Shown: positions 1 to 64,000 of the stretch, piece by piece
Layout of the letters: every line of letters starts with the position of its first letter
Position numbering within the stretch: position 1 is the first letter of the stretch
NCBI RefSeq assembly: GCF_001412575.1
Contig: NZ_CP011834.1
Coordinates: forward strand, 930,001 to 994,000
Direction: 5' to 3'
Length of the DNA stretch: 64,000 nucleotides
Origin: Limnohabitans sp. 103DPR2
GTDB lineage: Bacteria > Pseudomonadota > Gammaproteobacteria > Burkholderiales > Burkholderiaceae_C
Position numbers and translations under genes: made by a program
The notes under the pieces: generated by a model
Told to the model about the DNA's origin: nothing
Databases searched by the model: none
The model's input: only the letters and a program-made list of their open reading frames with translations

Positions 1-2
1 CC

Positions 3-212
3 ACACGTTTTTACAAAACAGGTGTGGTGTTCATGGCTTGGCTCAATGGCCATCAAAAACATTTCACCATGGTGGGTGGGCAACAGAGCACACGTTCAGT
101 AATTCATTTGGCTGAATTGTTCAAATTGGCGGATGCTGCCAATTTGTTAGAGCAACCAGAATTGGCTTTGCACCGAATGAAAACCATGCTGGCAATGCAT
201 GGTGTTGAATAA
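3..212 (+). CDS. DUF993-family protein, C-terminal fragment
   Basis: This is the last 69 codons of a gene that begins before the window; the frame is open from base 3. The readable end contains FYKTG-VVFMAWLNGHQ and LAELFKLADAA, which I recognise as the C-terminus typical of DUF993 proteins, related to the dihydrodipicolinate synthase TIM-barrel family and often found with sugar isomerases and NAD-dependent dehydrogenases. The genes downstream fit that context. It is followed after 42 bases by a Bug receptor with its own ribosome binding site. Family assignment is from memory of the motif; substrate unknown. Confidence 0.5.
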   Translation, partial: TRFYKTGVVFMAWLNGHQKHFTMVGGQQSTRSVIHLAELFKLADAANLLEQPELALHRMKTMLAMHGVE

Positions 213-254
213 TTTTAAACGAGACTTTCACGTTCAAAATAAAGAGGAGACATC

Positions 255-1235
255 ATGAAAAAATTGACATACCCATTAACCCTTGTCAGCTTGGGCCTGG
301 CCTTAAGCTTTAGTTCTGCCAACCTTTGGGCACAGACTGCCGCCAACTATCCCGACAAACCAGTCAAAGTCATCATTCCCTTTCCACCCGGCGGTACGCT
401 CGACAAAATTGGCCGTATGCTGGCACTCAAGGTGGGCGAGCAACTGGGCCAAAACTTTGTGGTGGAAAACCGTCCTGGCGGCAACGGCATCATTGGTGCA
501 GACGTAGTGGCCAAAGCCAATGCCGATGGCTACACCTTGTTGTTCAATGCCAGCACGTTTGTAACGGCGCCCATGACCATGAAGTCGGTACCCTACAAAG
601 TGCAAACCGATTTCACACCCATTGCTTTGGTCGCCTCAGCTCCGCTGTCTATTGCGGTTAGCAACAAGTTAGGCGTATCGGACGTCAAAGGACTGGCGGC
701 TGCAGCCAAAGCCAATCCTGGCAAGATGAACTTTGCAGTAGGCTCCATTGGCTCTGCGGGACATCTGTGTACAGTCAAATTGGAACAAGCTACCGGTACG
801 CAAATTGCCATTGTTCCCTACAAAGGCACTGGTCCAGCCATGACAGATTTGGTGGGTGGTCAAATTGAAGGCTTCATTGATCCTGTTTTAGGATCAGTTC
901 AGTTTCACAGAAATGGTCAGCTCAAAGTGGTGGGCGTGACATCTACCAAGCGCCTTCCTAATTTGCCCGATGTGGCTACCGTGTCTGAAACCATTCCAGA
1001 TTTCCAGTGCGCCAGTTGGTACGGTTTGTGGGGTCCCAACAAATTGCCTGCTGACATGGTTCAAAAACTTAATGCGGCAGTTAACAAAGCCTTGTCGGGT
1101 GAAATGCGCGATCGCTTGATTGCAGACGGCATTGTGCCCGCGGGTGGCAGTGCTGCAGAGTTTGCCAAATTCCAAGCCGACGACATTGCCATCTCCGGAA
1201 AAATCATTGCCGACAAGAAAATCGCAGTGGAATGA
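255..1235 (+). CDS. Bug/TctC family periplasmic solute-binding protein
   Basis: This 326-aa protein begins with a Sec signal peptide (MKK, hydrophobic stretch, cleavage near ANLWAQ) and continues with the Bug hallmark YPDKPVKVIIPFPPGG and a VENRPGG-N-G loop. Bug proteins are periplasmic receptors for carboxylates and similar small organic molecules, sometimes feeding a TctAB membrane partner; none is encoded here. AGAGGAGA lies 8 bases before the ATG, supporting this start. The stop overlaps the next start (ATGA), so it is probably co-translated with the downstream dehydrogenase. The ligand cannot be read from sequence. Confidence 0.9.
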   Translation: MKKLTYPLTLVSLGLALSFSSANLWAQTAANYPDKPVKVIIPFPPGGTLDKIGRMLALKVGEQLGQNFVVENRPGGNGIIGADVVAKANADGYTLLFNASTFVTAPMTMKSVPYKVQTDFTPIALVASAPLSIAVSNKLGVSDVKGLAAAAKANPGKMNFAVGSIGSAGHLCTVKLEQATGTQIAIVPYKGTGPAMTDLVGGQIEGFIDPVLGSVQFHRNGQLKVVGVTSTKRLPNLPDVATVSETIPDFQCASWYGLWGPNKLPADMVQKLNAAVNKALSGEMRDRLIADGIVPAGGSAAEFAKFQADDIAISGKIIADKKIAVE

Positions 1236-1954
1236 CCGCCTTCATGCCAGACCTGCTTTCGCCTTGCGCCATTGTGACCGGAACCAGTTCTGGTATTGGC
1301 CAAGCCATTGCTTTGAAGCTTTTGAGTGAAGGCTGGCATGTGCACGGGATGGATGTGGCAACTTCTACACTTCATCACGCTCAATTTTCTTCATGGACAC
1401 TTGATCTAACAAAAGCGGGTGAACTGGAAGATGCACTAGATCAAATTGTGTCCAAGCATCTTCCTCAAGTGTTGGTGCATGCTGCTGGTGTTTTGAGAGT
1501 TGGCAGTCTAGGTGAACTTGATATGCAAGCTGGTCAATTGATGTGGCAACTGCACGTTGATGTGGCTACAAGGTTGGCCAATCGCATATTGCCCATCATG
1601 AAGCATGCTCGACGTGGACGGATGGTTTTAGTGGGCAGCCGTGTCTCAGGCGGTATTGCCGGCAGAAGTCAGTACGCAGCTACCAAAGCAGCTATCTTGT
1701 CATTGGCCAGAAGCTGGGCTGCAGAAAGTATTGCAGAGGGTGTGACGGTCAATGTGGTCTCGCCTGCTGCAACCGATACGCCCATGCTGAAGGATCCTGC
1801 TAGAGCTGCCACTACACCGCGTTTGCCACCCATCGGTCGACTGATTCAACCCGACGAAGTGGCGGCATTGGTGGCTTACCTAACTCGTCCTGAGGCTGCT
1901 GCCATTACGGGTCAAGACATTGCCATTTGCGGTGGCGCTTCAGTGTCACGTTGA
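1232..1954 (+). CDS. SDR family NAD(P)-dependent oxidoreductase
   Basis: A 240-aa classical short-chain dehydrogenase. The N-terminal nucleotide-binding motif is TGTSSGIG (residues about 14-21), the active-site pair is YAATK near residue 150, and the catalytic Ser is in VGSRVSGG upstream of it. Length is standard for the family. The start overlaps the stop of the Bug gene by four bases, implying translational coupling. It probably oxidises a secondary alcohol in the pathway fed by that receptor; the weak resemblance to EntA-type dehydrogenases does not fix a substrate. Confidence 0.88.
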   Translation: MTAFMPDLLSPCAIVTGTSSGIGQAIALKLLSEGWHVHGMDVATSTLHHAQFSSWTLDLTKAGELEDALDQIVSKHLPQVLVHAAGVLRVGSLGELDMQAGQLMWQLHVDVATRLANRILPIMKHARRGRMVLVGSRVSGGIAGRSQYAATKAAILSLARSWAAESIAEGVTVNVVSPAATDTPMLKDPARAATTPRLPPIGRLIQPDEVAALVAYLTRPEAAAITGQDIAICGGASVSR

Positions 1955-1988
1955 TTCATTTGAGCATTCAACTGAAGAGTACCGCAGC

Positions 1989-2918
1989 ATGAATACCTCT
2001 TCAGCTTCTGTGCCCGATCAATGTGTTGGAATTGTTGGTTTGGGTTTGGTGGGCACTGCCCTGGCCAAGCGATTAAAAGCTGCAGGCTATCAGTGCATCG
2101 GTTTTGATGTGCGCGCTGAAGCCATGCATGAGTTTGAAGCTGCCGGATTTATAGCAAGTGCATCAATTGGCAGTATGCTTCATTTAACCAACACCTTAGT
2201 GCTGGCGGTATTCGATACTTCTGGTGTGCAGGCTGTGGTTGAACAAATACTTCAACATCGGAAAATTCAAGTTCAAACAACGCCTTCTGTTATTACGCTA
2301 ATTGATTGCTCTACAGGCGATCCAGTCAAACTGGCCGAGTTGGCGCGTCAGTTGTCTGAAGAAAACATTCAATTCATAGAGACGCCTCTTTCGGGTTCTA
2401 GTGTGCAAATAGAAAACGACCAGGCCACATTGTTATTAGGCGGTGAAATTCAACACATCGAAAGCGTCAAGCCTTTATTGAATGCGTTGGCCACATCTCA
2501 AGTGCACGTGGGTGGCGCAGGTATGGCCGCCAAAGCCAAGTTGGCAACCAATTTGGTCTTAGGTTTGAACCGCTCCGCCTTGGCGGAGGGCATGGTCTTT
2601 GCGCAAACCATGGGTATCCAACCAGAAACATTTTTGCAATTGGTGTTGAATACTCCGGCCCGCTCTGAAGCTGCCGTGGTGAAGGGCGACATGATGGTCA
2701 AAGAACAGTTTGAACCACAGTCGCGCATTAGGCAGCATTTGAAAGATGTGCAGCTGATGTTGGACATGGCAGATTTGAGTTCTCAAAATTTGCCACTTTC
2801 ACAAGCCCATGCACAGTTGATGCGCAATGCCATTGCACAAGGTGATGGCGAGCTAGACAACGCCGCCATCATTCGCCAAATTCGACGTGAAAAAACTCAA
2901 TTAACCCAGAAAAAATAA
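1989..2918 (+). CDS. NAD-dependent 3-hydroxyisobutyrate-dehydrogenase-like oxidoreductase
   Basis: 309 aa if started at the ATG at 1989; the frame is open upstream but that extension would overlap the previous gene. The Rossmann motif is GIVGLGLVGTALAKRL, and the substrate-binding region DCSTGDP...ETPLSGSS matches the beta-hydroxyacid dehydrogenase family (DxSTxxP...PVSGG). The catalytic Lys is expected in the AKAKLATNLVLG segment (K in the GxxxKxxxN motif). Located between an SDR and a TIM-barrel isomerase, it probably oxidises a hydroxyacid intermediate. The exact substrate is unknown. Confidence 0.85.
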   Translation: MNTSSASVPDQCVGIVGLGLVGTALAKRLKAAGYQCIGFDVRAEAMHEFEAAGFIASASIGSMLHLTNTLVLAVFDTSGVQAVVEQILQHRKIQVQTTPSVITLIDCSTGDPVKLAELARQLSEENIQFIETPLSGSSVQIENDQATLLLGGEIQHIESVKPLLNALATSQVHVGGAGMAAKAKLATNLVLGLNRSALAEGMVFAQTMGIQPETFLQLVLNTPARSEAAVVKGDMMVKEQFEPQSRIRQHLKDVQLMLDMADLSSQNLPLSQAHAQLMRNAIAQGDGELDNAAIIRQIRREKTQLTQKK

Positions 2919-2921
2919 ATC

Positions 2922-3800
2922 ATGCGCGACTTTTCAAAGAATCATGAATGGCTTTCTATCAACACGGCCACAGTTAGAAAAAGCCGTGGCCAAGACCTGC
3001 CATTGACCGACATCATTGAAGCCTGTGTGAGCCGAGGTATCAAAGCCATCTCGCCATGGCGAGATCAAGTGGCTGCCGTTGGTTTGGGCACTGTCTCTAA
3101 GTTGGTCAAAACGCATGGCTTGAAACTGTCGGGCTATTGCCGCGGCGGCATGTTTCCTGCCACCACGACAGAAGGCATACAAGCCGCAGATGCCGACAAT
3201 CGCCAAGCAGTTGATGAGGCCTGTGAACTCAATGCGCCTTGTTTGGTGCTGGTGGTGGGCGCTTTGCCTGGCGCTTTAGCTGGTCAAGCTGCGCATAAGA
3301 ATATTCAACAATCACGCGATCAAGTGTTTGAGGGCATTGATAAATTATTGGCCTATGCCAAGTCGTGCAACATGCCTTTGGCCATTGAACCGCTGCACCC
3401 CATGTATGCGGCAGACCGCGCTTGTATCAATACGCTTGAACATGCCTTGGATGTGTGTGACAAACTAGACCCATTAAAGACGGGCGCTTTAGGCGTGGCG
3501 GTTGATGTGTATCACGTATGGTGGGATCCCAAACTTCAGCAGCAAATTGAGCGTGCTGGTCAGAAAAGAATATTGGCCTTCCATGTTTGTGACTGGCTTA
3601 CACCTACTCGTGATTTACTGAACGACCGCGGCATGATGGGGGATGGGGTGATCGATATCCCCAAAATTAGGGGCTGGGTCGAGGCCCAAGGCTTTCAGGG
3701 CTTTAGCGAGGTTGAGATCTTTTCTACAGAGAATTGGTGGCAAAGAGACCATTTAGAGGTACTTGATACCTGTATTGCAAGGCACAGAAGCGCTGTTTGA
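2922..3800 (+). CDS. sugar phosphate isomerase/epimerase family protein (TIM barrel)
   Basis: A 292-aa AP-endonuclease-2-like TIM barrel. Recognisable metal-site segments are AIEPLHPMYA (Glu on a strand end), VAVDVYHVWWDP (Asp, His) and FSEVEIFS near the C-terminus (Glu). These match the IolE/IolH/hydroxypyruvate isomerase superfamily. It starts three bases after the preceding stop and is the last gene of the operon; the CAU tRNA remnant starts 22 bases after it. The substrate is not identifiable; an inositol- or sugar-acid-type compound is a guess from the DUF993 association. Confidence 0.85.
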   Translation: MRDFSKNHEWLSINTATVRKSRGQDLPLTDIIEACVSRGIKAISPWRDQVAAVGLGTVSKLVKTHGLKLSGYCRGGMFPATTTEGIQAADADNRQAVDEACELNAPCLVLVVGALPGALAGQAAHKNIQQSRDQVFEGIDKLLAYAKSCNMPLAIEPLHPMYAADRACINTLEHALDVCDKLDPLKTGALGVAVDVYHVWWDPKLQQQIERAGQKRILAFHVCDWLTPTRDLLNDRGMMGDGVIDIPKIRGWVEAQGFQGFSEVEIFSTENWWQRDHLEVLDTCIARHRSAV

Positions 3801-3806
3801 GTGCCT

Positions 3807-3812
3807 TACAAT
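3807..3812 (+). promoter_or_regulatory. -10 box of the interrupted host tRNA gene
   Basis: TACAAT lies ten bases before the first base of the tRNA 5' half at 3823, the normal position for a sigma-70 -10 element of a tRNA gene. The same hexamer at the same place is found before the element's own tRNA (4000-4005). No good -35 box is visible. Confidence 0.5.
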
Positions 3813-3822
3813 AAGCGCCCAA

Positions 3823-3863
3823 GGGCCTATAGCTCAGTTGGTTAGAGCAGAGGACTCATAATC
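3823..3863 (+). pseudogene. 5' half of host tRNA-Ile2 (CAU), interrupted by element E1
   Basis: The sequence starts with the acceptor strand GGGCCTA, then the D-arm AGCTCAGTTGGTTAGAGC, then the anticodon stem and loop GAGGA-CTCATAA-TC. After TC at 3863 it runs into unrelated AT-rich sequence instead of the rest of the stem, so no tRNA can fold here. The missing part is at 21572-21616 (and again at 28265-28309); joined, the halves give a complete 77-nt CAU tRNA with a closed acceptor stem. The body resembles betaproteobacterial tRNA-Ile2 (lysidine-modified CAU) more than elongator tRNA-Met, but that distinction is from memory. Confidence 0.9.
3855..3863 (+). repeat. attL core of E1
   Basis: CTCATAATC, the whole anticodon loop plus two stem bases of the host tRNA. 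It is repeated at 21572-21580. Flanking bases differ on both sides (GGA before and TATT after here; CTT before and CTTT after there), so the core is exactly nine bases. Confidence 0.85.
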
Positions 3864-3897
3864 TATTAAAATAGTTCTCGTATTTGTAAAATATCTA

Positions 3898-3911
3898 TAT
3901 AAATCAACAAC
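3898..3911 (+). repeat. Left terminal inverted repeat of E1 (probable integrase arm site)
   Basis: TATAAATCAACAAC is found here and as its exact reverse complement at 21535-21548. It lies 34 bases inside the left core and 23 bases inside the right core, as expected for integrase-binding arm sites. A shorter form (ATTGATTTATA) occurs at the same 23-base distance before the second tRNA 3' half at 28265. Confidence 0.7.
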
Positions 3912-3981
3912 TTACGTGTATTTTTTTTGTCAAAAATACACTACACACCGTCTACACACTTTTTGAGTTAGGCGAAGCAAG

Positions 3982-3999
3982 TTTTTTTAGGTAAAAACG
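3982..3999 (+). promoter_or_regulatory. Imperfect copy of the E1 18-bp palindromic operator
   Basis: TTTTTTTAGGTAAAAACG matches the element-wide palindrome CGTTTTTAC(G/T)TAAAAACG at 15 of 18 positions. It occupies the space immediately before the -10 box of the element's tRNA, so a protein bound here would control that tRNA promoter. Better copies are at 10653, 11192 and 14501. The regulator is unknown. Confidence 0.45.
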
Positions 4000-4005
4000 T
4001 ACAAT
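4000..4005 (+). promoter_or_regulatory. -10 box of the element-borne tRNA
   Basis: TACAAT, nine bases before the tRNA start at 4015. It matches the position and sequence of the -10 box of the host tRNA remnant, suggesting that the element's tRNA is expressed from its own promoter. Confidence 0.55.
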
Positions 4006-4014
4006 AGATGTAAC

Positions 4015-4301
4015 GGGGCGTTAGCTCAGTTGGTCAGAGCAGAGGACTCATATTTCTCAAATGTGCCTTACACGTGGAAACTGTGTAAGGGATGGTGTCA
4101 AATTCGATGAAACCTAAGTGTGGCAACACATATGGCAATGTCGAGCGAAGCTTAGTGCGAAAGCACTTTGAACGTGTAGAGACTTGACGGCACCCACCTA
4201 AGTACAGCGATGTATATGGTGAAGGCAAAGTCCAGCGAGTGATGAAAGTCACACAAAGCGGAATCCTTTGGTCGTTGGTTCAAGTCCAACACGCCCTACC
4301 A
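4015..4301 (+). tRNA. tRNA-Ile2 (CAU), intron-containing, element-borne replacement
   Basis: Exon 1 is 4015-4051 and exon 2 is 4262-4301, giving a 77-nt tRNA with encoded CCA. The acceptor stem GGGGCGT pairs with ACGCCCT (first pair G-U). The D-arm is AGCTCAGTTGGTCAGAGC, the anticodon stem GAGGA/TCCTT with loop CTCATAA, and the T-arm GTTGG-TTCAAGT-CCAAC. The anticodon CAT is 4049-4051. The body differs from the host tRNA in acceptor and T stems but is identical in the anticodon arm. It is either tRNA-Ile2, needing lysidine from TilS, or elongator tRNA-Met; I favour Ile2 because the Azoarcus homologue hosting this intron type is tRNA-Ile(CAU). Confidence 0.93.
4052..4261 (+). ncRNA. Group I self-splicing intron (Azoarcus-like, IC3)
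   Basis: A 210-nt insertion directly after anticodon base 36 of the tRNA. The 5' exon ends in CAT and faces an internal guide GTG at 4063-4065, leaving a terminal U-G pair at the splice site. Then follow P2 CCTTACAC/GTGTAAGG, the core segments GGTGTCAAATTC and CCTAAG, the P7-P3' region GTAGAGACTTGACGGCACCC, a P9 hairpin GTGA-TGAAAG-TCAC, and a final G (4261). I recognise this order and wording as the Azoarcus sp. BH72 tRNA-Ile intron (205 nt). No reading frame is encoded, so it cannot home by its own endonuclease. Confidence 0.93.
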
Positions 4302-4310
4302 ACGTGAAGG

Positions 4311-4340
4311 AGGACTGTGTAAAAGCAGTCCTTTTTTTTT
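4311..4340 (+). terminator. Rho-independent terminator after the element tRNA
   Basis: Stem AGGACTG (4311-4317) pairs with CAGTCCT (4326-4332) over an 8-nt loop, followed by a run of nine T. It ends the tRNA transcript. The next gene starts right behind it, so that gene either has its own promoter or depends on read-through. Confidence 0.85.
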
Positions 4341-4350
4341 GGAGACTTAT

Positions 4351-4965
4351 GTGTCGTTTATAGTCAAAGCACCCATTAAATTTGACCCGCCACTTTGGGC
4401 TGAATATGAGGAAAGACACAAGGTAGCGGCATTGACTCCGCTCTTTAACAAAGCGGCAGACGTCAATAGATTCCAAGCTCGTTACAGATTAGCAAGGGCG
4501 TTTAGAGGACTACTGCTTGAAGGATACTCAGACACGACAAAAGCAGGCTACGACGCATTGACCAAAGTGTCCTTATATTGGAGTGCGTTTGAGCAGATGA
4601 TGTACGCCCTTCACATACCTGACCCTCGTTATTTTTTAGGAACCTACAAATTTGTGCTCAATCTCAAAAAGATTGAGGACATAGACAGTGAAAGAAGGTT
4701 CTTTGGGTTTGTCAAAGACAAAATTGACAGAAAAGACTTGAAGAGTAAATTGAAAACGTACATAGATAGCGGTAGCGGAAATGTTTTTTTATTGGCTAAG
4801 TGCGTAAGACACATATACCTGCACGGACATTTGACTGCGAATGTGAGAGGGCTGTCGCCGCAAGACATCGCTTCAATTTGTGATTTTTTATGTGAAGCGT
4901 TGTTGAAGGTAATGGATGCTGAATTTGAGGCGAGAGTATTGGATTTGAAAAAGGTATACGAGTAA
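4351..4965 (+). CDS. hypothetical protein, possible HEPN-domain protein
   Basis: 204 aa from the GTG at 4351, preceded by GGAG at 4341-4344; a TTG at 4339 is an alternative start. The protein is mostly helical by composition. Near residue 153 it has R-H-I-Y-L-H, fitting the Rx4H signature of HEPN-type RNases; the rest gives no confident match. It lies just behind the replacement tRNA and before the integrase, so an RNA-related or defence role is possible but unproven. Codon use is AT-rich like the rest of the element. Confidence 0.5.
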   Translation: MSFIVKAPIKFDPPLWAEYEERHKVAALTPLFNKAADVNRFQARYRLARAFRGLLLEGYSDTTKAGYDALTKVSLYWSAFEQMMYALHIPDPRYFLGTYKFVLNLKKIEDIDSERRFFGFVKDKIDRKDLKSKLKTYIDSGSGNVFLLAKCVRHIYLHGHLTANVRGLSPQDIASICDFLCEALLKVMDAEFEARVLDLKKVYE

Positions 4966-5032
4966 ATTTTTTCAAATTACACTACACACTTACTTGGTTG
5001 CTCTTTTTTCAAGTTGAAATTAAAGTGCGTTT

Positions 5033-6433
5033 ATGTCCGCAAAGAAAGAGACAACACACATCATCACAGAAGGCGAACTCGTCCTGTACAGACGTGAACG
5101 CAGTTCAATCTGGCAATGTCGCTACAAGGTTGGTGGTGTGTGGCAACGAGCGTCAACAAAAGAACGGAAATTGAAGGACGCAAAAGAGGTAGCAAAAGAG
5201 TTGCGAATTACGGCTGAGATTCGTAAGCGTGACAACTTGCCAGTCATCACTCGCAAGTTTAGAGACGTTGCCAAACTTGCTGTACAGCGTATGGAGCAGA
5301 AGATCGCCAACGGTGATGGCAAAGTTTCCTACAAAGATTACATACGCATCATCAATGAGTACCTGATCCCAATTTTGGGCAACAGACTAATCACAAACAT
5401 TGACAGTACGGCATTGGACTATTTGGATGCGGAACGCATACGAATGATGGAGAGAATTCCAAGTAACAGCACGATGCTCAGTCAAAACGCCGCACTGAAT
5501 TTGGTTTTTGATGAGGCTGTTTTGCGTAACTTTTTAACTGACCTCAATCGTCCAAAACTTGAGGCGAAAGGAAAGAAGAGCACACGTCATCCAGCCTTCA
5601 CGTTGACTGAGATACAGGCTGTCATCAATAACTTTGAAGCGTGGGTTGAGCGGGCACGTAACGCACACAGCAAAGAGATGCGTCAAATAATGCGTGACTA
5701 TTCTGAGATGCTGATTGATACGGGAGCACGACCAGGCAAAGAGTTGATGAACTTGAAATGGAAGCAGATCAAATTCACTATGAATCCAAAACAAACGCAC
5801 ACAGGTGAGTTCGTCGTTGGAGATGATGGTGAAAAAGAAGAGATTGTTTTAACTGATCTGAACAGGGGTGTTGAGTTAATTGTTACGGGTAAGACTGGTA
5901 CACGTGAAATTGTTGGAAGACAGCCAACTGTCAAAGTGCTGGAGCGAATTGCTCGTCGTGTTTATGGCGTCAAAAATAACATCATTGATCCGTTCAAAGA
6001 TGTTGTGACACCAAACAATGATGACTTCGTATTGCGTACAAAAGAAAAGAAGCAAGACGTAAGTCCTGCGTTTCAACATATGTTTGAGCGTTACTTGGAT
6101 GAGCACAACTTGCTGTACGACCCAAAGACTGAGCAAAACCGTGTTTTCTACAGTTTCCGTCACACATACGCAACGCTGGCACTGACGCACGATAAAGTGC
6201 CAATTCACACGCTTGCCAAACAGATGGGTACAAGTGTGCTGATGATTGAGCGTCACTACAGTCATCTGAAAGTAATTGAAGCAACAGAGCAATTGCGTGG
6301 ACAAGAAACACGACGAAGAATCGCCTCAACTTCAACTGTTGAAGAAATCTATCAGTCAGCACAAGCAAAGAAAAAAGCAGAGTTGCTGGCAAGAAAAACA
6401 GCAATGAAGAAATCTACAAAGAAGGGCAAGTAG
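5033..6433 (+). CDS. int: tyrosine recombinase/integrase of E1
   Basis: 466 aa. The N-terminal 75 residues look like an arm-binding domain, followed by a SAM-like core-binding domain (about 75-175) and a C-terminal catalytic domain. Catalytic residues visible are R233 (DTGARPGKEL), R376 in YSFRHTYAT and the nucleophile Y409 in ERHYSHL. The usual first His of the HxxR box is Ser, and the GH motif before the Tyr reads MGTS. Its place next to attL identifies it as the probable integrase acting on CTCATAATC. It is preceded by a short AT-rich gap and overlaps the next small gene by one base. Confidence 0.93.
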   Translation: MSAKKETTHIITEGELVLYRRERSSIWQCRYKVGGVWQRASTKERKLKDAKEVAKELRITAEIRKRDNLPVITRKFRDVAKLAVQRMEQKIANGDGKVSYKDYIRIINEYLIPILGNRLITNIDSTALDYLDAERIRMMERIPSNSTMLSQNAALNLVFDEAVLRNFLTDLNRPKLEAKGKKSTRHPAFTLTEIQAVINNFEAWVERARNAHSKEMRQIMRDYSEMLIDTGARPGKELMNLKWKQIKFTMNPKQTHTGEFVVGDDGEKEEIVLTDLNRGVELIVTGKTGTREIVGRQPTVKVLERIARRVYGVKNNIIDPFKDVVTPNNDDFVLRTKEKKQDVSPAFQHMFERYLDEHNLLYDPKTEQNRVFYSFRHTYATLALTHDKVPIHTLAKQMGTSVLMIERHYSHLKVIEATEQLRGQETRRRIASTSTVEEIYQSAQAKKKAELLARKTAMKKSTKKGK

Positions 6434-6633
6434 TGAGTAACTCAAATACAAAACCATTTCCAAAATTCTCAGACTATCCACAAACTGAAGCAGGGTGGAA
6501 TCACTACGATGAAGAATGGGTATCTCGTCGTCGTATGACGCCTAACGTAGCAGAGATTCCAAAAGAGGCACTTGAAGAACATTGGGCATCAATGTCGCTT
6601 GGACGTGAAAAAGGTTGGAAGGAGCAGGAATAG
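6433..6633 (+). CDS. hypothetical protein (66 aa)
   Basis: Starts with GTG, sharing one base with the integrase stop, and is followed two bases later by another small gene, so the three form one transcription unit. The protein is hydrophilic, rich in Pro, Trp and Glu, with no signal peptide or membrane segment. The position suggests a small accessory (excisionase-like) protein, but no helix-turn-helix can be recognised. Function unknown. Confidence 0.55.
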   Translation: MSNSNTKPFPKFSDYPQTEAGWNHYDEEWVSRRRMTPNVAEIPKEALEEHWASMSLGREKGWKEQE

Positions 6634-6635
6634 TG

Positions 6636-6920
6636 ATGGACAAATACGCTGACCTACAACAAGAGTTGGTGAAGTCATTGAAAGAAAGACTGCTGGCTAT
6701 TGAGTACGATTTGGGAAAGAAGAATTTTTTCTTTGCTGATGTAGAAATAGAACATCACATCTTTGATATTTTGGGAGATCAACTACAGAAAAAAACAGCC
6801 TACGCTGAAACAGTTTCTGATTTGCTATTTGAAACAAAACTTAAGCGAGAAGCTTTTGATAGGCGAGTGCGAGAGCGTGTTTACGATGATTTATACGAAG
6901 CGTTAGGTGGCTTGAAATAA
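6636..6920 (+). CDS. hypothetical protein (94 aa)
   Basis: The ATG at 6636 is preceded by GGAGCAGG; an in-frame upstream codon at 6615 would overlap the previous gene. The protein is charged and helical (many Lys, Glu, Asp), resembling a coiled-coil or small DNA-associated protein, with no known motif. It is the third gene of the integrase operon. Function unknown. Confidence 0.55.
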   Translation: MDKYADLQQELVKSLKERLLAIEYDLGKKNFFFADVEIEHHIFDILGDQLQKKTAYAETVSDLLFETKLKREAFDRRVRERVYDDLYEALGGLK

Positions 6921-6928
6921 CGCATACA

Positions 6929-6943
6929 CCGCCATTTTGGCGG
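6929..6943 (+). terminator. Short hairpin behind the integrase operon
   Basis: CCGCCA-TTT-TGGCGG forms a six-base-pair GC-rich stem in otherwise AT-rich DNA, eight bases after the last stop of the operon. No T-run follows, so termination efficiency is doubtful. Confidence 0.35.
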
Positions 6944-7006
6944 GACTCAGGTTGTCCATTTGATGCTTAGAACTAATACTGTGTTCACCCTTAAAGGAAC
7001 ACAGAA

Positions 7007-7372
7007 ATGGTTGAAGAAAATGAATTGCTCGCAACTCTGAAACAGTTCACAGGTTGTGATCAGTTAGCAAGATTGACACGCACAGTCTTGCTCACAGAAG
7101 GCTCACGCTACCTTGCTGAAGCCGCAGAGTGCTTTTGGTTGTTTGATGTGTACGCATCTCACTTGAGCGGTGTTGATAGCAACAAAGATTGGTTCACTTG
7201 CCTAAAACTCACAAAAATTAACCAATCAGCATCTGTATCAATTGAGGATGGCAACGGTAGGGCGTTAGCAAAGCAGAAGATAGAGTACACAGATTTTCCA
7301 TTATCTGCCATCACTCTCTACGGCTGTTGGACGGGTGAGTTTTGGGTGTTGATGCTGACAAGTGAGTACTGA
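7007..7372 (+). CDS. DUF6876-like protein
   Basis: 121 aa, ATG preceded by AAAGGAAC. The order of motifs FTGCDQLARL, ECFWLFDVYASHL, SIEDGNGRALAKQKIEYTDFPL and the C-terminal LMLTSEY corresponds to what I remember of DUF6876, a small soluble family on plasmids and other mobile elements, without assigned function. It stands alone between two hairpin-rich gaps and has no obvious partner. The family name is from memory and should be treated as probable. Confidence 0.6.
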   Translation: MVEENELLATLKQFTGCDQLARLTRTVLLTEGSRYLAEAAECFWLFDVYASHLSGVDSNKDWFTCLKLTKINQSASVSIEDGNGRALAKQKIEYTDFPLSAITLYGCWTGEFWVLMLTSEY

Positions 7373-7488
7373 AGCAAATTAGGCATCAAAAACACGTCAA
7401 AAAAGCCCTACAACGTTGCCTTAAAAAGCCGTTAAACCGTGTCGCAAACGGAATTGAAAACGACAGTTTGTACGGTGCCTACAACACA

Positions 7489-7671
7489 TCACAAGGATTT
7501 GAAAGCAAGCGTAGAAATTGTGTCTCTCGCTTTTGCGAGTTTTTGACGTTCTCTCTCTGCCTTTAAGTTTTTCGCTGCCGCATCCTTCGTTCTTTTTAGT
7601 GCCTCAATTCTTGCCTTTTCAGGCGTCATAGGTCCAATTGGTTTGATTCCTTTTAGTTCATTTATGGTCAT
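7489..7671 (-). CDS. hypothetical small basic protein (60 aa)
   Basis: The minus-strand ATG is preceded by AGAAGGAG at good spacing, which is the main support for this being a real gene. The product is very rich in Lys, Arg and Ala and probably helical, like small nucleic-acid-binding proteins. No known domain. Its promoter region lies between 7672 and 7780. Confidence 0.5.
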   Translation of the reverse strand: MTINELKGIKPIGPMTPEKARIEALKRTKDAAAKNLKAERERQKLAKARDTISTLAFKSL

Positions 7672-7783
7672 AAAAAACTCCTTCTCAACATACTTATCAG
7701 TAAGTCAAAAAGGAGCACGAGTTAGTGAATCTAATTGATTGAATGGTCTACTTGAAAAATTACATAGGTTCGCAGTTCATCAA

Positions 7784-8227
7784 TCACTTCAGAAAGCCTG
7801 CACGGAGTGCACCACTTGTAGCTTCAATTTGTTGATCAAGTTCGCCTTGCTCAACAGCCAATTTTAATGATTCAAGTGCTGTTAGCAACTCATCACCGTT
7901 TGACACTTCAATTGCGTTTTTACCTTTTGCGTCAAATTGGATTTGTTTGCTTCCGTACTTACAGAACAGGTTGATTTTTCCGCTGTCATTGATGTGCCAC
8001 CATTCACGCACTTTTTTAACTGATTCAATGGTCTTGCGTTCACCTGTTTGTTTGTTCACATAGGTTTTCAAGCGAGTGGGAGCGTATGTGCGTCCCTCTT
8101 TTTGTGCTTGAGCAAGTTGAATCTGTTCATAAATCTTGTTGCTCAACTTATTTCTGCGTTGAATCACAGGCGAAATGCCCTGTTTTTTCTTGCTCGCTAC
8201 GAGCTTGAGATTTGAAAGAATGCTCAT
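7784..8227 (-). CDS. DUF6641-like protein
   Basis: 147 aa. The N-terminus MSILSNLKLVASKKKQG, the central EWWHINDSGKINLFCKYGSK and the C-terminal LKLAVEQGELDQQ match my memory of DUF6641, a small protein family found on plasmids and integrative elements. It is basic at the N-terminus and acidic at the C-terminus. It is transcribed divergently from the 8336 gene. Function unknown; family assignment from motif memory. Confidence 0.6.
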   Translation of the reverse strand: MSILSNLKLVASKKKQGISPVIQRRNKLSNKIYEQIQLAQAQKEGRTYAPTRLKTYVNKQTGERKTIESVKKVREWWHINDSGKINLFCKYGSKQIQFDAKGKNAIEVSNGDELLTALESLKLAVEQGELDQQIEATSGALRAGFLK

Positions 8228-8335
8228 TACGATCGTCCTATAAAGTTAATAAGAACTTAACTTTAGTTTCAGAGAAGCTGGGAGAGCAACCTCAATATTT
8301 CAGTCTCCTTTTCTTTGGTTTTACTAAATAAGAGT

Positions 8336-8926
8336 ATGAGACAGTACAACGCAAAAGACATTGAATCTATGTTTAATCAGCACGAGCAACACGTCAGCCA
8401 CGTTGTTGTTGCCCACACATTACATCGCCCTTATGTAGCGAGTACAGATGTGGGACGCTTCAAGCACGTGCGAGCAGATCAGTACATCAAAACAAAGATG
8501 GAGCAGACGAGCAAAGACACAAGACACGCATTGAACTGCTTTTACAAATTACTTTATCCAACTCACTCTAATAGACCAACTCAAAATCCCAATCTCTTTA
8601 AGCCTCTGACATTCGTAACGATTGAAGGGGCAAATCAAACAACTGACAGATCACAAACAATTCACGTAAACATCTCTTTAGGCAACTTACCCGCAGTACT
8701 CACTACAGAAGACATTGAAACACTATTTAGGCACGCTTGGCACGATAAGGCACATCAATCAACTGATGTGAAAGCATACGAATACTACAAAGTAGACGAG
8801 GCTTCACATTGGGCTGGTTACTCATTAAAAGAAGCACAACAAAGCACACGCAAGGCGTGGGACACAAACAGCATTTGGGATGTAAGCAACTGCTGGATTC
8901 CTCACACCGCCCTTAACGCAGACTGA
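8336..8926 (+). CDS. hypothetical protein, weakly replication/mobilisation-like
   Basis: 196 aa from the ATG at 8336; an in-frame GTG at 8315 would add seven residues. The N-terminus contains HTLHRPYVAS and an H-rich stretch; the middle has HVNISLGNLPAVLTTEDIETLF. The general look recalls small phage or plasmid Rep-like proteins that contain His-rich motifs, but no complete HUH or primase motif is present and I do not assign it. It stands alone, followed by a hairpin and a 0.5-kb non-coding stretch. Confidence 0.55.
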   Translation: MRQYNAKDIESMFNQHEQHVSHVVVAHTLHRPYVASTDVGRFKHVRADQYIKTKMEQTSKDTRHALNCFYKLLYPTHSNRPTQNPNLFKPLTFVTIEGANQTTDRSQTIHVNISLGNLPAVLTTEDIETLFRHAWHDKAHQSTDVKAYEYYKVDEASHWAGYSLKEAQQSTRKAWDTNSIWDVSNCWIPHTALNAD

Positions 8927-9461
8927 AGTCACTTTAAGGTTCTTACAAGACTACGAATCGAATGAGGGGTTCGTAGTTCTTTGTCACACTTGAATGATTC
9001 ATACATAGATAAAACACTCAAACATTGAATCAAACAACACACAGAACAAACACAGTGACACATAGTGAACACAGCAAACGAACTGAATCAACTATAGAAA
9101 ACTGTAAGTTGAATAATTGAATACAACACACGATAGAAATAGCAGTACTTAAACGCAATGAATTAAAGCGTCTACAAGCGTAGATTTTTATGGGTTGGGT
9201 ACTTTGGTAGTGGACTTCGCTAACAAACGCTTGTAGGGCTTGTATTTCAATCTGTGTTCTAAAAGCCACAGAAAACTCATAAATACGAAATCAAAGAAAA
9301 ATGCTGAAAAGTGCGGTTGTTCAATTAAGTCGTTGATTTTGAACAAAACAGCATAGAAACCCGCCAGATTGACGGGTTGATTACATAAAGGTTGCTCAGA
9401 CCTAACTTCAGAAATTAAGCTTATTTCAAGTTATTTATTTGATTACGCAAAGGAGCAACAA
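8927..9461 (+). other. AT-rich non-coding stretch
   Basis: 535 bases with no credible gene. It contains an inverted repeat ACTACGAA...TTCGTAGT right behind the 8926 stop (about 8951-8978, terminator-like without a T-run), a long inverted repeat at 9172-9236 (listed separately), and a small CCCGcCAGATTGaCGGG hairpin near 9360. The rest is A/C-rich on the plus strand. Confidence 0.6.
9172..9236. repeat. 10-bp inverted repeat around a 45-nt G/T-rich loop
   Basis: CTACAAGCGT (9172-9181) is exactly complementary to ACGCTTGTAG (9227-9236). The intervening 45 bases are rich in G and T (GGGTTGGGTACTTTGGTAG). It may be a structured RNA or a recombination site for the recombinase gene 225 bases downstream. 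No family is recognised. Confidence 0.5.
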
Positions 9462-10034
9462 ATGTCACAAGCAAAAACATTGAACGAACAGGAAATTAAA
9501 CAGGTACTTGACTATGTGAGTACGAAAAAATATGCCAAACGAGATAGGGCATTGATTCTTACAAGTCATTTGAGTGGAATGCGTGTTGGAGAGATCGCAT
9601 CGCTGACTGTTGGACACGTGTTAGATCAAAATGGAAATATCAAAAATGAAATTCGTTTGACAGCAGAGCAAACGAAAGGGAAACATCCTCGTACTGTGTT
9701 TGTGAGTTCAAAACTCAAAGAGGAACTTGCTAACTACATTCAGTTGATTCGTACAGATGACAAAGAACGGTCATTGTTTCCAACTCAAAAGAATCCTCGT
9801 ATGGGATTCACAGCGAACACATTGACACAACACTATTTGAGTTTGTACAAAGCCGCTGGTGTTGATGGGGCGAGTAGTCACAGTGGACGCAGAACGTATG
9901 CCACATCAATCGCATCACAGGGCGTAGGTTTACGTGTGTTAATGCGTTTGATGGGGCATCGTAATGTGAGCACAACCGCCGTATATATTGACGCTAATGA
10001 CAATATGCTTCGTAATGCGGTTGAACTTGTTTGA
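9462..10034 (+). CDS. compact tyrosine recombinase (catalytic domain only)
   Basis: 190 aa, about the size of FimB/FimE-type recombinases, lacking the N-terminal arm- and core-binding domains. The complete catalytic set is visible: R41 (GMRVGEI), K72 (QTKGKHP), H140-x-x-R143 (SHSGRR), H166 (MGHRN) and Y175 (AVYID). RBS AAAGGAG precedes the ATG. It could invert or resolve DNA within the element, or assist the 466-aa integrase. The nearby inverted repeat (9172-9236) is a candidate site. Confidence 0.88.
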   Translation: MSQAKTLNEQEIKQVLDYVSTKKYAKRDRALILTSHLSGMRVGEIASLTVGHVLDQNGNIKNEIRLTAEQTKGKHPRTVFVSSKLKEELANYIQLIRTDDKERSLFPTQKNPRMGFTANTLTQHYLSLYKAAGVDGASSHSGRRTYATSIASQGVGLRVLMRLMGHRNVSTTAVYIDANDNMLRNAVELV

Positions 10035-10042
10035 GCAATAAA

Positions 10043-10549
10043 TTAGTATTTGTTTGCTAATTTATTAAATATTAAAGATTCAACTTGAAACTCAGCAGAT
10101 ATATCTCTGATTTTCTCGTTGACTTTATCAACATTTACATAAACATCTAAAGTAAAAGAATAATTATTTGTATTTTCTTCAGTAAGTTCAAATACAAAAT
10201 GCCACTTCTGCTCAAAATTATCATTACGCTGAATATTCAGCAAAATGCTATCAGTCGTTAACTTTAATAACTCGTTGATTTCGTCATTTGTGAAAAATAC
10301 TTTAGATAATGACGTAGCCTTCATTGATTCAATCAACTCGTAAGAGTGATAGATTACTCCGCCATAACTTGCTTCTGTGACCCCATCAGACGCTTCATTG
10401 ATATTTGTGTACATACCTGACAAGTCTTCGTCTATGTAATAAGCAATTCTTTTGACATTACGTTTGATGCCACAAGACTCTAATAGTTCATTAGCAAACT
10501 CGTTGAGTTTTTCAGTATTGTTAAGTGTTTGTGATTTGATATTTTTCAT
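10043..10549 (-). CDS. hypothetical protein (168 aa)
   Basis: RBS TAAGGAAA precedes the minus-strand ATG. The product is acidic, Asn-rich, with no membrane segment or known motif, and its codons are very AT-rich. The stop is nine bases from the convergent recombinase stop. The upstream region carries a conserved module ending in the perfect 18-bp palindrome at 10653-10670, shared with the next gene to the right. Confidence 0.55.
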   Translation of the reverse strand: MKNIKSQTLNNTEKLNEFANELLESCGIKRNVKRIAYYIDEDLSGMYTNINEASDGVTEASYGGVIYHSYELIESMKATSLSKVFFTNDEINELLKLTTDSILLNIQRNDNFEQKWHFVFELTEENTNNYSFTLDVYVNVDKVNEKIRDISAEFQVESLIFNKLANKY

Positions 10550-10590
10550 TTGAATTTCCTTATAAATTAAAAGTGATAGTTATTGTCAAC

Positions 10591-10670
10591 ATTGATCTCA
10601 ACACAACAGTTGAGAGATTTCGAGCGATCAAAGTTCTATAAGATCAACTCATCGTTTTTACGTAAAAACG
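10591..10670. promoter_or_regulatory. Conserved upstream module, copy A
   Basis: TGATCTCAAC, then TCGAGCGA at offset 28, then the palindrome CGTTTTTAC at offset 60. The same three blocks occur with the same spacing, within one base, at 11133-11209 upstream of the next minus-strand gene, while the bases between have diverged. A TTGACA hexamer lies just inside the module edge on the minus strand. Confidence 0.5.
10653..10670. promoter_or_regulatory. Perfect 18-bp palindromic operator of E1
   Basis: CGTTTTTACGTAAAAACG is its own reverse complement. Near-identical copies at 11192-11209 and 14501-14518 and a weaker one at 3982-3999 all lie in promoter or leader regions of the element, as expected for a shared repressor or activator site. 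Confidence 0.6.
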
Positions 10671-10713
10671 TGAGACTGGAGTAATGATGGAAAACTTCAG
10701 TCTCACAAATAAG

Positions 10714-11082
10714 TTATGCGAACAGTTGTTCACTCAACTTTGCCATTTCATCCCATTTATCCAATGGAATGTCAAACACACGTGCGGGATTGCTTGGGAG
10801 ATAAACACGAGCGTGTTCTTCACAAGGTTGCCCGCCAATGTGTTTGTGTACTAATGCCATTGACAGAGGCAAATACGCTTTACGCCAGTTGTTACCTGTT
10901 TGCTTTTGAATACGACGACGTTGTGACTTGTTTCCAACATCACTAAGCATTGCCTTGTAGTGCTCGTCAATAACTTCCTCATACTTGCTGTGCTCATCAG
11001 TACTTCTGTTATACCCACGCATAGCACCCGCTACAGCCGCTGTATAAATCTGTTCACCAGTCGCAAAAATTACTTTACTCAT
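10714..11082 (-). CDS. hypothetical protein (122 aa)
   Basis: The start is placed at 11082, where AAAGGAG precedes ATG on the minus strand; the frame is open 22 codons further but without ribosome binding site. The protein contains a basic central segment (KSQRRRIQKQTGNNWRKAY) and a C-terminal part ending in DKWDEMAKLSEQLFA. No family recognised. It shares its upstream module with the 10043-10549 gene, so both are probably under one regulator. Confidence 0.6.
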   Translation of the reverse strand: MSKVIFATGEQIYTAAVAGAMRGYNRSTDEHSKYEEVIDEHYKAMLSDVGNKSQRRRIQKQTGNNWRKAYLPLSMALVHKHIGGQPCEEHARVYLPSNPARVFDIPLDKWDEMAKLSEQLFA

Positions 11083-11132
11083 AAAAACTCCTTTTAAGTT
11101 AAAAAACGACAAAACTTTGTTTGTCAGGAGTG

Positions 11133-11209
11133 ATCTCAACATAGACATTAAGAAGAGTCGAGCGAAGGAAACGAGAAGTTGATCCTTCGCACGTTTTTAC
11201 TTAAAAACG
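11133..11209. promoter_or_regulatory. Conserved upstream module, copy B, with operator
   Basis: TGATCTCAAC at its start, TCGAGCGA at offset 28, and the near-perfect palindrome CGTTTTTACTTAAAAACG at 11192-11209. Layout matches copy A at 10591-10670. It lies between the start of the 10714-11082 gene and the divergent acetyltransferase gene, so it could control both. Confidence 0.5.
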
Positions 11210-11308
11210 AATAAAGGATCACAAAGTTTTTGAATTCGCTCGATGATTTTTGTTAGATCCTCAATGATCCAGTTCACAGTAATGTTGCTGTGAATAAAGG
11301 AGAGATCT

Positions 11309-11854
11309 ATGTTTAACTATGATGTTGAAGTAAGTGTAGTAAGTGATGTAACTTCTGATGTATTTCCACCACTTATTAAAATTAGAGAAATCACAAATAT
11401 TAAGGAAAAAAGAAAGTGGATGGAATATTTTACAAAAGGATATTCAGGCTCAACAATTGGTCTTTATCCTGCTATGTTTAGCGAGATTTGTAGATACTTT
11501 GTAGCGGAAGTAGATGGAAAAGATGCGGGATTTATCAGAATTACAAACTATACGGAAACTTGGAAAAACTATTACGATGGACAAGTATGGAACGCTTCAG
11601 ATGCGTATGTTAAGCAGCCTTACAGAAGTAAATTAGTATTACGTAAATTATTGGAATTTGTAATTGCTAACTGTAATGTGGTAATGGCTCGCTTGGAAAC
11701 AGAGAGGCTTTATAACAAACAGTATTATTATCGAACATTAGGATTTACTTATGCTTGGACAGTTGGTGAGGATGAGCAAATATCAATTGCCGTAATTGAA
11801 AAATTAAAAGAAGCGGCAATAAGAAAAAATATTGACTATAGAAATAGAAAATAA
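11309..11854 (+). CDS. GNAT-like N-acetyltransferase
   Basis: 181 aa preceded by AAAGGAGAG. The middle and C-terminal parts show the GNAT layout: FVAEVDGKDAGFIRI (central strand pair), a degenerate acetyl-CoA loop in QPYRSKLVLRKLL, and YYRTLGFTYAW near the end, the usual Y-x-x-x-GF motif. Substrate unknown. It stands alone, ends in a strong terminator and has AT-rich codons like the element. Confidence 0.7.
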   Translation: MFNYDVEVSVVSDVTSDVFPPLIKIREITNIKEKRKWMEYFTKGYSGSTIGLYPAMFSEICRYFVAEVDGKDAGFIRITNYTETWKNYYDGQVWNASDAYVKQPYRSKLVLRKLLEFVIANCNVVMARLETERLYNKQYYYRTLGFTYAWTVGEDEQISIAVIEKLKEAAIRKNIDYRNRK

Positions 11855-11878
11855 AAAAGCCTCGTAAGAGGCTTTTTT
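11853..11878. terminator. Bidirectional rho-independent terminator
   Basis: AAAAAAGCCTC-GTAA-GAGGCTTTTTT: a perfect stem with A-run and T-run on opposite sides, between the convergent acetyltransferase and methyltransferase genes, so it can stop both transcripts. Confidence 0.9.
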
Positions 11879-11893
11879 ATTGCGTGAAATATA

Positions 11894-13426
11894 TTAAGGT
11901 TTATAGAAAACAAATATTGGTTCGTACTTTCGCCATTTGCCATTGACGATACAAAAATTCTTCATACTTGGCTGTCGTGTTTCTTTTCCAACTTTCATTG
12001 ATGGGCTAACTGCTAAGACCATCTTGAGTTTGCCTTCATATCGCAAACCAAATTCTTTTAGTATCTCAACTGTGTCTTGCTCAAGTGGGTATTGTTTTGA
12101 GCCAACATTTATGTCCGCAATGTTGAAAGCGAGAATGCGATCATTTTTTAGCCATTCTGCCGCAGTCTTCAAAGTTGGTCTAAGAAAGTTGTCACGCCAA
12201 CTGTCATACTCTTTGTACTTTATTGAACTTTGAGTTGGTTCGTTGCTGTAAATCTCAGCGGAGAAGTAGGGCGGTGAAGTGAAAACGAAATCAACTTTAC
12301 CTTTGTACTTTTTGAACTCATCGTTGTTGGCAACATCTTCACTACCACTACAGATGTAAGTGCCTTTGAACTCTTTGCCGTAACGCACGTGACTTTTGAA
12401 TATACGTGCCATATATTCGTAACGAGAGATGCCAAGTTCTTTGATCCAGTTCTCTGTATTTGGATCAGTGCCAATGTAATGAATGGCTCTATCACGCAAA
12501 CTTAACGCACCTAACAATCGTCCGCCAAAGCCCATACTTGGGTCATAGATGACGATCTCTTTTTGATCAACACATCTGTCTGTCGCATATTTGTAAAGCA
12601 GACGGGCGATGGATGAGGGAAAGTTGTTAGGGGCAATGCCAGCACCAAGTTCTAAGTGCCTATAGATGAGTGGCAGTACACGTTTCGCTGATTCATTGAT
12701 GCCGTACACACGAATACGAAAAAGACTGTCGTCACTGACCTTACTCAAGTTCACACCGTTTAGATGGTGCTTCTTCAGCAAGCCTTTCGCTTTGAGTGCC
12801 TTTAGTTCTTTGACGTTGATGCGAGGCGTACGTTTTTCAACTTTGGCAGACGCATCAATCCAAAGACAACGTTGTCCAGTTCCAGTTGCTTCTTCAGTGA
12901 GAATTTCCTCAACTATGCGACGAGCCTCACGTCTTAAATCGCCTTTGAAAGATGTGGGCGGTCTGTAGATTGGAGCAAAGTCATAGAAGCCATCTTCACG
13001 TATACATTTCGTCAACACAGCCAATGTCTTGTCACGTGCTGAATGTTTGGCAAAGAGGTCATACACACTGACGGCTTTACCTTCTCCAACTGTGTCTTGT
13101 GCTTTGAGAATGTTTGGGAAAAAACTGTTGGCTATAGAAACACGAGCACCGTCAATGACGCAATCAAGTTTGCGTGTCTGTTCGTCTTTGAACCACATCT
13201 TGTCTGTATCTACTTTACAGATGCGTTCAAACTCACTACCCATCTCTTCAAGTCTTACACCTGCCTTTGGAGGTTGACCAAATTCATCCCATTGAAGAGT
13301 TACAGCAAAACAAAGTTCATCAACCCAAATCGCAAACTCTTCTTCAGTACAAGTGAATAGTTCGCCAAATGACTTGTTCAGAGGGGACTTGATGAGGTCA
13401 TCATTCTTTGTATAGAAGTACGACAT
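11894..13426 (-). CDS. DNA methyltransferase (TSPPY type)
   Basis: 510 aa. A SAM-binding motif DPSMGFGGRLLGA (about residue 290) precedes the catalytic motif FTSPPYFS (about 385), the order of gamma-class enzymes; S-P-P-Y is typical of N4-cytosine and some N6-adenine methyltransferases. The first half has no recognised domain and may hold target recognition. No endonuclease is adjacent, so it is an orphan or part of a phage-like system. Its start is two bases after the stop of the upstream 351-aa gene, indicating one operon. Confidence 0.85.
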   Translation of the reverse strand: MSYFYTKNDDLIKSPLNKSFGELFTCTEEEFAIWVDELCFAVTLQWDEFGQPPKAGVRLEEMGSEFERICKVDTDKMWFKDEQTRKLDCVIDGARVSIANSFFPNILKAQDTVGEGKAVSVYDLFAKHSARDKTLAVLTKCIREDGFYDFAPIYRPPTSFKGDLRREARRIVEEILTEEATGTGQRCLWIDASAKVEKRTPRINVKELKALKAKGLLKKHHLNGVNLSKVSDDSLFRIRVYGINESAKRVLPLIYRHLELGAGIAPNNFPSSIARLLYKYATDRCVDQKEIVIYDPSMGFGGRLLGALSLRDRAIHYIGTDPNTENWIKELGISRYEYMARIFKSHVRYGKEFKGTYICSGSEDVANNDEFKKYKGKVDFVFTSPPYFSAEIYSNEPTQSSIKYKEYDSWRDNFLRPTLKTAAEWLKNDRILAFNIADINVGSKQYPLEQDTVEILKEFGLRYEGKLKMVLAVSPSMKVGKETRQPSMKNFCIVNGKWRKYEPIFVFYKP

Positions 13427-13428
13427 CG

Positions 13429-14484
13429 TTATGCCTTGTTGTCAAAGCGTGTGACTTCTTTCAGTGCCCTCTGAGCCAACGATTTGATGTTGGGGATGGT
13501 GCTACGGCTTGCCATATCTTTGAGGCGTTTGAGTCCGCCTTTCACATCCTTGCGTTCAGCAACCAAGCGGACCTGCTCCCAAATGTAGAGTTCCTTGTCC
13601 ATACTTGAAAGTTCTGTGAATTGATTGGGCACTTTATTGTCAATACACCACTTCTTCAATTGCCCGCGTGTCACTTGCTCTATCCCAAGTAACGCTCTAA
13701 TCTTTGCCAAGTCCTTGTAATCATCAGGAAGACAAGTACGAATCACCAGCTCATCTTTGATTACGAGTTCAGCCTTGTTCTTTTGGTTCTTGTCCTTCGT
13801 CAGAAAGTGAGCCGCATCTTCAAGCATACGAATTTCCTCGTAACTGATATTCTGTAGCCCTGCCTCAGATTGAGCAATCATTTCACAGGCTTGTTGGTGA
13901 ACAATTTTTCTATGCCACTCAGCGAGTGAGTTGTCCTTGTGCGTATGAGTAATCGTCCCGCCGTACTTAGTAAGAAGTTTTAGCAAGTCCACTTGGAATT
14001 GGTCTGTGTTGGCTGGTGCGGCAATGCTTATGGAGCCAACTTCGTAGGTGATGGTCTTTGGTTTTTTAGGTTCAGCAAACTTGACTTTGGTGGTTGTCTT
14101 TTTGGGCTGGGCTTCTCGTAGCAACTTAGCACTGGCTAGAGTGAAGTTAGGAGTGATTTCGCCGTTCTCTAACTGTTGTACAAGTTGTTTCTCATCTACA
14201 CTTGCGAGGTAGTAGAGTGTGTTGTAGCCGTTGGGCAAGCGTGAGTGGTACGAAGGGTTGCTGAGGACGGGGTTTTCAGCAATTTTGATGAGGAAAGCCG
14301 CAACAGTTGAACTGAAGGGAAGTTCTGCCTCAAGCAGGCTGTAACTAACACCAAGTTGCTCCTTCGCTTGTTTGACCAAGTTCCCAACCTCAATCACACT
14401 TTGAACACTCTTTTGCCACGCAGACTCAATACGAGTACGCCACTCCGCCAACTCTTTTTGACTACTGATGACTATGGTGTTCAT
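13429..14484 (-). CDS. hypothetical protein, partner of the methyltransferase
   Basis: 351 aa, first gene of a two-gene minus-strand operon. The N-terminal 120 residues resemble DUF3102-type proteins (EVGNLVKQAKEQLG, followed by a search for stable helices near AAFLIKIAENP), often seen beside methyltransferases on mobile elements. The middle is Lys-rich (PKKTTTKVKFAEPKKPK), the rest helical. GGAGC precedes the ATG, and the element operator at 14501-14518 lies right behind it in the leader. Function unknown; a DNA-binding or regulatory role is a guess. Confidence 0.65.
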   Translation of the reverse strand: MNTIVISSQKELAEWRTRIESAWQKSVQSVIEVGNLVKQAKEQLGVSYSLLEAELPFSSTVAAFLIKIAENPVLSNPSYHSRLPNGYNTLYYLASVDEKQLVQQLENGEITPNFTLASAKLLREAQPKKTTTKVKFAEPKKPKTITYEVGSISIAAPANTDQFQVDLLKLLTKYGGTITHTHKDNSLAEWHRKIVHQQACEMIAQSEAGLQNISYEEIRMLEDAAHFLTKDKNQKNKAELVIKDELVIRTCLPDDYKDLAKIRALLGIEQVTRGQLKKWCIDNKVPNQFTELSSMDKELYIWEQVRLVAERKDVKGGLKRLKDMASRSTIPNIKSLAQRALKEVTRFDNKA

Positions 14485-14500
14485 TGATGCTCCAAAAGGT

Positions 14501-14518
14501 CGTTTTTACTTAAAAAGG
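14501..14518. promoter_or_regulatory. E1 palindromic operator, third copy
   Basis: CGTTTTTACTTAAAAAGG differs from the perfect palindrome at two positions. It lies in the 5' leader of the methyltransferase operon, about 17 bases before its start codon, and also upstream of the divergent restriction-modification operon. Confidence 0.55.
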
Positions 14519-14595
14519 TAGTAAAGCCAGTCCTCAGACTTTATACTGCTTTGAGGCAATTTTGACCCAAAAACCATCTTGTAGAAAGTGAAGTG

Positions 14596-15219
14596 ATGGC
14601 TGAAACCGTTTACGTGCTCACAAATGAGGCAATGGAAGGTTTGGTAAAGATTGGGCGTACAACGACCAGTGTTGAGCAACGAATACGTGAACTTGACAAC
14701 ACAAGTATGCCTCTGCCGTTTCAGTGTTTTTACGCTGGTGAGGTTGCTAACTCTGCGTTGGTTGAAGGCAAACTTCATCGAATCTTTGCTGACAAGCGAA
14801 TTCGCAACAACAGAGAGTTTTTTCGCATAGACCCTAATCAAGTGCGTGAGGCAATACAGTTGGCTGAATTGCGAGATGTAACACCTCGCTATGACGTTGT
14901 AGTTGACGCTGAAGACGTACAAGCATTGAAAAAGGCTGTTGCGACTGAAGAGAGAAGAACTCGTTTGCGATTCACTGAATTGGGAATAAAGACTGGATCA
15001 GTACTGACATTCCTCAAAGATAACAAGATAACTTGCCAAGTCGTTGCTGACGGGAAAGTTGACTTTGATGGAAAAGTAATGTCTCCAAGTGCTTCAGCTC
15101 TTATTGCTGTAAAGAGATTGGGATATGAATGGGCAGCTGTTAGTGGAAGCGATTATTGGGAGTTTGAAGGTGAAACTCTCACTGCCAGAAGATTAAGAAT
15201 TGAGGATGAACAAGAATGA
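14596..15219 (+). CDS. GIY-YIG (T5orf172-type) nuclease family protein
   Basis: 207 aa. The N-terminal 100 residues match the T5orf172/GIY-YIG layout: VYVLTNEAMEGLVKIGRT (GIY and YIG equivalents), then VEQRIRELD and EGKLHRIFADKRIRNNREFF with the expected Arg and Glu positions. The C-terminal part (CQVVADGKVDFDGK, SPSASALIAVKRLGY, WEFEGETL) resembles RAMA-like domains of restriction systems. It overlaps the methyltransferase start by four bases (ATGA), making it part of the restriction-modification operon. Whether it is an active nuclease or a sensor is not known. Confidence 0.75.
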   Translation: MAETVYVLTNEAMEGLVKIGRTTTSVEQRIRELDNTSMPLPFQCFYAGEVANSALVEGKLHRIFADKRIRNNREFFRIDPNQVREAIQLAELRDVTPRYDVVVDAEDVQALKKAVATEERRTRLRFTELGIKTGSVLTFLKDNKITCQVVADGKVDFDGKVMSPSASALIAVKRLGYEWAAVSGSDYWEFEGETLTARRLRIEDEQE

Positions 15220-17243
15220 GTTTGTTAGAAAAATTACCCAAAATATTTGAACGCAGTAGAAAAATTGCGGAGCAAATACTTGAAGAATCAGAAGGTAAGC
15301 AAAAAATTAGCCTATTGACACGTGAAATAGTGAATCCTTCACGTGATGTTTCTATCAATGATCTATTCAGTAGATTGAAAAGTACTGATACAAATACTGT
15401 TACAAACAGGTTGATTTATGGTGACAATTTACTTGCTATGTCAGCATTATTAACGGGTAATGATTTTAATGAAAGCATTAGAGGTAAATTAGATCTAATT
15501 TATATTGACCCACCTTTTGATTCTAAAACTGATTATCGAACTAGAGTCAAACTGCCAGATTGTGAAATTGAACAAAAACCAACAGTTATTGAACAATACG
15601 CATATGGAGATACTTGGTCTGAAGGAACTTCATCTTACTTAGAAATGCTGATACCACGTTTATTTTTGATGAAAGAAATGCTGTCAAACAAAGGAATATT
15701 GGCAGTACATATTGGACCAAGTGTTTCTCATTATGTAAAAATAATATTAGACGAAATATTTGGTAAAGATCGAATGCTAAATGAAGTTATTTGGCAGCGA
15801 AGACTTGGGCAGTCTAATGCTGACAGAAAAAAAATGGGAGTGGTAGTAGATTCTATTTTCATTTATTCAATGAGCGAAGATTACACATTTAATCCTCAAT
15901 ATTCATTTGAGAATGGAGAGGCTTATGTTAAAGAGAGATATACAAAGGTCAATAAAGATGGGCGACGATACAAAACTGATAATTTAGGAAACCCCGCTCC
16001 GCGTCCAAATTTACGTTATGAATATAAAGGGTGTAAGCCACCGCCAAATGGATGGGCGGTTTCATTAGAAACAATGATGCGTATGGATGCTGAAGATAGA
16101 TTGGAATTCCCAGCTAAGCCTGGTGGCAGACTTATGCGTCGTCAATACTTAGATGAGTGGAAGGGGAAGCCCATTCAATCGTTATGGGATGATTTGCCGC
16201 CAATCAACTCACAAGCTGTAGAAAGAATTGGTTTCGACACACAAAAGCCTGAAAGGCTAATTGAACGAATAATGAATTTCTTCACAGTAGAAGGAGATTA
16301 TGTAGCTGATTTTTTTGGTGGATCAGGTACTACAGCCGCAGTCGCTGAACGTATGAAAAGACGATGGCTAATAACTGATTTGGGTAAACCTGCTTGTATG
16401 GTAATGCGAAAACGTTTGATCGATATGAATGCTCAGCCGTTTATATATCAAGCTATTGGGGATTATCAAGTTGAAACGGTGAAAAGCACGTTAGGAAAAC
16501 GTTTTGGTATGGGCGAACTTGCCAAAATTGTCTTAGATCTTTACGGGGCTATTCCATTACCAGTTGATAATAATCCAAATAAAGATAGAGGATATATAGG
16601 GAAAACATTAGTTATTTGTGATTCTCCCAATAAAATTACTGGATTACCTACGCTCAAAAAAGCACAGGCTTTGCGTGATCAGTTAATGGGCGGGTGGGAT
16701 AAGGTTATTGTGTTAGGTTGGAATTTCGCATCTGATATTGGACATTCTGTTTCTCAATTACAAGATAGCAAAATTGAAGTTTTGGTTATACCGCCAGATT
16801 TGATGGATAGATTAAGAAAACGCGGAAGCTTTGAAAAATTAAAAAATACTATTAGATTTTCTAGTCTCCAATACTTAACGGCAAAGCAACCAGTTGTCAC
16901 AAAAGGTGAAGAGGACCTTATCGAAGTTGAGCTTGAAAATTATGTGCTTTTGTCACCAGAAGCAATCAATTTAGATGAGGACAACAGAAAAAAATTACAA
17001 AGTATTGTGAACAATGATCCTTTGTCTTTGATTGAATACTGGGCGATTGATGTCAACTATGACGGAGAGATTTTCCGCTCTGTTTGGCAAGATTACAGAG
17101 GAAATACTGATAAAGATAGAGACGATTTACACGTGGTAAGAAAGGCTGTTATAAAAACTGATCCGTTGATTGGACTCAGAAGAATTTGCGTACGTGCTGT
17201 GGATGTATTTGGATTTGAGTCTGAAGTTGATTTTGAGGTTTGA
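15216..17243 (+). CDS. mod: Type III restriction-modification methyltransferase (Mod)
   Basis: 675 aa. The catalytic motif DPPF is at residues 98-101 (LIYIDPPFDSK), and the SAM-binding motif FFGGSGTTAAV follows around 365, the motif IV-before-I order of beta-class N6-adenine methyltransferases such as type III Mod. The region between them is the expected target-recognition part. The last 250 residues are probably for contact with Res. The start overlaps the GIY-YIG gene and the stop lies one base before the Res start, so the genes are translated together. Confidence 0.93.
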   Translation: MSLLEKLPKIFERSRKIAEQILEESEGKQKISLLTREIVNPSRDVSINDLFSRLKSTDTNTVTNRLIYGDNLLAMSALLTGNDFNESIRGKLDLIYIDPPFDSKTDYRTRVKLPDCEIEQKPTVIEQYAYGDTWSEGTSSYLEMLIPRLFLMKEMLSNKGILAVHIGPSVSHYVKIILDEIFGKDRMLNEVIWQRRLGQSNADRKKMGVVVDSIFIYSMSEDYTFNPQYSFENGEAYVKERYTKVNKDGRRYKTDNLGNPAPRPNLRYEYKGCKPPPNGWAVSLETMMRMDAEDRLEFPAKPGGRLMRRQYLDEWKGKPIQSLWDDLPPINSQAVERIGFDTQKPERLIERIMNFFTVEGDYVADFFGGSGTTAAVAERMKRRWLITDLGKPACMVMRKRLIDMNAQPFIYQAIGDYQVETVKSTLGKRFGMGELAKIVLDLYGAIPLPVDNNPNKDRGYIGKTLVICDSPNKITGLPTLKKAQALRDQLMGGWDKVIVLGWNFASDIGHSVSQLQDSKIEVLVIPPDLMDRLRKRGSFEKLKNTIRFSSLQYLTAKQPVVTKGEEDLIEVELENYVLLSPEAINLDEDNRKKLQSIVNNDPLSLIEYWAIDVNYDGEIFRSVWQDYRGNTDKDRDDLHVVRKAVIKTDPLIGLRRICVRAVDVFGFESEVDFEV

Positions 17244-17244
17244 T

Positions 17245-20145
17245 ATGAAGAAAGATTATCTTCCCCTCTCAGAAGCTTTAACGTTAAAAGTCAACGAATC
17301 TTGTATTGGATTAGAAAGTGGTGTTGCTGACATATATGAAATGGTAAGTGAAGCAACAGCAAACCTTCTTCGCTTTTGGTTCCTACAAGACTTTGTTGAT
17401 TTACGTAGAGGCTTGAATTTTCATACTGGTCAACGTCAATCAATACTCAATACTATCTACGCACACGAAGTTTTAAGCAAGACTTCACTGAAAGATCTCT
17501 ACAAAACGCTCGCACCTGATGCTTTGGTAAAAGATAGCTTGCTAACACACGTAAGTCAAAGCAAATACAACCATCCAAAATATTGCCTAAAAATGGCAAC
17601 TGGCACAGGCAAGACGTGGGTCTTACAAGCACTGATGATTTGGCAAATCATCAACAAATTAGAAAATCCATCTGATCTCAGATTTACCAAAAATTTTTTG
17701 TTAGTCGCACCTGGTCTTATCGTTTACGACAGGTTGTTAGACGCTTTGAAGGGAAAGGTTAAAGATGGCGTTCGTAACTTTGATACATCAGACATAAAAA
17801 TATATAGTGAGCTGTTCATACCAGACAACTACAGAGAGGCAGTTTTTAGCTTTGTAAATAACAACACGTGTGAAAAACGTGAGATTGGGAAAAAGGTCAC
17901 AAGCAATGGACTAATCGCTGTGACAAATTGGAACGCATTGATAACTGAGGATGACGAGTCAGAGCCAGAGGTTGATACCTATGGAGTAGATATTGATCCA
18001 GTTGCTGTTATTAAAGATCAACTGCCTATAGTTCCTAATACTACAGCTGGTAATAGTTTGGATGTCTTAGACAACAAGGCAAATAAAGGTGGTGTACTTG
18101 AGTACTTGAAGTATTTACCAGACTTGATGAATTTCAACGATGAAGCACATCACATACACGAAGTTCGAAAAGGCGGCGAGTTAACAGAGGTTGAATGGCA
18201 AAAAAGTTTGATCGCTATTGCCGCTTCTAAAGGCGAGCGTTTCATACAAGTTGACTTTTCTGCTACGCCCTATAACCAAATAGGAACTGGTGAAAAAGCT
18301 AAGAAAGCATTTTTCCCTCACATCATTTCAGACTTTGATTTAACTGAGGCAATCAAATTGTGCCTTGTTAAAAGCATTGCTTTGGATGTGCGTAAAGAAG
18401 TCAATGACTTAGAAGATTTGGACTTTAAGGCTGAGCGTGATGAAGAGGGCAAAGTTCAGTTAAGTGAAGGTCAGCGAAAAATGCTTCGTGCTGGCTTAAC
18501 TAAGCTAAGACGACTTGAGGAGGCATTCAAACTCATTGATGAGAATCGTCGCCCAAAAATGTTGGTTGTTTGTGAAGACACAAAAGTAACGGAGAAGGTC
18601 GTTGATTTTTTAATTGCTGAAGGCTTAGAAACAGAAGACGTCTTAGGCATTGATAGCGGCAAAAAAGCGGAACTAAGTGAGGGTGAATGGAAAGAAGTCA
18701 AAGAGCAACTCTTCAATGTAGACAAACATCCTAAGCCTCGTGTAATTGTTAGTGTGTTGATGTTGCGTGAAGGCTTTGACGTTAACAACATCTGTGTAAT
18801 TGTTCCATTGCGTAGCTCTGCGGCAAACATTTTATTAGAGCAAATTGTTGGACGTGGCTTACGTTTGATGTGGCGTGGTGAAGATGTTTACACGGAGATG
18901 AGACGTGAGAACAGGGAGCTTTTTGACAAAGGCAAAGAACCTAAAAATCTGATTGATGTGCTGTCAATCGTTGAACACCCTCGTTACAGAGATTGGTATA
19001 AGCAGATGCTTGGGAACTTAGTTGGTGAAGTCAGTGATGACTCTTCGACAACAGCAAGTGGTGATCTGATCAACGTTGGGCTTATTGACGGCTACGAAGA
19101 ATATGATTTTCAAATACCAGTCATTCTGCGTGATGCTGAGGAACTGATTGAAGAGCAAGTTATTCATCCAAAGAATCTGCCGCCTTTTAAGCAGATGGGA
19201 ATCGCAGAACTCAAGTCAATCATTGGCAAAGGTGATAACTGGATTAGCACTGAGTTACAGAGCGAGACTATGTTTGGTAACTACAAAGTCAGTGGCTCTA
19301 TATTGAACGTAGAGGGCTACAACGACTACCTTTCACGTGTGACTCATCGCATTAGTTACGCCCTATCTAATCCCGTAGAAAAGGGTGGTCGCAAGAATGT
19401 CAATAAACCATTCATAGGCTTTGACACAGTAAAGCTCGCACAAGCGATTGACATTTACATTCGCCAGTATTTGTTTAGTTCTGAATTTGATCCATTTGCT
19501 GATGAAAACTGGCGAGTGCTACTGTTACGTGATGTGCTTGATCACATTGTGCGTGTCACAGCATTAGCTTTTTCAGAAAGCTTTGACAAAACGTTTGAAG
19601 AAGACGCACAGGTTGAGCACAGGCTGTTGAGTAGTGTTAAGACCTTAACAGTTAGTGAGACTTCTTCAATTGCTACCGTTAAAAGCATCTATGAACGGTT
19701 GCCTTTTCCAAAACGAAGTGGCGGGTTGGAGCTTAAGTTTATGGAGTGGTGTAACAAGGACAGTAGTGTTCAGGCATTTTGTAAATTACACGAATACAAG
19801 CACGACTTCCTATGGCTTCGCTACGTAAAAGAAGATGGAATGTTGGGTCGCTACTCGCCTGACTTCATTGTGCGTTGCGGGACTAACGTTTACTTGGTTG
19901 AGACTAAAGCACAAAGCGATGTGACGAAGGCTAATGTTCAACGAAAGTTAAAGGCGGCTACGTTGTACTGTGAGCGTATTAACAAGCTTCTGCCAGAGCA
20001 ACGAAACAATGAAATGTGGCATTACGCACTTGTGGGTGAGGGAATTGTTGAGCAGTATTTGAAGGGTAATGGTTTGGTAAGCGAGTTGCTTAACTACGCA
20101 AGAGTGAGACAGACATCCACTGCGGATCAGCAAAAGCTGATTTGA
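17245..20145 (+). CDS. res: Type III restriction endonuclease subunit (Res)
   Basis: 966 aa. Superfamily-2 helicase motifs: Walker A MATGTGKTW (about residue 117), DEAH in FNDEAHHIHE, motif III FSATPYN, and motif VI in EQIVGRGLRL. The C-terminus has a PD-(D/E)xK endonuclease signature, SPDFIV...LVETKAQ (about residue 875-895). With the adjacent Mod it forms an ATP-dependent type III restriction enzyme cutting unmodified DNA. The ATG follows the mod stop by one base. All key motifs are intact, so it looks functional. Confidence 0.93.
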   Translation: MKKDYLPLSEALTLKVNESCIGLESGVADIYEMVSEATANLLRFWFLQDFVDLRRGLNFHTGQRQSILNTIYAHEVLSKTSLKDLYKTLAPDALVKDSLLTHVSQSKYNHPKYCLKMATGTGKTWVLQALMIWQIINKLENPSDLRFTKNFLLVAPGLIVYDRLLDALKGKVKDGVRNFDTSDIKIYSELFIPDNYREAVFSFVNNNTCEKREIGKKVTSNGLIAVTNWNALITEDDESEPEVDTYGVDIDPVAVIKDQLPIVPNTTAGNSLDVLDNKANKGGVLEYLKYLPDLMNFNDEAHHIHEVRKGGELTEVEWQKSLIAIAASKGERFIQVDFSATPYNQIGTGEKAKKAFFPHIISDFDLTEAIKLCLVKSIALDVRKEVNDLEDLDFKAERDEEGKVQLSEGQRKMLRAGLTKLRRLEEAFKLIDENRRPKMLVVCEDTKVTEKVVDFLIAEGLETEDVLGIDSGKKAELSEGEWKEVKEQLFNVDKHPKPRVIVSVLMLREGFDVNNICVIVPLRSSAANILLEQIVGRGLRLMWRGEDVYTEMRRENRELFDKGKEPKNLIDVLSIVEHPRYRDWYKQMLGNLVGEVSDDSSTTASGDLINVGLIDGYEEYDFQIPVILRDAEELIEEQVIHPKNLPPFKQMGIAELKSIIGKGDNWISTELQSETMFGNYKVSGSILNVEGYNDYLSRVTHRISYALSNPVEKGGRKNVNKPFIGFDTVKLAQAIDIYIRQYLFSSEFDPFADENWRVLLLRDVLDHIVRVTALAFSESFDKTFEEDAQVEHRLLSSVKTLTVSETSSIATVKSIYERLPFPKRSGGLELKFMEWCNKDSSVQAFCKLHEYKHDFLWLRYVKEDGMLGRYSPDFIVRCGTNVYLVETKAQSDVTKANVQRKLKAATLYCERINKLLPEQRNNEMWHYALVGEGIVEQYLKGNGLVSELLNYARVRQTSTADQQKLI

Positions 20146-20161
20146 TCTACGAAAGGGACTT

Positions 20162-20503
20162 ATGCTTTTCTTTACAAGTGCTCCCCTAATGAGTCGTTCG
20201 CTGGCACGTGACACTGAGCCACTTGCTAAGCCTACGGGATGGCAAACTGTTTCAAACGCCACTGTTCTTAAAGTTCAAAAAGGAACATACAGAAATGCTG
20301 TGTTCAGTGGTGTTTTTCTTGTTGATGAAGTTGAGACGAGTAAACACAAGGATTCAAAAGACGGTTGGTCAATTGCTATCGTCTATTGTTTATGGTTTGG
20401 AACAAGACTGAAAACACGTGGCATTGAATTGAAGTATCAAGCAGAAGGTTCTGAGTTGGTTAAGAACTACACAGGCGAAATTGTCTCTAATTTGTCTACT
20501 TAA
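20162..20503 (+). CDS. hypothetical protein (113 aa)
   Basis: Starts 16 bases after res, with GAAAGGGAC ahead of the ATG. No known domain; the middle contains an alternation of strands (VLKVQKGTYRNAVFSGVFLVDE) that suggests a small beta-rich fold. It probably belongs to the restriction operon transcript, together with the two genes that follow. Function unknown. Confidence 0.5.
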   Translation: MLFFTSAPLMSRSLARDTEPLAKPTGWQTVSNATVLKVQKGTYRNAVFSGVFLVDEVETSKHKDSKDGWSIAIVYCLWFGTRLKTRGIELKYQAEGSELVKNYTGEIVSNLST

Positions 20504-20518
20504 GGGCGTTGATCTTGT

Positions 20519-21070
20519 ATGAACAACGCTGTTTACTACTTGACAGGTATGGGCGGTCGCTTAGACGCAGGCTTGGGGCAAGGCTTGCTAAGTAGGGGCT
20601 TTGAGATAGCAGGTAGAGAGTTAGTTGGTGAGTTCAGAAAGTTAGATTTTCAGCAACAAGTTGATCTTGTTGTTAGTGACTTACAAAGTAACTTCTGGCA
20701 AGAGGACGCACGTGTCATTGCCAACTCTTTTGGTGCCTACTTGTTCCTACACGCACAAGCACAAATGGAGCCTTACATTGGCAAGGTGATCTTGCTTTCT
20801 CCAATCGTTGGTGAGTTTTCTAACGAGGAGACACGAATGAACTTCATACCGCCACTTGCTGACAAACTTCTACAACTTGCGAAGGCAAACAGTTTTCCAA
20901 TTCCAAAGCAATGCGAGGTTCACGTTGGCTCAGAGGACTGGCAGAGCAATCCCGCAAACGTGACAACGTTTGGCTCAATGTTGGGTATTGATGTGACGGT
21001 TGTTCCAAACGCTGGACATATGTTGCCAAAAGAGTATGTTGGTGACTTGTTGGATAAGTGGTTCAACTAA
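20519..21070 (+). CDS. alpha/beta hydrolase fold protein (RBBP9-like)
   Basis: 183 aa. A small serine hydrolase layout is visible: nucleophile Ser in IANSFGAYL (about residue 77, with N in place of the first Gly of GxSxG), Asp in VGSEDWQSNP (about 140), and His in NAGHMLP (about 164). Strands YYLTGMGG and KVILLSPIVG complete the fold. This is the look of RBBP9/YdeN-like proteins, whose substrates are mostly unknown. It lies 15 bases after the previous gene in the restriction operon. Confidence 0.7.
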   Translation: MNNAVYYLTGMGGRLDAGLGQGLLSRGFEIAGRELVGEFRKLDFQQQVDLVVSDLQSNFWQEDARVIANSFGAYLFLHAQAQMEPYIGKVILLSPIVGEFSNEETRMNFIPPLADKLLQLAKANSFPIPKQCEVHVGSEDWQSNPANVTTFGSMLGIDVTVVPNAGHMLPKEYVGDLLDKWFN

Positions 21071-21080
21071 GGAGACTGCT

Positions 21081-21362
21081 ATGTCGTTTTGGAACATCTT
21101 TGGAAGGTTTGCTGTGTCAGACACAGGTGAGACGATTCAAAAAGTCTCTGACACAACCAGCATCTCATCTGACGGTACAACTTACACAAAGATGGGTTCA
21201 ACAACTGTAGGCAGTGACGGTTCAGTGTTTACACAGATGGGCAGTTTCAGCACTGATGGCAGTACACGTATGGGAAGCACAGCGACAGGTTTAGGTGCTG
21301 TGTTCAATGACCGCAGAGAAGACAAGTTTGGGTTCAACACAGACGACGATGACAAGTGGTAA
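21081..21362 (+). CDS. hypothetical Gly/Ser/Thr-rich protein (93 aa)
   Basis: The ATG at 21081 has AAGGAG eight bases upstream and follows the hydrolase gene by ten bases. The central part is made of short repeats of the type TxMGSxxxxSDG (TYTKMGSTT, VFTQMGSFS, TRMGSTA), then an acidic tail DDDDKW. It resembles small secreted-like repeat proteins but has no signal peptide. Last gene of E1. Function unknown. Confidence 0.5.
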   Translation: MSFWNIFGRFAVSDTGETIQKVSDTTSISSDGTTYTKMGSTTVGSDGSVFTQMGSFSTDGSTRMGSTATGLGAVFNDRREDKFGFNTDDDDKW

Positions 21363-21534
21363 GTGCGTTTACACTTGTGTCAGAAGGTTAGTTGTTGTGT
21401 ACTGCCAAAGCGATTTCTGAAAAGTTTTTGTAGCGGAATAATTCTGCGAACTGAAATTGTTGGAAGTTATTTGTAACTAAAAACGATACGTTTCACTACA
21501 CACTTTGCTACACACCTGATAAATGACGTTGTAT

Positions 21535-21548
21535 GTTGTTGATTTATA
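21535..21548 (-). repeat. Right terminal inverted repeat of E1
   Basis: GTTGTTGATTTATA, exact reverse complement of 3898-3911, 23 bases inside the right core. CTACACAC-type direct repeats are also present near both ends (around 3940-3960 and 21495-21515) and may be further integrase-binding sites. Confidence 0.7.
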
Positions 21549-21571
21549 ACGATATTTATTTTGTAAAACTT

Positions 21572-21616
21572 CTCATAATCCTTTGGTCCCAGGTTCAAGT
21601 CCTGGTGGGCCCACCA
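21572..21616 (+). pseudogene. 3' half of host tRNA-Ile2 (CAU); attR of E1; 45-bp direct repeat copy 1
   Basis: CTCATAATCC, then TTTGGTC, T-arm CCAGG-TTCAAGT-CCTGG, acceptor strand TGGGCCC and ACCA. It pairs perfectly or by wobble with the 5' half at 3823-3863 but is now 17.7 kb away and preceded by element sequence, so it is not expressed as tRNA. The first nine bases are the E1 core. All 45 bases recur at 28265-28309. Confidence 0.9.
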
Positions 21617-21622
21617 TATTGA

Positions 21623-21655
21623 AAGCCACTGATTTTTTAAGTCAGTGGCTTTTTG
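21623..21655. terminator. Rho-independent terminator behind the tRNA 3' half
   Basis: AAGCCACTGA pairs with TCAGTGGCTT around a T-rich loop, followed by TTT. It lies between the tRNA end and the stop of the LysR gene and could serve both directions. It probably was the terminator of the intact tRNA gene. Confidence 0.8.
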
Positions 21656-22552
21656 TTATTTTCGCTTGTGGTATCCCGTATGCTTTTGAACCCATTCAAT
21701 AAAGTTCATCACCTCTGGTCTGTGCATGTGACGACTTGGAAACACCATGTGATGGGCCTCAACTTTCAAGCTCCATTCGGTTTTAAATATAGGGACCAGT
21801 GTGCCCGCTTGAATCAGTCGATCAGCCATAAAGCTACTGTCAAAAGCAACACCTAGACCCTGCACAGCGGCTTCTAAAGCCATGAAGGTACGTTCAAAGC
21901 GATAGGCGTATTGCGGTGGGATGTAGTCAATTTTTCTGCTGGCAAACCAATCATTCCATTGCAAGATGTTCACTGAAGAATTGATCAGCGGCAGGTTGAT
22001 CAAGTCTTCGGGTTTTTTGATGTTGTGCTGTTTGATGAATTCTGGACTGGCCAGCGGTAGCAAACGCTCTTGATAAATGGGCACCACTTTCACACCTTCC
22101 CATACCGGCAATCCGTATCGAATGTCCAAGTCCACCTGAGCGCTGTCAAAGTCGGAAGGCATGACTGAAGAAGACAAGGTGAGAGAAATATCCGGATATG
22201 TTTTTGCAAAATCCGTCAATCTAGGCATGAGCCACAGACTTGCAAAACTGGGGCTGCAATGGACGAATAAGGTGTTGTTCACACCTTTGCGCGCATTGTC
22301 CGTTGCCACACTGATGGTGTCTAGCGCTCCTGACAAACGGCTTAAATATTCTTGGCCCGAGGTCGTGAGTTGAATCTGCCTGCCAGTTCGGTCAAACAAT
22401 TTGATCTCAAGTAATTCTTCCAGTTTTGCAATTTGATGGCTGACGGCAGATGGCGTGAGATTCAACTCGATGGCAGCGAGTTTGAAACTTGAGCGACGTG
22501 CAGCACTTTCAAACGCCATCAAGCAACTAAGGGGAGGGATAGAAGATCGCAT
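21656..22552 (-). CDS. LysR-family transcriptional regulator (GcvA-like)
   Basis: 298 aa. The N-terminal helix-turn-helix covers about residues 6-65, with SSFKLAAIELNLTPSAVSHQI as its recognisable part split by the turn, and the C-terminal two-thirds is the periplasmic-binding-like effector domain. The sequence is closest in style to GcvA-type regulators. It is transcribed divergently from the dehydrogenase-TRAP-transketolase operon, with a perfect palindrome (22583-22599) in between, so it very probably controls that operon. Effector unknown. Confidence 0.9.
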   Translation of the reverse strand: MRSSIPPLSCLMAFESAARRSSFKLAAIELNLTPSAVSHQIAKLEELLEIKLFDRTGRQIQLTTSGQEYLSRLSGALDTISVATDNARKGVNNTLFVHCSPSFASLWLMPRLTDFAKTYPDISLTLSSSVMPSDFDSAQVDLDIRYGLPVWEGVKVVPIYQERLLPLASPEFIKQHNIKKPEDLINLPLINSSVNILQWNDWFASRKIDYIPPQYAYRFERTFMALEAAVQGLGVAFDSSFMADRLIQAGTLVPIFKTEWSLKVEAHHMVFPSRHMHRPEVMNFIEWVQKHTGYHKRK

Positions 22553-22582
22553 GGTGTGTCTCGAGAAGCAGGTTTTTTAATT

Positions 22583-22599
22583 GATGAATATTATTCATC
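22583..22599. promoter_or_regulatory. Palindromic LysR-type operator
   Basis: GATGAATA-T-TATTCATC is a perfect 17-bp dyad in the 150-bp divergent promoter region, 31 bases upstream of the LysR start. It fits the T-N11-A style of LysR binding sites. Confidence 0.6.
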
Positions 22600-22702
22600 T
22601 TAAGTTAAGAATTTGTCGCTTTACTTCATCATTCACTTTAACCAGAATTCGTCCCATTCGCAAGAAATGCGAGATTTTCTAAACAAAAGAATGGAGACAA
22701 AC

Positions 22703-23452
22703 ATGTTGCTGAAAGACAAAGTTGCATTGATCACGGGCGGCGCTGGTCCAAATGGCTTGGGCTTTGCGACTGCAAAGTTGATGGCTGAACACGGTGCCAA
22801 GGTTGTCATCATGGATTTGTCGCAAGCCGATCCAGTTAAGGCTGCGGCCACTCTGGGGCCAGATCACATGGGTGTGGTGGGCAACGTCGTGAAAAAACAG
22901 GAAGTTGACGATGCCGTTGCGCAGGTGATTGCACGATATGGCCGCATTGACATTCTGATGAACAACGCTGGCATCACCCAGCCGCGCAAAACAGTAGAGA
23001 TTTCTGAAAGCGACTATGACGCCGTTTTGGATGTCAGTTTGCGCGGAACTTTGCTGGTGTCACAAGCTGTCATTCCATTCATGCAAAAACAAAGGAGCGG
23101 CTCCATCATGTCGGTGTCATCCGTCTCTGCACAGCGTGGCGGTGGCATTTTAGGTGGACCCCACTACTCCGCGGCCAAAGCGGGCGTGTTGGGTTTGACA
23201 CGTGCCATGGCCCGCGAACTGGGACCCGACAACATTCGTGTGAATGCCATTACGCCCGGCCTGATTGCCACTGACATCAGTAAAGGCAAGTTGTCCGAAG
23301 AGCAAAAAGATTCCATTCGTCAGCAAATTCCATTGAACCGTTTGGGCGCCGCTGCAGATGTAGCGGGTACTTGCGTGTTCTTGGCCAGTGACCTGTCTGC
23401 ATATTGCACAGGGATCACGCTCGATGTGAACGGCGGCATGCTGATTCACTGA
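22703..23452 (+). CDS. SDR family oxidoreductase (FabG-like)
   Basis: 249 aa from the ATG at 22703, preceded by GGAGAC; the open frame upstream lacks a ribosome binding site. Motifs: TGGAGPNGLGFA (cofactor loop, slightly longer than TGxxxGIG), NNAGIT, catalytic Ser in SVSSVS, and YSAAK. It is the first gene of an operon with a TRAP transporter and a split transketolase, so it probably acts on the transported compound or a product. Substrate not identifiable. Confidence 0.88.
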   Translation: MLLKDKVALITGGAGPNGLGFATAKLMAEHGAKVVIMDLSQADPVKAAATLGPDHMGVVGNVVKKQEVDDAVAQVIARYGRIDILMNNAGITQPRKTVEISESDYDAVLDVSLRGTLLVSQAVIPFMQKQRSGSIMSVSSVSAQRGGGILGGPHYSAAKAGVLGLTRAMARELGPDNIRVNAITPGLIATDISKGKLSEEQKDSIRQQIPLNRLGAAADVAGTCVFLASDLSAYCTGITLDVNGGMLIH

Positions 23453-23479
23453 TTTCATAAAAAGTAACAGGAGACAAAC

Positions 23480-24469
23480 ATGAAGAAAATTTCGAACTTC
23501 CGCCGTTCAGTGCTTGTAGCAACTTTGCTGTCCGCTACCGCATTTGCTGCATTCGCTCAATCTGCTGTCAAACTGACTTTAGGTCATGGCGCAGCTCCTG
23601 GCAATCCTCGACACGAAGCATCGGTCAAGTTTGCTGAAGTGGTCAAGGCCAAAACAAACGGCCGCATTGACATCCAAGTCGCTCATTCTGCCCAGCTGGG
23701 TGATGATGCCGCCATGGTTACGGCTATCCGCACAGGCGCATTGGACATCACAGCCAATTCCCAAGGTGCAGTGGCTGCTGCAGTACCAGAGTACGCTGCC
23801 TATGGCATGCCTTTCATGTTCTCTACACCGGCTCAAGCGTTCAAGGTGTTGGATGGCCCTCTGGGCAAGGAACTGGCAGACAAATCTGCAGAAAAAGGCA
23901 TGGTTGTGTTGGGATACTGGGACAACGGTATTCGCCACATGACCAACAGCAAACGCCCCATTACCAAAGTTGAGGACATGAAGGGCCTCAAAATGCGCAC
24001 GCCACCCGACGCTGTTTTGGTGGACATCATGCAGGCGCTGAGTGCTGATCCACAGCAAATCAAATTTGCCGAGCTGTATGTTGCTTTGCAACAAGGTGTG
24101 GTGGATGGTCAAGAAAACCCATTGGTCAATATCCACGCTAGCAAGTTGTACGAGGTACAAAAGCATTTGGCTCTGACCAGCCACATGTTCCAGATGACCC
24201 CTTTGCTGATCAGCAAGCGCACATGGGATCGCTTGTCTGAAGCTGATCGCAAAGTGATGCAAGAAGCAGCGACAGAGGCAACAGCGTTGCAACGCAAGTT
24301 GTCACAAGAGGCTGACGACAAACTCTTGGCTGATCTGAAAGCGAAGGGCGTCCAAGTGACCACTGTCGACAAAGCAGCCTTTGCCAAAGCCACCAGCAAA
24401 GTGGACGAAAAATGGCTGGCAACACCCATTGCTCCTTATCTGAAAAAAGTGATCGCTGCATCACGTTAA
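23480..24469 (+). CDS. dctP: TRAP transporter substrate-binding protein (DctP)
   Basis: 329 aa with a Sec signal peptide (cleavage near AFAQ). Typical DctP features are LGHGAAPGNPRH at the start of the mature part, the conserved Arg segment LKMRTPPDA (about residue 170) that binds the carboxylate of ligands, and VVDGQENPL. It delivers its ligand to the membrane subunits encoded downstream. RBS AGGAGACA precedes the ATG. The ligand is probably an organic or sugar acid. Confidence 0.93.
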   Translation: MKKISNFRRSVLVATLLSATAFAAFAQSAVKLTLGHGAAPGNPRHEASVKFAEVVKAKTNGRIDIQVAHSAQLGDDAAMVTAIRTGALDITANSQGAVAAAVPEYAAYGMPFMFSTPAQAFKVLDGPLGKELADKSAEKGMVVLGYWDNGIRHMTNSKRPITKVEDMKGLKMRTPPDAVLVDIMQALSADPQQIKFAELYVALQQGVVDGQENPLVNIHASKLYEVQKHLALTSHMFQMTPLLISKRTWDRLSEADRKVMQEAATEATALQRKLSQEADDKLLADLKAKGVQVTTVDKAAFAKATSKVDEKWLATPIAPYLKKVIAASR

Positions 24470-24493
24470 TCGGATAGTCATTCATCAATCATT

Positions 24494-24517
24494 GCCAGCA
24501 CGTCAGTACGTGCTGGC
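24494..24517 (+). promoter_or_regulatory. Intergenic hairpin between dctP and dctQ
   Basis: GCCAGCACGT-CAGT-ACGTGCTGGC is a perfect 10-bp stem with 4-nt loop and no T-run, located in the 59-base gap after the receptor gene. Such stems usually stabilise the upstream message so that the periplasmic receptor is made in excess over the membrane subunits. Confidence 0.7.
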
Positions 24518-24528
24518 GGGAGCCTGTC

Positions 24529-25053
24529 GTGAAATCATTGATCCATCTGTTGAATGGTGTGGTGGGGTTCGCTTGTCGAACTGTTCTCTACATTACATTG
24601 AGTGTGACGTTCTTCATCCTAAGCGCCAATGTGGCTTTGCGCTATGCAGCAGGGTCCAGCTTGGCCTGGGCTTCTGAGCTACCTGAATTGCTCTTTCCTT
24701 GGATGATCATGTCTGGCGTTGTTTTGGCGGCCCAACATGGCTCCCACATTGCTGTGGTCATCGTGACTCAACGCATGGGTGCTGCGCGGCGGTGGGTGCT
24801 GTCTGCCGGCGCTTTGGCGGTGGCCTATCTGTATGCCTGGTTGGCTTGGATTGCAGTGCCTTTGATGGAAATTGCGGCAGATGAACGCACGCCCATCATG
24901 GGTGTGCCCGGCTCCGTCACCGTGGGTTGTTTGATGCTTGGGTTTGTGCTGCTGGCAATCGTGACCCTGTCTCAAATTCCTGGCATTTTGAGTGGTGAGA
25001 ACGATAGAGACAACGATTCAGAAGAAGACAATTTCACAGGAGTAGGCGCATGA
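24529..25053 (+). CDS. dctQ: TRAP transporter small permease (DctQ)
   Basis: 174 aa, GTG start with GGGAGCC ahead. Four hydrophobic segments are evident (about residues 10-30, 45-65, 85-110, 125-145), as in DctQ, with the family-typical WASELPELLFPWMI in the second one. The polar C-terminal tail is acidic. It overlaps dctM by four bases (ATGA). Confidence 0.9.
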   Translation: MKSLIHLLNGVVGFACRTVLYITLSVTFFILSANVALRYAAGSSLAWASELPELLFPWMIMSGVVLAAQHGSHIAVVIVTQRMGAARRWVLSAGALAVAYLYAWLAWIAVPLMEIAADERTPIMGVPGSVTVGCLMLGFVLLAIVTLSQIPGILSGENDRDNDSEEDNFTGVGA

Positions 25054-26309
25054 CGACGTTGATCATTGGATTGTTTATTCTGGTTGCGCTGCTGTCCATT
25101 CCTATTGCACACGCTTTGGTTTTGGCTTCGGTGTGTGGTCTTTGGATTGCTGGACGGGTACCAGTTGATTTGGCCATTCAGCAGATGATCACTCAAACCC
25201 AAAGTTTTCCGCTGATTGCCATTCCATTCTTCATGATGACAGGTGCGCTCATGGTGAGCGGAAAACTGGGACAAAGTTTGGTCAATTTGCTGACCATGAT
25301 GATTGGCCGAGTGCATGGCGGTCCAGCCCAAGTGGGTGTGTTGTCATCTACCATTTTTGGTGGCGTGTCGGGCTCCGCAGTGGCTGATGCCTCTGCCATT
25401 GGTTCCATGCTGATTCCGTGGCTTAAAAAATTGGGTTACCCAGCGCCGTTTGCTGCTGGCACATTGGCTGCAGCAGCAACCATTGACATTTTGATTCCAC
25501 CTTCCATTCCAATGATTGTTTATGCATTGGTCTCTGGTGCTTCTATTGGTGCTTTGTTTGTAGCGGGCATTCTGCCGGGCTTACTGATGTGTGGCGGTTT
25601 CATGTTGGTTTGCTACGTACAAGGTCGTCGACGCAATTTCCCGCGTGACACATCGCCATTCGTTTGGCGGGAATTCGCCATTCAACTGCGTCAAGCCGGA
25701 CCCGCTTTGGCCATGCCGGTGTTGATTATTGTCTTTTTGCGGTTTGGCATTGCAACGCCTACAGAGGTGAGTGTGATGTCAACGCTCTACGCTCTGCTGG
25801 TGTCAGGTCTGGTGTACAGCGATTTATCGTGGGCCAAGCTCAAGCATGCTGCTGTTGAAGCAGGTGTGTCTACTGGTGTTGTGCTATTGATCATCATGGC
25901 TTCCAGCGTGATTGGTTGGATTGTGACTTATGAGCAAATTCCAGCAGAGTTCACCAAATTTGCTACCGAGACATTGAAGTCACCTTGGTTGATCATTTTG
26001 GCCATGAACTTGATCATGCTTGCGACAGGTATGTTCATTGATCTGCCTGCTGCAGTGTTGTTGTTAACGCCCATGTTTGTGCCGCTCGCATCTGCTGTTG
26101 GCATGGATTCAATTCAGCTGGGCATCATGATGATCGTCAATCTTTCGATTGGTTTGTATCACCCACCCATTGGTACCACCTTGTTCATTACCAGCACCAT
26201 TGCAAAAGTACGCATTGGTGATGTGGTGGTTGAACTGATTCCTTTCTACCTCGTGGCCATCGGCTTACTCTTGGGTTTTGCCTATTTGCCTTGGTTGACC
26301 ATTTACTGA
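25050..26309 (+). CDS. dctM: TRAP transporter large permease (DctM)
   Basis: 419 aa with about twelve hydrophobic segments. Family motifs include FFMMTGALMVSGKL, GGVSGSAVADASAIGSMLIP and PPSIPMIVYALVSGAS. Together with DctQ it forms the sodium-driven inner-membrane part of the transporter. The sequence is full length with no lesion. Confidence 0.93.
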   Translation: MTTLIIGLFILVALLSIPIAHALVLASVCGLWIAGRVPVDLAIQQMITQTQSFPLIAIPFFMMTGALMVSGKLGQSLVNLLTMMIGRVHGGPAQVGVLSSTIFGGVSGSAVADASAIGSMLIPWLKKLGYPAPFAAGTLAAAATIDILIPPSIPMIVYALVSGASIGALFVAGILPGLLMCGGFMLVCYVQGRRRNFPRDTSPFVWREFAIQLRQAGPALAMPVLIIVFLRFGIATPTEVSVMSTLYALLVSGLVYSDLSWAKLKHAAVEAGVSTGVVLLIIMASSVIGWIVTYEQIPAEFTKFATETLKSPWLIILAMNLIMLATGMFIDLPAAVLLLTPMFVPLASAVGMDSIQLGIMMIVNLSIGLYHPPIGTTLFITSTIAKVRIGDVVVELIPFYLVAIGLLLGFAYLPWLTIY

Positions 26310-26325
26310 TTGATGAGATTACAGA

Positions 26326-27153
26326 ATGTCAAATTTAAAAGAGCTTCAAGAATGTGCATATCGAATTCGCCGCTATGCGCTCCGCATGGGTGAGGTGCAG
26401 GGACAAGGCTATATCGGGCAGGCCCTTGGGTATGCCGATGTATTGGCCGTCGCATATGGCCATGCATTGAACATTCGTCCGAACGAGCCGGAGTGGGAAG
26501 GGCGTGATCGTTTCTTGCTTTCGCACGGTCATTACGCCATCGCTTTTTATGCGGCGTTAATTGAAGCCGGTGTGATTCCAGAATCCGAGCTTGAAACTTA
26601 TGGCAGTGACGACAGCCGCTTGCCAATGTCTGGCATGGCCACATACACACCTGGCATGGAAATTTCAGGTGGTTCACTCGGTCAGGGCTTGCCCATTGCA
26701 GTTGGAATGGCTTTGGGCCTGCGACACAAAAACAACCCTGCGTTTGTCTACAACTCGATGTCTGACGGAGAGTTGGACGAAGGGTCAACATGGGAGGCAG
26801 CCATGTCTGCTGCGCACCATGGTTTATCTAATTTGATTTGCATTGTTGACATTAACAATCAGCAAGCAGATGGTCCCTCTAGCAAAATCCTTGGGTTCGA
26901 ACCCTTGGCAGACAAATGGATTTCTTTTGGTTGGCATGTTGAGAGGGTGGATGGCAATGATTTGCCTGCTGTACTCAAAGCGTTCGACACCGCAAGAAAC
27001 CTTCAAGAAGCAAAACCACGCGTCATTCTTTGCAATACCTTAATGGGCAAAGGCGTTCCATTTTTGGAAGTACGTGAAAAAAATCACTTTATTCGAGTTG
27101 ATGCACCTGAGTGGCAACAAGCCATTGCTGTGCTTGATCAATCAAAACCTTGA
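26326..27153 (+). CDS. transketolase, N-terminal (ThDP-binding) subunit
   Basis: 275 aa, corresponding to the N-terminal half of transketolase. The ThDP motif begins with SDGELDEGSTWEAAM and ends with VDINNQQADG (GDG...NN type, with SDG instead of GDG). His residues of the active site are in LSHGHYA and GSLGQGLP. Split transketolases of this type use unknown or specialised sugar phosphates. It is followed by the C-terminal subunit gene 12 bases downstream. Confidence 0.9.
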   Translation: MSNLKELQECAYRIRRYALRMGEVQGQGYIGQALGYADVLAVAYGHALNIRPNEPEWEGRDRFLLSHGHYAIAFYAALIEAGVIPESELETYGSDDSRLPMSGMATYTPGMEISGGSLGQGLPIAVGMALGLRHKNNPAFVYNSMSDGELDEGSTWEAAMSAAHHGLSNLICIVDINNQQADGPSSKILGFEPLADKWISFGWHVERVDGNDLPAVLKAFDTARNLQEAKPRVILCNTLMGKGVPFLEVREKNHFIRVDAPEWQQAIAVLDQSKP

Positions 27154-27164
27154 GGATGCTTGAG

Positions 27165-28169
27165 ATGAATACCGCAACAGAAAAAAAGCCGCGTCTGACA
27201 ACGTCAGCCATGATTGCCTCGATCGCATCTGAGGGGCAGCGTGTAAAGGCTGCACCTTTTGGCAAAGCACTTGTGGAATACGCGGCAGACAAGCCCAATG
27301 TGGTAGGCCTAACTGCCGATTTGGCCAAGTACACGGATTTGCATTTGTTTGCTCAAGCTTATCCTGAGCGATTTTTTCAAATGGGCATGGCAGAGCAACT
27401 CCTGATGGCGGCGGCTGGTGGCATGGCAAAAGAGGGACTCACACCCTTTGCCACAACGTATGCCGTGTTTGGAACGCGACGCGCGTATGACTTTATTCAC
27501 CAAGTCATTGCTGAAGAAAATTTGAACGTCAAAATTTGCTGTGCACTTCCGGGTTTGACAACAGGTTATGGACCTAGCCATCAAGCCACTGAAGACTTGG
27601 CGATGATGCGCGCCATTCCAGGTTTGACCATTGTGGACCCCTGCGATGCCCTTGATTTAGAACAAGCTGTGCCGCAGATTGCCGAACACCAAGGACCCGT
27701 CTACATGCGTTTGCATCGCGGTAATGTGCCTCTGGTTTTGGATGAGTACAACTACAAGTTTGAATTGGGGAAAGCCAAAACTTTGCGCGATGGCAAAGAT
27801 ATTTTGATCATCTCCAGTGGCTTCATGACCATGCGCTCTTTGGAAGTGGCGCAGCAATTAGAGGCAGATAAAGTTGATGTTGCTGTGTTGCATGTGCCCA
27901 CCATCAAACCTTTGGACACTGAAACTATCCTGAAAGAGGTCTCTCGTCCTGGTCGTTTGGTGGTGATTGCTGAAAATCACTCGGTGATTGGTGGCTTGGG
28001 AGAAGCAGTGGCTAGCCTCTTAATGCTAGAGGGTGTGCATCCGCAGAATTTCAAATTCATTGGGCTGCCAGATGCGTTCTTAGATGCCGGTGCATTACCC
28101 ACTTTGCACGACAGGTATGGCATTTCTGCAGAGAAGATGGGTGCTAGGTTGAAGGCTTGGTTGATTTAA
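27165..28169 (+). CDS. transketolase, C-terminal subunit
   Basis: 334 aa from the ATG at 27165, with GAGG at 27152-27155; starts at 27150 (TTG) or 27156 are possible. It carries the pyrimidine-binding part with the catalytic Glu in FQMGMAEQLLMAAAGG, the conserved FATTYAVFGTRRAYD and the C-terminal Rossmann-like domain (KDILIISSGFMT, VVIAENHSVIGGLGE). Together with the preceding gene it forms a complete transketolase-like or DXPS-like enzyme. Confidence 0.9.
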   Translation: MNTATEKKPRLTTSAMIASIASEGQRVKAAPFGKALVEYAADKPNVVGLTADLAKYTDLHLFAQAYPERFFQMGMAEQLLMAAAGGMAKEGLTPFATTYAVFGTRRAYDFIHQVIAEENLNVKICCALPGLTTGYGPSHQATEDLAMMRAIPGLTIVDPCDALDLEQAVPQIAEHQGPVYMRLHRGNVPLVLDEYNYKFELGKAKTLRDGKDILIISSGFMTMRSLEVAQQLEADKVDVAVLHVPTIKPLDTETILKEVSRPGRLVVIAENHSVIGGLGEAVASLLMLEGVHPQNFKFIGLPDAFLDAGALPTLHDRYGISAEKMGARLKAWLI

Positions 28170-28199
28170 TTGATGTGGGGTTTTGTACTTCCACATTTG

Positions 28200-28264
28200 C
28201 TTCCACACCTCTGTTGAGTGCATGTAACCTATTGATTTATATTGGTTATTTTTTATTGAAGCTG
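28200..28264 (+). repeat. Degenerate E1-type right end (second attR scar)
   Basis: TTTGCTTCCACACC...TTGATTTATA...CTCATAATC matches the right end of E1 (TTTGCTACACACC...TTGATTTATA...CTCATAATC): 22 bases between CACACC and TTGATTTATA in both, and 23 bases from there to the core in both. The bases between have diverged, so it is the end of a related but older element. Confidence 0.7.
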
Positions 28265-28309
28265 CTCATAATCCTTTGGTCCCAGGTTCAAGTCCTGGTG
28301 GGCCCACCA
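28265..28309 (+). pseudogene. Second tRNA-Ile2 3' half; 45-bp direct repeat copy 2
   Basis: Identical over all 45 bases to 21572-21616. It has no 5' half in front and is therefore not a tRNA gene. Such an orphan 3' half downstream is what a classic tRNA-targeting island leaves at its far end. The segment 21617-28264 is then the island. Confidence 0.85.
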
Positions 28310-28313
28310 CTTT

Positions 28314-28341
28314 AAAAGCGACTCATTCGAGTCGCTTTTTT
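28314..28341 (+). terminator. Rho-independent terminator behind the second tRNA 3' half
   Basis: AAGCGACTC-ATTC-GAGTCGCTT followed by TTTT. It could be either the original chromosomal tRNA terminator or part of the island end. Confidence 0.85.
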
Positions 28342-28450
28342 CATGCTGCACAACTTTCACACTTGGTTCGGCTTCTTTAAGTTGTTGACTGTTGAGCAAA
28401 GTTCTATTTGTAGTTAGCTGATATAAGGCTGAGGTATAACTTTACAAATA

Positions 28451-30031
28451 ATGACTCATTCAATCAAAAACTTAATTTTAGCGATGGTGTTTTCGCTTGT
28501 GTATGTATGCGTTGACTGGCTAAGTTTTATTCATCCTATGGGGCAGCTCAACATCACGCCTTGGAATCCGCCTGCCGCTGTTCAAGTACTTTTCCTAACT
28601 TGGGCTGGATTGATGTGGGCTCCGTGGGTTTTTTTCACAATTGGATTTGCTGATTGGCTAATCCGCGATTCAGTTATCTTTTCTTCTTCTGTTTTGATTG
28701 GAAATGCGATATTGATTGGCTGCTACTCAAGTATTTCTTATGTCTTGATCAAACTGATGAAAGGTGTTCCGAGACTGCAAAACCGAGTAGAGGTTTTGAA
28801 ACTGAGTTTGGTCAGCGTGATTGGCGCGGTAGTTACAGCAATCTTGTATGTTGGCTTTCAAACATTAATTGGAAAATTAGTCAAAGACGATTTTGTTGAG
28901 GCGAGTTATCGTTTTTTTGTCGGTGATTTATTGGGGCTGGTGGTTGTACTTCCGTTGTCTCTTCTGTTTTTAAATCCATACCGTCAAGAGCAATTTAAGC
29001 AAATGTTTAAAAGTCAATCATTTTGGCTATTGTTCTTGGGGCTCCTAATTTGTGAATATTTTGTTTTTTCCTTGCCTATTGCATTGCAGATGAAATATTT
29101 TTTCCCACTATTCTTTGCAGTCGGCTTGATTGGTGCGGCGCATTCTTTGCCAGGTGCTACATTTGCCGCGGCGGTGATTCAAGTACCTTTAGTGATCAGT
29201 TTTACACAGATAGGCGTGTTGCCCAGTGATTTGATTGATATGCAAATTGTGATGTTTACTTTATCTATGACAGGTTTGCTTATTGGTACTGTTGTTGACG
29301 AAAGATTGAATACACAAGAAAAGTTGAAAGAAACATTGCAGTTGGTGGCAGCGGGTGAGTTGGCAGGATCTCTTGCGCACGAACTGCATCAGCCAATGAG
29401 TGCTATCAATGCCTATGCTGAATCTGCGATGTTGCTTTCGTCAAGTGAACACACCGAGTTAAACGGAAAAAACAAAGATACATTGCGAAAAACACTAGAT
29501 CAAATCATCAAAGAGTCGATTCGTGCGTCTGAGATTGTTCGTGGTTTGAGAAGTTTTTTCATCGGAGGTGCTTCAAACATTAAGTTGGTAGATGTTGATC
29601 AGTTGGTGATAGATGCAGTTTCGCAGTTAGAAAGCTACGCTCAAAAGTTAAATGTTCAATTAAAGATTGAAAAGCTCAGCGAACCCGTGTGGGTGATGGT
29701 GGACATCACTCAAGTGAAAACGGCATTAGGCAACTTGATCAAGAATGCGATAGAGTCAGCCAACTCGGATGGACTCGTTGAGGTAATGTTTGCATTAAAT
29801 AAGCAGCAGCGAGTTGAAATAAGTATTTTTGATTCAGGTAAAACTCTTGATATCTACGAAACTGAAATTATTTTTAAGCCTTTCTACAGTGGAAAAAAAG
29901 ATGGTTTGGGATTAGGTTTGTCTATCAGTAAGTCGTTGATTGAAAACAATGACGGATCAATTTCGTACCGATCAAAACCTAAAAAATGTTTTGTTGTTTC
30001 ATTGCCAACTGGGAACAAAATAGATGTTTGA
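28451..30031 (+). CDS. sensor histidine kinase with MASE1-like membrane domain
   Basis: 526 aa. Roughly the first 280 residues contain eight or more hydrophobic segments, resembling a MASE1 sensory domain. The HisKA helix has the phospho-acceptor His in GSLAHELHQPMSA (about residue 312); N-box NLIKNAIESA and G-box GLGLGLSIS of the ATPase domain follow. It overlaps the response regulator start by eight bases. The stimulus is unknown; the FixJ-like partner and the phototrophic host make redox or oxygen possible. Confidence 0.9.
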   Translation: MTHSIKNLILAMVFSLVYVCVDWLSFIHPMGQLNITPWNPPAAVQVLFLTWAGLMWAPWVFFTIGFADWLIRDSVIFSSSVLIGNAILIGCYSSISYVLIKLMKGVPRLQNRVEVLKLSLVSVIGAVVTAILYVGFQTLIGKLVKDDFVEASYRFFVGDLLGLVVVLPLSLLFLNPYRQEQFKQMFKSQSFWLLFLGLLICEYFVFSLPIALQMKYFFPLFFAVGLIGAAHSLPGATFAAAVIQVPLVISFTQIGVLPSDLIDMQIVMFTLSMTGLLIGTVVDERLNTQEKLKETLQLVAAGELAGSLAHELHQPMSAINAYAESAMLLSSSEHTELNGKNKDTLRKTLDQIIKESIRASEIVRGLRSFFIGGASNIKLVDVDQLVIDAVSQLESYAQKLNVQLKIEKLSEPVWVMVDITQVKTALGNLIKNAIESANSDGLVEVMFALNKQQRVEISIFDSGKTLDIYETEIIFKPFYSGKKDGLGLGLSISKSLIENNDGSISYRSKPKKCFVVSLPTGNKIDV

Positions 30032-30611
30032 AAACCAGCTGATATGTATTGTTGATGATGATGCATCTGTGCGTGACTCACTCAGCTTAATGCTTGGTTT
30101 GAAAGGCTACGACTGCCGGACTTATGAAAGTGCTGAGTCTTTCCTATCTAGTTTGCCCAATCGCCCCGCTTGTATCATTTTGGATTTGAAGATGACAGGC
30201 ATGAGCGGACTTGAGCTACAAAACCGTTTGCTCAGTTTAAAGACACCAGTTCAAATCATTTTTCTAACTGCTTTTGCAGATGTTCAAGTGATGCGTGAAG
30301 CATTTTTAGGCAATGCCGTGGACTTTTTGGAAAAGCCATTTGTACTTGAACAGCTTTTGGAGTCTATCAATCGTTCATTTCAGAATTTATCTGCCACTAC
30401 CGAACATATCCATCAAAATCAAAAGCTGAGCTTGCTGACTCCTCGGGAAAAAGAAGTCTTTCATGTTCTTTCCCAAGGGAAAAGTCATCGTGAAATCGGA
30501 GAATTACTAAAAATCAGTCCGAGAACGGTAGAGGTTCATAAGGCTAGGGTGATGGAAAAACTGGGAATAAAGACGCTTGCTGACCTTCTACGCATTTCGG
30601 TCAAATCTTAA
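30024..30611 (+). CDS. FixJ/NarL-type response regulator
   Basis: 195 aa. The receiver domain has the acidic pocket VDDDA, the phospho-acceptor Asp in ILDLKMTG (about residue 55), Thr in FLTAFAD and Lys in LEKPF. The C-terminal LuxR-type helix-turn-helix begins LTPREKEVF and contains GKSHREIGELL and SPRTVEVHKA. Cognate partner of the kinase encoded just upstream. Targets unknown. Confidence 0.93.
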   Translation: MFENQLICIVDDDASVRDSLSLMLGLKGYDCRTYESAESFLSSLPNRPACIILDLKMTGMSGLELQNRLLSLKTPVQIIFLTAFADVQVMREAFLGNAVDFLEKPFVLEQLLESINRSFQNLSATTEHIHQNQKLSLLTPREKEVFHVLSQGKSHREIGELLKISPRTVEVHKARVMEKLGIKTLADLLRISVKS

Positions 30612-30700
30612 GTTGACATAAGGGCTTGCCCGTACGGCTTGGGGCGAATTTACAAACTGGGGTGGTTTTTCTACATTGGGGCAACTACAGAAAGTTGCAA

Positions 30701-30871
30701 ATGCCCACTTCGAATTCCAACCTCTTCGCTATTGGCTGTTCAATGGTTGGCACCTTGTTGCTGGTCGTTGCACTCATAGTCCATTCGTTGACCGACGAAT
30801 TCACAGGCTTGTATTTCTTTTCACTTGGTTTATTTGTTGTAGGTTTTATTCTTGATGTGAATGAAAACTAA
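30701..30871 (+). CDS. hypothetical small membrane protein (56 aa)
   Basis: From the ATG at 30701 the product has two hydrophobic segments (AIGCSMVGTLLLVVALIV and YFFSLGLFVVGFIL) separated by a short polar turn, a helical hairpin. The ribosome binding site is weak. The frame is open upstream to 30626 but without a better start. No family recognised. Confidence 0.4.
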   Translation: MPTSNSNLFAIGCSMVGTLLLVVALIVHSLTDEFTGLYFFSLGLFVVGFILDVNEN

Positions 30872-31082
30872 TCAATGAAGGGTCCACTCAGTTTCCAGTG
30901 ATCGTTCAGTCTGCTATGCGTCAATTTAAATCAAGTTGGCGCTTACCTGCTCCTCCTCCAATCTCATCAGAAAAAGATAACAAATCAGAACGAACGGCAT
31001 TCATCTTGCATCATTGGCCATAAGCTATCCTGCTCAATGCGAAGTTCTGAAATGATAAAGTTGAGCTAATTAGGAGTTCTTG

Positions 31083-31499
31083 ATGGTCACAATCTTCCAT
31101 AACCCAAAGTGCGGCACTTCGCGCAATACTTTAGCCCTGATTCGCAACGCTGGTGTCGAACCTGAGGTGGTTCTTTACTTGGAGACACCGCCTTCAAAAG
31201 AACAACTCAAGAAGTTGATTTCTGACATGTCCTTGCCAGTCAGGGATGTGCTTCGTCAGAAAGGCACCCCGTACGAAGAGCTAGATTTGGGAAACGAAAA
31301 ATGGTCTGACGATGATTTGTTGGATTTCATGATGGCGCATCCAATCCTCATCAATCGTCCAATCGTGGTGACATCACTTGGAACCAAGTTGTGTCGTCCT
31401 TCTGAGCTCGTGCTTGATATTCTTGTAGAACCCCAGCGCGGCGCATTTACCAAAGAAGATGGTGAAGTGGTGATCAATGAAAAGGGCATGCGTGTCTAA
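31083..31499 (+). CDS. arsC: arsenate reductase (glutaredoxin type)
   Basis: 138 aa. The active-site Cys is in HNPKCGTSRNTL, and the arginines that bind arsenate are in the INRPIVV segment, with LCRP near the end, as in plasmid R773 ArsC. It reduces As(V) to As(III) with glutathione and glutaredoxin. RBS TAGGAG precedes it. No arsenite pump or ArsR is adjacent, so its role in resistance here is uncertain. Confidence 0.9.
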   Translation: MVTIFHNPKCGTSRNTLALIRNAGVEPEVVLYLETPPSKEQLKKLISDMSLPVRDVLRQKGTPYEELDLGNEKWSDDDLLDFMMAHPILINRPIVVTSLGTKLCRPSELVLDILVEPQRGAFTKEDGEVVINEKGMRV

Positions 31500-31555
31500 G
31501 TTGTCTGATTAACTGTCTATTCTTGAAGAGCTTTCTAAAAGAGTGAATCAAAAGC

Positions 31556-31699
31556 TTATTTGAAACTCTGCCGCATCAGCTTGCGTATTTCATTCAAGTA
31601 CAAAGCCTCCCCCTTGTTCGCCAAAGTGACCAATCCAAACCTGGCGTGGTCATTCAGCTAGGGCGTCAGCTTGACTTCTACCTCTACCAAGTGAGGCGC
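31556..31699 (-). pseudogene. Remnant of a LysR-type regulator C-terminus
   Basis: Reading the minus strand gives APHLVEVEVKLTP-stop-LNDHARFGLVTLA...YLNEIRKLMRQSF, which resembles the C-terminal tail of LysR effector domains, interrupted by one stop codon and without any N-terminal part. It abuts the truncated Bug pseudogene, consistent with a deletion that removed a divergent LysR/Bug promoter region. The assignment is tentative. Confidence 0.35.
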
Positions 31700-31700
31700 A

Positions 31701-32419
31701 CTGCCGCGGATGGCCAAACACCTGGGTCAACCGGTGATTATTGAAAACTTAGGCGGTGCCAGTGGCGCCATTGCCGCACAAAAAGTGCTGAACGCCCCTG
31801 CCGATGGTCACATCATTTTTCAAGGTGGCCCGAACGAGCTGATCTTGGCCCCATTGGCCAACGCAGCGGTGAAGTACAAGAGCGATGAGTTTCGCCTGGT
31901 GCAAATGATCACCATCAATCCCATGGCCGTCTTAGCCCGCAAAGACTTACCCGTGAATAACGGCGATGAACTGGTGGCCAACGCCAAAAAGGCTGCAGCA
32001 TCTGGTGCACCCATGACTTTCGCCAGCGTGGGTCCTGGCTCCATTTACCACTTGCTGGGCGAGCACATGTCCAACTGGTGGAAGAGGGCAAGCTCAAAGT
32101 GGTGGGTGTGCTGTCTGCAGACTGCCAAAGCATGTTCAAGAAAGCGCCTACATTGAACGAAAGCAAAGCACTCAAAGATTTTGTCTTTGAAATGTGGTCT
32201 GGTTATTTTGTGAGCAAAGATACACCTGAAGCCGTGGTGCAGGCGTTGCACAAGGCTTTGAGTGAAGTGGCCAACGACCCTTCAGTGCGCGAAGCACTGT
32301 AGGCGCAGTCGATGATTGTTCCTCGTCCACAGCCGCTGGCTGCCATGAATAAAATTTATGCAGACAACACGGCTCGCTACAGAGGTATTGCCAAGGCCAT
32401 TAATTTGCAGCCTGAGTAA
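31701..32419 (+). pseudogene. Bug/TctC receptor, degraded
   Basis: The signal peptide and first strand are missing; the readable part starts at RMAKHLGQPVIIENLGGASG. After GEHMSN the frame shifts and an internal piece is missing, resuming at LVEEGKLKVVGVLS. A TAG at 32300 interrupts the C-terminal part, which continues in frame to IAKAINLQPE and a stop at 32417. Three independent lesions show that the gene is dead. Confidence 0.85.
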
Positions 32420-32450
32420 ATGGCAACACTGCTTGACACTTTGAATGAAG

Positions 32451-32482
32451 AAAAGCCCTGTCAGGAATGACAGGGTTTTTTT
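32451..32482 (+). terminator. Rho-independent terminator
   Basis: CCCTGTCA-GGAA-TGACAGGG followed by seven T, behind the Bug pseudogene. Probably the surviving terminator of that gene. Confidence 0.85.
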
Positions 32483-32664
32483 ACGTCCTGCCTATGATTC
32501 CAGTCCTAAAATATCAGGTCAATGGTTGCGCAATAATGCAAAAATCCTTAAAAAGAAGCGTCATGAAGCCCTTTGATGGACAAGCTGCTACCGTTGGAAA
32601 TGGTTCTGTGGTGGCGGTCTATTGCATGACAGTCTGATGGTTATCAGTTAATGAAAGAAACGAG

Positions 32665-32877
32665 ATGAGCGAACAACTCAAAGCGACAGGCCCAGCTTCT
32701 TACTTTCCATCCATTGAAAAGAAATACGGGCAACCCATAGACCATTGGATCAAGCTTGTGAAGCAACATAAATGTTTGAAACACATGGAACTTGTGAGTT
32801 GGCTGAAGAGTGAACACGGCATGGGTCACGGGCACGCCAATGCCATCGTTGCGTATTGTCTTGCACAGCAGAAATAA
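32665..32877 (+). CDS. DUF4287 domain protein
   Basis: 70 aa. The pattern ASYFPSIEKKYGQPI, KHMELVSWLKSEHG and GHGHANAIVAY is that of DUF4287, short helical proteins widespread in bacteria, often called DUF4287 or DUF5655-associated. Function unknown. ACGAG precedes the ATG. Confidence 0.8.
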   Translation: MSEQLKATGPASYFPSIEKKYGQPIDHWIKLVKQHKCLKHMELVSWLKSEHGMGHGHANAIVAYCLAQQK

Positions 32878-32964
32878 GCCCTTGCTTAATACTGATACCT
32901 CAACACTTCAATTTGAATGAAAATGATTCAAGTTGCTAAAACCCATTAACCAAAGGAAAAATCA

Positions 32965-33348
32965 ATGTTCAGTCACGTGATGGTCGGCGCCAATGACCTC
33001 GAGGCATCCAAAAAGTTTTACGACGCAGTGCTTGGCACTTTGGGCATCGGCCCTGGTGTGATCAATAACAACACGCGTTATTTCTACCGCACCCCCAAGG
33101 GTTCTTTTTCCATCACCCAACCTCTGGACGGCCAGCCCGCTACGCCCGCCAATGGTGGCACGATTGGCTTTCTGGCAGAAACACTAGAGCAAGTCCACGC
33201 ATTTCATGCAGCCGGCATTGCCAACGGTGGAACGCCCTGTGAAGATCCACCAGGACCCCGTGAAGGTTCATTTGGCACTTTGAATTTGGCCTACCTTCGC
33301 GATCCCATTGGCAACAAGATTTGCGTTTTGCATCGTCCTGCCAAGTAA
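32965..33348 (+). CDS. VOC family (glyoxalase/bleomycin resistance-like) protein
   Basis: 127 aa with two beta-alpha-beta-beta-beta modules. The first begins FSHVMVGANDLEASKKFYD with the metal-position His, the second ends YLRDPIGNKICVLHR. The metal-ligand pattern fits lyases or dioxygenase-like members of the family; the substrate is unknown. AAAGGAAAAA precedes the ATG. It is not obviously in an operon. Confidence 0.85.
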   Translation: MFSHVMVGANDLEASKKFYDAVLGTLGIGPGVINNNTRYFYRTPKGSFSITQPLDGQPATPANGGTIGFLAETLEQVHAFHAAGIANGGTPCEDPPGPREGSFGTLNLAYLRDPIGNKICVLHRPAK

Positions 33349-33390
33349 GCTTGCAGAAAAAATTCAGACAACTTACCAAAGACATTCAAG

Positions 33391-33837
33391 ATGCATTCAA
33401 TTCAAGCTACTTTCACTGCACTGGCTTTGTGTGCCGTTGCTGCTTCTTCTGCACTTGCGCAAAGCGACTTTGCGCATGTGGCGGCCAAAGAGTCAGGCGC
33501 CAAAGTTACCGCTTCCGGATTGGTGTTCCGATCGTTGCAAGACGGACAGGGCGCAAGTCCTTCCGCCACCGATAAGGTGAAAGTGCATTACCGCGGTACG
33601 TTTCCCGATGGCAAGGAATTTGACAGCTCCTACAAGCGCAATCAGCCCATCGACTTTCCATTGAACGCTGTCATTCCTTGCTGGACCGAAGGTGTTCAAT
33701 TGATGAAGGTGGGTGGCAAGGCCAAGTTGACATGCCCGCCAGGTATTGCCTATGGCGCCAGGGGTGCTGGTGGCGTCATTCCGCCCAACGCAACGCTGCA
33801 ATTTGAAGTTGAACTGATTGCCATTGCGGGTCGATAA
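33391..33837 (+). CDS. FKBP-type peptidyl-prolyl isomerase, periplasmic
   Basis: 148 aa with signal peptide (AVAASSALAQS). The FKBP domain includes VHYRGTFPDGKEFDSSY, VIPCWTEGVQLMKVGGKAKLTCP, AYGARGAGGVIPPNATL and a closing FEVELI. It speeds proline isomerisation in the envelope, as FkpA and FklB do. Trp in VIPCWTEG corresponds to the floor of the active site. Single-domain length, without the FkpA dimerisation helices. Confidence 0.92.
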   Translation: MHSIQATFTALALCAVAASSALAQSDFAHVAAKESGAKVTASGLVFRSLQDGQGASPSATDKVKVHYRGTFPDGKEFDSSYKRNQPIDFPLNAVIPCWTEGVQLMKVGGKAKLTCPPGIAYGARGAGGVIPPNATLQFEVELIAIAGR

Positions 33838-33881
33838 ATTCACGCCATCTTTTTGAAAACTGCCCAAAACTGACTCTACTC

Positions 33882-34349
33882 ATGTTTGATTTACCAACCC
33901 CCGAACTCAAATTCTTTGCCGATCTGTCGGTTCAAGTGGACAAGCCGCAAGAGGTTGGTGCCACTGTGCATGGGCAGCGCCGTGTCATCCCCATCTTGGG
34001 CGGCGAAGTTCATGGCAATGGCTGGACGGCCCGCGTGCTTCGCGGTGGTGCAGATTTTCAAATGATTGTGAATCAGAGTTTGGCAGAACTCGATGCAAGG
34101 TACGTTTTGGAAACGGATGCCGGCGATTTCATTTTTGTTCAAAATCGCGCTGTTCGCACTGCACCACCCGAGGTCATGGCGCGATTAATTCGCGGCGAGA
34201 AAGTAGACCCGCAACTTGTTTACTTCCGCTGCACACCCCAATTTGAAACAGCTTCAAAATCGCTGTCTTGGATCAGCGAAAAATTGTTCATTGGCACTGG
34301 TGCAAGGCATCCCGACAAAGTGGTCATGCGCTTTTTTGAAGTGATGTAG
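33882..34349 (+). CDS. DUF3237 family protein
   Basis: 155 aa. ILGGEVHGNGWTARVLRGGADFQ followed by LDARYVLETDAGDFIFVQNRAVR (split here by family spacing) is the pattern of DUF3237, small beta-barrel proteins near aromatic and carboxylate catabolism genes in Burkholderiales. No enzymatic function is established. It precedes, convergently, a Bug receptor gene. Confidence 0.8.
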   Translation: MFDLPTPELKFFADLSVQVDKPQEVGATVHGQRRVIPILGGEVHGNGWTARVLRGGADFQMIVNQSLAELDARYVLETDAGDFIFVQNRAVRTAPPEVMARLIRGEKVDPQLVYFRCTPQFETASKSLSWISEKLFIGTGARHPDKVVMRFFEVM

Positions 34350-34394
34350 TGCCCAAGTCCTAGGGCCTTGAGCACTGCGATAGGAACTCGTAGC

Positions 34395-35366
34395 TTATTC
34401 CGCGGTATAACCCGAAGCCTTAATAGGCGCTTCCCAACGCTTCAAGTGTGTGGCCTGCGAAGCTGTCAAAGCCGCGGCATTGGCATAACTAGGTACCAAT
34501 CCAAAGCCTTTGATGCGGTTTTGAATTTCAGGATTGTTCAAAGCTTGCGCCACAGCATCGCTGATCTTTTGTGTGCGGTCGGCTTGCATGCCGGCAGGGC
34601 CATACAAACCAAAGAAAGCATCGGCCACCACATTGATGCCGACTTCTTTCAAGGTGGGTACTTCGGGTAAAGCAGCAGAGCGTGATTCACCTGTCACAGC
34701 CACAATTTTCAGCTTGCCTGTTTTGTGGTGCTCGAGTGTTTCGGAGGCGGTGTCAATCATGACGGGAATTTGGCCACCTATGAGGTCTTGTGCGGCGGGC
34801 GCGCCACCTTTGTAGGCTACATGCGTCATGGGTGTGTTGGATTCTTGGGCCAACAACTGACCTGCAAAGTGAGGCACCGTGCCTGCGCCAGAGGTTGCGT
34901 AGTTGGCTTTGCCTGGATTGGCCTTCAGCCAGCCCATCAAAGATTTGATGTCTGTTGCGGGGGCACCGGGGCCTGTGGTGACTGCAAAGTCAAACGTGGT
35001 GACGCGCGCAATGGGCGAGAAATCTTTGACAGGGTCGTAGCCCAAGTTTTTGTACAACCAAGGCATGATGACCAAACCACCCGAGGGCACCAAGGCCAAG
35101 GTGTTGCCATCGGGATTGGCGCGCTTCAGTTCGCCAAGTGCAATGCGACCCGCGGCGCCGGGTTTGTTTTCGACGATGACGTTCTGATCGAGCGAGGTGC
35201 GCATGCGTTCGGCCAACAAACGGGCCACCACGTCAACAGAGCCACCTGGCGGAAAGCCCACGAGAATTTTCAAAGTCGGTTTGTCTTGTGCAATTGCAGT
35301 ACCCGAAAAGCCAGCCAATGCCATGCCAGCGCTCAACAGAGCAAGTTTCAAAAATTGACGCTTCAT
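34395..35366 (-). CDS. Bug/TctC family solute-binding protein
   Basis: 323 aa from the ATG at 35366, where the signal peptide MKRQFLKLALLSAGMALAG begins; an upstream in-frame start at 35477 would spoil the signal. Mature part: LKILVGFPPGGSVDVVARLL and VIVENKPGAAGRIAL. Convergent to DUF3237 and divergent from the amidohydrolase gene at 35492, with which it probably shares a pathway. Confidence 0.9.
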   Translation of the reverse strand: MKRQFLKLALLSAGMALAGFSGTAIAQDKPTLKILVGFPPGGSVDVVARLLAERMRTSLDQNVIVENKPGAAGRIALGELKRANPDGNTLALVPSGGLVIMPWLYKNLGYDPVKDFSPIARVTTFDFAVTTGPGAPATDIKSLMGWLKANPGKANYATSGAGTVPHFAGQLLAQESNTPMTHVAYKGGAPAAQDLIGGQIPVMIDTASETLEHHKTGKLKIVAVTGESRSAALPEVPTLKEVGINVVADAFFGLYGPAGMQADRTQKISDAVAQALNNPEIQNRIKGFGLVPSYANAAALTASQATHLKRWEAPIKASGYTAE

Positions 35367-35491
35367 GAGAATTCCTATCGTGGTGAAATCAATGGACAAC
35401 TGAAAAGACCAAGTTTGGCCATAATCAGGCACAAAGCCCATTGGGGTTTTCATGATGTCAGCCAAATATTCATTCAACGGAGACCAAGACC

Positions 35492-36475
35492 ATGTCAGTC
35501 ATTGATGTTCACACGCACATGTTTACCCCCAAGTGGCTGGAGCTGCTGAAAGCCGAAGGCGGCCAGTACAACATCAAAACAAGGCCAGACGGTCAGCAAG
35601 AGGTTTTTCGCGGGGACACACCGGTGGTCATTCCGCAAAAGGGTCATTTCGATTACGACCTGCGCATCAAGCACATGGACGCTGCAGGCATCGACATTTC
35701 AGTGGTGTCGCTCACTTGTCCCAATGTGTATTGGGGCAATGAAGAGATCAGCTGCCGTGCAGCCCGCGAGTCCAATGACACCATGGCCCAAGCGCAAACG
35801 ACCTACCCCGACCGCATTCGTTGGTTTACATCCTTACCCTGGGAATATCCTCAAAGGGCGATTGAGGAGCTAGACCGCACCTGCCGCAACGGCGCAAGCG
35901 GTGTGATGGTCTTGGCCAATATTTCTGGCAAAAGCCTGACCGATCCTATGTTTGCGCCCATTTGGGCCGAGATCGACAAACGCGGCTTGCCCGTGTTGGT
36001 ACACCCCACCGATCCGCCTGGCGTGGACATGATGGACATGACCAAATTCGATTTGAGCTGGTCTGTGGGTTTCATGTTTGACACCACGCTGGCCATCACG
36101 CGCATGATTTTTGAAGGCTTCTTTGACAAGTACCCCAAACTCAAAATCATTGCATCGCACGGCGGCGGCACCTTGCCCTATTTGGTGGGCCGATTTGAAA
36201 AAGGCGATGAAGTGGAAATTGCTTCACGCCGTCAAATGAAGCAAAAGCCCACAGACTACTTGCGTCACATTTACTACGACACCATCACTTACAACTTGGG
36301 TGCGTTGGAGTATTTGATCTCGGTGGTGGGACAAGACCACGTGATGTTTGGCACCGATTGGCCGCACCAAGTGCACGACACCAAAGGCTCGTTCGCCAAC
36401 ACGGCCAAGCTGTCCGACAAAGCCTGTGCAGCCATTCGCGGTAGCAATGCTGAACGCGTGTTCAACATCACTTAA
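35492..36475 (+). CDS. amidohydrolase family protein (ACMSD-like decarboxylase)
   Basis: 327 aa. Metal-binding residues of the ACMSD/gamma-resorcylate decarboxylase family are visible: DVHTHMF (H7, H9), LVHPTDPP (about H170), IASHGGGTLPYL (about H219) and MFGTDWPH (Asp about 290). These enzymes decarboxylate aromatic or semialdehyde acids without a redox cofactor or hydrolyse related lactones. The neighbours are two FAD hydroxylases and Bug receptors, so an aromatic acid intermediate is likely. The substrate cannot be fixed. Confidence 0.88.
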   Translation: MSVIDVHTHMFTPKWLELLKAEGGQYNIKTRPDGQQEVFRGDTPVVIPQKGHFDYDLRIKHMDAAGIDISVVSLTCPNVYWGNEEISCRAARESNDTMAQAQTTYPDRIRWFTSLPWEYPQRAIEELDRTCRNGASGVMVLANISGKSLTDPMFAPIWAEIDKRGLPVLVHPTDPPGVDMMDMTKFDLSWSVGFMFDTTLAITRMIFEGFFDKYPKLKIIASHGGGTLPYLVGRFEKGDEVEIASRRQMKQKPTDYLRHIYYDTITYNLGALEYLISVVGQDHVMFGTDWPHQVHDTKGSFANTAKLSDKACAAIRGSNAERVFNIT

Positions 36476-36488
36476 GCCACGACGATCG

Positions 36489-38150
36489 TCAGGCCATGGC
36501 AGTGGCCTGACCCTTCAGCAGGGCCATCAAGTCTTCTGCTGCATCGGGCAGGCTGTTGCCACGCCACACCACGTGTTGATCGGTTCTGCACAAAATCAAT
36601 TTGTGCTTGTAGGCTTCAGGAATTTGAGTTTGCTTGACCAAATCAACGAAGGTCATGGGCACATTCTGTGCCTTGGCTTGGTCTAAAAAGCCTTGCACAT
36701 CCACTGTGTCGTCCATGCGCAGCAGGCTGTAACCTTTGCCCAACAGGTCGTAAAGCGAAGTGCCGTCATCCAGCCAGAAATGAGGCGTACGGCAACCCGG
36801 CAGCGTGGAAGGTGTGAACGATCCCATGGAATAAGCTGGCGCAGCCTCTTCCTCATGCGCAATGATGGGTGAGCCTTCGTAGTAATAACCAAAGTTAAGA
36901 CCTTCGCAGCAAAATTGCTGAACGTTCAACTCGTAGGCTTCGTCACCTGTGGCTTTTCTAGCGGCTTCTCCCTCTGCGTCCATGGCTTCAATGTTGTGTG
37001 GCACGGCACGGCGTGCTTTGATCATTTTCTGCGCATGGTTCATCACGAAATGCGAGACTTGCTCTGTGATGGGGAAGCGCTCGGCTTCGTAGGCGTCCAA
37101 AATGGAGGGCGCTGCCCAGCCCTTGATGGCGGCGTCTAACAGCCATGCCAAGTTGGTGGCATCGGCAATGCCTGCATTCATGCCGTAGCCCGCATAGGGC
37201 ACCCACAAATGCGCTGCATCGCCTGCCAAAAACACGCGGCGATCGCGGAATTGGTTGGCCAACAAGCGACGACCCACCCAGTCTTCTTTGGTGATGACGT
37301 CGTACTTGAAATCGGCATCCACACCCAAAATGTTGCGAATCGATTGGTCACGGTCAACGGAGTCAAACTCGGGCTCGGTAGGGTGCAAATGGTTGTGCAC
37401 CAACCAGTTATCCTTGCCATCGATTGCAAACACGGTGCCGCACCGGCGGGTATTGACCGAGTAATAGCACCAAGCGGGTTTGCCTGGCAGCAAATGGATC
37501 AAATCGGGGGCGTGAATGTAGGTCGACTGAACGCGCTGAATCATTTCAGTGCCTTCTAACTTGGCACCTATCTTTTTGCGCACAAACGAACTGCCACCGT
37601 CGCAGCCCGCCACGTAACGTACGCGTACAGTTTGACTTTCTTGGGTGTCCAAATTCAGCAAGCTGACATTGACACCTTCTTCGTCTTGCACGATGTCGGT
37701 CACTTGGGTTCGGTTGCGCAAGCTCACGCCCTTGTGCGACACAGCATGCTTCAACAGCAAAGGTTCCAAATAGATTTGGTTGATGCGGTGCGGCGGCTCG
37801 GGTGTGTCCCAGCCTGTATCGGGACCTTGGGTTTCTGTATAACGCGTGCTTCTGCCGGGGATGGGAATGCGCGTCAGTTCCATGCCCGTCATGCTGGTGC
37901 GAAACACCACGTCGTTGGGGTAGTCTTCTGGCAAACCTGCAGCGCGCAATGTTGGCGCTATGCCCAGACGTCTGAAGTGCTCCATGCTGCGCGCTGAAAC
38001 GTGGTTGCATTTCACATTGGGTGGTTGGGCAAATTCCCGAATTTCAGCCATCAAGACGGTGACGCCGCGCTGCGCCAAATCGGTGGCCAGTGTTAAGCCC
38101 ACGGGGCCTGCGCCCACCACCAAGACATCGCTGTCAAATTTTGTAGACAT
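36489..38150 (-). CDS. FAD-dependent aromatic monooxygenase (MhpA/TfdB-like)
   Basis: 553 aa from the ATG at 38150. FAD-binding motifs: VLVVGAGPVGLTLATDLAQRG at the N-terminus (GxGxxG), the DG motif VAGCDGGSSFVRKKIG (about residue 190), and VFLAGDAAHLWVPYAGYGMN (about 320). A C-terminal thioredoxin-like domain follows, as in phenol-type hydroxylases. It is a clear paralogue of the enzyme at 44314-45990 (same PPHRINQ, VQSTYIHAP, WVPYAGYGMNAG blocks). It lies eight bases before a Bug gene on the same strand and probably hydroxylates the compound that receptor binds. Confidence 0.92.
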   Translation of the reverse strand: MSTKFDSDVLVVGAGPVGLTLATDLAQRGVTVLMAEIREFAQPPNVKCNHVSARSMEHFRRLGIAPTLRAAGLPEDYPNDVVFRTSMTGMELTRIPIPGRSTRYTETQGPDTGWDTPEPPHRINQIYLEPLLLKHAVSHKGVSLRNRTQVTDIVQDEEGVNVSLLNLDTQESQTVRVRYVAGCDGGSSFVRKKIGAKLEGTEMIQRVQSTYIHAPDLIHLLPGKPAWCYYSVNTRRCGTVFAIDGKDNWLVHNHLHPTEPEFDSVDRDQSIRNILGVDADFKYDVITKEDWVGRRLLANQFRDRRVFLAGDAAHLWVPYAGYGMNAGIADATNLAWLLDAAIKGWAAPSILDAYEAERFPITEQVSHFVMNHAQKMIKARRAVPHNIEAMDAEGEAARKATGDEAYELNVQQFCCEGLNFGYYYEGSPIIAHEEEAAPAYSMGSFTPSTLPGCRTPHFWLDDGTSLYDLLGKGYSLLRMDDTVDVQGFLDQAKAQNVPMTFVDLVKQTQIPEAYKHKLILCRTDQHVVWRGNSLPDAAEDLMALLKGQATAMA

Positions 38151-38158
38151 GTTGAACT

Positions 38159-39148
38159 TCAATTCAATTTGATATTGGCTTGGCGAATCACGCGCGCCCA
38201 TTTTTGGGTTTCGCTTTTGATGTATGCATCAAAGCCTTCGATCGACGTGGCAACAGGTTCCATGCCGTTTTGACGCATTTGCGATTTGATCGCTTCATCG
38301 TTCAAAGCTGCTGTGAATTCGGCGTGCAGGCGTTGAATGATTTGGGGCGGTGTGCCGGTAGGCGCCACCAAGCCAAACCAACCGGTAGAGTCATAGCCAG
38401 TGAGACCACTTTCAGACAAGGTGGGCACGTCGGGTAAATTGCTCAAGCGTTTGGGACTGGTCACCGCAAAGGCTTTGAGCTTGCCCGCTTTGATGTGGGG
38501 CAGTGCTGCTGCCAAATCGGTGATCGACAATTGAATTTGACCCGACAGCGTGTCCATGGCGGCAGGTCCAGAACCGCGGTAAGGCACTTCGATCAATTTG
38601 ACGTCGGCCATTTGGGTGAACAAGGCTGTCGACAGATGCATGGCGGTGCCATTGCCACCGTGGCCAATCGACACTTTGCCCGGTTGTGATTTGGCCAACG
38701 CAATCAGCTGCTGCAGGTTGTCGGCTGGCACTGAAGGATGACCCACCAGCACGAAGGGAATGGAGGCCAACATGGTGATGGGCGCAAAATCTTTGGTCAC
38801 ATCAAATGGCATTTGGGGGTAGAGGCTGACGTTGGCGGTCAGCCCGCCAGCAGCCCCTACGCCCAACACATAACCATCGGGTGCGGCTTTGGCCACTGCG
38901 GTTAAACCAATGTTGCCACCAGCACCAGGTCGGTTGTCTAAAACCAGTGGGTGTCCCAATTTATCGTTCAGGCGCGTGGACAAGATTCGGATGATGGCAT
39001 CCGAGCTGCCACCCGGGGGGAAGGTCACCACCACTTTGATGGGCTTGGTGGGATAGTCATTGGATTGTGCAAAGCCGCTTTGGCAAATCGTCAAGCCCAA
39101 TAAAGCGCTGAAGACCAAAGACTTCCATTGAATCATGCGACTGTACAT
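38159..39148 (-). CDS. Bug/TctC family solute-binding protein
   Basis: 329 aa from the ATG at 39148, preceded by AAGGAGC. Signal peptide ends near CQSGFAQS; the mature part has YPTKPIKVVVTFPPGGSSDA and LVLDNRPGAGGNIGLT. First gene of a minus-strand pair with the FAD monooxygenase that follows after eight bases. The divergent region 39149-39356 holds the promoters of this pair and of the next receptor gene. Confidence 0.92.
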   Translation of the reverse strand: MYSRMIQWKSLVFSALLGLTICQSGFAQSNDYPTKPIKVVVTFPPGGSSDAIIRILSTRLNDKLGHPLVLDNRPGAGGNIGLTAVAKAAPDGYVLGVGAAGGLTANVSLYPQMPFDVTKDFAPITMLASIPFVLVGHPSVPADNLQQLIALAKSQPGKVSIGHGGNGTAMHLSTALFTQMADVKLIEVPYRGSGPAAMDTLSGQIQLSITDLAAALPHIKAGKLKAFAVTSPKRLSNLPDVPTLSESGLTGYDSTGWFGLVAPTGTPPQIIQRLHAEFTAALNDEAIKSQMRQNGMEPVATSIEGFDAYIKSETQKWARVIRQANIKLN

Positions 39149-39356
39149 AAATGCTCCTTGAATTGGCGACAACTTTAGCGGTGCGTTTTTGCATTGGCAA
39201 TGGGTGGTTCAACCCATCCTCGCTATTCTTCAGCGCCACAAGAGCCAGAGCGCGTAGGTGTGTGACGGAAGCTCACAAACTTGGGGTTTTCATGCTTTGC
39301 CGCCCTTAAGGGGCGTGATAGCGTGACAACACAGTTTTTGTGGAAGTGACCTCATC

Positions 39357-40334
39357 ATGCAGATCCCCTTGATTCGCCAACTCATCCTCCTCTGCCTGCT
39401 GGGCTTGTTGCCTTTTGGCAGTTTTGCGCAAGAGTGGCCGGCCAAACCCATCCGCATCGTGGTGCCGTATCCAGCCGGCGGCGGTGTGGATGCCGCGGCC
39501 CGATTGGTCGCGCAGCATCTCACCACCGTGTTGGGTCAGTCCACCGTGATCGATCCCAAGCCAGGTGGCGGCACCGTGATCGGTGCGGACATGGTGGCAC
39601 GTGCAGCACCCGATGGTTACACCTTTCTGCTGACAGGTGGCTCCACCATGTCCCTGCTGCCCCTCACTCACCCTGGCAAGTTGCCCTTTGACCCATAGCA
39701 AGACTTTGCACCCGTCAGCATGGTGTCGCGTTTGCCTTTTTTCCTGATCACATCGCCGGTCAACAAGTACAACTCGCTGAAAGAGTTGATGGCCGATGCC
39801 AAATCCAAACCAGGCCAATTGCCATATGCCAGCAACGGCATCGGCTCCATGGGCCATGTGGGCACCGCCATGCTGACGCAAAGCGCTGGCGTGGACATGA
39901 TTCACGTGCCTTACCAAGGATTCCCGCCAGCCGTTTCCGACTTGGTCACGGGCCGTGTGGTGATGGTGATGGCCGACCTGGCGCCAGTCAAAGGGCAAAT
40001 TCAAGCGGGTACGTTGCGTGCCATGGCAGTGGCCTCGCATCAGCGCTCCCGCTTTATGCCAGAGGTGCCCACCTTGGCTGAAGCAGGCTATCCAGGCAAT
40101 GAGTTTGAAATTTGGTTGGCCTTGTATGCGCCTGCCAAAACGCCTGCCAACATTGTGGCGCGCGTTGGACAAGAAGTGAAAAAGTTCTTGGACATGCCCA
40201 GCACCCGCGAAGCCTTCAGCAAGCTGGGCCATGAAAGCGACAGTGCCGGCCCCGAGGTGGTTCGCCAAAGAATTGAATCTGAATTGAAATCGATGTTGCC
40301 CGTTGTCAAATCGGCTGGCCTCCTCAACAAATGA
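39357..40334 (+). pseudogene. Bug/TctC receptor interrupted by one in-frame TAG
   Basis: The frame runs from ATG 39357 (signal peptide ending FGSFAQE, then IRIVVPYPAGGGVDA) to 40334, but TAG at 39696-39698 splits it after KLPFDP. Downstream the same frame continues QDFAPVSMVSRLPFFL, exactly as expected for the family, where a Tyr or Phe is usual at the stop position, so a single base change explains it. It may be a recent pseudogene or a sequencing error; nothing else is damaged. Its last codons overlap the ThDP enzyme start. Confidence 0.85.
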
Positions 40335-42064
40335 CCATGACCGACACCTACACACGCACAGCTTCCCATGACTTGCTTCAAGGCTTGGTTGATTTAGGCA
40401 TTGACTATTTGTTTTGCAATTTGGGCACAGACCACGCCCCCCTGATTGAAGAGATGGCGCATTGGCGTGCACAAGGTCGCTCGTTTCCCAAACTGATCTT
40501 GTGTCCGCACGAGAACACGGCGGTTCACATGGCGGGCGGTTATGCCGTAGCAACAGGCCGCGGACAGGCGGTGCTGGTGCACGTGGATGCTGGCACTGCC
40601 AACGCGGCCATGGGCCTGCACAACCTGTGCCGCACACGGATTCCAGTGTTGTTGATTGCGGGTCGTGCGCCCATGAGCACATTCGATCAAGCCACGGGTG
40701 GTCGCGACACCTATGTGCATTTCATTCAAGAGCCTTTTGACCAAGCCAGTGTGGTTCGGCCCTATGTGAAATGGGAATACAACTTGGCATGGCCCGCCAT
40801 GGCGCATGAGGTTGTTTCAAGGGCAGGGGCGGTGATGCAAAGCGATCCAACAGGACCGGTGTACCTCACACTGCCCCGCGAGGTCTTGGCGGCGCCCGTA
40901 GATGCCAGCAGCATCGGTGCTTACGGTCATCAAAACCATTTGCCTGTGAAAGCGCAGGGTGCTGATTTGGCGGCGGTGCAAGCCATTGCGGACAAGTTGA
41001 TGGCTTCAGAAAATCCGATGCTGGTCACGGCCTATGCAGGCAGAAACCATGAGGCGCCTGCTTTGATTGAAAAATTGGCGACCTTGTGCGGCATGCGTGT
41101 TTGTGAGTTCAACACGATCTATCTGAACATCCGCCGAGATTCACCTTATTTTGCAGGCTACAACCCCGCAGCTTTTACAGAGCAGGCCGACTTTGGTTTG
41201 ATGGTTGACGTGGATGTGCCTTGGATTCCCAAAACAACGCGCGTCAATCCCAAAGCTTATTGGGCGCAGTTGGATGTCGATGCCATCAAGCGCGACATTC
41301 CGATGTGGGGCTTCCCCTTGAATGCACGCATCGAAGGCGACAGCGTCAAGTTACTCCAGCAATTGATTGCGGTCATTGAGCAAACAGCAAGTGCCGAATT
41401 CAAACGCAAAGCGCAAGCGCGTGGTCAAGCACTTCAACAGGCACATCAGTCCAATCAGCAGCGAGTGGCTGCATTGGCCAGTGCACCGGGCACCTTGAAT
41501 GCCATCAATCCGCACTACCTGTGTGCGGCATTGGCGCAACAAATCAAGCCGGACGATGTGATTTTGAATGAGGCCATTCGCAACACCATGGCGGTCTTTG
41601 AGCAAATTCCGCGTGAATTGCCAGGCAGTTTGGTCGGCCTGTCGGGCGGTGGACTTGGGTTTTCCGCAGGCACGGCTTTGGGCATTAAATTGGCGCAAGC
41701 TAAGAGCCGCGTGATTCATTTTGTGGGCGATGGTTCGTTTTACTTTAGCAACCCCAGTGCGGTGTATGCAGTGGCGCGTCAATACAACTTGCCCATCCTG
41801 ACGGTCCTTCTAGACAACGGCGGATGGTCGGCTGTGAAGGAGTCGACCTTGCGCATGTACCCCCAAGGGGAAGCGAAAGAGACCAATCAATTTGCTTCCG
41901 ATTTGGGTTACGGCACAGATTTCGCAGCCATTGCAGAAGCCGCAGGCGCGCATGGCGAGAGGCTGTCAGATCCAGCGGATGTTGCTGCCGCTGTGGCACG
42001 CTGCTTGGCGGCCTTGGACGCTGGACAAAGCGCACTGCTGCATGTGCGCATCACCCCACTCTAA
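40331..42064 (+). CDS. thiamine diphosphate enzyme (acetolactate synthase-like)
   Basis: 577 aa with the three-domain layout of ThDP decarboxylases. The catalytic Glu is in CPHENTAVHMAGGYA (about residue 58). The ThDP motif is GDGSFYFSNPSAVYAVA ending in LLDNGGW (D-N-G-G instead of N-N). The middle domain is typical. Members of this family with unknown roles are common next to Bug receptors; decarboxylation of a 2-oxoacid is the likely reaction. The start overlaps the receptor stop by four bases. Confidence 0.88.
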   Translation: MTMTDTYTRTASHDLLQGLVDLGIDYLFCNLGTDHAPLIEEMAHWRAQGRSFPKLILCPHENTAVHMAGGYAVATGRGQAVLVHVDAGTANAAMGLHNLCRTRIPVLLIAGRAPMSTFDQATGGRDTYVHFIQEPFDQASVVRPYVKWEYNLAWPAMAHEVVSRAGAVMQSDPTGPVYLTLPREVLAAPVDASSIGAYGHQNHLPVKAQGADLAAVQAIADKLMASENPMLVTAYAGRNHEAPALIEKLATLCGMRVCEFNTIYLNIRRDSPYFAGYNPAAFTEQADFGLMVDVDVPWIPKTTRVNPKAYWAQLDVDAIKRDIPMWGFPLNARIEGDSVKLLQQLIAVIEQTASAEFKRKAQARGQALQQAHQSNQQRVAALASAPGTLNAINPHYLCAALAQQIKPDDVILNEAIRNTMAVFEQIPRELPGSLVGLSGGGLGFSAGTALGIKLAQAKSRVIHFVGDGSFYFSNPSAVYAVARQYNLPILTVLLDNGGWSAVKESTLRMYPQGEAKETNQFASDLGYGTDFAAIAEAAGAHGERLSDPADVAAAVARCLAALDAGQSALLHVRITPL

Positions 42065-42124
42065 CTGAACGCCTCGTTAAAGATTGAGTTTTTCCAAAGC
42101 ATTGAGATTGAACAGGAAACAAAC

Positions 42125-43114
42125 ATGACACACACCCAATTTTCTTCAAGCAAGCGCATGGCTGTTGTTGGAACGGCATTGACCTTGTTGGCCAGTTTGG
42201 CTGGCGTGGTGCATGCACAAACTGCGTGGCCTTCTAAGCCGGTGCGCATTGTGGTGCCTTATGCGCCCGGTGGCGCCAACGACATCTTGGCCCGCGTGGT
42301 GGCCGAAAAATTAGCGCCGGCATTAGGTCAACCTGTGGTGGTTGAAAACAAACCTGGTGCTGGTGCCATTGTGGGGACCGAGTTGGTGGTCAAAGCGGCC
42401 CCCGATGGCTACACCTTGCTGATGGCGGCCAGTGGACCCATTGTGTTCAATCCCGCTTTGGTAGCCAAACTGTCATACAACCCCATGACCGATTTGACGC
42501 CCATTTCATTGGTGGGTTCTTTCCCCATGATTTTGGCGGTGAACGAAGCATCACCTGCCAAGACGTTTGCCGAACTGGTCAACCTCACCAAGGCCAACCC
42601 GAGCAAGTTCAATTACTCGTACCCATCCGCTTCGTTTCAGCTGGTGATGGAGTTGGTCAAAACCAAAACGGGCTTGAAAGCCATGAACGTGCCTTATCAA
42701 GGCAGTGCCCCCTCCATCAATGCGGTGCTCACCCAAGAAGTGCAAATGACCTTGATTGACTCGGGCCCCATTGCCGCTTTGTTGAAAGCTGGCAAATTGC
42801 GTGCACTGGGTGTGACCTCAGAGCAGCGCCTGGCCGCCTACCCTCAAGTGCCAACCTTGAAAGAGCAGGGCGTGGATGTGTCGGTCAATTTCTGGAGTGG
42901 CTTGCTGGCGCCTGCAGGCACGCCGGCGCCGATTGTGAAGCGTGTGCAAGAAGAAGTGGCGCGCATCATGGCCTTGCCTGATGTGCAAGAGCGCATGGCC
43001 AAGTTGGACATCAAAGCTGTGGGCAGCTCTTCTGCAGATTTGGCCAAAACCATTTCGCAAGAAATTCAACTTTGGACCCAAGTGGCCAAAGACAACAACA
43101 TCAAAGCTGAGTGA
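42125..43114 (+). CDS. Bug/TctC family solute-binding protein
   Basis: 329 aa with signal peptide ending near GVVHAQT. The mature part contains PSKPVRIVVPYAPGGANDI and VVVENKPGAGAIVG. GGAAACAAAC precedes the ATG. It stands between the ThDP enzyme (60 bases) and two FAD monooxygenases (9 bases), making one five-gene operon with the broken receptor. This intact receptor may have taken over the uptake function of the broken one. Confidence 0.92.
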   Translation: MTHTQFSSSKRMAVVGTALTLLASLAGVVHAQTAWPSKPVRIVVPYAPGGANDILARVVAEKLAPALGQPVVVENKPGAGAIVGTELVVKAAPDGYTLLMAASGPIVFNPALVAKLSYNPMTDLTPISLVGSFPMILAVNEASPAKTFAELVNLTKANPSKFNYSYPSASFQLVMELVKTKTGLKAMNVPYQGSAPSINAVLTQEVQMTLIDSGPIAALLKAGKLRALGVTSEQRLAAYPQVPTLKEQGVDVSVNFWSGLLAPAGTPAPIVKRVQEEVARIMALPDVQERMAKLDIKAVGSSSADLAKTISQEIQLWTQVAKDNNIKAE

Positions 43115-43123
43115 TGGTTCTGA

Positions 43124-44317
43124 ATGAATGACAAGCGAATCGCCATTGCTGGCGCTGGCATCGCAGGCCTGACCACTGCGCTGTCTTTGTTGCAGTTGGG
43201 TTGGAAGGTGGATGTCTATGAGCAAGCATCGCAATTAGGCGAGGTGGGTGCAGGCCTGCAAATTTCACCCAACGGCACACGCATTCTTCAAAGTTTGGGT
43301 TTGGAAAATGCCTTGCGCCAAGTGGTGTCTAAAGCGCAGGGCAAAGAGATTCGCATGTGGAATACAGGTCAACGTTGGAAGTTGTTTGACCTGGGTGATG
43401 ATTGCTTGTCGCGCTTTGGCGCGCCTTATTGGATGGTGCACCGAGGTGACCTGCACAAAGTGTTGTTAGATGCTTTCAACGCAAGGTCGGATGCACCGGT
43501 GAGGTTGAATGCCCGGGTGGTGTCTGCGCAAAGTACCTCAGGCGGTGCAAGTTTCGAATTGCAAGATGGCAGTCGCCACACAGCCTATGGCTTGATTGCC
43601 TCTGATGGCGTTCACTCGGTGTTGCGCGAAAAGTTGTTGGGCGAAGACAAAGCGCAATTCACAGGTTTGTTGGCTTGGCGTGGTTTGGTTCCCATTCAAT
43701 CCATTGCGTCGCATTTACAAGCGCCCGTGGGGACCAATTGGGTGGGGCCGGGTGCGCATGTCATCACTTACCCTGTTCGCGGTGGCCAACTGATGAACGT
43801 GGTGGGCATCATTGAAAAAGAGGGCTGGCAGGGTGAATCGTGGACAGAGCAGGGCACGCACGAAGAGCTGCTTCAAGACTTTGGTCACTGGCATGAGGAT
43901 GTGCTTGCGTTGATGCGCAAAATTGAGCAACCCTTTAAATGGGCCTTGCTTGGCAGAACCCCACAAAGAGGATGGGCGCAAGGATCGATTTGCCTGGTGG
44001 GCGATTCCGCACATCCCACCTTGCCTTTTTTAGCGCAAGGCGCCAACATGGCCATCGAAGATGCTGCTGTCATGGCGCGTTGTTTAGACGCTTATTCAAC
44101 GGCCCCAGAAGCCTTTGAGAAATTTGAAGCACTGCGTTGGCAACGCACAGCCGACATCGTGAACCGCTCTAGTGACAACGCCAAGCGCTTTCACAACCCC
44201 CAACTTTCCGATGCCAACAAAGCGGTTGACTATGTCAGCACTGAATGGGAGCCCGAAAAAGTTCGCCGACGCTACGACTGGCTGTTTGAATACGATGCAT
44301 TGAAGGTGACAGTATGA
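43124..44317 (+). CDS. FAD-dependent monooxygenase (salicylate/3-hydroxybenzoate hydroxylase-like)
   Basis: 397 aa. IAIAGAGIAGLTTALSLLQLG (dinucleotide fold), a DG motif in LIASDGVHSVLREKL (about residue 160) and CLVGDSAHPTLPFLAQGANMAIEDA (FAD ribityl site, read in two parts) are those of salicylate 1-hydroxylase and 3-hydroxybenzoate 6-hydroxylase. It probably hydroxylates an aromatic acid with NADH. The stop overlaps the next monooxygenase start by four bases. Confidence 0.9.
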   Translation: MNDKRIAIAGAGIAGLTTALSLLQLGWKVDVYEQASQLGEVGAGLQISPNGTRILQSLGLENALRQVVSKAQGKEIRMWNTGQRWKLFDLGDDCLSRFGAPYWMVHRGDLHKVLLDAFNARSDAPVRLNARVVSAQSTSGGASFELQDGSRHTAYGLIASDGVHSVLREKLLGEDKAQFTGLLAWRGLVPIQSIASHLQAPVGTNWVGPGAHVITYPVRGGQLMNVVGIIEKEGWQGESWTEQGTHEELLQDFGHWHEDVLALMRKIEQPFKWALLGRTPQRGWAQGSICLVGDSAHPTLPFLAQGANMAIEDAAVMARCLDAYSTAPEAFEKFEALRWQRTADIVNRSSDNAKRFHNPQLSDANKAVDYVSTEWEPEKVRRRYDWLFEYDALKVTV

Positions 44318-45990
44318 GCGCCGACATCAAATTCAACACACCTGTGTTGATTGTGGGCGCTGGCCCCGTGGGCATGACCATGGCTTTGTGTTTAGCCCAA
44401 AGAGGCATTGCCAGTGTCTTGGTGGAATTGCGCGCCGCAGAGGTATTGCCCGATGTGAAGTGCAACCACATTTCAGCGCGCAGCATGGAACTGTTCCGAG
44501 CCTTGGGGGTGTCGCAAGACTTGCGCGCAGCAGGTCTGCCAGATGACTACCCGCACAGTGTGTCTTACAGAACCAGCACCTTGGGTGAAGAGATTGCCAG
44601 AATTCACATCCCAGGCCGAAACACACGCCTCACCGATCACTCAGGTCCGGATGGCCATTGGCCAACACCAGAGCCTCCGCACAGAATCAATCAGCGTTAC
44701 ATCGAACCCATTCTGCGGCAGCATGTTCAAAAGCAAGCCTTGATCACTTGTTTGTACAAGCACCAGGTGATTGCCTTTGAACAGGATGAACACCAAGTTA
44801 CCGCGCAAGTTCAAAACTTGGAACAGCCTGATGCACCTGCTTTCGCCATTCAAGCCTCGTATTTGGTGGGCTGCGATGGCGGACGCTCCATGGTCCGTAA
44901 AGGCATTGGCGCCAAATTGGTCGGCGACGAAGTGGTGCAACGGGTTCAAAGCACTTGCATCCGTGCCCCGGGACTGATTGCGAAAATGAAAGCTGCACCG
45001 GCTTGGGCCATGTTCACGGTCAACCCGCGCCGTAGCGGCAACATCTACGCCATTGATGGCAAAGAGGTTTGGCTGATTCACAACTACTTGCGCGACCATG
45101 AGGTGGATTTTGAGGCCGTCGATCGAGATTGGGCCATCCGAACCATTTTGGGTGTGGGTGATGATTTCGAATATCAAGTCATGAGCAAGGAAGACTGGAT
45201 TGGGCGAAGGCTGGTCAGTGATCAGTTGCAAAGTGGCAAAGTCTTTGTGGCCGGAGATGCCGCCCACTTGTGGGTACCCTATGCAGGCTATGGCATGAAT
45301 GCAGGGTTGGCAGATGCGGCCAATTTGGCCTGGCATTTGGCAGCACAACTAGAAGGCTGGGCGGCGCCACAAGCTTTGAGTGCTTATGAAAAAGAGCGAC
45401 ATCCCATCACCGAGCAAGTGTCGCGCTTTGCCATGAACCATGCGCATGCCATGAGCCAACGACGCCGGCAAATTCCAGAGAATCTGGAAGAAGACAGTCC
45501 GGCTGGTCAAGCGGCTCGCACCGAGTTTGGCCAAGATTTGTACGACTTGAATGTTCAGCAGTATTGCTGTGCAGGGCTGAACTTCGGCTACTACTACGAT
45601 CAGTCGCCTGTGATGGTCTATGACGAAGAGCGCGCGCCCGATTACAGCATGGGCAGCTTTCAATCCTCCTCAGTTCCCGGTTGTCGTGCACCGCATTTCT
45701 GGCTGGCAGAGGGGCGCTCAGTTTATGACGCCTTGGGGCCAGCCTACACCTTGCTTTGCTTTGTCAACCCGGTTTGCGAAACAGTCGAAGCCTTGAAAGG
45801 GCAAGCCGCAGTCGCGCGCATGCCTTTGGCTGTCATCGACGTCTCCTCGCAAGCGAATGTGCCGCCTGAGTATCGCCATGCTTTTGTGCTGGTGCGCTCG
45901 GATGCGCACACAGTTTGGCGAGGTGATGCTTTGAACCTAGAAACTGCTCAAGGGGTGATTGCAAAATTGTGTGGATTTGCTTCGCACTGA
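44314..45990 (+). CDS. FAD-dependent aromatic monooxygenase (MhpA/TfdB-like)
   Basis: 558 aa. VLIVGAGPVGMTMALCLAQRG at the N-terminus, VGCDGGRSMVRKGIGAK (DG motif), and VFVAGDAAHLWVPYAGYG. It is closely similar over its full length to the enzyme at 36489-38150, including the C-terminal thioredoxin-like part. Two paralogues in neighbouring operons suggest successive hydroxylations or two related substrates. Last gene of the five-gene operon. Confidence 0.92.
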   Translation: MSADIKFNTPVLIVGAGPVGMTMALCLAQRGIASVLVELRAAEVLPDVKCNHISARSMELFRALGVSQDLRAAGLPDDYPHSVSYRTSTLGEEIARIHIPGRNTRLTDHSGPDGHWPTPEPPHRINQRYIEPILRQHVQKQALITCLYKHQVIAFEQDEHQVTAQVQNLEQPDAPAFAIQASYLVGCDGGRSMVRKGIGAKLVGDEVVQRVQSTCIRAPGLIAKMKAAPAWAMFTVNPRRSGNIYAIDGKEVWLIHNYLRDHEVDFEAVDRDWAIRTILGVGDDFEYQVMSKEDWIGRRLVSDQLQSGKVFVAGDAAHLWVPYAGYGMNAGLADAANLAWHLAAQLEGWAAPQALSAYEKERHPITEQVSRFAMNHAHAMSQRRRQIPENLEEDSPAGQAARTEFGQDLYDLNVQQYCCAGLNFGYYYDQSPVMVYDEERAPDYSMGSFQSSSVPGCRAPHFWLAEGRSVYDALGPAYTLLCFVNPVCETVEALKGQAAVARMPLAVIDVSSQANVPPEYRHAFVLVRSDAHTVWRGDALNLETAQGVIAKLCGFASH

Positions 45991-46040
45991 AACAAAGCTT
46001 CAATCATTCAATTGCTTGAATCCCAGGGCCTGATGCCAAT

Positions 46041-46976
46041 TCATTTGATGACGGCAACAGCCCCTTTTTGAATCAGTTGTTGTGCAACTCTGATGCCCAA
46101 TTCACTGGATTGCTGCAGTACTGTGGGATGGTTCAGGTCGATCTCGCATTGATCTTTGGCTTGTATCAATGGGGCATGGCTGTTATGGGGATCACCCCAT
46201 GCAGCGCTGATGGCCAAGACACCCTTCTCAAGTGTGGCGTGGGCCGCCAATGGCATTGAACAACTTCCGCCCATGGTGCGACTGACACCGCGCTCTGCAT
46301 ACACCCTGATGGCGGTTGGCAAATCATTCAAGGGTGTCAACAGCGCTGCCAAGTCGGGGCGATCGTCGCAAATTTCAATGCCAATGGCGCCTTGTCCTGC
46401 GGCAGGCATCATGCGGTCTAAATCAAAGCTATGTCGAATGCGTTCAGCCAACCCTAGGCGTTTGAGTCCCGCTGTGGCCAACACAATGCCGGCATATTGA
46501 CCTTCATCGAGTTTACGCAAGCGTGTGTCCAAGTTGCCACGCAGGGGTTCGATTTTCAAATCAGGTCGCAGGGCATGCAGCAACACGGTTCTGCGCAAGC
46601 TGGAGGTGCCAACAACGGCGCCCTGAGGCAAACTTTCGAGGGAGTCAAAATGAGGCGAAACCCAGGCGTCGCGCGGATCTTCACGTTCTAAGATGCACGC
46701 CAGTGCAAAGCCTTGCGGTAAATCCATGGGCACATCTTTCAAGGAGTGCACCGCAATGTGGGCCGAGCCATCTGCCAGTGCAACTTCAAGTTCTTTGATG
46801 AACAAGCCTTTGCCGCCCACCTTGCTTAAAGGTTGATCCAAAATCTGATCGCCTAGAGTGGTCATGCCCAGCAATGACACCTGATGGCCTTGTGCTTCAA
46901 GCAATTGCTTCACGTGATGTGCTTGCCACAAAGCCAGTCGGCTTTCGCGGGTTGCAATGGTGATGGTGGAGGTCAT
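46041..46976 (-). CDS. hemC: porphobilinogen deaminase (hydroxymethylbilane synthase)
   Basis: 311 aa. Conserved segments: IATRESRLALWQA, GGKGLFIKELE, HSLKDVPMDLP and AAGQGAIGIE; the Cys that carries the dipyrromethane cofactor is in GGSCSMPLAAHA (about residue 240). It joins four porphobilinogens into hydroxymethylbilane, feeding both heme and bacteriochlorophyll. Start ATG at 46976. It lies 17 bases behind hemB on the same strand. Confidence 0.97.
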   Translation of the reverse strand: MTSTITIATRESRLALWQAHHVKQLLEAQGHQVSLLGMTTLGDQILDQPLSKVGGKGLFIKELEVALADGSAHIAVHSLKDVPMDLPQGFALACILEREDPRDAWVSPHFDSLESLPQGAVVGTSSLRRTVLLHALRPDLKIEPLRGNLDTRLRKLDEGQYAGIVLATAGLKRLGLAERIRHSFDLDRMMPAAGQGAIGIEICDDRPDLAALLTPLNDLPTAIRVYAERGVSRTMGGSCSMPLAAHATLEKGVLAISAAWGDPHNSHAPLIQAKDQCEIDLNHPTVLQQSSELGIRVAQQLIQKGAVAVIK

Positions 46977-46993
46977 AAAGAAGTGCTTTGATT

Positions 46994-48939
<1,946 letters not shown>

Positions 48940-48949
48940 GTTCTCAATC

Positions 48950-50278
48950 TCAAAGTTCTTTCAAGCTTCGGTGGATGTGTTGGATCATTCGCCAACACAC
49001 CAACAAAACTAAGGGGGTGCTAAATCCAGCCAGCATTTCTGGGTTGATGTTCAAGCCAGCCGCCTTCAATGCTTTGCCCAGGTAAAGGCAGAGACTGACG
49101 ACGTAGTAAGTGATGGCTGCAATCGACAGGCCTTCCACAGTGGATTGCAGTCTGAGTTGCAGCGCTTGTCCGCGTGTGAGTTTTTCCAGCAGTTGCTGGT
49201 TTTGTGCTTCAGCCGCAATCTCGACGCGTGTTCGAAGCAATGCGCTGGCGCGTGACACACGTTGGGCCAGGGCAGCCAAACGCTCGGAGGTGGCATTGAC
49301 AGTGGCCATGGCCGGTGCCAAGCGTCTTTGCATGAATTCGCCTACTGTTTGAATGCCCGACAAGGGACGTTCACGCATTTCAGAAATGCGTTCTTTGACA
49401 ATGGCATCGTAGGCGCGTGCTGCCGAGAAACGGTAGCTGTGTTCAGCGGTGGTGCTTTCCACTTGCGCGGCCAAACTGGCCAAATCGCTCAACAGGACTT
49501 CGTCGCTGACGGTATTGGTTTCTAAGCGCGCGGTGATCTCGACCAATTGTGCTTCTGTGGTTGCCAACTTGCTTGCCAATTGCTTGGCCACAGGTAAGCT
49601 GAGCAAAGACATCATGCGATAGGTTTCAAGTTCCAACAATCGCTGTGCAATACGTCCGGCTCTGTTCTCGGATGTGCCGGGTGCAGCCATCACCAATATT
49701 CTTTCAAAGCCATCTGCGCCAATGCGCAAATTGGTGATCAGGTGTGAGTGTGAATTGGCGTCGGCGGTGCGGCCCATTTTGGCGCCAATGACGGTTCCTT
49801 CGCCCAACCACAATTTGGATTTGTAGATGGCATCTGGATCGTCCATGCCTTCGTTCAGCATGGCCAAGTGAATGGCTGTGATGGTTTTGCCGGGAATGCC
49901 TTTTAACCAAGCCATGCCCGTGGCAACGTGGGTGGCCAGGTCGGGCAAGGTGCTGCCCCAATGCGCATGCACGGGCAATGCCTGAACAATGGTGTAGCGC
50001 GTGAATTCGGTATGGCGTTCCCAAATGATTTTGAACTGATCACTTTGAAGTTGCAAAAAGTTGCCCTTCATTTGGTCGATGTCCAAACTGTCTTGACCGG
50101 CCAATTGCCGCAGGTGTTGGCATTCGTCCGAGACGCTGACACCTGCATTCAAGACAGCAACATAAACAATCAGGGCTGGCAGCTTGAAGGTGGCAGAGGG
50201 TCGCGTGTGAATTTCGTTGTGCAGCACAAAGCGTTGCGCATCGTCGATGGGCAAACAAGGCAATGAACGTTCATGCAT
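48950..50278 (-). CDS. DUF3422 family membrane protein
   Basis: 442 aa from the ATG at 50278; the longer frame from 50350 has no ribosome binding site and would run through the PpsR-type site. The protein starts with [15 protein letters not shown] and has a long soluble part with helical, coiled-coil-like character (residues about 230-370), then two hydrophobic segments near the C-terminus ([18 protein letters not shown] and [15 protein letters not shown]). This is DUF3422, an inner-membrane family common in proteobacteria and here placed at the edge of the photosynthesis cluster. Function unknown. Confidence 0.85.
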
Positions 50279-50341
50279 ATCGCTCCCTAAGGGGTTTTTC
50301 ACCCCATGATTTGGCCCTAAATCAGCCAAAAATAAACTAAG

Positions 50342-50359
50342 TGTCAACATCTATTGACA
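50342..50359. promoter_or_regulatory. PpsR/CrtJ-type operator before crtE
   Basis: TGT-N12-ACA: TGTCAACATCTATTGACA matches the known binding pattern of the oxygen- and light-responsive repressor PpsR/CrtJ exactly. Its right half contains TTGACA (50354-50359), which with TATATT at 50376-50381 (spacing 16) makes a good sigma-70 promoter for crtE; bound repressor would cover the -35 box. A further dyad TGACA-N8-TGTCA is at 50381-50398. Confidence 0.7.
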
Positions 50360-50428
50360 TTTCTCAACGTATTACTATATTGACATCTAATTCTGTCACG
50401 TTTCGTTGACGGTTCCTCTGGGGGTGTC

Positions 50429-51334
50429 ATGAGTCTATTAACAAGAGCGGAAGCGGCGCTGAAATTGCATTTCGACGCCGCTGCGGGCGCTGGTGCACCC
50501 CAACGGCTTCAAGCCGCCATGCAGCATGCGGTGTTTTCGGGCGGTGCACGCATTCGCCCCCAGCTGTGCATGGCCGTTGCCACCGCCTGTGGCGACGATG
50601 CCCCCGAGTTGACCAATGCGGCCGCTGTCGCCTTGGAATTCATGCACTGTGCATCCTTGGTGCACGACGACATGCCCACCTTTGACAATGCCGATTTCCG
50701 TAGGGGACAACCCACGGTCCACAAGGCTTTCTCGGAGCCTTTGGCCTTGTTGACGGGGGATGGCCTGATCGTGATGGCCTACCAAGCGCTGTTGCAAGCT
50801 GGCCGGACCTATCCAGACCGTCTCATTGAATTGATGGACAACCTGTCAAGAGGCGTGGGTTTGCCAAATGGCATTGTGGCGGGCCAGGCCTGGGAGTGTG
50901 AAACCACGGCCGATTTGGGGCAGTATCAACGCGCCAAAACGGGTGCGCTGTTTGTTTCTGCAACTTGTGCTGGCGCCATTGCCAGCGGTCAAGCGCATGA
51001 GCCATGGGCGCCGCTGGGTGCGTATTTGGGCGAGGCCTACCAAGTAGCCGATGACATTCGCGATGTTCTGGGCGATGTGGCCAGTTTGGGTAAACCAGCA
51101 GGGCAGGATGTCTTGAATGCAAGGCCCAGTTCGGCGCAAGCTTTGGGCTTGGAAGGCGCCATTCATCACTTTGACAGCTTGATCGCCAAAGCGGGTGACT
51201 CGATTCCGGATTGCAATTGCCGCGACATGTTGAAGCAATTGGTGCTGCATGAGTCAGAGCGATTGGTCCCCAAGTCGATGTGTGAGGACTACCGCAAGCA
51301 AGCTGCATTGGCCAAGGCTGTCAAATGGGCGTGA
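50429..51334 (+). CDS. crtE: geranylgeranyl diphosphate synthase
   Basis: 301 aa. First aspartate-rich motif DDMPTFDNADFRRG (about residue 76), second DDIRDVLGD (about 210), and GGARIRPQLCMA near the N-terminus. Type II prenyl synthase making C20 diphosphate for carotenoids and the bacteriochlorophyll tail. The upstream region holds the PpsR-type site. It overlaps crtF by ten bases. Confidence 0.96.
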   Translation: MSLLTRAEAALKLHFDAAAGAGAPQRLQAAMQHAVFSGGARIRPQLCMAVATACGDDAPELTNAAAVALEFMHCASLVHDDMPTFDNADFRRGQPTVHKAFSEPLALLTGDGLIVMAYQALLQAGRTYPDRLIELMDNLSRGVGLPNGIVAGQAWECETTADLGQYQRAKTGALFVSATCAGAIASGQAHEPWAPLGAYLGEAYQVADDIRDVLGDVASLGKPAGQDVLNARPSSAQALGLEGAIHHFDSLIAKAGDSIPDCNCRDMLKQLVLHESERLVPKSMCEDYRKQAALAKAVKWA

Positions 51335-52518
51335 ATCACAAACTTGACTTGGCCAGTTTGCCAGCCTCCGGGCACGGGGCTGACGCTTGGCATGATCGAT
51401 TTTTGGCGTGGCTAGAGCGGCTCTATGCCAGTCCACGTCTTTACAGTTTTTCACTCACCAATCCGCTCACGCGCTGGGTGACGCGCCGTCGCACTCAAAA
51501 GCTGTTTGATTTGATGGCCGGCTTTGTGCACACCCAGGTGATGCTGGGTTGCATTCGACTCGACCTGTTCAAAATGTTGCACCAAGCGCCGGCCGATTTG
51601 CACCAAATTGCAGCCCGCGTCAACATGCCTGCGCCCGTCTTGCAGCGCCTGCTTTTATCGGCAGTCTCGCTGAATTTGTTGGAGTGCAGAAGTGGCGCAC
51701 GTTTTGGCTTAGGCCCATTGGGCGTGCCTTTGGCAACGCACGACGGCATTGCCGCCATGATTGAGCACAACCATTTGCTGTACGCCGACATGCAAGATCC
51801 GGTGGGCTTTTTGAACAACGCATGGCAAGGCGACATGGCGGCCTATTGGCCCTATGCGCACGACGCCAATGCTGCCACGCGTGAGCCTCAAGACAAGTTC
51901 AGCCGGTACTCCGATTTGATGGCGGCATCTCAAGGTTTTGTGATCGAAGAAATCTTGTCCAGCTATTTCTTTGATGAGCACCAATGCGTCTTGGATGTGG
52001 GTGCTGGCAAGGGCCGTTTTGCCTCAGAAATGGCTGTGCATGCACCCCACTTGAAAGTCAAATTGTTTGATTTGCCACCCGTGTTGGAACTGGCCAAAGC
52101 CAACGTTCAGCAACGTGGTTTGAGCGATCGGATGAGTTTTCACCCAGGCAGTTTTTTGCACGACGCTTTGCCCACAGGCGCCGATTTGATCACGCTGGTG
52201 CGCGTGGCCCACGATCACCCTGACGACGTGGTGCGCCAGTTGCTGCAAAAAATTCATGCAGCGCTCCCATTGGGTGGAGTCCTCTTGTTGGCAGAACCCA
52301 TGGCGCAAGCCCTGTCGGAGTCTTATGCCGGCCCGGCCCAGTCGGACGCGTATTTCCACTTTTACCTGCTGGCCATGGGCGCAGGGCGCCTTCGCACCCC
52401 TGAAGAGCTGATGCATTTGATGGCAGAGGCCGGATTTGGCCAGATTGAGCACTTGCCCAACGCCATGCCCATCCATGCGCAGCTCATTGTGGGCAGAAAG
52501 TCTAAGTGTTTACCCTAA
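51325..52518 (+). CDS. crtF: hydroxyneurosporene O-methyltransferase
   Basis: 397 aa. A dimerisation domain is followed by a SAM-binding domain with LDVGAGKGRFASEMA (about residue 220), then VRVAHDHPDDVVRQLL and LLLAEPMAQ. This is the plant-OMT-like carotenoid 1-O-methyltransferase of the spheroidene pathway. It follows crtE in the usual purple-bacterial order crtE-crtF-bchC and precedes the second PpsR site. Confidence 0.95.
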   Translation: MGVNHKLDLASLPASGHGADAWHDRFLAWLERLYASPRLYSFSLTNPLTRWVTRRRTQKLFDLMAGFVHTQVMLGCIRLDLFKMLHQAPADLHQIAARVNMPAPVLQRLLLSAVSLNLLECRSGARFGLGPLGVPLATHDGIAAMIEHNHLLYADMQDPVGFLNNAWQGDMAAYWPYAHDANAATREPQDKFSRYSDLMAASQGFVIEEILSSYFFDEHQCVLDVGAGKGRFASEMAVHAPHLKVKLFDLPPVLELAKANVQQRGLSDRMSFHPGSFLHDALPTGADLITLVRVAHDHPDDVVRQLLQKIHAALPLGGVLLLAEPMAQALSESYAGPAQSDAYFHFYLLAMGAGRLRTPEELMHLMAEAGFGQIEHLPNAMPIHAQLIVGRKSKCLP

Positions 52519-52532
52519 TCAATATGATTATA

Positions 52533-52550
52533 TGTAAACATCGTTTGACA
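52533..52550. promoter_or_regulatory. PpsR/CrtJ-type operator before bchC
   Basis: TGTAAACATCGTTTGACA fits TGT-N12-ACA exactly and, as before crtE, its right half is TTGACA. It lies 30 bases before the bchC start, in the expected location for control of the bchCXYZ-puf superoperon. An imperfect partner dyad (GTTTAC...GTAAAC) lies just upstream. Confidence 0.7.
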
Positions 52551-52579
52551 CAAATTGATGTAACGCAAAGAATACAGTT

Positions 52580-53533
52580 ATGAAAGCCACCGCAGTCGTA
52601 TTTGACAACCCCAAGCAATTGTCGCTTCAGGCATTGGATTTGCCTTCTTTGCAAGAAGGCCAAGTCGAAGTGGCTGTGCAATACAGTGGCATCAGCACGG
52701 GCACAGAGCGCATGTTGTGGGATGGCAGCATGCCGCCATTTCCCGGCATGGGTTACCCCCTTGTGCCGGGCTACGAAACCGTGGGTCAAGTGGTGCGTGC
52801 CCCTCAAGGCGCCAAGCTCAAAGAAGGCCAAACCGTGTTTGTCCCCGGCGCCAACTGCTTCACAGGTGTTCGAAGCTTGTTTGGCGGTGCTGCATCGCGC
52901 TTGGTGGTTTCAGATCAAAAAATACTGCCTGTGGCCAACGACCTTGGCAGCGATGCTGTGCTGTTTGCATTGGCCGCGACGGCGTATCACGCGGTATCGG
53001 GTGGCGGTCAGCAAGAGCCGTACAACCCACCCGATTTGATCATTGGTCACGGCGTCATGGGCCGTTTGCTGGCGCGCCTCACAGTGGCTGCTGGCTTCCC
53101 ACCGCCTACCGTTTGGGAAACCAATGCCGAGCGTGCAAAAGGTGCTGAAGGCTACAAGGTCGTTAACCCTCAAGACGATGATCACAAAGGGTATCAGGCC
53201 ATTTATGACGTCAGTGGTGATTCGTCATTGCTCGACAAACTCATTCAAAGAATTCGTCCTGGCGGTGAAGTGGTGTTGGCAGGTTTTTACAAAGACAACT
53301 TGCAATTTGCCTACGCACCCGCGTTCATGCGTGAAGCACGAATTCGCGTTGCTGCCGAATGGAAGCGTCCCGATTTATTGGCTGTCAATGAATTGGTGAA
53401 CAACGGACAACTGTCACTCAAAGGTTTGGTCACTCACGTCCAAACTTCCAACTCTGCCACCGTTGCGTATGAGACCGCGTTCGGTGATGTTTCTTGTCTC
53501 AAGATGGTCCTTGATTGGAGCGCACACGCATGA
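52580..53533 (+). CDS. bchC: 3-hydroxyethyl bacteriochlorophyllide a dehydrogenase
   Basis: 317 aa. Medium-chain dehydrogenase-like fold without the usual zinc Cys cluster: YSGISTGTERMLWDG, YPLVPGYETVGQVV, IIGHGVMGRLLARLTVAAG. These are BchC signatures. It oxidises the 3-hydroxyethyl group to acetyl in bacteriochlorophyll a synthesis. The stop overlaps the bchX start by four bases. Confidence 0.96.
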   Translation: MKATAVVFDNPKQLSLQALDLPSLQEGQVEVAVQYSGISTGTERMLWDGSMPPFPGMGYPLVPGYETVGQVVRAPQGAKLKEGQTVFVPGANCFTGVRSLFGGAASRLVVSDQKILPVANDLGSDAVLFALAATAYHAVSGGGQQEPYNPPDLIIGHGVMGRLLARLTVAAGFPPPTVWETNAERAKGAEGYKVVNPQDDDHKGYQAIYDVSGDSSLLDKLIQRIRPGGEVVLAGFYKDNLQFAYAPAFMREARIRVAAEWKRPDLLAVNELVNNGQLSLKGLVTHVQTSNSATVAYETAFGDVSCLKMVLDWSAHA

Positions 53534-54537
53534 ACACACAAACTACCACCGAGCACACCGTTCAATTTGTTGATCGACTTCGCAGTGAGGCCGCAGAGCC
53601 TCTAGAGCCCATCAGCACGAAAGAGGTGACCAAGGAAACGCAGATCATTGCCATCTACGGCAAGGGCGGCATTGGCAAGAGCTTCACACTGGCCAACCTC
53701 AGTTACATGATGGCGCAGCAAGGCAAAAAAGTTTTGCTGATTGGTTGTGATCCAAAGAGTGATACCACCAGCTTGTTGTTTGGTGGCAAGGCTTGCCCCA
53801 CCATCATTGAAACCTCTTCACGTTTGAAACTGGCCGGTCAAGCCGTCAGCATCAGCGATGTGTGCTTTAAGCGCGATGGTGTGTTTGCCATGGAACTGGG
53901 CGGCCCCGAAGTGGGTCGTGGGTGCGGTGGCCGCGGCATCATCCACGGTTTTGAAACGCTTGAAAAATTAGGCTTCCACGATTGGGGCTTTGACTATGTG
54001 TTGCTCGACTTTTTGGGCGACGTGGTGTGCGGCGGCTTTGGTTTGCCCATTGCCCGCGACATGTGCCAAAAAGTGATTGTGGTGGGCAGCAATGATTTGC
54101 AGTCCTTGTATGTGGCCAACAACGTTTGCTCAGCGGTGGAGTACTTCCGCAAACTGGGTGGCAACGTGGGTGTGGCCGGCATGGTCATCAACAAAGACGA
54201 CGGCACAGGCGAAGCGCAAGCTTTTGCTGCCAACGCTGGCATTCCAGTGCTCGCCGCTATTCCTGCCAACGAAGACATTCGCCGTAAGAGTGCCAGTTAC
54301 GAAATCATTGGCAAGCCCGACAGTGAGTGGGGCTCCCTTTTTGCTGATTTGGCGAAGAACGTCGCTGAAGCGCCACCGATGCGTCCAAAGCCACAAACGC
54401 AAGATGAGTTGTTAGGTTTGTTCAGCGCTGACACCGTAGGCCGCAATGTGGTGTTGGAGCCAGCCACCATGTTTGACATGGTGGGCAAAAACGAAGTCAT
54501 CAAGCCCAGCCTCGAAGTTATTTACGACCAGGCCTAA
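53530..54537 (+). CDS. bchX: chlorophyllide reductase iron protein
   Basis: 335 aa from the ATG at 53530. Nitrogenase NifH-like: Walker A YGKGGIGKSFTLANLS, GCDPKSDTTSLLFGG, and Cys ligands of the [4Fe-4S] cluster in RGCGGRGI and DVVCGGFGLP. It gives electrons from ATP hydrolysis to BchYZ. Five bases to bchY. Confidence 0.97.
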   Translation: MNTQTTTEHTVQFVDRLRSEAAEPLEPISTKEVTKETQIIAIYGKGGIGKSFTLANLSYMMAQQGKKVLLIGCDPKSDTTSLLFGGKACPTIIETSSRLKLAGQAVSISDVCFKRDGVFAMELGGPEVGRGCGGRGIIHGFETLEKLGFHDWGFDYVLLDFLGDVVCGGFGLPIARDMCQKVIVVGSNDLQSLYVANNVCSAVEYFRKLGGNVGVAGMVINKDDGTGEAQAFAANAGIPVLAAIPANEDIRRKSASYEIIGKPDSEWGSLFADLAKNVAEAPPMRPKPQTQDELLGLFSADTVGRNVVLEPATMFDMVGKNEVIKPSLEVIYDQA

Positions 54538-54542
54538 GCACC

Positions 54543-56090
54543 ATGGCACGTACCATTCCTATCCAAGCTGTGCCTGCGCAAGCAGCGCAGGCGCCTGCAG
54601 ACGGCTTAGGCTGTCATGCGGGTGCAGACCAAATGCTGGAAGCTGCGCGCAGTGCCGGCAAGTCAGAGGTGCTGGACCAATACGCCAAAGACTATCCCCG
54701 CAAAGCCGATGCGGGACCGCACGACCAACCGCAAAGCATGTGCCCAGCGTTTGGTTCGTTGCGCGTTGGCCTTCGCATGAAGCGCACAGCCACCATTTTG
54801 TCGGGCTCTGCCTGTTGTGTGTACGGACTCACCTTCACATCGCACTTTTATGGTGCCAGACGCAGTGTGGGCTATGTGCCTTTCAACTCCGAAACACTGG
54901 TCACAGGCAAACTGTTTGAAGACATTCGCGAAGCAGTTCATGCCGAAGCCGATCCCAATAAAGTTGACACTGTGGTGATCATCAACTTGTGTGTACCGAC
55001 TGCCAGTGGTGTACCACTTCAGTTGTTGCCCAAAGAGATCAACGGCGTTCGCATCATTGGCATCGATGTACCAGGCTTTGGTGTGCCAACGCACGCAGAA
55101 GCCAAAGACGTGTTGGCAGGCGCCATGCTGAAGTACGCACGTGAAGAGGTGATGAATGGCCCTGTGGCTTCGCCTAAAGGTGGACGCTCTGCGGTGCCTA
55201 CAGTTGCCTTGCTGGGTGAGATGTTCCCGGCCGACCCCGTCATCATTGGTCAAATGCTGGCGCCCATGGGCTTGGCAGCAGGTCCTGTGGTTCCCACCCG
55301 CGAATGGCGCGAGCTGTATGCAGCGCTTGACTGCTCAGTGGCTGCAGCCATCCATCCTTTTTACACCGCCAGTGTGCGTGAGTTCCAAGCAGCAGGCCGT
55401 CCTGTTGTCGGTTCTGCACCCGTTGGTTTAGAAGGCACGCAAGACTGGCTGCAAAACATTGGTATTTCGGCAGGCATTGCCCAAGATCAAATTGATGTGG
55501 CACGCAATCAACAACTGGGCGCCATGCGCGGTTTGTTGTCGCAAAAGCCCATTAAAGGTCGCATCACGCTCAGTGGCTATGAAGGCTCTGAGTTGTTGGT
55601 GGCACGCTTGTTGGTGGAATGCGGTGCTGACCTTCGCTACGTCGGTTCAGCTTGCCCCGCCACACCTTGGAATGAACACGACAGGCAATGGCTGGCAGCA
55701 CACGGCGTGCAAGTGCAGATGCGCGCATCGCTTGAGCAAGACATGGCGGCCGTTCACGAGTTCCGTCCCGACTTGGCCATTGGCACCACGCCCTTGGTTC
55801 AAGCGGCCAAAGAACTCAGTATTCCATCTTTGTACTTCACCAACCTGATTTCTGCTCGTCCTTTAATGGGTGTAGCAGGTGCGGGTTCTTTGGTGCAAGT
55901 GGTGCAGTCGGCCATTGGCAATCAGCATCGCTTTGACGAAATGAAAGCCTTCTTCGGTGAAGTGGGCTTAGGCCCGAATGCAGGCGTTTGGGAGTCTGTG
56001 CCCGTCGACCGGCCGGAGTTCAAAAAAGAAACTCGCCGCTTGCTTGAAAAGCAAATTCAAAAACGCAAATCGGAGGCGATGGGAACATGA
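54543..56090 (+). CDS. bchY: chlorophyllide reductase subunit Y
   Basis: 515 aa. NifD-like subunit of chlorophyllide a reductase. Cys residues of the cluster are in MCPAFGSLR and [11 protein letters not shown]; other family blocks are [12 protein letters not shown] and [12 protein letters not shown]. With BchZ it holds the [4Fe-4S] cluster and the chlorin substrate. Start ATG at 54543, four bases after bchX with overlap to bchZ at the other end. Confidence 0.96.
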
Positions 56091-57583
56091 GCACCGTCAA
56101 GTCGCCTCTCATTTTGGACCATGACCGCGCAGGCGGTTATTGGGGCGCGGTGTATGTGTTCACCGCCATCAAAGGTTTGCAAGTTGTGATCGACGGCCCT
56201 GTGGGCTGCGAAAACTTGCCAGTCACCTCTGTGTTGCATTACACCGATGGCTTGCCACCGCACGAGTTGCCCATTGTGGTGACTGGCTTGGCAGAAGAGC
56301 AGTTGGGTCGCGAAGGCACTGAAGGTTCCATGAAGCGTGCTCATGCAACATTGGATCCCGACTTGCCTGCCGTGGTGGTCACAGGCTCCATCGCTGAGAT
56401 GATCGGTGGCGGCGTCACGCCAGAAGGCACCAACATTCAACGCTTCTTGCCGCGCACTATCGATGAAGACCAATGGCAATGCGCCAACCGCGCCATGTAT
56501 TGGTTGTGGAGCGAATATGGCCTGCGCAAAATACCTGCGCGCAAACCTTTCAGTGAGCGTCCCGCAGGCGAAAAACCCCGGGTCAACATCATTGGCCCCG
56601 CCTACGGCACGTTCAACAGTGCCAGTGACTTGGCGGAAATTCGCCGTTTGATTGAAGGCATTGGCGCTGAAGTCAACATGGTGTTCCCACTTGGAAGTCA
56701 TTTGGCCGATGTGCCCAAACTGGCCGATGCGGATGTGAATGTTTGCATGTACCGCGAGTTCGGTCGCATGCTGTGTGAAGCTTTAGAGCGCCCCTATTTG
56801 CAGGCGCCCATTGGCTTGCACACCACCACGCGTTTCCTGCGCAAGCTTGGGCAGATGCTCGAGATCGATCCCGAGCCTTTCATCGAACGGGAACGCCATA
56901 CCACCCTGAAACCGCTTTGGGATCTATGGCGTTCGGTGACGCAGGACTTTTTCAGCACAGCCAGCTTTGCCGTGGTCGCAGGTGAAACCTACACAAGAGG
57001 GCTGAAGAACTTCCTAGAAGGTGAGATGGGCTTGCCTTGTCGCTTCAGTGTGTCACGCACTGCGGGTAACAAAACAGACAACGCCAAAGTGCGTGAGTTG
57101 GTGCATACCCAAACGCCCCTCATTTTGTTTGGCAGCTACAACGAGCGCATGTACATGAGCGAAATGGCAGGCCAAGGCCCCATGAAGCCCTCGTACATTC
57201 CTGCGTCCTTTCCTGGCGCCATCATTCGTCGCCACACAGGGACGCCATTCATGGGCTACAGCGGTGCAACCTACCTCATTCAAGAGGTTTGCAACGCCTT
57301 GTTTGATGCACTGTTTCACATCCTGCCGCTGGGCACGGACATGGACAAGGTCGAAGCCACGCAGGCGCGTGGTTTGGTCACGCCCAATGCCACTTGGCAA
57401 GACGACGCCCAAAACCTGTTGCGAGATCTGATCCAGCACCAACCCGTGTTGGTACAAATTTCCGCAGCCAAACGCTTGCGGGATCAAGCAGAACAAATTT
57501 CTCGCATCACGGGTGGCGAAACCGTCACACGTGAGCATGTTGAAGCAGCAGGACACGCCCTGGGCATGGGAGTGACTGCATGA
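56087..57583 (+). CDS. bchZ: chlorophyllide reductase subunit Z
   Basis: 498 aa. NifK-like partner of Bch[40 protein letters not shown] (Cys ligand), [16 protein letters not shown], and the PCP_red-like C-terminal helices. It overlaps bchY by four bases, and a small reading frame overlaps its own stop (ATGA). Confidence 0.96.
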
Positions 57584-57720
57584 CGCACAGCTTGAAAGTT
57601 GATTTGAAAACATTTGACACCGCCGCCTTGAGTGGCGCGTCAACCGAGATGTCGTGGCCTTCGGGTTGCGGCTGCCTATCTGCGCGGGCTGTGCGCACTT
57701 TGGCCGCAAGGCCGTATTGA
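57580..57720 (+). CDS. short reading frame between bchZ and pufB (46 aa)
   Basis: ATG overlaps the bchZ stop (ATGA), implying translational coupling. The product is not hydrophobic ([19 protein letters not shown], then [16 protein letters not shown]) and is not PufQ, which would be longer with a membrane helix. The region may instead be only a leader of the puf message. Uncertain. Confidence 0.3.
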
Positions 57721-57731
57721 AGGGAGCAAAT

Positions 57732-57875
57732 ATGTCGAATAAGGCATCCATTTCAGGACTGTCCGACGAAGAAGCTCAGGAGTTTCACCACTACTGGATG
57801 CAAGGTGCAGTGGGCTTTACGGCTGTGGCTGTATTGGCACACATCTTGGTTTGGGCGTGGCGACCCTGGTTCTAA
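57732..57875 (+). CDS. pufB: light-harvesting 1 beta subunit
   Basis: 47 aa. [20 protein letters not shown], then one membrane helix with the BChl-binding His in [15 protein letters not shown], ending in the conserved RPWF. AAGGGAGC precedes the ATG; the longer open frame upstream is not used. Part of the LH1 ring around the reaction centre. Confidence 0.96.
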
Positions 57876-57912
57876 GTTAGATATTTTTTCATCCGTTTGA
57901 AGGGGAAACTTC

Positions 57913-58137
57913 ATGCAAGACACATCGTCACTCAACTCTGTGCAGTCATCTGACACTGAGTCAAAAGCGTATTGGACCATCTTCATGGTGGGCTTTGCGG
58001 TTTTGTTCGTGTTGGTTCTTTTGGGCAACCTTTTTGGTATCCATTGGCGAAATTATTTGCCCGGTGCTGAAGATGCAAAGAGCATGAGCCAAGGTGTGAA
58101 ATCTGCGGTTTATACCTTCATGTCCCACATCATTTAG
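57913..58137 (+). CDS. single-helix membrane protein of the puf operon, unknown
   Basis: 74 aa between pufB and pufA, start with GAAGGGGAAAC. An N-terminal polar part of about 20 residues is followed by one membrane helix ([19 protein letters not shown]) and an amphipathic C-terminal part containing [14 protein letters not shown] and [13 protein letters not shown]. The standard puf order has nothing here. The stretch [13 protein letters not shown] can be set beside [14 protein letters not shown] of PufA, so it may be a divergent alpha paralogue lacking the usual His, or a PufX/W-like accessory. I do not know its family. Confidence 0.75.
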
Positions 58138-58147
58138 GAGATACATC

Positions 58148-58348
58148 ATGTGGCGAATTTGGCGACTTTTCGATCCCCTGCGAGCCATGGTGGTTCAAGG
58201 GATTTTCTTGTTTGGTCTGGCAGCAATGATTCACCTCATTTTGCTCAGCACCAACAAATTTAACTGGTTAGACGGTGCAAAGAAACCGGTTGCAACAGCG
58301 GCGCAAAACGCGCCAATGCCTGCTGCGGTTCCTGCTGCAAAGTCCTGA
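58148..58348 (+). CDS. pufA: light-harvesting 1 alpha subunit
   Basis: 66 aa, [18 protein letters not shown], then a membrane helix with the BChl-binding His in [19 protein letters not shown] and an Ala/Pro-rich tail. This is the typical LH1 alpha of betaproteobacterial phototrophs. TTTAGGAG precedes the ATG. Confidence 0.96.
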
Positions 58349-58366
58349 TCGGATTAAAGAAGTACG

Positions 58367-58401
58367 GGTGCTGTTTGTGTACGTCCTGCGCAAATAGCAC
58401 C
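58367..58401 (+). promoter_or_regulatory. Intercistronic hairpin between pufA and pufL
   Basis: GGTGCTGTTTG pairs with CAAATAGCACC (11 pairs, one G-U) around a 13-nt loop. In other purple bacteria such a hairpin protects the pufBA message from 3' decay so LH1 is made in excess over the reaction centre; the position here is the same. Confidence 0.75.
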
Positions 58402-58434
58402 TGAGTGAGTTTTTAAAAAGCTGGAGACCGAACC

Positions 58435-59277
58435 ATGGCCATGCTGAACTTTGAAAAAAAATATCGCGTCCGAGGGGGTACCTTGGTGGGCGGGGATTTA
58501 TTTGACTTTTGGGTCGGTCCTTTCTATGTGGGATTCTTTGGAATCACCACCATCTTTTTTGCATTCCTAGGAACTGCCATGATTTTGTGGGGTGCCTCGC
58601 AAGGCCCCACTTGGAATCTGTGGCAAATCAGCATTGCACCACCGGACATCTCGTACGGTCTGGGTTTCGCACCTTTGCTGGAGGGCGGCTTGTGGCAGCT
58701 CATCACAGTCTGTGCCATCGGGGCGTTTGTCTCGTGGATGCTGCGCGAGGTTGAAATTTGCAGAAAGCTGGGCATGGGGTACCACGTGCCATTTGCTTTT
58801 GGTGTGGCTATTTTTGGTTATGTCACCTTGGTGGTCATACGCCCTGTGTTGATGGGCGCATGGGGACATGGTTTCCCTTACGGCATTTACAGCCACTTGG
58901 ACTGGGTGTCCAACGTGGGCTACCAATATTTGCACTTTCACTACAACCCCGCACACATGATTGCGGTGAGTTTCTTTTTTGCCAGCGTGTTTGCTTTGTC
59001 ATTGCACGGTGGTCTGATTTTGTCTTCTACCAACCCTGCGCCAGGCGAGACCGTTCGCACGCCAGAGCATGAGGACACTTTCTTCCGCGACATCATTGGC
59101 TACTCCATTGGTACCTTGGGCATTCACCGTTTGGGTCTGTTCTTGGCACTGGCCGCCGTTCTTTTCAGTGCCTTGTGCATTGTGCTGAGCGGCCCCTTCT
59201 GGAGCAAAGGCTGGCCTGAATGGTGGAGCTGGTGGTTGAACCTTCCTATCTGGTCGCAGTGGCCGGTGACCAAATAA
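58435..59277 (+). CDS. pufL: photosynthetic reaction centre L subunit
   Basis: 280 aa with five membrane helices. [23 protein letters not shown] at the N-terminus (read in two parts) and His ligands in [15 protein letters not shown] and [11 protein letters not shown] match L. It binds the special pair, accessory BChl and the bound quinone together with M. Start ATG after CTGGAG. Confidence 0.97.
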
Positions 59278-59291
59278 ACAGGAGCGAAAAG

Positions 59292-60269
59292 ATGCCGCAA
59301 TATCAAAACCTGTTCACCACCGTTCAAGCCGTTGGCCCTGTTCACCATGGCGTTGAGTTAGGTCAGGGCAATAGCCCGCGTTTGGGAGAGCCTGTCCTCA
59401 ATTACTGGATTGGCAAAATTGGCAATGCCCAACTGGGCCCCATTTACTTGGGCGGCCTGGGCCTTGCTTCACTGGTGTGTGGCTTGATTGCCTTTGTCAC
59501 CATTGGCTTCAACATGTTGGCCTCCGTCAACTACGATCCCATTCAATTCATCCGTCAGCTGTTTTGGTTGGCCCTAGAGCCGCCACCGCCAAGTTATGGC
59601 TTGCAAATGCCGCCACTCAATCAAGGCGGTTGGTGGCTTATTACTGGCGTCTTCTTAACTGCATCATTGTTCCTCTGGTGGGCGCGTACGTATCGCCGTG
59701 CTCGCGAGTTGGGCATGGGCACACACGTGGCCTGGGCCTTTGCTGCAGCCATCTGGTTGTACTTGGTATTGGGCTTGTTCCGTCCTATCTTGATGGGTTC
59801 ATGGGGTGAGGCTGTGCCTTACGGTATCTTCCCGCACCTGGATTGGACGGCCGCATTTTCTTTGCGTTACGGCAATCTTTTCTACAACCCCTTCCACGCC
59901 TTGTCGATTGTCTTCTTGTATGGCTCAGCATTGCTGTTCGCCATGCACGGTGCCACCATTTTGGCGGTCACTCGGTTTGGCGGCGAACGCGAGATTGAAC
60001 AAATCACCGATCGCGGGACAGCCTCTGAGCGTGCTGCCTTGTTCTGGCGTTGGACCATGGGCTTCAACGCCACGATGGAATCCATTCACCGCTGGGCTTG
60101 GTGGTTTGCGGTGTTGTGTCCTATCACAGGCGGTATTGGCATTTTGCTGACAGGTACTGTGGTGGACAACTGGTACCTCTGGGCCATCAAGCATGGCGTC
60201 GCACCCCCATACCCTGAAGTGTTCCCCATGGTGATGGATCCTTCTTTGGCCACAGGAGTTAAGCCATGA
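59292..60269 (+). CDS. pufM: photosynthetic reaction centre M subunit
   Basis: 325 aa from the ATG at 59292, preceded by [71 protein letters not shown] and [13 protein letters not shown] contain the pigment and iron ligands; blocks are quoted separately. The extended C-terminus agrees with RCs that carry a tetraheme cytochrome. The frame open to 59220 overlaps pufL and is not used. Confidence 0.97.
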
Positions 60270-61333
60270 ACCATTCAATGACATCGGGAATGCATGCATT
60301 TCGCAAAGGATTTCATGGGCTGCTGTTGCTCGTGGTGGCCTTGCTACTGTCGGCTTGTGAAAGACCGCCGATGGAATCTGTACAGCGCGGCTATCGCGGT
60401 ACAGGCATGGTGCAAATTTACAACCCCACCACCCTTGAAGAAAATGCTGAAAAGCATGCGGCACCTTTTGCTTTGCCTGCAGGCGATCCATCCGGTCCCA
60501 AGGCTTCATCGGTTTACAAAAACGTCAAGGTCTTGGGCGATTTGAGTGTGGGTCAATTCACACGCTTGATGGTGTCCATGTCATCGTGGGTGGCGCCGCC
60601 TGAACAAGGTTGCTTGTACTGTCACAACCCTGCCAATTTTGCAGAAGACAGCAAGTACACCAAGGTGGTGGCAAGGCGCATGGTGGAAATGACACGCCAC
60701 ATCAACAAAGATTGGCAGCCGCACGTGAGTGCTACAGGCGTCACTTGCTATACCTGTCACCGTGGTCAGCCTGTGCCTAAAGAAATTTGGTTCAAGGCCA
60801 ATCACCAACCTTATGGCTCTAACTTCATGGGCGACAAGGCAGGGCAGAACGAACCTTCCAAAGTGGTCAACTTGAGCTCACTGCCCAATGACCCTTTCAC
60901 GCCGTTCTTGTTGGATGCGCAAAACATTCGCGTGGGTGCCACAACCGCATTGCCAGCGGGTAACAATCAATCGATCAAACAAGCTGAGTGGACCTACGGT
61001 TTGATGACGCACATGTCCACCTCTTTGGGTGTGAACTGCACGTACTGTCACAACACCCAGTCGTTTGTGAGTTGGAAAGGCAATCCGCCACAACGTGCAA
61101 CGGCTTGGTATGGTATTCGCATGGCCCGTGATTTGAACAAGGACTACATGGCGCCCTTGACAGACACTTTCCCTGCGCACCGCAAGGGTGAACTGGGCGA
61201 TGTGGCCAAGGTCAATTGCGCCACGTGCCACCAAGGTGCTTACAAACCTTTGAATGGCGCCAAGATGGCCAAAGACTTCCCTGAGCTGGGTGGTCAATCC
61301 GAGGTGACCGCCACCACGGTTGCAACCAAATAA
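60266..61333 (+). CDS. pufC: reaction centre tetraheme cytochrome c subunit
   Basis: 355 aa. Lipoprotein signal with lipobox LLSAC. Four heme sites are present: CLYCH, CYTCH, CTYCH and CATCH. It re-reduces the oxidised special pair from the periplasmic side. The start overlaps the pufM stop by four bases. Confidence 0.97.
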
Positions 61334-61341
61334 GCACATTC

Positions 61342-62154
61342 ATGAACACGCTTGAATTTGTCAACACTGACGTCTCAGGCGTGGTTGTGATCGTGCTGGT
61401 GGACTACGTGCGGCAGCACCGCAGTTGGGGATGGATGCGACTGGTGGCTGGCCCCTCAGCGTTGAAGCAAGTGCCAGGCTTGTTGTTTGCCAAAGTGATG
61501 GGCAGTGGTCATGCTGGTGGCTTTAGCATTCGGCCCAGCCCTTCACATCAAGGATTGGTTTGCCGTTTTAGAAACACCGATTCGGCGCTTAAATTTTTGC
61601 ATGGCCCCCACGTCAGTGCCATGCGCGAAAAAGCCCGTGAAAGTTGGTGTGGCCTGCTTGCCGTAACCTCAGCACGTGGCGCGTGGGATCAAGCGAAATG
61701 GCCATTGACCGATGAAGTCAGTCGCAAGTTCGGCGCGGTCCTGTCCGGCAACAAGCCCCGACCTTTGGCCGTCTTAACGCGGGCTAGCATCGTGCCTTCT
61801 AAGACCATGTCTTTTTGGCGCTATGCCCCAGCAGCACAGGCAGATTTGCAAAATTCAAAAGGCTGTTTGTTATCGATGGGCTTGGGAGAAATCCCCCTCG
61901 TGAGGCAATGCACCTTCAGTTTGTGGCAAGACCAACAAGCCATGCGTGACTACGCATTTCAGGGCTCGCATCAAACGGCCATCACAGCGGCCTACAAAAA
62001 CGATTTCTTCTCTGAATCCTTGTTTGTTCACATGCAGGTGCTGGGCATGAGTGGCCAGTGGATGGGGAAAGATTTTGGTGATGACCTGGGCATGGACGCT
62101 GTGCAAACCAAGTTGGCTGCCAACTCGAGTGAGCAAGAGGCGGCCCATGTCTAA
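61342..62154 (+). CDS. crtA: spheroidene monooxygenase
   Basis: 270 aa. GPSALKQVPGLLFAKVMGSG, ARGAWDQAKWPL, LTRASIVPSKTMSFWRYAPAA (quoted separately) and GLGEIPLVRQCTFSLW are CrtA signatures. It introduces the keto group converting spheroidene to spheroidenone under oxygen, as expected for an aerobic phototroph. It follows pufC by eight bases and overlaps crtD by eight. Confidence 0.95.
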   Translation: MNTLEFVNTDVSGVVVIVLVDYVRQHRSWGWMRLVAGPSALKQVPGLLFAKVMGSGHAGGFSIRPSPSHQGLVCRFRNTDSALKFLHGPHVSAMREKARESWCGLLAVTSARGAWDQAKWPLTDEVSRKFGAVLSGNKPRPLAVLTRASIVPSKTMSFWRYAPAAQADLQNSKGCLLSMGLGEIPLVRQCTFSLWQDQQAMRDYAFQGSHQTAITAAYKNDFFSESLFVHMQVLGMSGQWMGKDFGDDLGMDAVQTKLAANSSEQEAAHV

Positions 62155-63679
62155 ACAAAGGGTGGTCATTGTGGGCGCTGGCATGGGCGGCTTGACCAGT
62201 GCTTTGCACTTGTCACACCACGGCTACGACGTGACCGTTCTGGAGGCCTCATCGGTACCGGGTGGCAAGGTTCATACCCGCGAGGTGCAAGGCGCCAAAA
62301 TTGACAGTGGCCCAACGGTTTTCACCATGCGCTGGGTTTTTGACGAATTGTTTCAAGAGGTAGGCACCAGCCTGTCGCAAGAACTCTCGCTCACACCCTT
62401 GTCGGTGTTGGCCAGGCATTTTTGGCCAGATGGCAGTCAGCTTGATTTGTCTGCCAACGCGCAAGAGAGTGAAGCCAACATCGAAACATGGTCCAGCCCC
62501 TCTGAAGCTTTGCTGTTTCGAAAATTTTGTCAAACTGCACAAGCAACTTACCGCAATTTGGAAGGGCCTGTCATCCGTTCCGCGCGGCCCAACATGTTGT
62601 CGCTGATGACCCGCTTGGGTCCGCAGGGCTTGGGACAGTTGGCGCAATTGGGGCCCCTGCGAACCCTTTGGCAGCAGATGTGTCTGCAATTCAAAGATGA
62701 GCGCTTGCGCCAGTTGTTTGCGCGTTATGCCACTTACTGTGGTTCTTCCCCTTGGGAAGCCCCCGCTACCTTGTTATTGATTGCCCAAGTTGAGATGGCC
62801 GGCGTCTGGTCGGCTAAAGGTGGCATGACCTCATTGTCTGCAGCTTTGGCACGTTTGTCACAGGCGCGGGGTGCGCAGTTTAGATACAACGCCGCTTGCA
62901 GCCAAATTTTGCAAAGACAAGGCCGTGTCTCTGGCGTTCGCTTGAGCAGCGGAGAAGAAATTCCAGCCGATGCGGTGGTCTTCAATGGCGATGCATCTGC
63001 TTTGCGTGAGGGCTTGCTGTCCAACGAAGTGCGAAGTGCGGTGCCTTCTAAAGCGCCGCCGCGTTCACTGTCGGCTTTGACTTGGTCGGTTCATGCCAAA
63101 GCCCAAGGTGTTGCGCTGGATCGCCACAACGTCTTTTTCCATGACGATTATTCAAGCGAGTTTGAAGACATCTTCAAGCGCCAACGCTTGCCCCATCAGC
63201 CCACGGTTTATGTTTGTGCGCAAGACCAACCCGGTCATGTGTCGCAAGAGGCGCCACAGCGTTTGCTGTGTTTGGTCAATGCACCTGCGGTGGGCGATGT
63301 GAACGGGTTGAACGAGGAGGCCTTAGAACAATGTCAAACAGAGAGCTTCCAACATTTAGAGCGTTTGGGCTTGAAACTGGAAATCACGCCTTTCAATTGT
63401 GTGCGGACCAGTCCAGCGGAATTTCACCAGCGCTTTCTAGCATCGGGGGGCGCGCTGTATGGCCAGGCCACGCATGGATGGACCAGTCTGTTCTCTCGTC
63501 CTGGATCGAAAACGCCCCTCCCAGGCCTGTTTCTGGCCGGGGGCAGTGTGCATCCGGGACCCGGCGTGCCCATGGCAGCGATGTCCGGTCGATTGGCGGC
63601 CGAGGCCCTGATGGCCAGCCACGGTTTGACCAATCGGTTCCCGCAAACGGCTACCTCTGGTGGTACATCGACGCTATGA
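62147..63679 (+). CDS. crtD: hydroxyneurosporene/methoxyneurosporene desaturase
   Basis: 510 aa from ATG 62147. FAD-binding motif VVIVGAGMGGLTSALHL, then GGKVHTREV, GPTVFTMRWVFDELF and the C-terminal carotenoid oxidoreductase motif LFLAGGSVHPGPGVPMAAMSG. The GPTVFTMRW block and neighbour crtC favour CrtD rather than the phytoene desaturase CrtI. Its last codons overlap the CrtC-like reading frame that continues past 63679. Confidence 0.9.
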   Translation: MSKQRVVIVGAGMGGLTSALHLSHHGYDVTVLEASSVPGGKVHTREVQGAKIDSGPTVFTMRWVFDELFQEVGTSLSQELSLTPLSVLARHFWPDGSQLDLSANAQESEANIETWSSPSEALLFRKFCQTAQATYRNLEGPVIRSARPNMLSLMTRLGPQGLGQLAQLGPLRTLWQQMCLQFKDERLRQLFARYATYCGSSPWEAPATLLLIAQVEMAGVWSAKGGMTSLSAALARLSQARGAQFRYNAACSQILQRQGRVSGVRLSSGEEIPADAVVFNGDASALREGLLSNEVRSAVPSKAPPRSLSALTWSVHAKAQGVALDRHNVFFHDDYSSEFEDIFKRQRLPHQPTVYVCAQDQPGHVSQEAPQRLLCLVNAPAVGDVNGLNEEALEQCQTESFQHLERLGLKLEITPFNCVRTSPAEFHQRFLASGGALYGQATHGWTSLFSRPGSKTPLPGLFLAGGSVHPGPGVPMAAMSGRLAAEALMASHGLTNRFPQTATSGGTSTL

Positions 63680-64000
63680 GTGACGACGGACAACACGGCA
63701 TGACACTCATTGCATTTGTGGGCAGTGTGTTCTCGCCTTATTACACGTGGGCCAGGCGCGCAGGGCAGGCCGATCCCGAAAATTATTGTGCTTTGAATGT
63801 GGCCATTTACAGCAAAGGTGCAAGCCGCTGGGCCATGACGGAGCGCGGCAAACAAAGCTGCTCACGTGACGCCAAAGAATTTGTCATTGGCCCTAGTTCT
63901 GTGACGTGGGATGGTGATTCATTGCGCATTCAGATCGATGAAGTTTCAACGCCTTGGCTGCAAAGCATTCAGGGCGAAATTCGCGTATGGCCAGAACAAT
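63478..64000 (+). CDS. crtC: hydroxyneurosporene synthase (carotenoid 1,2-hydratase), 5' part
   Basis: Cut by the window end. SDDGQHGMTLIAFVGSVFSPYY and DPENYCALNVAIYS are CrtC signatures. The simple start is ATG 63676, overlapping the crtD stop (ATGA), but homology clearly extends upstream in frame: RFDQSVPANGYLWWYIDAM includes the conserved WWYxDA of the family. The only upstream conventional start is ATG 63478, which would overlap crtD by about 200 bases. I give that start as the minimal one including WWY, with doubt. It hydrates neurosporene or lycopene ends. Confidence 0.85.
   Translation, partial: MDQSVLSSWIENAPPRPVSGRGQCASGTRRAHGSDVRSIGGRGPDGQPRFDQSVPANGYLWWYIDAMSDDGQHGMTLIAFVGSVFSPYYTWARRAGQADPENYCALNVAIYSKGASRWAMTERGKQSCSRDAKEFVIGPSSVTWDGDSLRIQIDEVSTPWLQSIQGEIRVWPEQ

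Follow-up and report, generated by a model that had tools for sequence, protein, structure and literature searches.

An integrative element in a Limnohabitans tRNA-Ile2 gene and the group I intron that may guard its substitute tRNA

The 64,000-nucleotide stretch of DNA from the freshwater bacterium Limnohabitans sp. 103DPR2 analysed here (the window; all features lie on the plus strand) carries a 17.7-kb integrative element that has inserted into the host gene for tRNA-Ile2(CAU), within its anticodon loop. The element brings a predicted substitute tRNA gene, and this substitute has a group I intron within its attachment sequence. Judged from the arrangement of these sequences, the intron probably blocks the integrase at the substitute and is itself spliced out of the transcript; it is likely to keep the integrase from recombining the element's own attP with the tRNA gene that the element delivers.

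The severed host gene and its empty sites

The 5' half of the host gene (3823..3863, the left attachment site) corresponds to positions 1-41 of the rejoined tRNA and the 3' half (21572..21616) to positions 33-77, both with 100% identity. The 5' half ends in the 9-bp core CTCATAATC and the 3' half begins with it; joined without the repeat, the halves fold into a 77-nt CAU tRNA (ARAGORN). A first-pass annotation, made from the sequence alone, had described a tRNA split in its anticodon loop with neither junction rebuilding it, and both statements hold: tRNA searches found no tRNA at either junction, and the sequence past the 3863 junction is TATTAAAATAG, which is left-arm sequence and not a tRNA 3' half. 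The search of relatives for empty sites that it had suggested was successful: in G007, an uninterrupted 77-nt tRNA directly follows a flank with 92.8% identity over 823 bp to window positions 3000-3822. In L. parvus II-B4 (G002), the two tRNA ends are ~79 kb apart with a composite insertion between them; G036 and G085 match both G002 flanks, with an uninterrupted tRNA alongside, and so does G010 apart from ~110 bp unmatched at the right (77-90% identity).

With classical tRNA islands the element shares a tyrosine integrase, a tRNA target and a 3' half displaced to the distal end. However, classical islands restore the 3' end at the junction, whereas this element brings a whole tRNA gene. That it is nevertheless a classical island, with a stray duplicate as its 5' half and an intron-bearing tRNA that was resident and unrelated, is extremely improbable: classical-looking loci do exist among related integrases (L172, L184, L175, L210, L221 and, with displaced 3' halves of tRNA-Lys, L196 and L213), but the junction has left-arm sequence in place of a 3' half and in relatives the flank upstream of the severed half adjoins an intact tRNA, which rules this out for the window element.

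The substitute tRNA and the decoding of AUA

The predicted substitute tRNA-Ile2(CAU) gene (4015..4301, exons 4015-4051 and 4262-4301) lies 151 bp inside the left end of the element. It was missed by the tRNA searches run with default settings; the intron mode of ARAGORN places an intron at 37/38, and splicing in silico gives a 77-nt CAU tRNA. Its anticodon arm is identical to that of the host tRNA-Ile2, suggesting Ile2 identity. The first-pass annotation had correctly recognised a CAU tRNA of the Ile2 type, but described it as complete and overlooked the intron inside. The intron (4052..4261, 210 nt) splits the core between CTCAT and AATC. It matches RF00028 with 49.3 bits (E 2.1e-11), narrowly missing the gathering score of 50, and two-sided compensatory changes are present in 29 of 59 predicted intron pairs (26 sequences); match and covariation together indicate a group I core structure.

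Searches of the complete genome yielded 39 other tRNAs, which were typed. Two of these have a CAU anticodon (L015 and L022), both read as Met type by sequence; we take L015 to be elongator Met and L022 to be initiator Met. The remaining Ile tRNAs have the anticodon GAT alone (twice), and neither tRNA searches nor sequence comparison found a second intact tRNA-Ile2. AUA decoding should therefore rest on the gene of the element, as had been proposed, and a gene for lysidine synthetase (TilS) is present.

The same observation, that no other tRNA-Ile2 was found, favours the earlier proposal of a tRNA-based addiction, with the main benefit to the element coming from the death of cells that lose it and can no longer decode AUA. 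Imprecise loss alone would be lethal, which weakens this proposal: precise excision need not kill, because the rejoined halves are an intact tRNA and the host gene is restored; furthermore, addiction leaves the intron, and the altered anticodon stems of related elements, unexplained. We consider it unlikely that addiction is the main benefit. Still less probable is that the tRNA is carried mainly for translating the AUA-rich genes of the element itself. In 12 ORFs of the element, AUA accounts for 57 of 263 Ile codons; the corresponding figures outside the element are 23 of 649 for 35 ORFs called mechanically and 16 of 270 for a choice of 13 neighbouring ORFs. This bias could come from AT-rich cargo alone, however, and neither the guards nor the severed host gene, which lies at the same site at a distance of 151 bp, would be explained.

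Probable guarding of substitutes in Limnohabitans and beyond

The preferred explanation, a guarded substitute, runs as follows. The anticodon stem-loop would serve as attB, with the 7-nt loop CTCATAA as strand-exchange region and the stem as core-type binding sites. Since attP has no tRNA 3' half, integration would destroy the tRNA of the host, and elements would be tolerated only if they supply a substitute themselves. With no guard, the substitute would offer the integrase a perfect attB ~150 bp from attP, and guards would therefore be selected: either interruption of the loop by an intron or a changed anticodon stem, with the anticodon kept in both cases. With the intron spliced and the tRNA modified by TilS, AUA would still be read, and the substitute may outlive the element as a resident gene.

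The arrangement recurs in many relatives, a fact that had escaped the first-pass annotation. The 5' pattern of tRNA-Ile2 was present in 76 of 90 Limnohabitans genomes (14 had no match): 39 have an uninterrupted gene (32 read directly, 7 judged from search matches), 17 a severed 5' half with an intron-bearing gene after it, four a severed half at a contig end and 16 an intron-bearing gene without severed half; the pattern search may miss diverged halves, and the substitutes of G024 and G043 were found by ARAGORN but not by this search. Wherever enough sequence continued after a severed half (17/17), an intron-bearing gene followed, counting G052, G077 and G082, whose contigs stop within the intron. 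None of the 32 uninterrupted loci read has a severed half (Fisher p 9e-7 for the association between severed half and intron, the genomes not being independent). The integrase was found at ≥95% identity in only three of the 90 genomes, equal to three of the 17 split ones, so that for the rest the cutting enzyme can only be presumed. G002 has two tandem elements, has kept two intact intron-bearing genes, and the junction between the elements consists of right arm, core and left arm. Altogether, 33 of the 72 Limnohabitans genomes that could be resolved have an intron-bearing tRNA-Ile2, suggesting that horizontal transfer can replace an essential tRNA gene throughout a genus.

For related integrases, the sample consisted of the best 79-80 of 184 loci, of which 77 of 79 were inspected (L209 and L215 were left out; L168 is the same genome as G002). 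A severed tRNA-Ile2 half together with a complete substitute is present at 22 of the inspected loci: 17 substitutes have an intron, four have no interruption and a different anticodon stem (L173, L179, L200 and L204) and one, at L176, is unmodified. These assignments were checked a second time, apart from the severed half of L176, which was read by eye. L176 has a substitute identical to its host tRNA; a guard without exception is ruled out by this locus and the guard is not indispensable. The introns (17 loci) are always within the core, at 37/38 or at 33/34, and come in four forms at these two positions, each breaking the core. On a tree of the integrases with 45 rows, the intron label changes at least seven times, with at least three changes forced by well-supported branches, and the loci of the other-stem group form one clade; their four substitutes could be plain foreign tRNAs.

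Could the intron be incidental, acquired by elements that picked up an already intron-bearing tRNA-Ile2, and protect nothing? Such introns are also found in tRNA-Ile2 genes without recognisable severed half, at 16 of the 33 intron-bearing loci in the genus and at 6 of 11 in a sample of the order outside Limnohabitans, and the intron may thus sometimes predate the element. Group I introns in bacterial tRNA genes have, moreover, long been known (PMC3984707). Against this, an unguarded substitute stands beside a severed half at only one of the 22 loci and at none of the 17 in the genus, four of the five substitutes that lack an intron have a different stem, the four intron forms disrupt the core at both positions, and the intron label has at least three forced changes on the integrase tree. 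We therefore regard an incidental intron as rather doubtful and favour the guarded substitute.

Several loci of related integrases look different. At L219 and L220, a severed tRNA-Lys half precedes the integrase by ~165 bp; a complete tRNA-Lys follows 7.5 kb downstream at L220, and none was found on the stretch examined for L219. L180 has a non-tRNA site, and L174, L202, L203 and L188 have the appearance of tandem junctions. No left end was recognised at many distant loci, including most of L228-L246.

Known systems and the anatomy of the element

The group I intron in tRNA-Ile(CAU) of Azoarcus belongs to the IC3 class, and locus L273 carries a sequence that is presumably the Azoarcus ribozyme. 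Introns of the Azoarcus type are in the same gene, share the insertion point 3' of the anticodon and belong to the same fold family (RF00028); unlike these, the introns described here are on integrative elements and within the attachment core. It is conceivable, though we put this forward only tentatively, that group I introns in bacterial tRNA-Ile2 genes in general, possibly including the Azoarcus ribozyme, are attachment-site guards: intron-locked substitutes would have been delivered by elements with destruction of the host gene, and recombination of the two 5' halves, ~185-260 bp apart, would have left the substitute as sole tRNA-Ile2. If true, a self-splicing intron gains a selectable job and its place in that loop is explained. 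Bacterial tRNA group I introns have been described as potentially phenotypically neutral (PMC3984707), and a guard function would give a selectable role to introns often viewed as neutral passengers.

Severing with replacement is already known from actinophages: in tRNA-dependent lysogeny, integration destroys an essential tRNA and the phage supplies its own (Guerrero-Bustamante and Hatfull 2024, PMC10865867). Common to both are a tyrosine integrase, a short core within a tRNA gene and a host tRNA that is not rebuilt. The common core there has 8-17 bp and tRNA-Ile2-CAT is among the targets; the window element has a tyrosine integrase, a 9-bp core and a tRNA that is probably of the severed isotype, and the severed tRNA is single copy. 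It differs in its carrier, which by the ORFs and phage records searched is not a temperate phage: the carriers there are actinophages, while here they are elements of Proteobacteria with an integrase without match in 50,697 phage records. Here, moreover, the substitute is probably guarded by an intron or another stem, and substitutes persist in genomes that lack a close integrase. The one actinophage that we checked, Fionnbharth, has an uninterrupted tRNA-Lys, which shares no string of more than 7 nt with the 300 bp before its integrase, the loop CTTTTAA being among the shared 7-mers; in this one phage, the lack of longer matches could be a parallel to the guarded substitutes. That a replacement tRNA is itself an integrase target is raised only speculatively in PMC10865867, whose authors consider that a second plasmid may use a plasmid tRNA as attB, and a guard would be a concrete solution. 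Randau and Soll have proposed that a tRNA gene gains protection from integration by being disrupted (cited in PMC4390854). In both cases an interrupted tRNA gene evades an integrase, but the protected gene is that of the host in their proposal and the element's own here; this old proposal becomes directly testable. Among the matches listed in the open-licence literature, titles and abstract openings named no earlier intron guard of this kind. Within these sources, the guard, the phage-unmatched integrase family and the resident leftovers appear to be new.

The left arm with the promoter region of the substitute tRNA (3864..4014) is 96.6% identical over 149 nt in G009 and has a -10-like box upstream of the tRNA, read by eye. 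Its 27 nt at 3889-3915 are 89% complementary to 21531-21557 in the right arm of the attachment site (21471..21571), forming an inverted repeat. Between the substitute and the integrase is an ORF of 208 aa (4339..4965) with no assigned function and no Pfam, PHROG or PADLOC match, which is 100% identical in G009. The tyrosine integrase (5033..6433, 466 aa) matches PHROG 216 (integrase, E 6e-10), has no Pfam match at 0.001 and is 98% identical to a 'tyrosine-type recombinase/integrase' of Limnohabitans sp. 63ED37-2. A search of solved structures with its profile gave no matches, and a plasmid search gave five records, all below 60% identity. A second, short tyrosine recombinase (9462..10034, 190 aa) matches PF00589 (E 9e-27). 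The cargo includes a type III restriction-modification system (14593..20145) with a T5orf172-domain protein (PDC-S57 model), Mod (15216-17243) and Res (17170-20145).

A phage origin of the element was rejected: there were no phage structural families among its ORFs (10 searched against PHROGs, 17 against Pfam, small ORFs left out) and no match to the integrase in 50,697 phage records; viral contigs yielded two distant relatives only. The tRNA-intron stretch matched one phage record and four plasmid records, and no match extended over more than half of the stretch.

Downstream of the element is a second host-type tRNA-Ile2 3' half (28265..28309; 100% identity to positions 33-77), also overlooked by the first-pass annotation. 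A 105-nt repeat at this half is 81% identical to 21530-21634 and the segment before it holds LysR, SDR, TRAP and transketolase genes: 21617-28264 appears to be a classical cassette that inserted in tandem at this tRNA at an earlier time.

The severed tRNA-Ile2 gene and its element

The genome of Limnohabitans sp. 103DPR2 is one contig of 2.95 Mb (window, G000:C1:930001-994000); its congeners include Limnohabitans sp. 63ED37-2 (G009) and L. parvus II-B4 (G002). The cut site is the anticodon loop of the host tRNA-Ile2(CAU) gene: sequence matching confirmed the first-pass annotation of a 5' half (3823-3863), which ends in the 9-bp core CTCATAATC, and a 3' half (21572-21616), which includes the same core. 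Fused with a single core, the halves give a 77-nt tRNA fold in ARAGORN; no tRNA fold was found at the left or right element junction, in agreement with the earlier claim that neither restores a tRNA. On the element side of the core are 27-nt inverted repeats (3889-3915 and 21531-21557), as expected if a tyrosine integrase has its arm sites there. An integrase is encoded at 5033-6433, and the cargo includes a type III restriction-modification operon (14593-20145) with a T5orf172-domain gene that matches candidate defence model PDC-S57. The element also has a second, short tyrosine recombinase (190 aa, 9462-10034), and AUA makes up 57 of 263 Ile codons in its genes (4339-21070) versus 23 of 649 in 35 ORFs called mechanically outside the element. 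What looks like an older cassette at the same tRNA (21617-28309) ends in a second tRNA-Ile2 3' half; its genes, identified by eye from sequence, are those of LysR, SDR, a TRAP transporter and transketolase. Multiple 3' halves of this cassette type are present in G079, G044, G048 and G018, in which the integrase was not found at ≥95% identity.

Empty sites are present in relatives: in G007, an uninterrupted tRNA stands directly after a flank 92.8% identical to window positions 3000-3822. In L. parvus II-B4, the 5' half and the sole pattern-found 3' half with uninterrupted core are ~79 kb apart with a composite insertion between them; its upstream flank and the sequence past its 3' half both adjoin an uninterrupted tRNA in three genomes, G036, G085 and G010, the last with ~110 bp on the right left unmatched. 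In many congeners, the 1.2 kb that precede the tRNA in Limnohabitans sp. 63ED37-2 run up to the start of an uninterrupted tRNA gene.

The element's tRNA had been proposed to be the only tRNA-Ile2 of the host, and the complete genome agrees. All 39 other tRNA genes were typed: Ile is represented by two genes with GAT anticodon only, and two genes have CAU, which from their sequences we take to be one elongator Met and one initiator Met. No further Ile2-type CAU tRNA was found among the 39, and no uninterrupted Ile2 arm elsewhere in the genome at ≤3 mismatches. A TilS gene is present.

An intron inside the attachment core

The CAU anticodon of the element's tRNA was annotated correctly; its description as a complete gene was wrong. 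Default-mode ARAGORN detects no tRNA in the whole window, because the gene is interrupted; intron mode finds a 77-nt CAU tRNA once a 210-nt intron at 37/38 is removed. This intron scores 49.3 bits against Rfam RF00028 (cut-off 50, E 2e-11), and in an alignment of 26 introns (MAFFT, structure from RNAalifold; 28 loci tried, two dropped as their ends were not located automatically) 29 of 59 predicted pairs have compensatory change(s) on both sides. With the intron removed, the anticodon arm equals the arm of the host, and the intact 17-mer of this arm does not occur in the unspliced gene; thus, the intron breaks the attachment core and yet leaves a canonical tRNA after splicing.

The common core consists of the seven-base anticodon loop plus ≤2 bases, with the stem on either side as an inverted repeat, and we infer that this stem-loop is attB. 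Integration would destroy the host tRNA, because attP has no 3' half, and the substitute would have to supply it. Were the spliced arm present in DNA, attP would have a perfect attB 151 bp away, open to self-integration; the intron would take this attB out of the DNA and leave the arm in the RNA. All functions proposed here are deduced from sequence. Two tandem elements in L. parvus II-B4 are joined as right arm-core-left arm with both substitutes intact, which suggests that the further element entered at a junction and not at a substitute.

Severing and replacement of a host tRNA was shown experimentally as tRNA-dependent lysogeny; that article lists tRNA-Ile2 among the targets and includes the authors' speculation that a plasmid tRNA may receive a second plasmid (PMC10865867). 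For the proposal that tRNA genes, once disrupted, withstand integration, a further article (PMC4390854) credits Randau and Soll. The Limnohabitans element has a comparable layout, known from sequence, and adds a putative guard, the intron, that would make the substitute unrecognisable to the integrase; in some related elements another anticodon stem may play this part. No description of such a guard was found among the titles and abstract openings listed by searches of open-licence literature; what appears to be new is the union of tRNA replacement and integration-resistant disrupted tRNA in one system, plus resident leftovers.

Distribution in Limnohabitans and beyond

Among 90 Limnohabitans genomes, 76 have the tRNA 5' pattern; four of the 14 with no match are ≥90% complete and ≤5% contaminated. 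Classified from fetched DNA (G040, G042, G045, G046, G047, G050 and G069 from pattern matches alone), 39 of the 76 have an uninterrupted tRNA-Ile2, 17 a severed half followed ~185-212 bp on by an intron-bearing gene, four a severed half at a contig end and 16 an intron-bearing gene with no severed half within the stretch read. The substitutes of G024 and G043 were detected by ARAGORN only, and a contig end falls inside the intron in G052, G077 and G082. No severed half was seen at any of the 32 uninterrupted loci that were read (mostly ≤~1.5 kb each side); severed half and intron-bearing gene are associated (Fisher p 9e-7, not corrected for ancestry, with partly fragmentary assemblies and non-independent relatives). 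There are three intron forms in the genus, two of ~203-212 nt at 37/38 and one of ~247-307 nt at 33/34, and all break CTCATAA. The second scores 48.2 bits against RF00028 and the third, measured in the relative L222, 25.9 bits (E 2e-4), far below the cut-off.

Related elements also occur at tRNA-Ile2 outside the genus. A profile from 24 integrases gave 79 loci in titled genomes (best 80 of 184 matches); 22 of the 77 inspected have a severed 5' half with a complete substitute behind, and the others have a classical layout or an arrangement that is not assignable. The 22 loci and the window were re-checked (severed half of L176 by eye only). The substitute has an intron at 17 of the 22, in Limnohabitans (L168 is G002 again), Polynucleobacter, Rugamonas, Rhodoferax, Sterolibacterium and other betaproteobacteria according to record titles; the intron from Rugamonas represents a fourth form (78.2 bits), and for L178, L205 and L222, where ARAGORN set the intron boundary elsewhere, it was placed by eye from the 3' exon. 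Four substitutes are uninterrupted and have a different, yet paired anticodon stem: GTCGA/TCGAT (one), GGCGA/TCGCT (two) and GAGAA/TTCTT (one), the host stem being GAGGA/TCCTT. Two of these four loci, L200 and L204, also carry the host 3' half at their right ends. The substitutes may be foreign rather than edited tRNAs, as GGCGA/TCGCT is the stem of E. coli tRNA-Ile2. Actinophage Fionnbharth, the one phage examined, is consistent with this other-stem solution: its own tRNA-Lys and the 300 bp preceding its integrase have no string longer than 7 nt in common, the loop CTTTTAA being one such 7-mer. The clear exception is L176 (1/22), with an exact copy of the host tRNA as substitute. Among the remaining loci, the 3' half is kept or brought in L172, L184, L175, L210 and L221; at the tRNA-Lys loci L196 and L213 the tRNA is restored and the 3' half displaced.

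On an integrase tree of 45 rows, including intron and other-stem loci without visible severed half (L221 omitted as too short; long branches L222 and L207 insecurely placed), the intron label requires a minimum of seven changes, at least three forced by well-supported branches, and the other-stem loci form a single clade. L207 has an intron-bearing tRNA-Ile2 without severed half beside a related integrase, after an hrcA-like reading frame, possibly a cleaned-up state. The related element L180 has an other-stem substitute at a non-tRNA site containing ACTCATAATCC. In two Methylophilaceae MAGs (L219, L220), a severed tRNA-Lys 5' half lies ~165 bp before a related integrase, with a complete tRNA-Lys 7.5 kb downstream in L220 and none within the stretch read in L219.

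Possible leftover intron-bearing genes

A sample of the order was searched for the 37/38 class of introns: a pattern drawn from their 3' part matched 12 of 399 genomes, two of them Limnohabitans. Outside this genus, a severed half is just upstream at four of 11 loci (L265, L271, L274, L275), the intron-bearing tRNA is alone within 900 bp at six, and one (L264, genome G465) has a group I intron 3' motif with no recognisable tRNA-Ile2 around. At L271, L274 and L275 the 3-kb stretch yielded no related integrase; therefore, the substitute can persist once the element has been lost or lies out of view. The sequence at L273, which we take to be the Azoarcus ribozyme, sits after an rpoD-like reading frame (by eye) with no severed half. 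In the intron class, severed half and substitute share their 5' exon as a direct repeat whose copies are ~185-260 bp apart, and a deletion between these copies would yield the single-gene state.

On plasmid NC_007949.1 of Polaromonas sp. JS666, 40 nt (196494-196533) are identical to the substitute's 3' exon, and plasmids of Tritonibacter mobilis have a 74% match to part of the intron.
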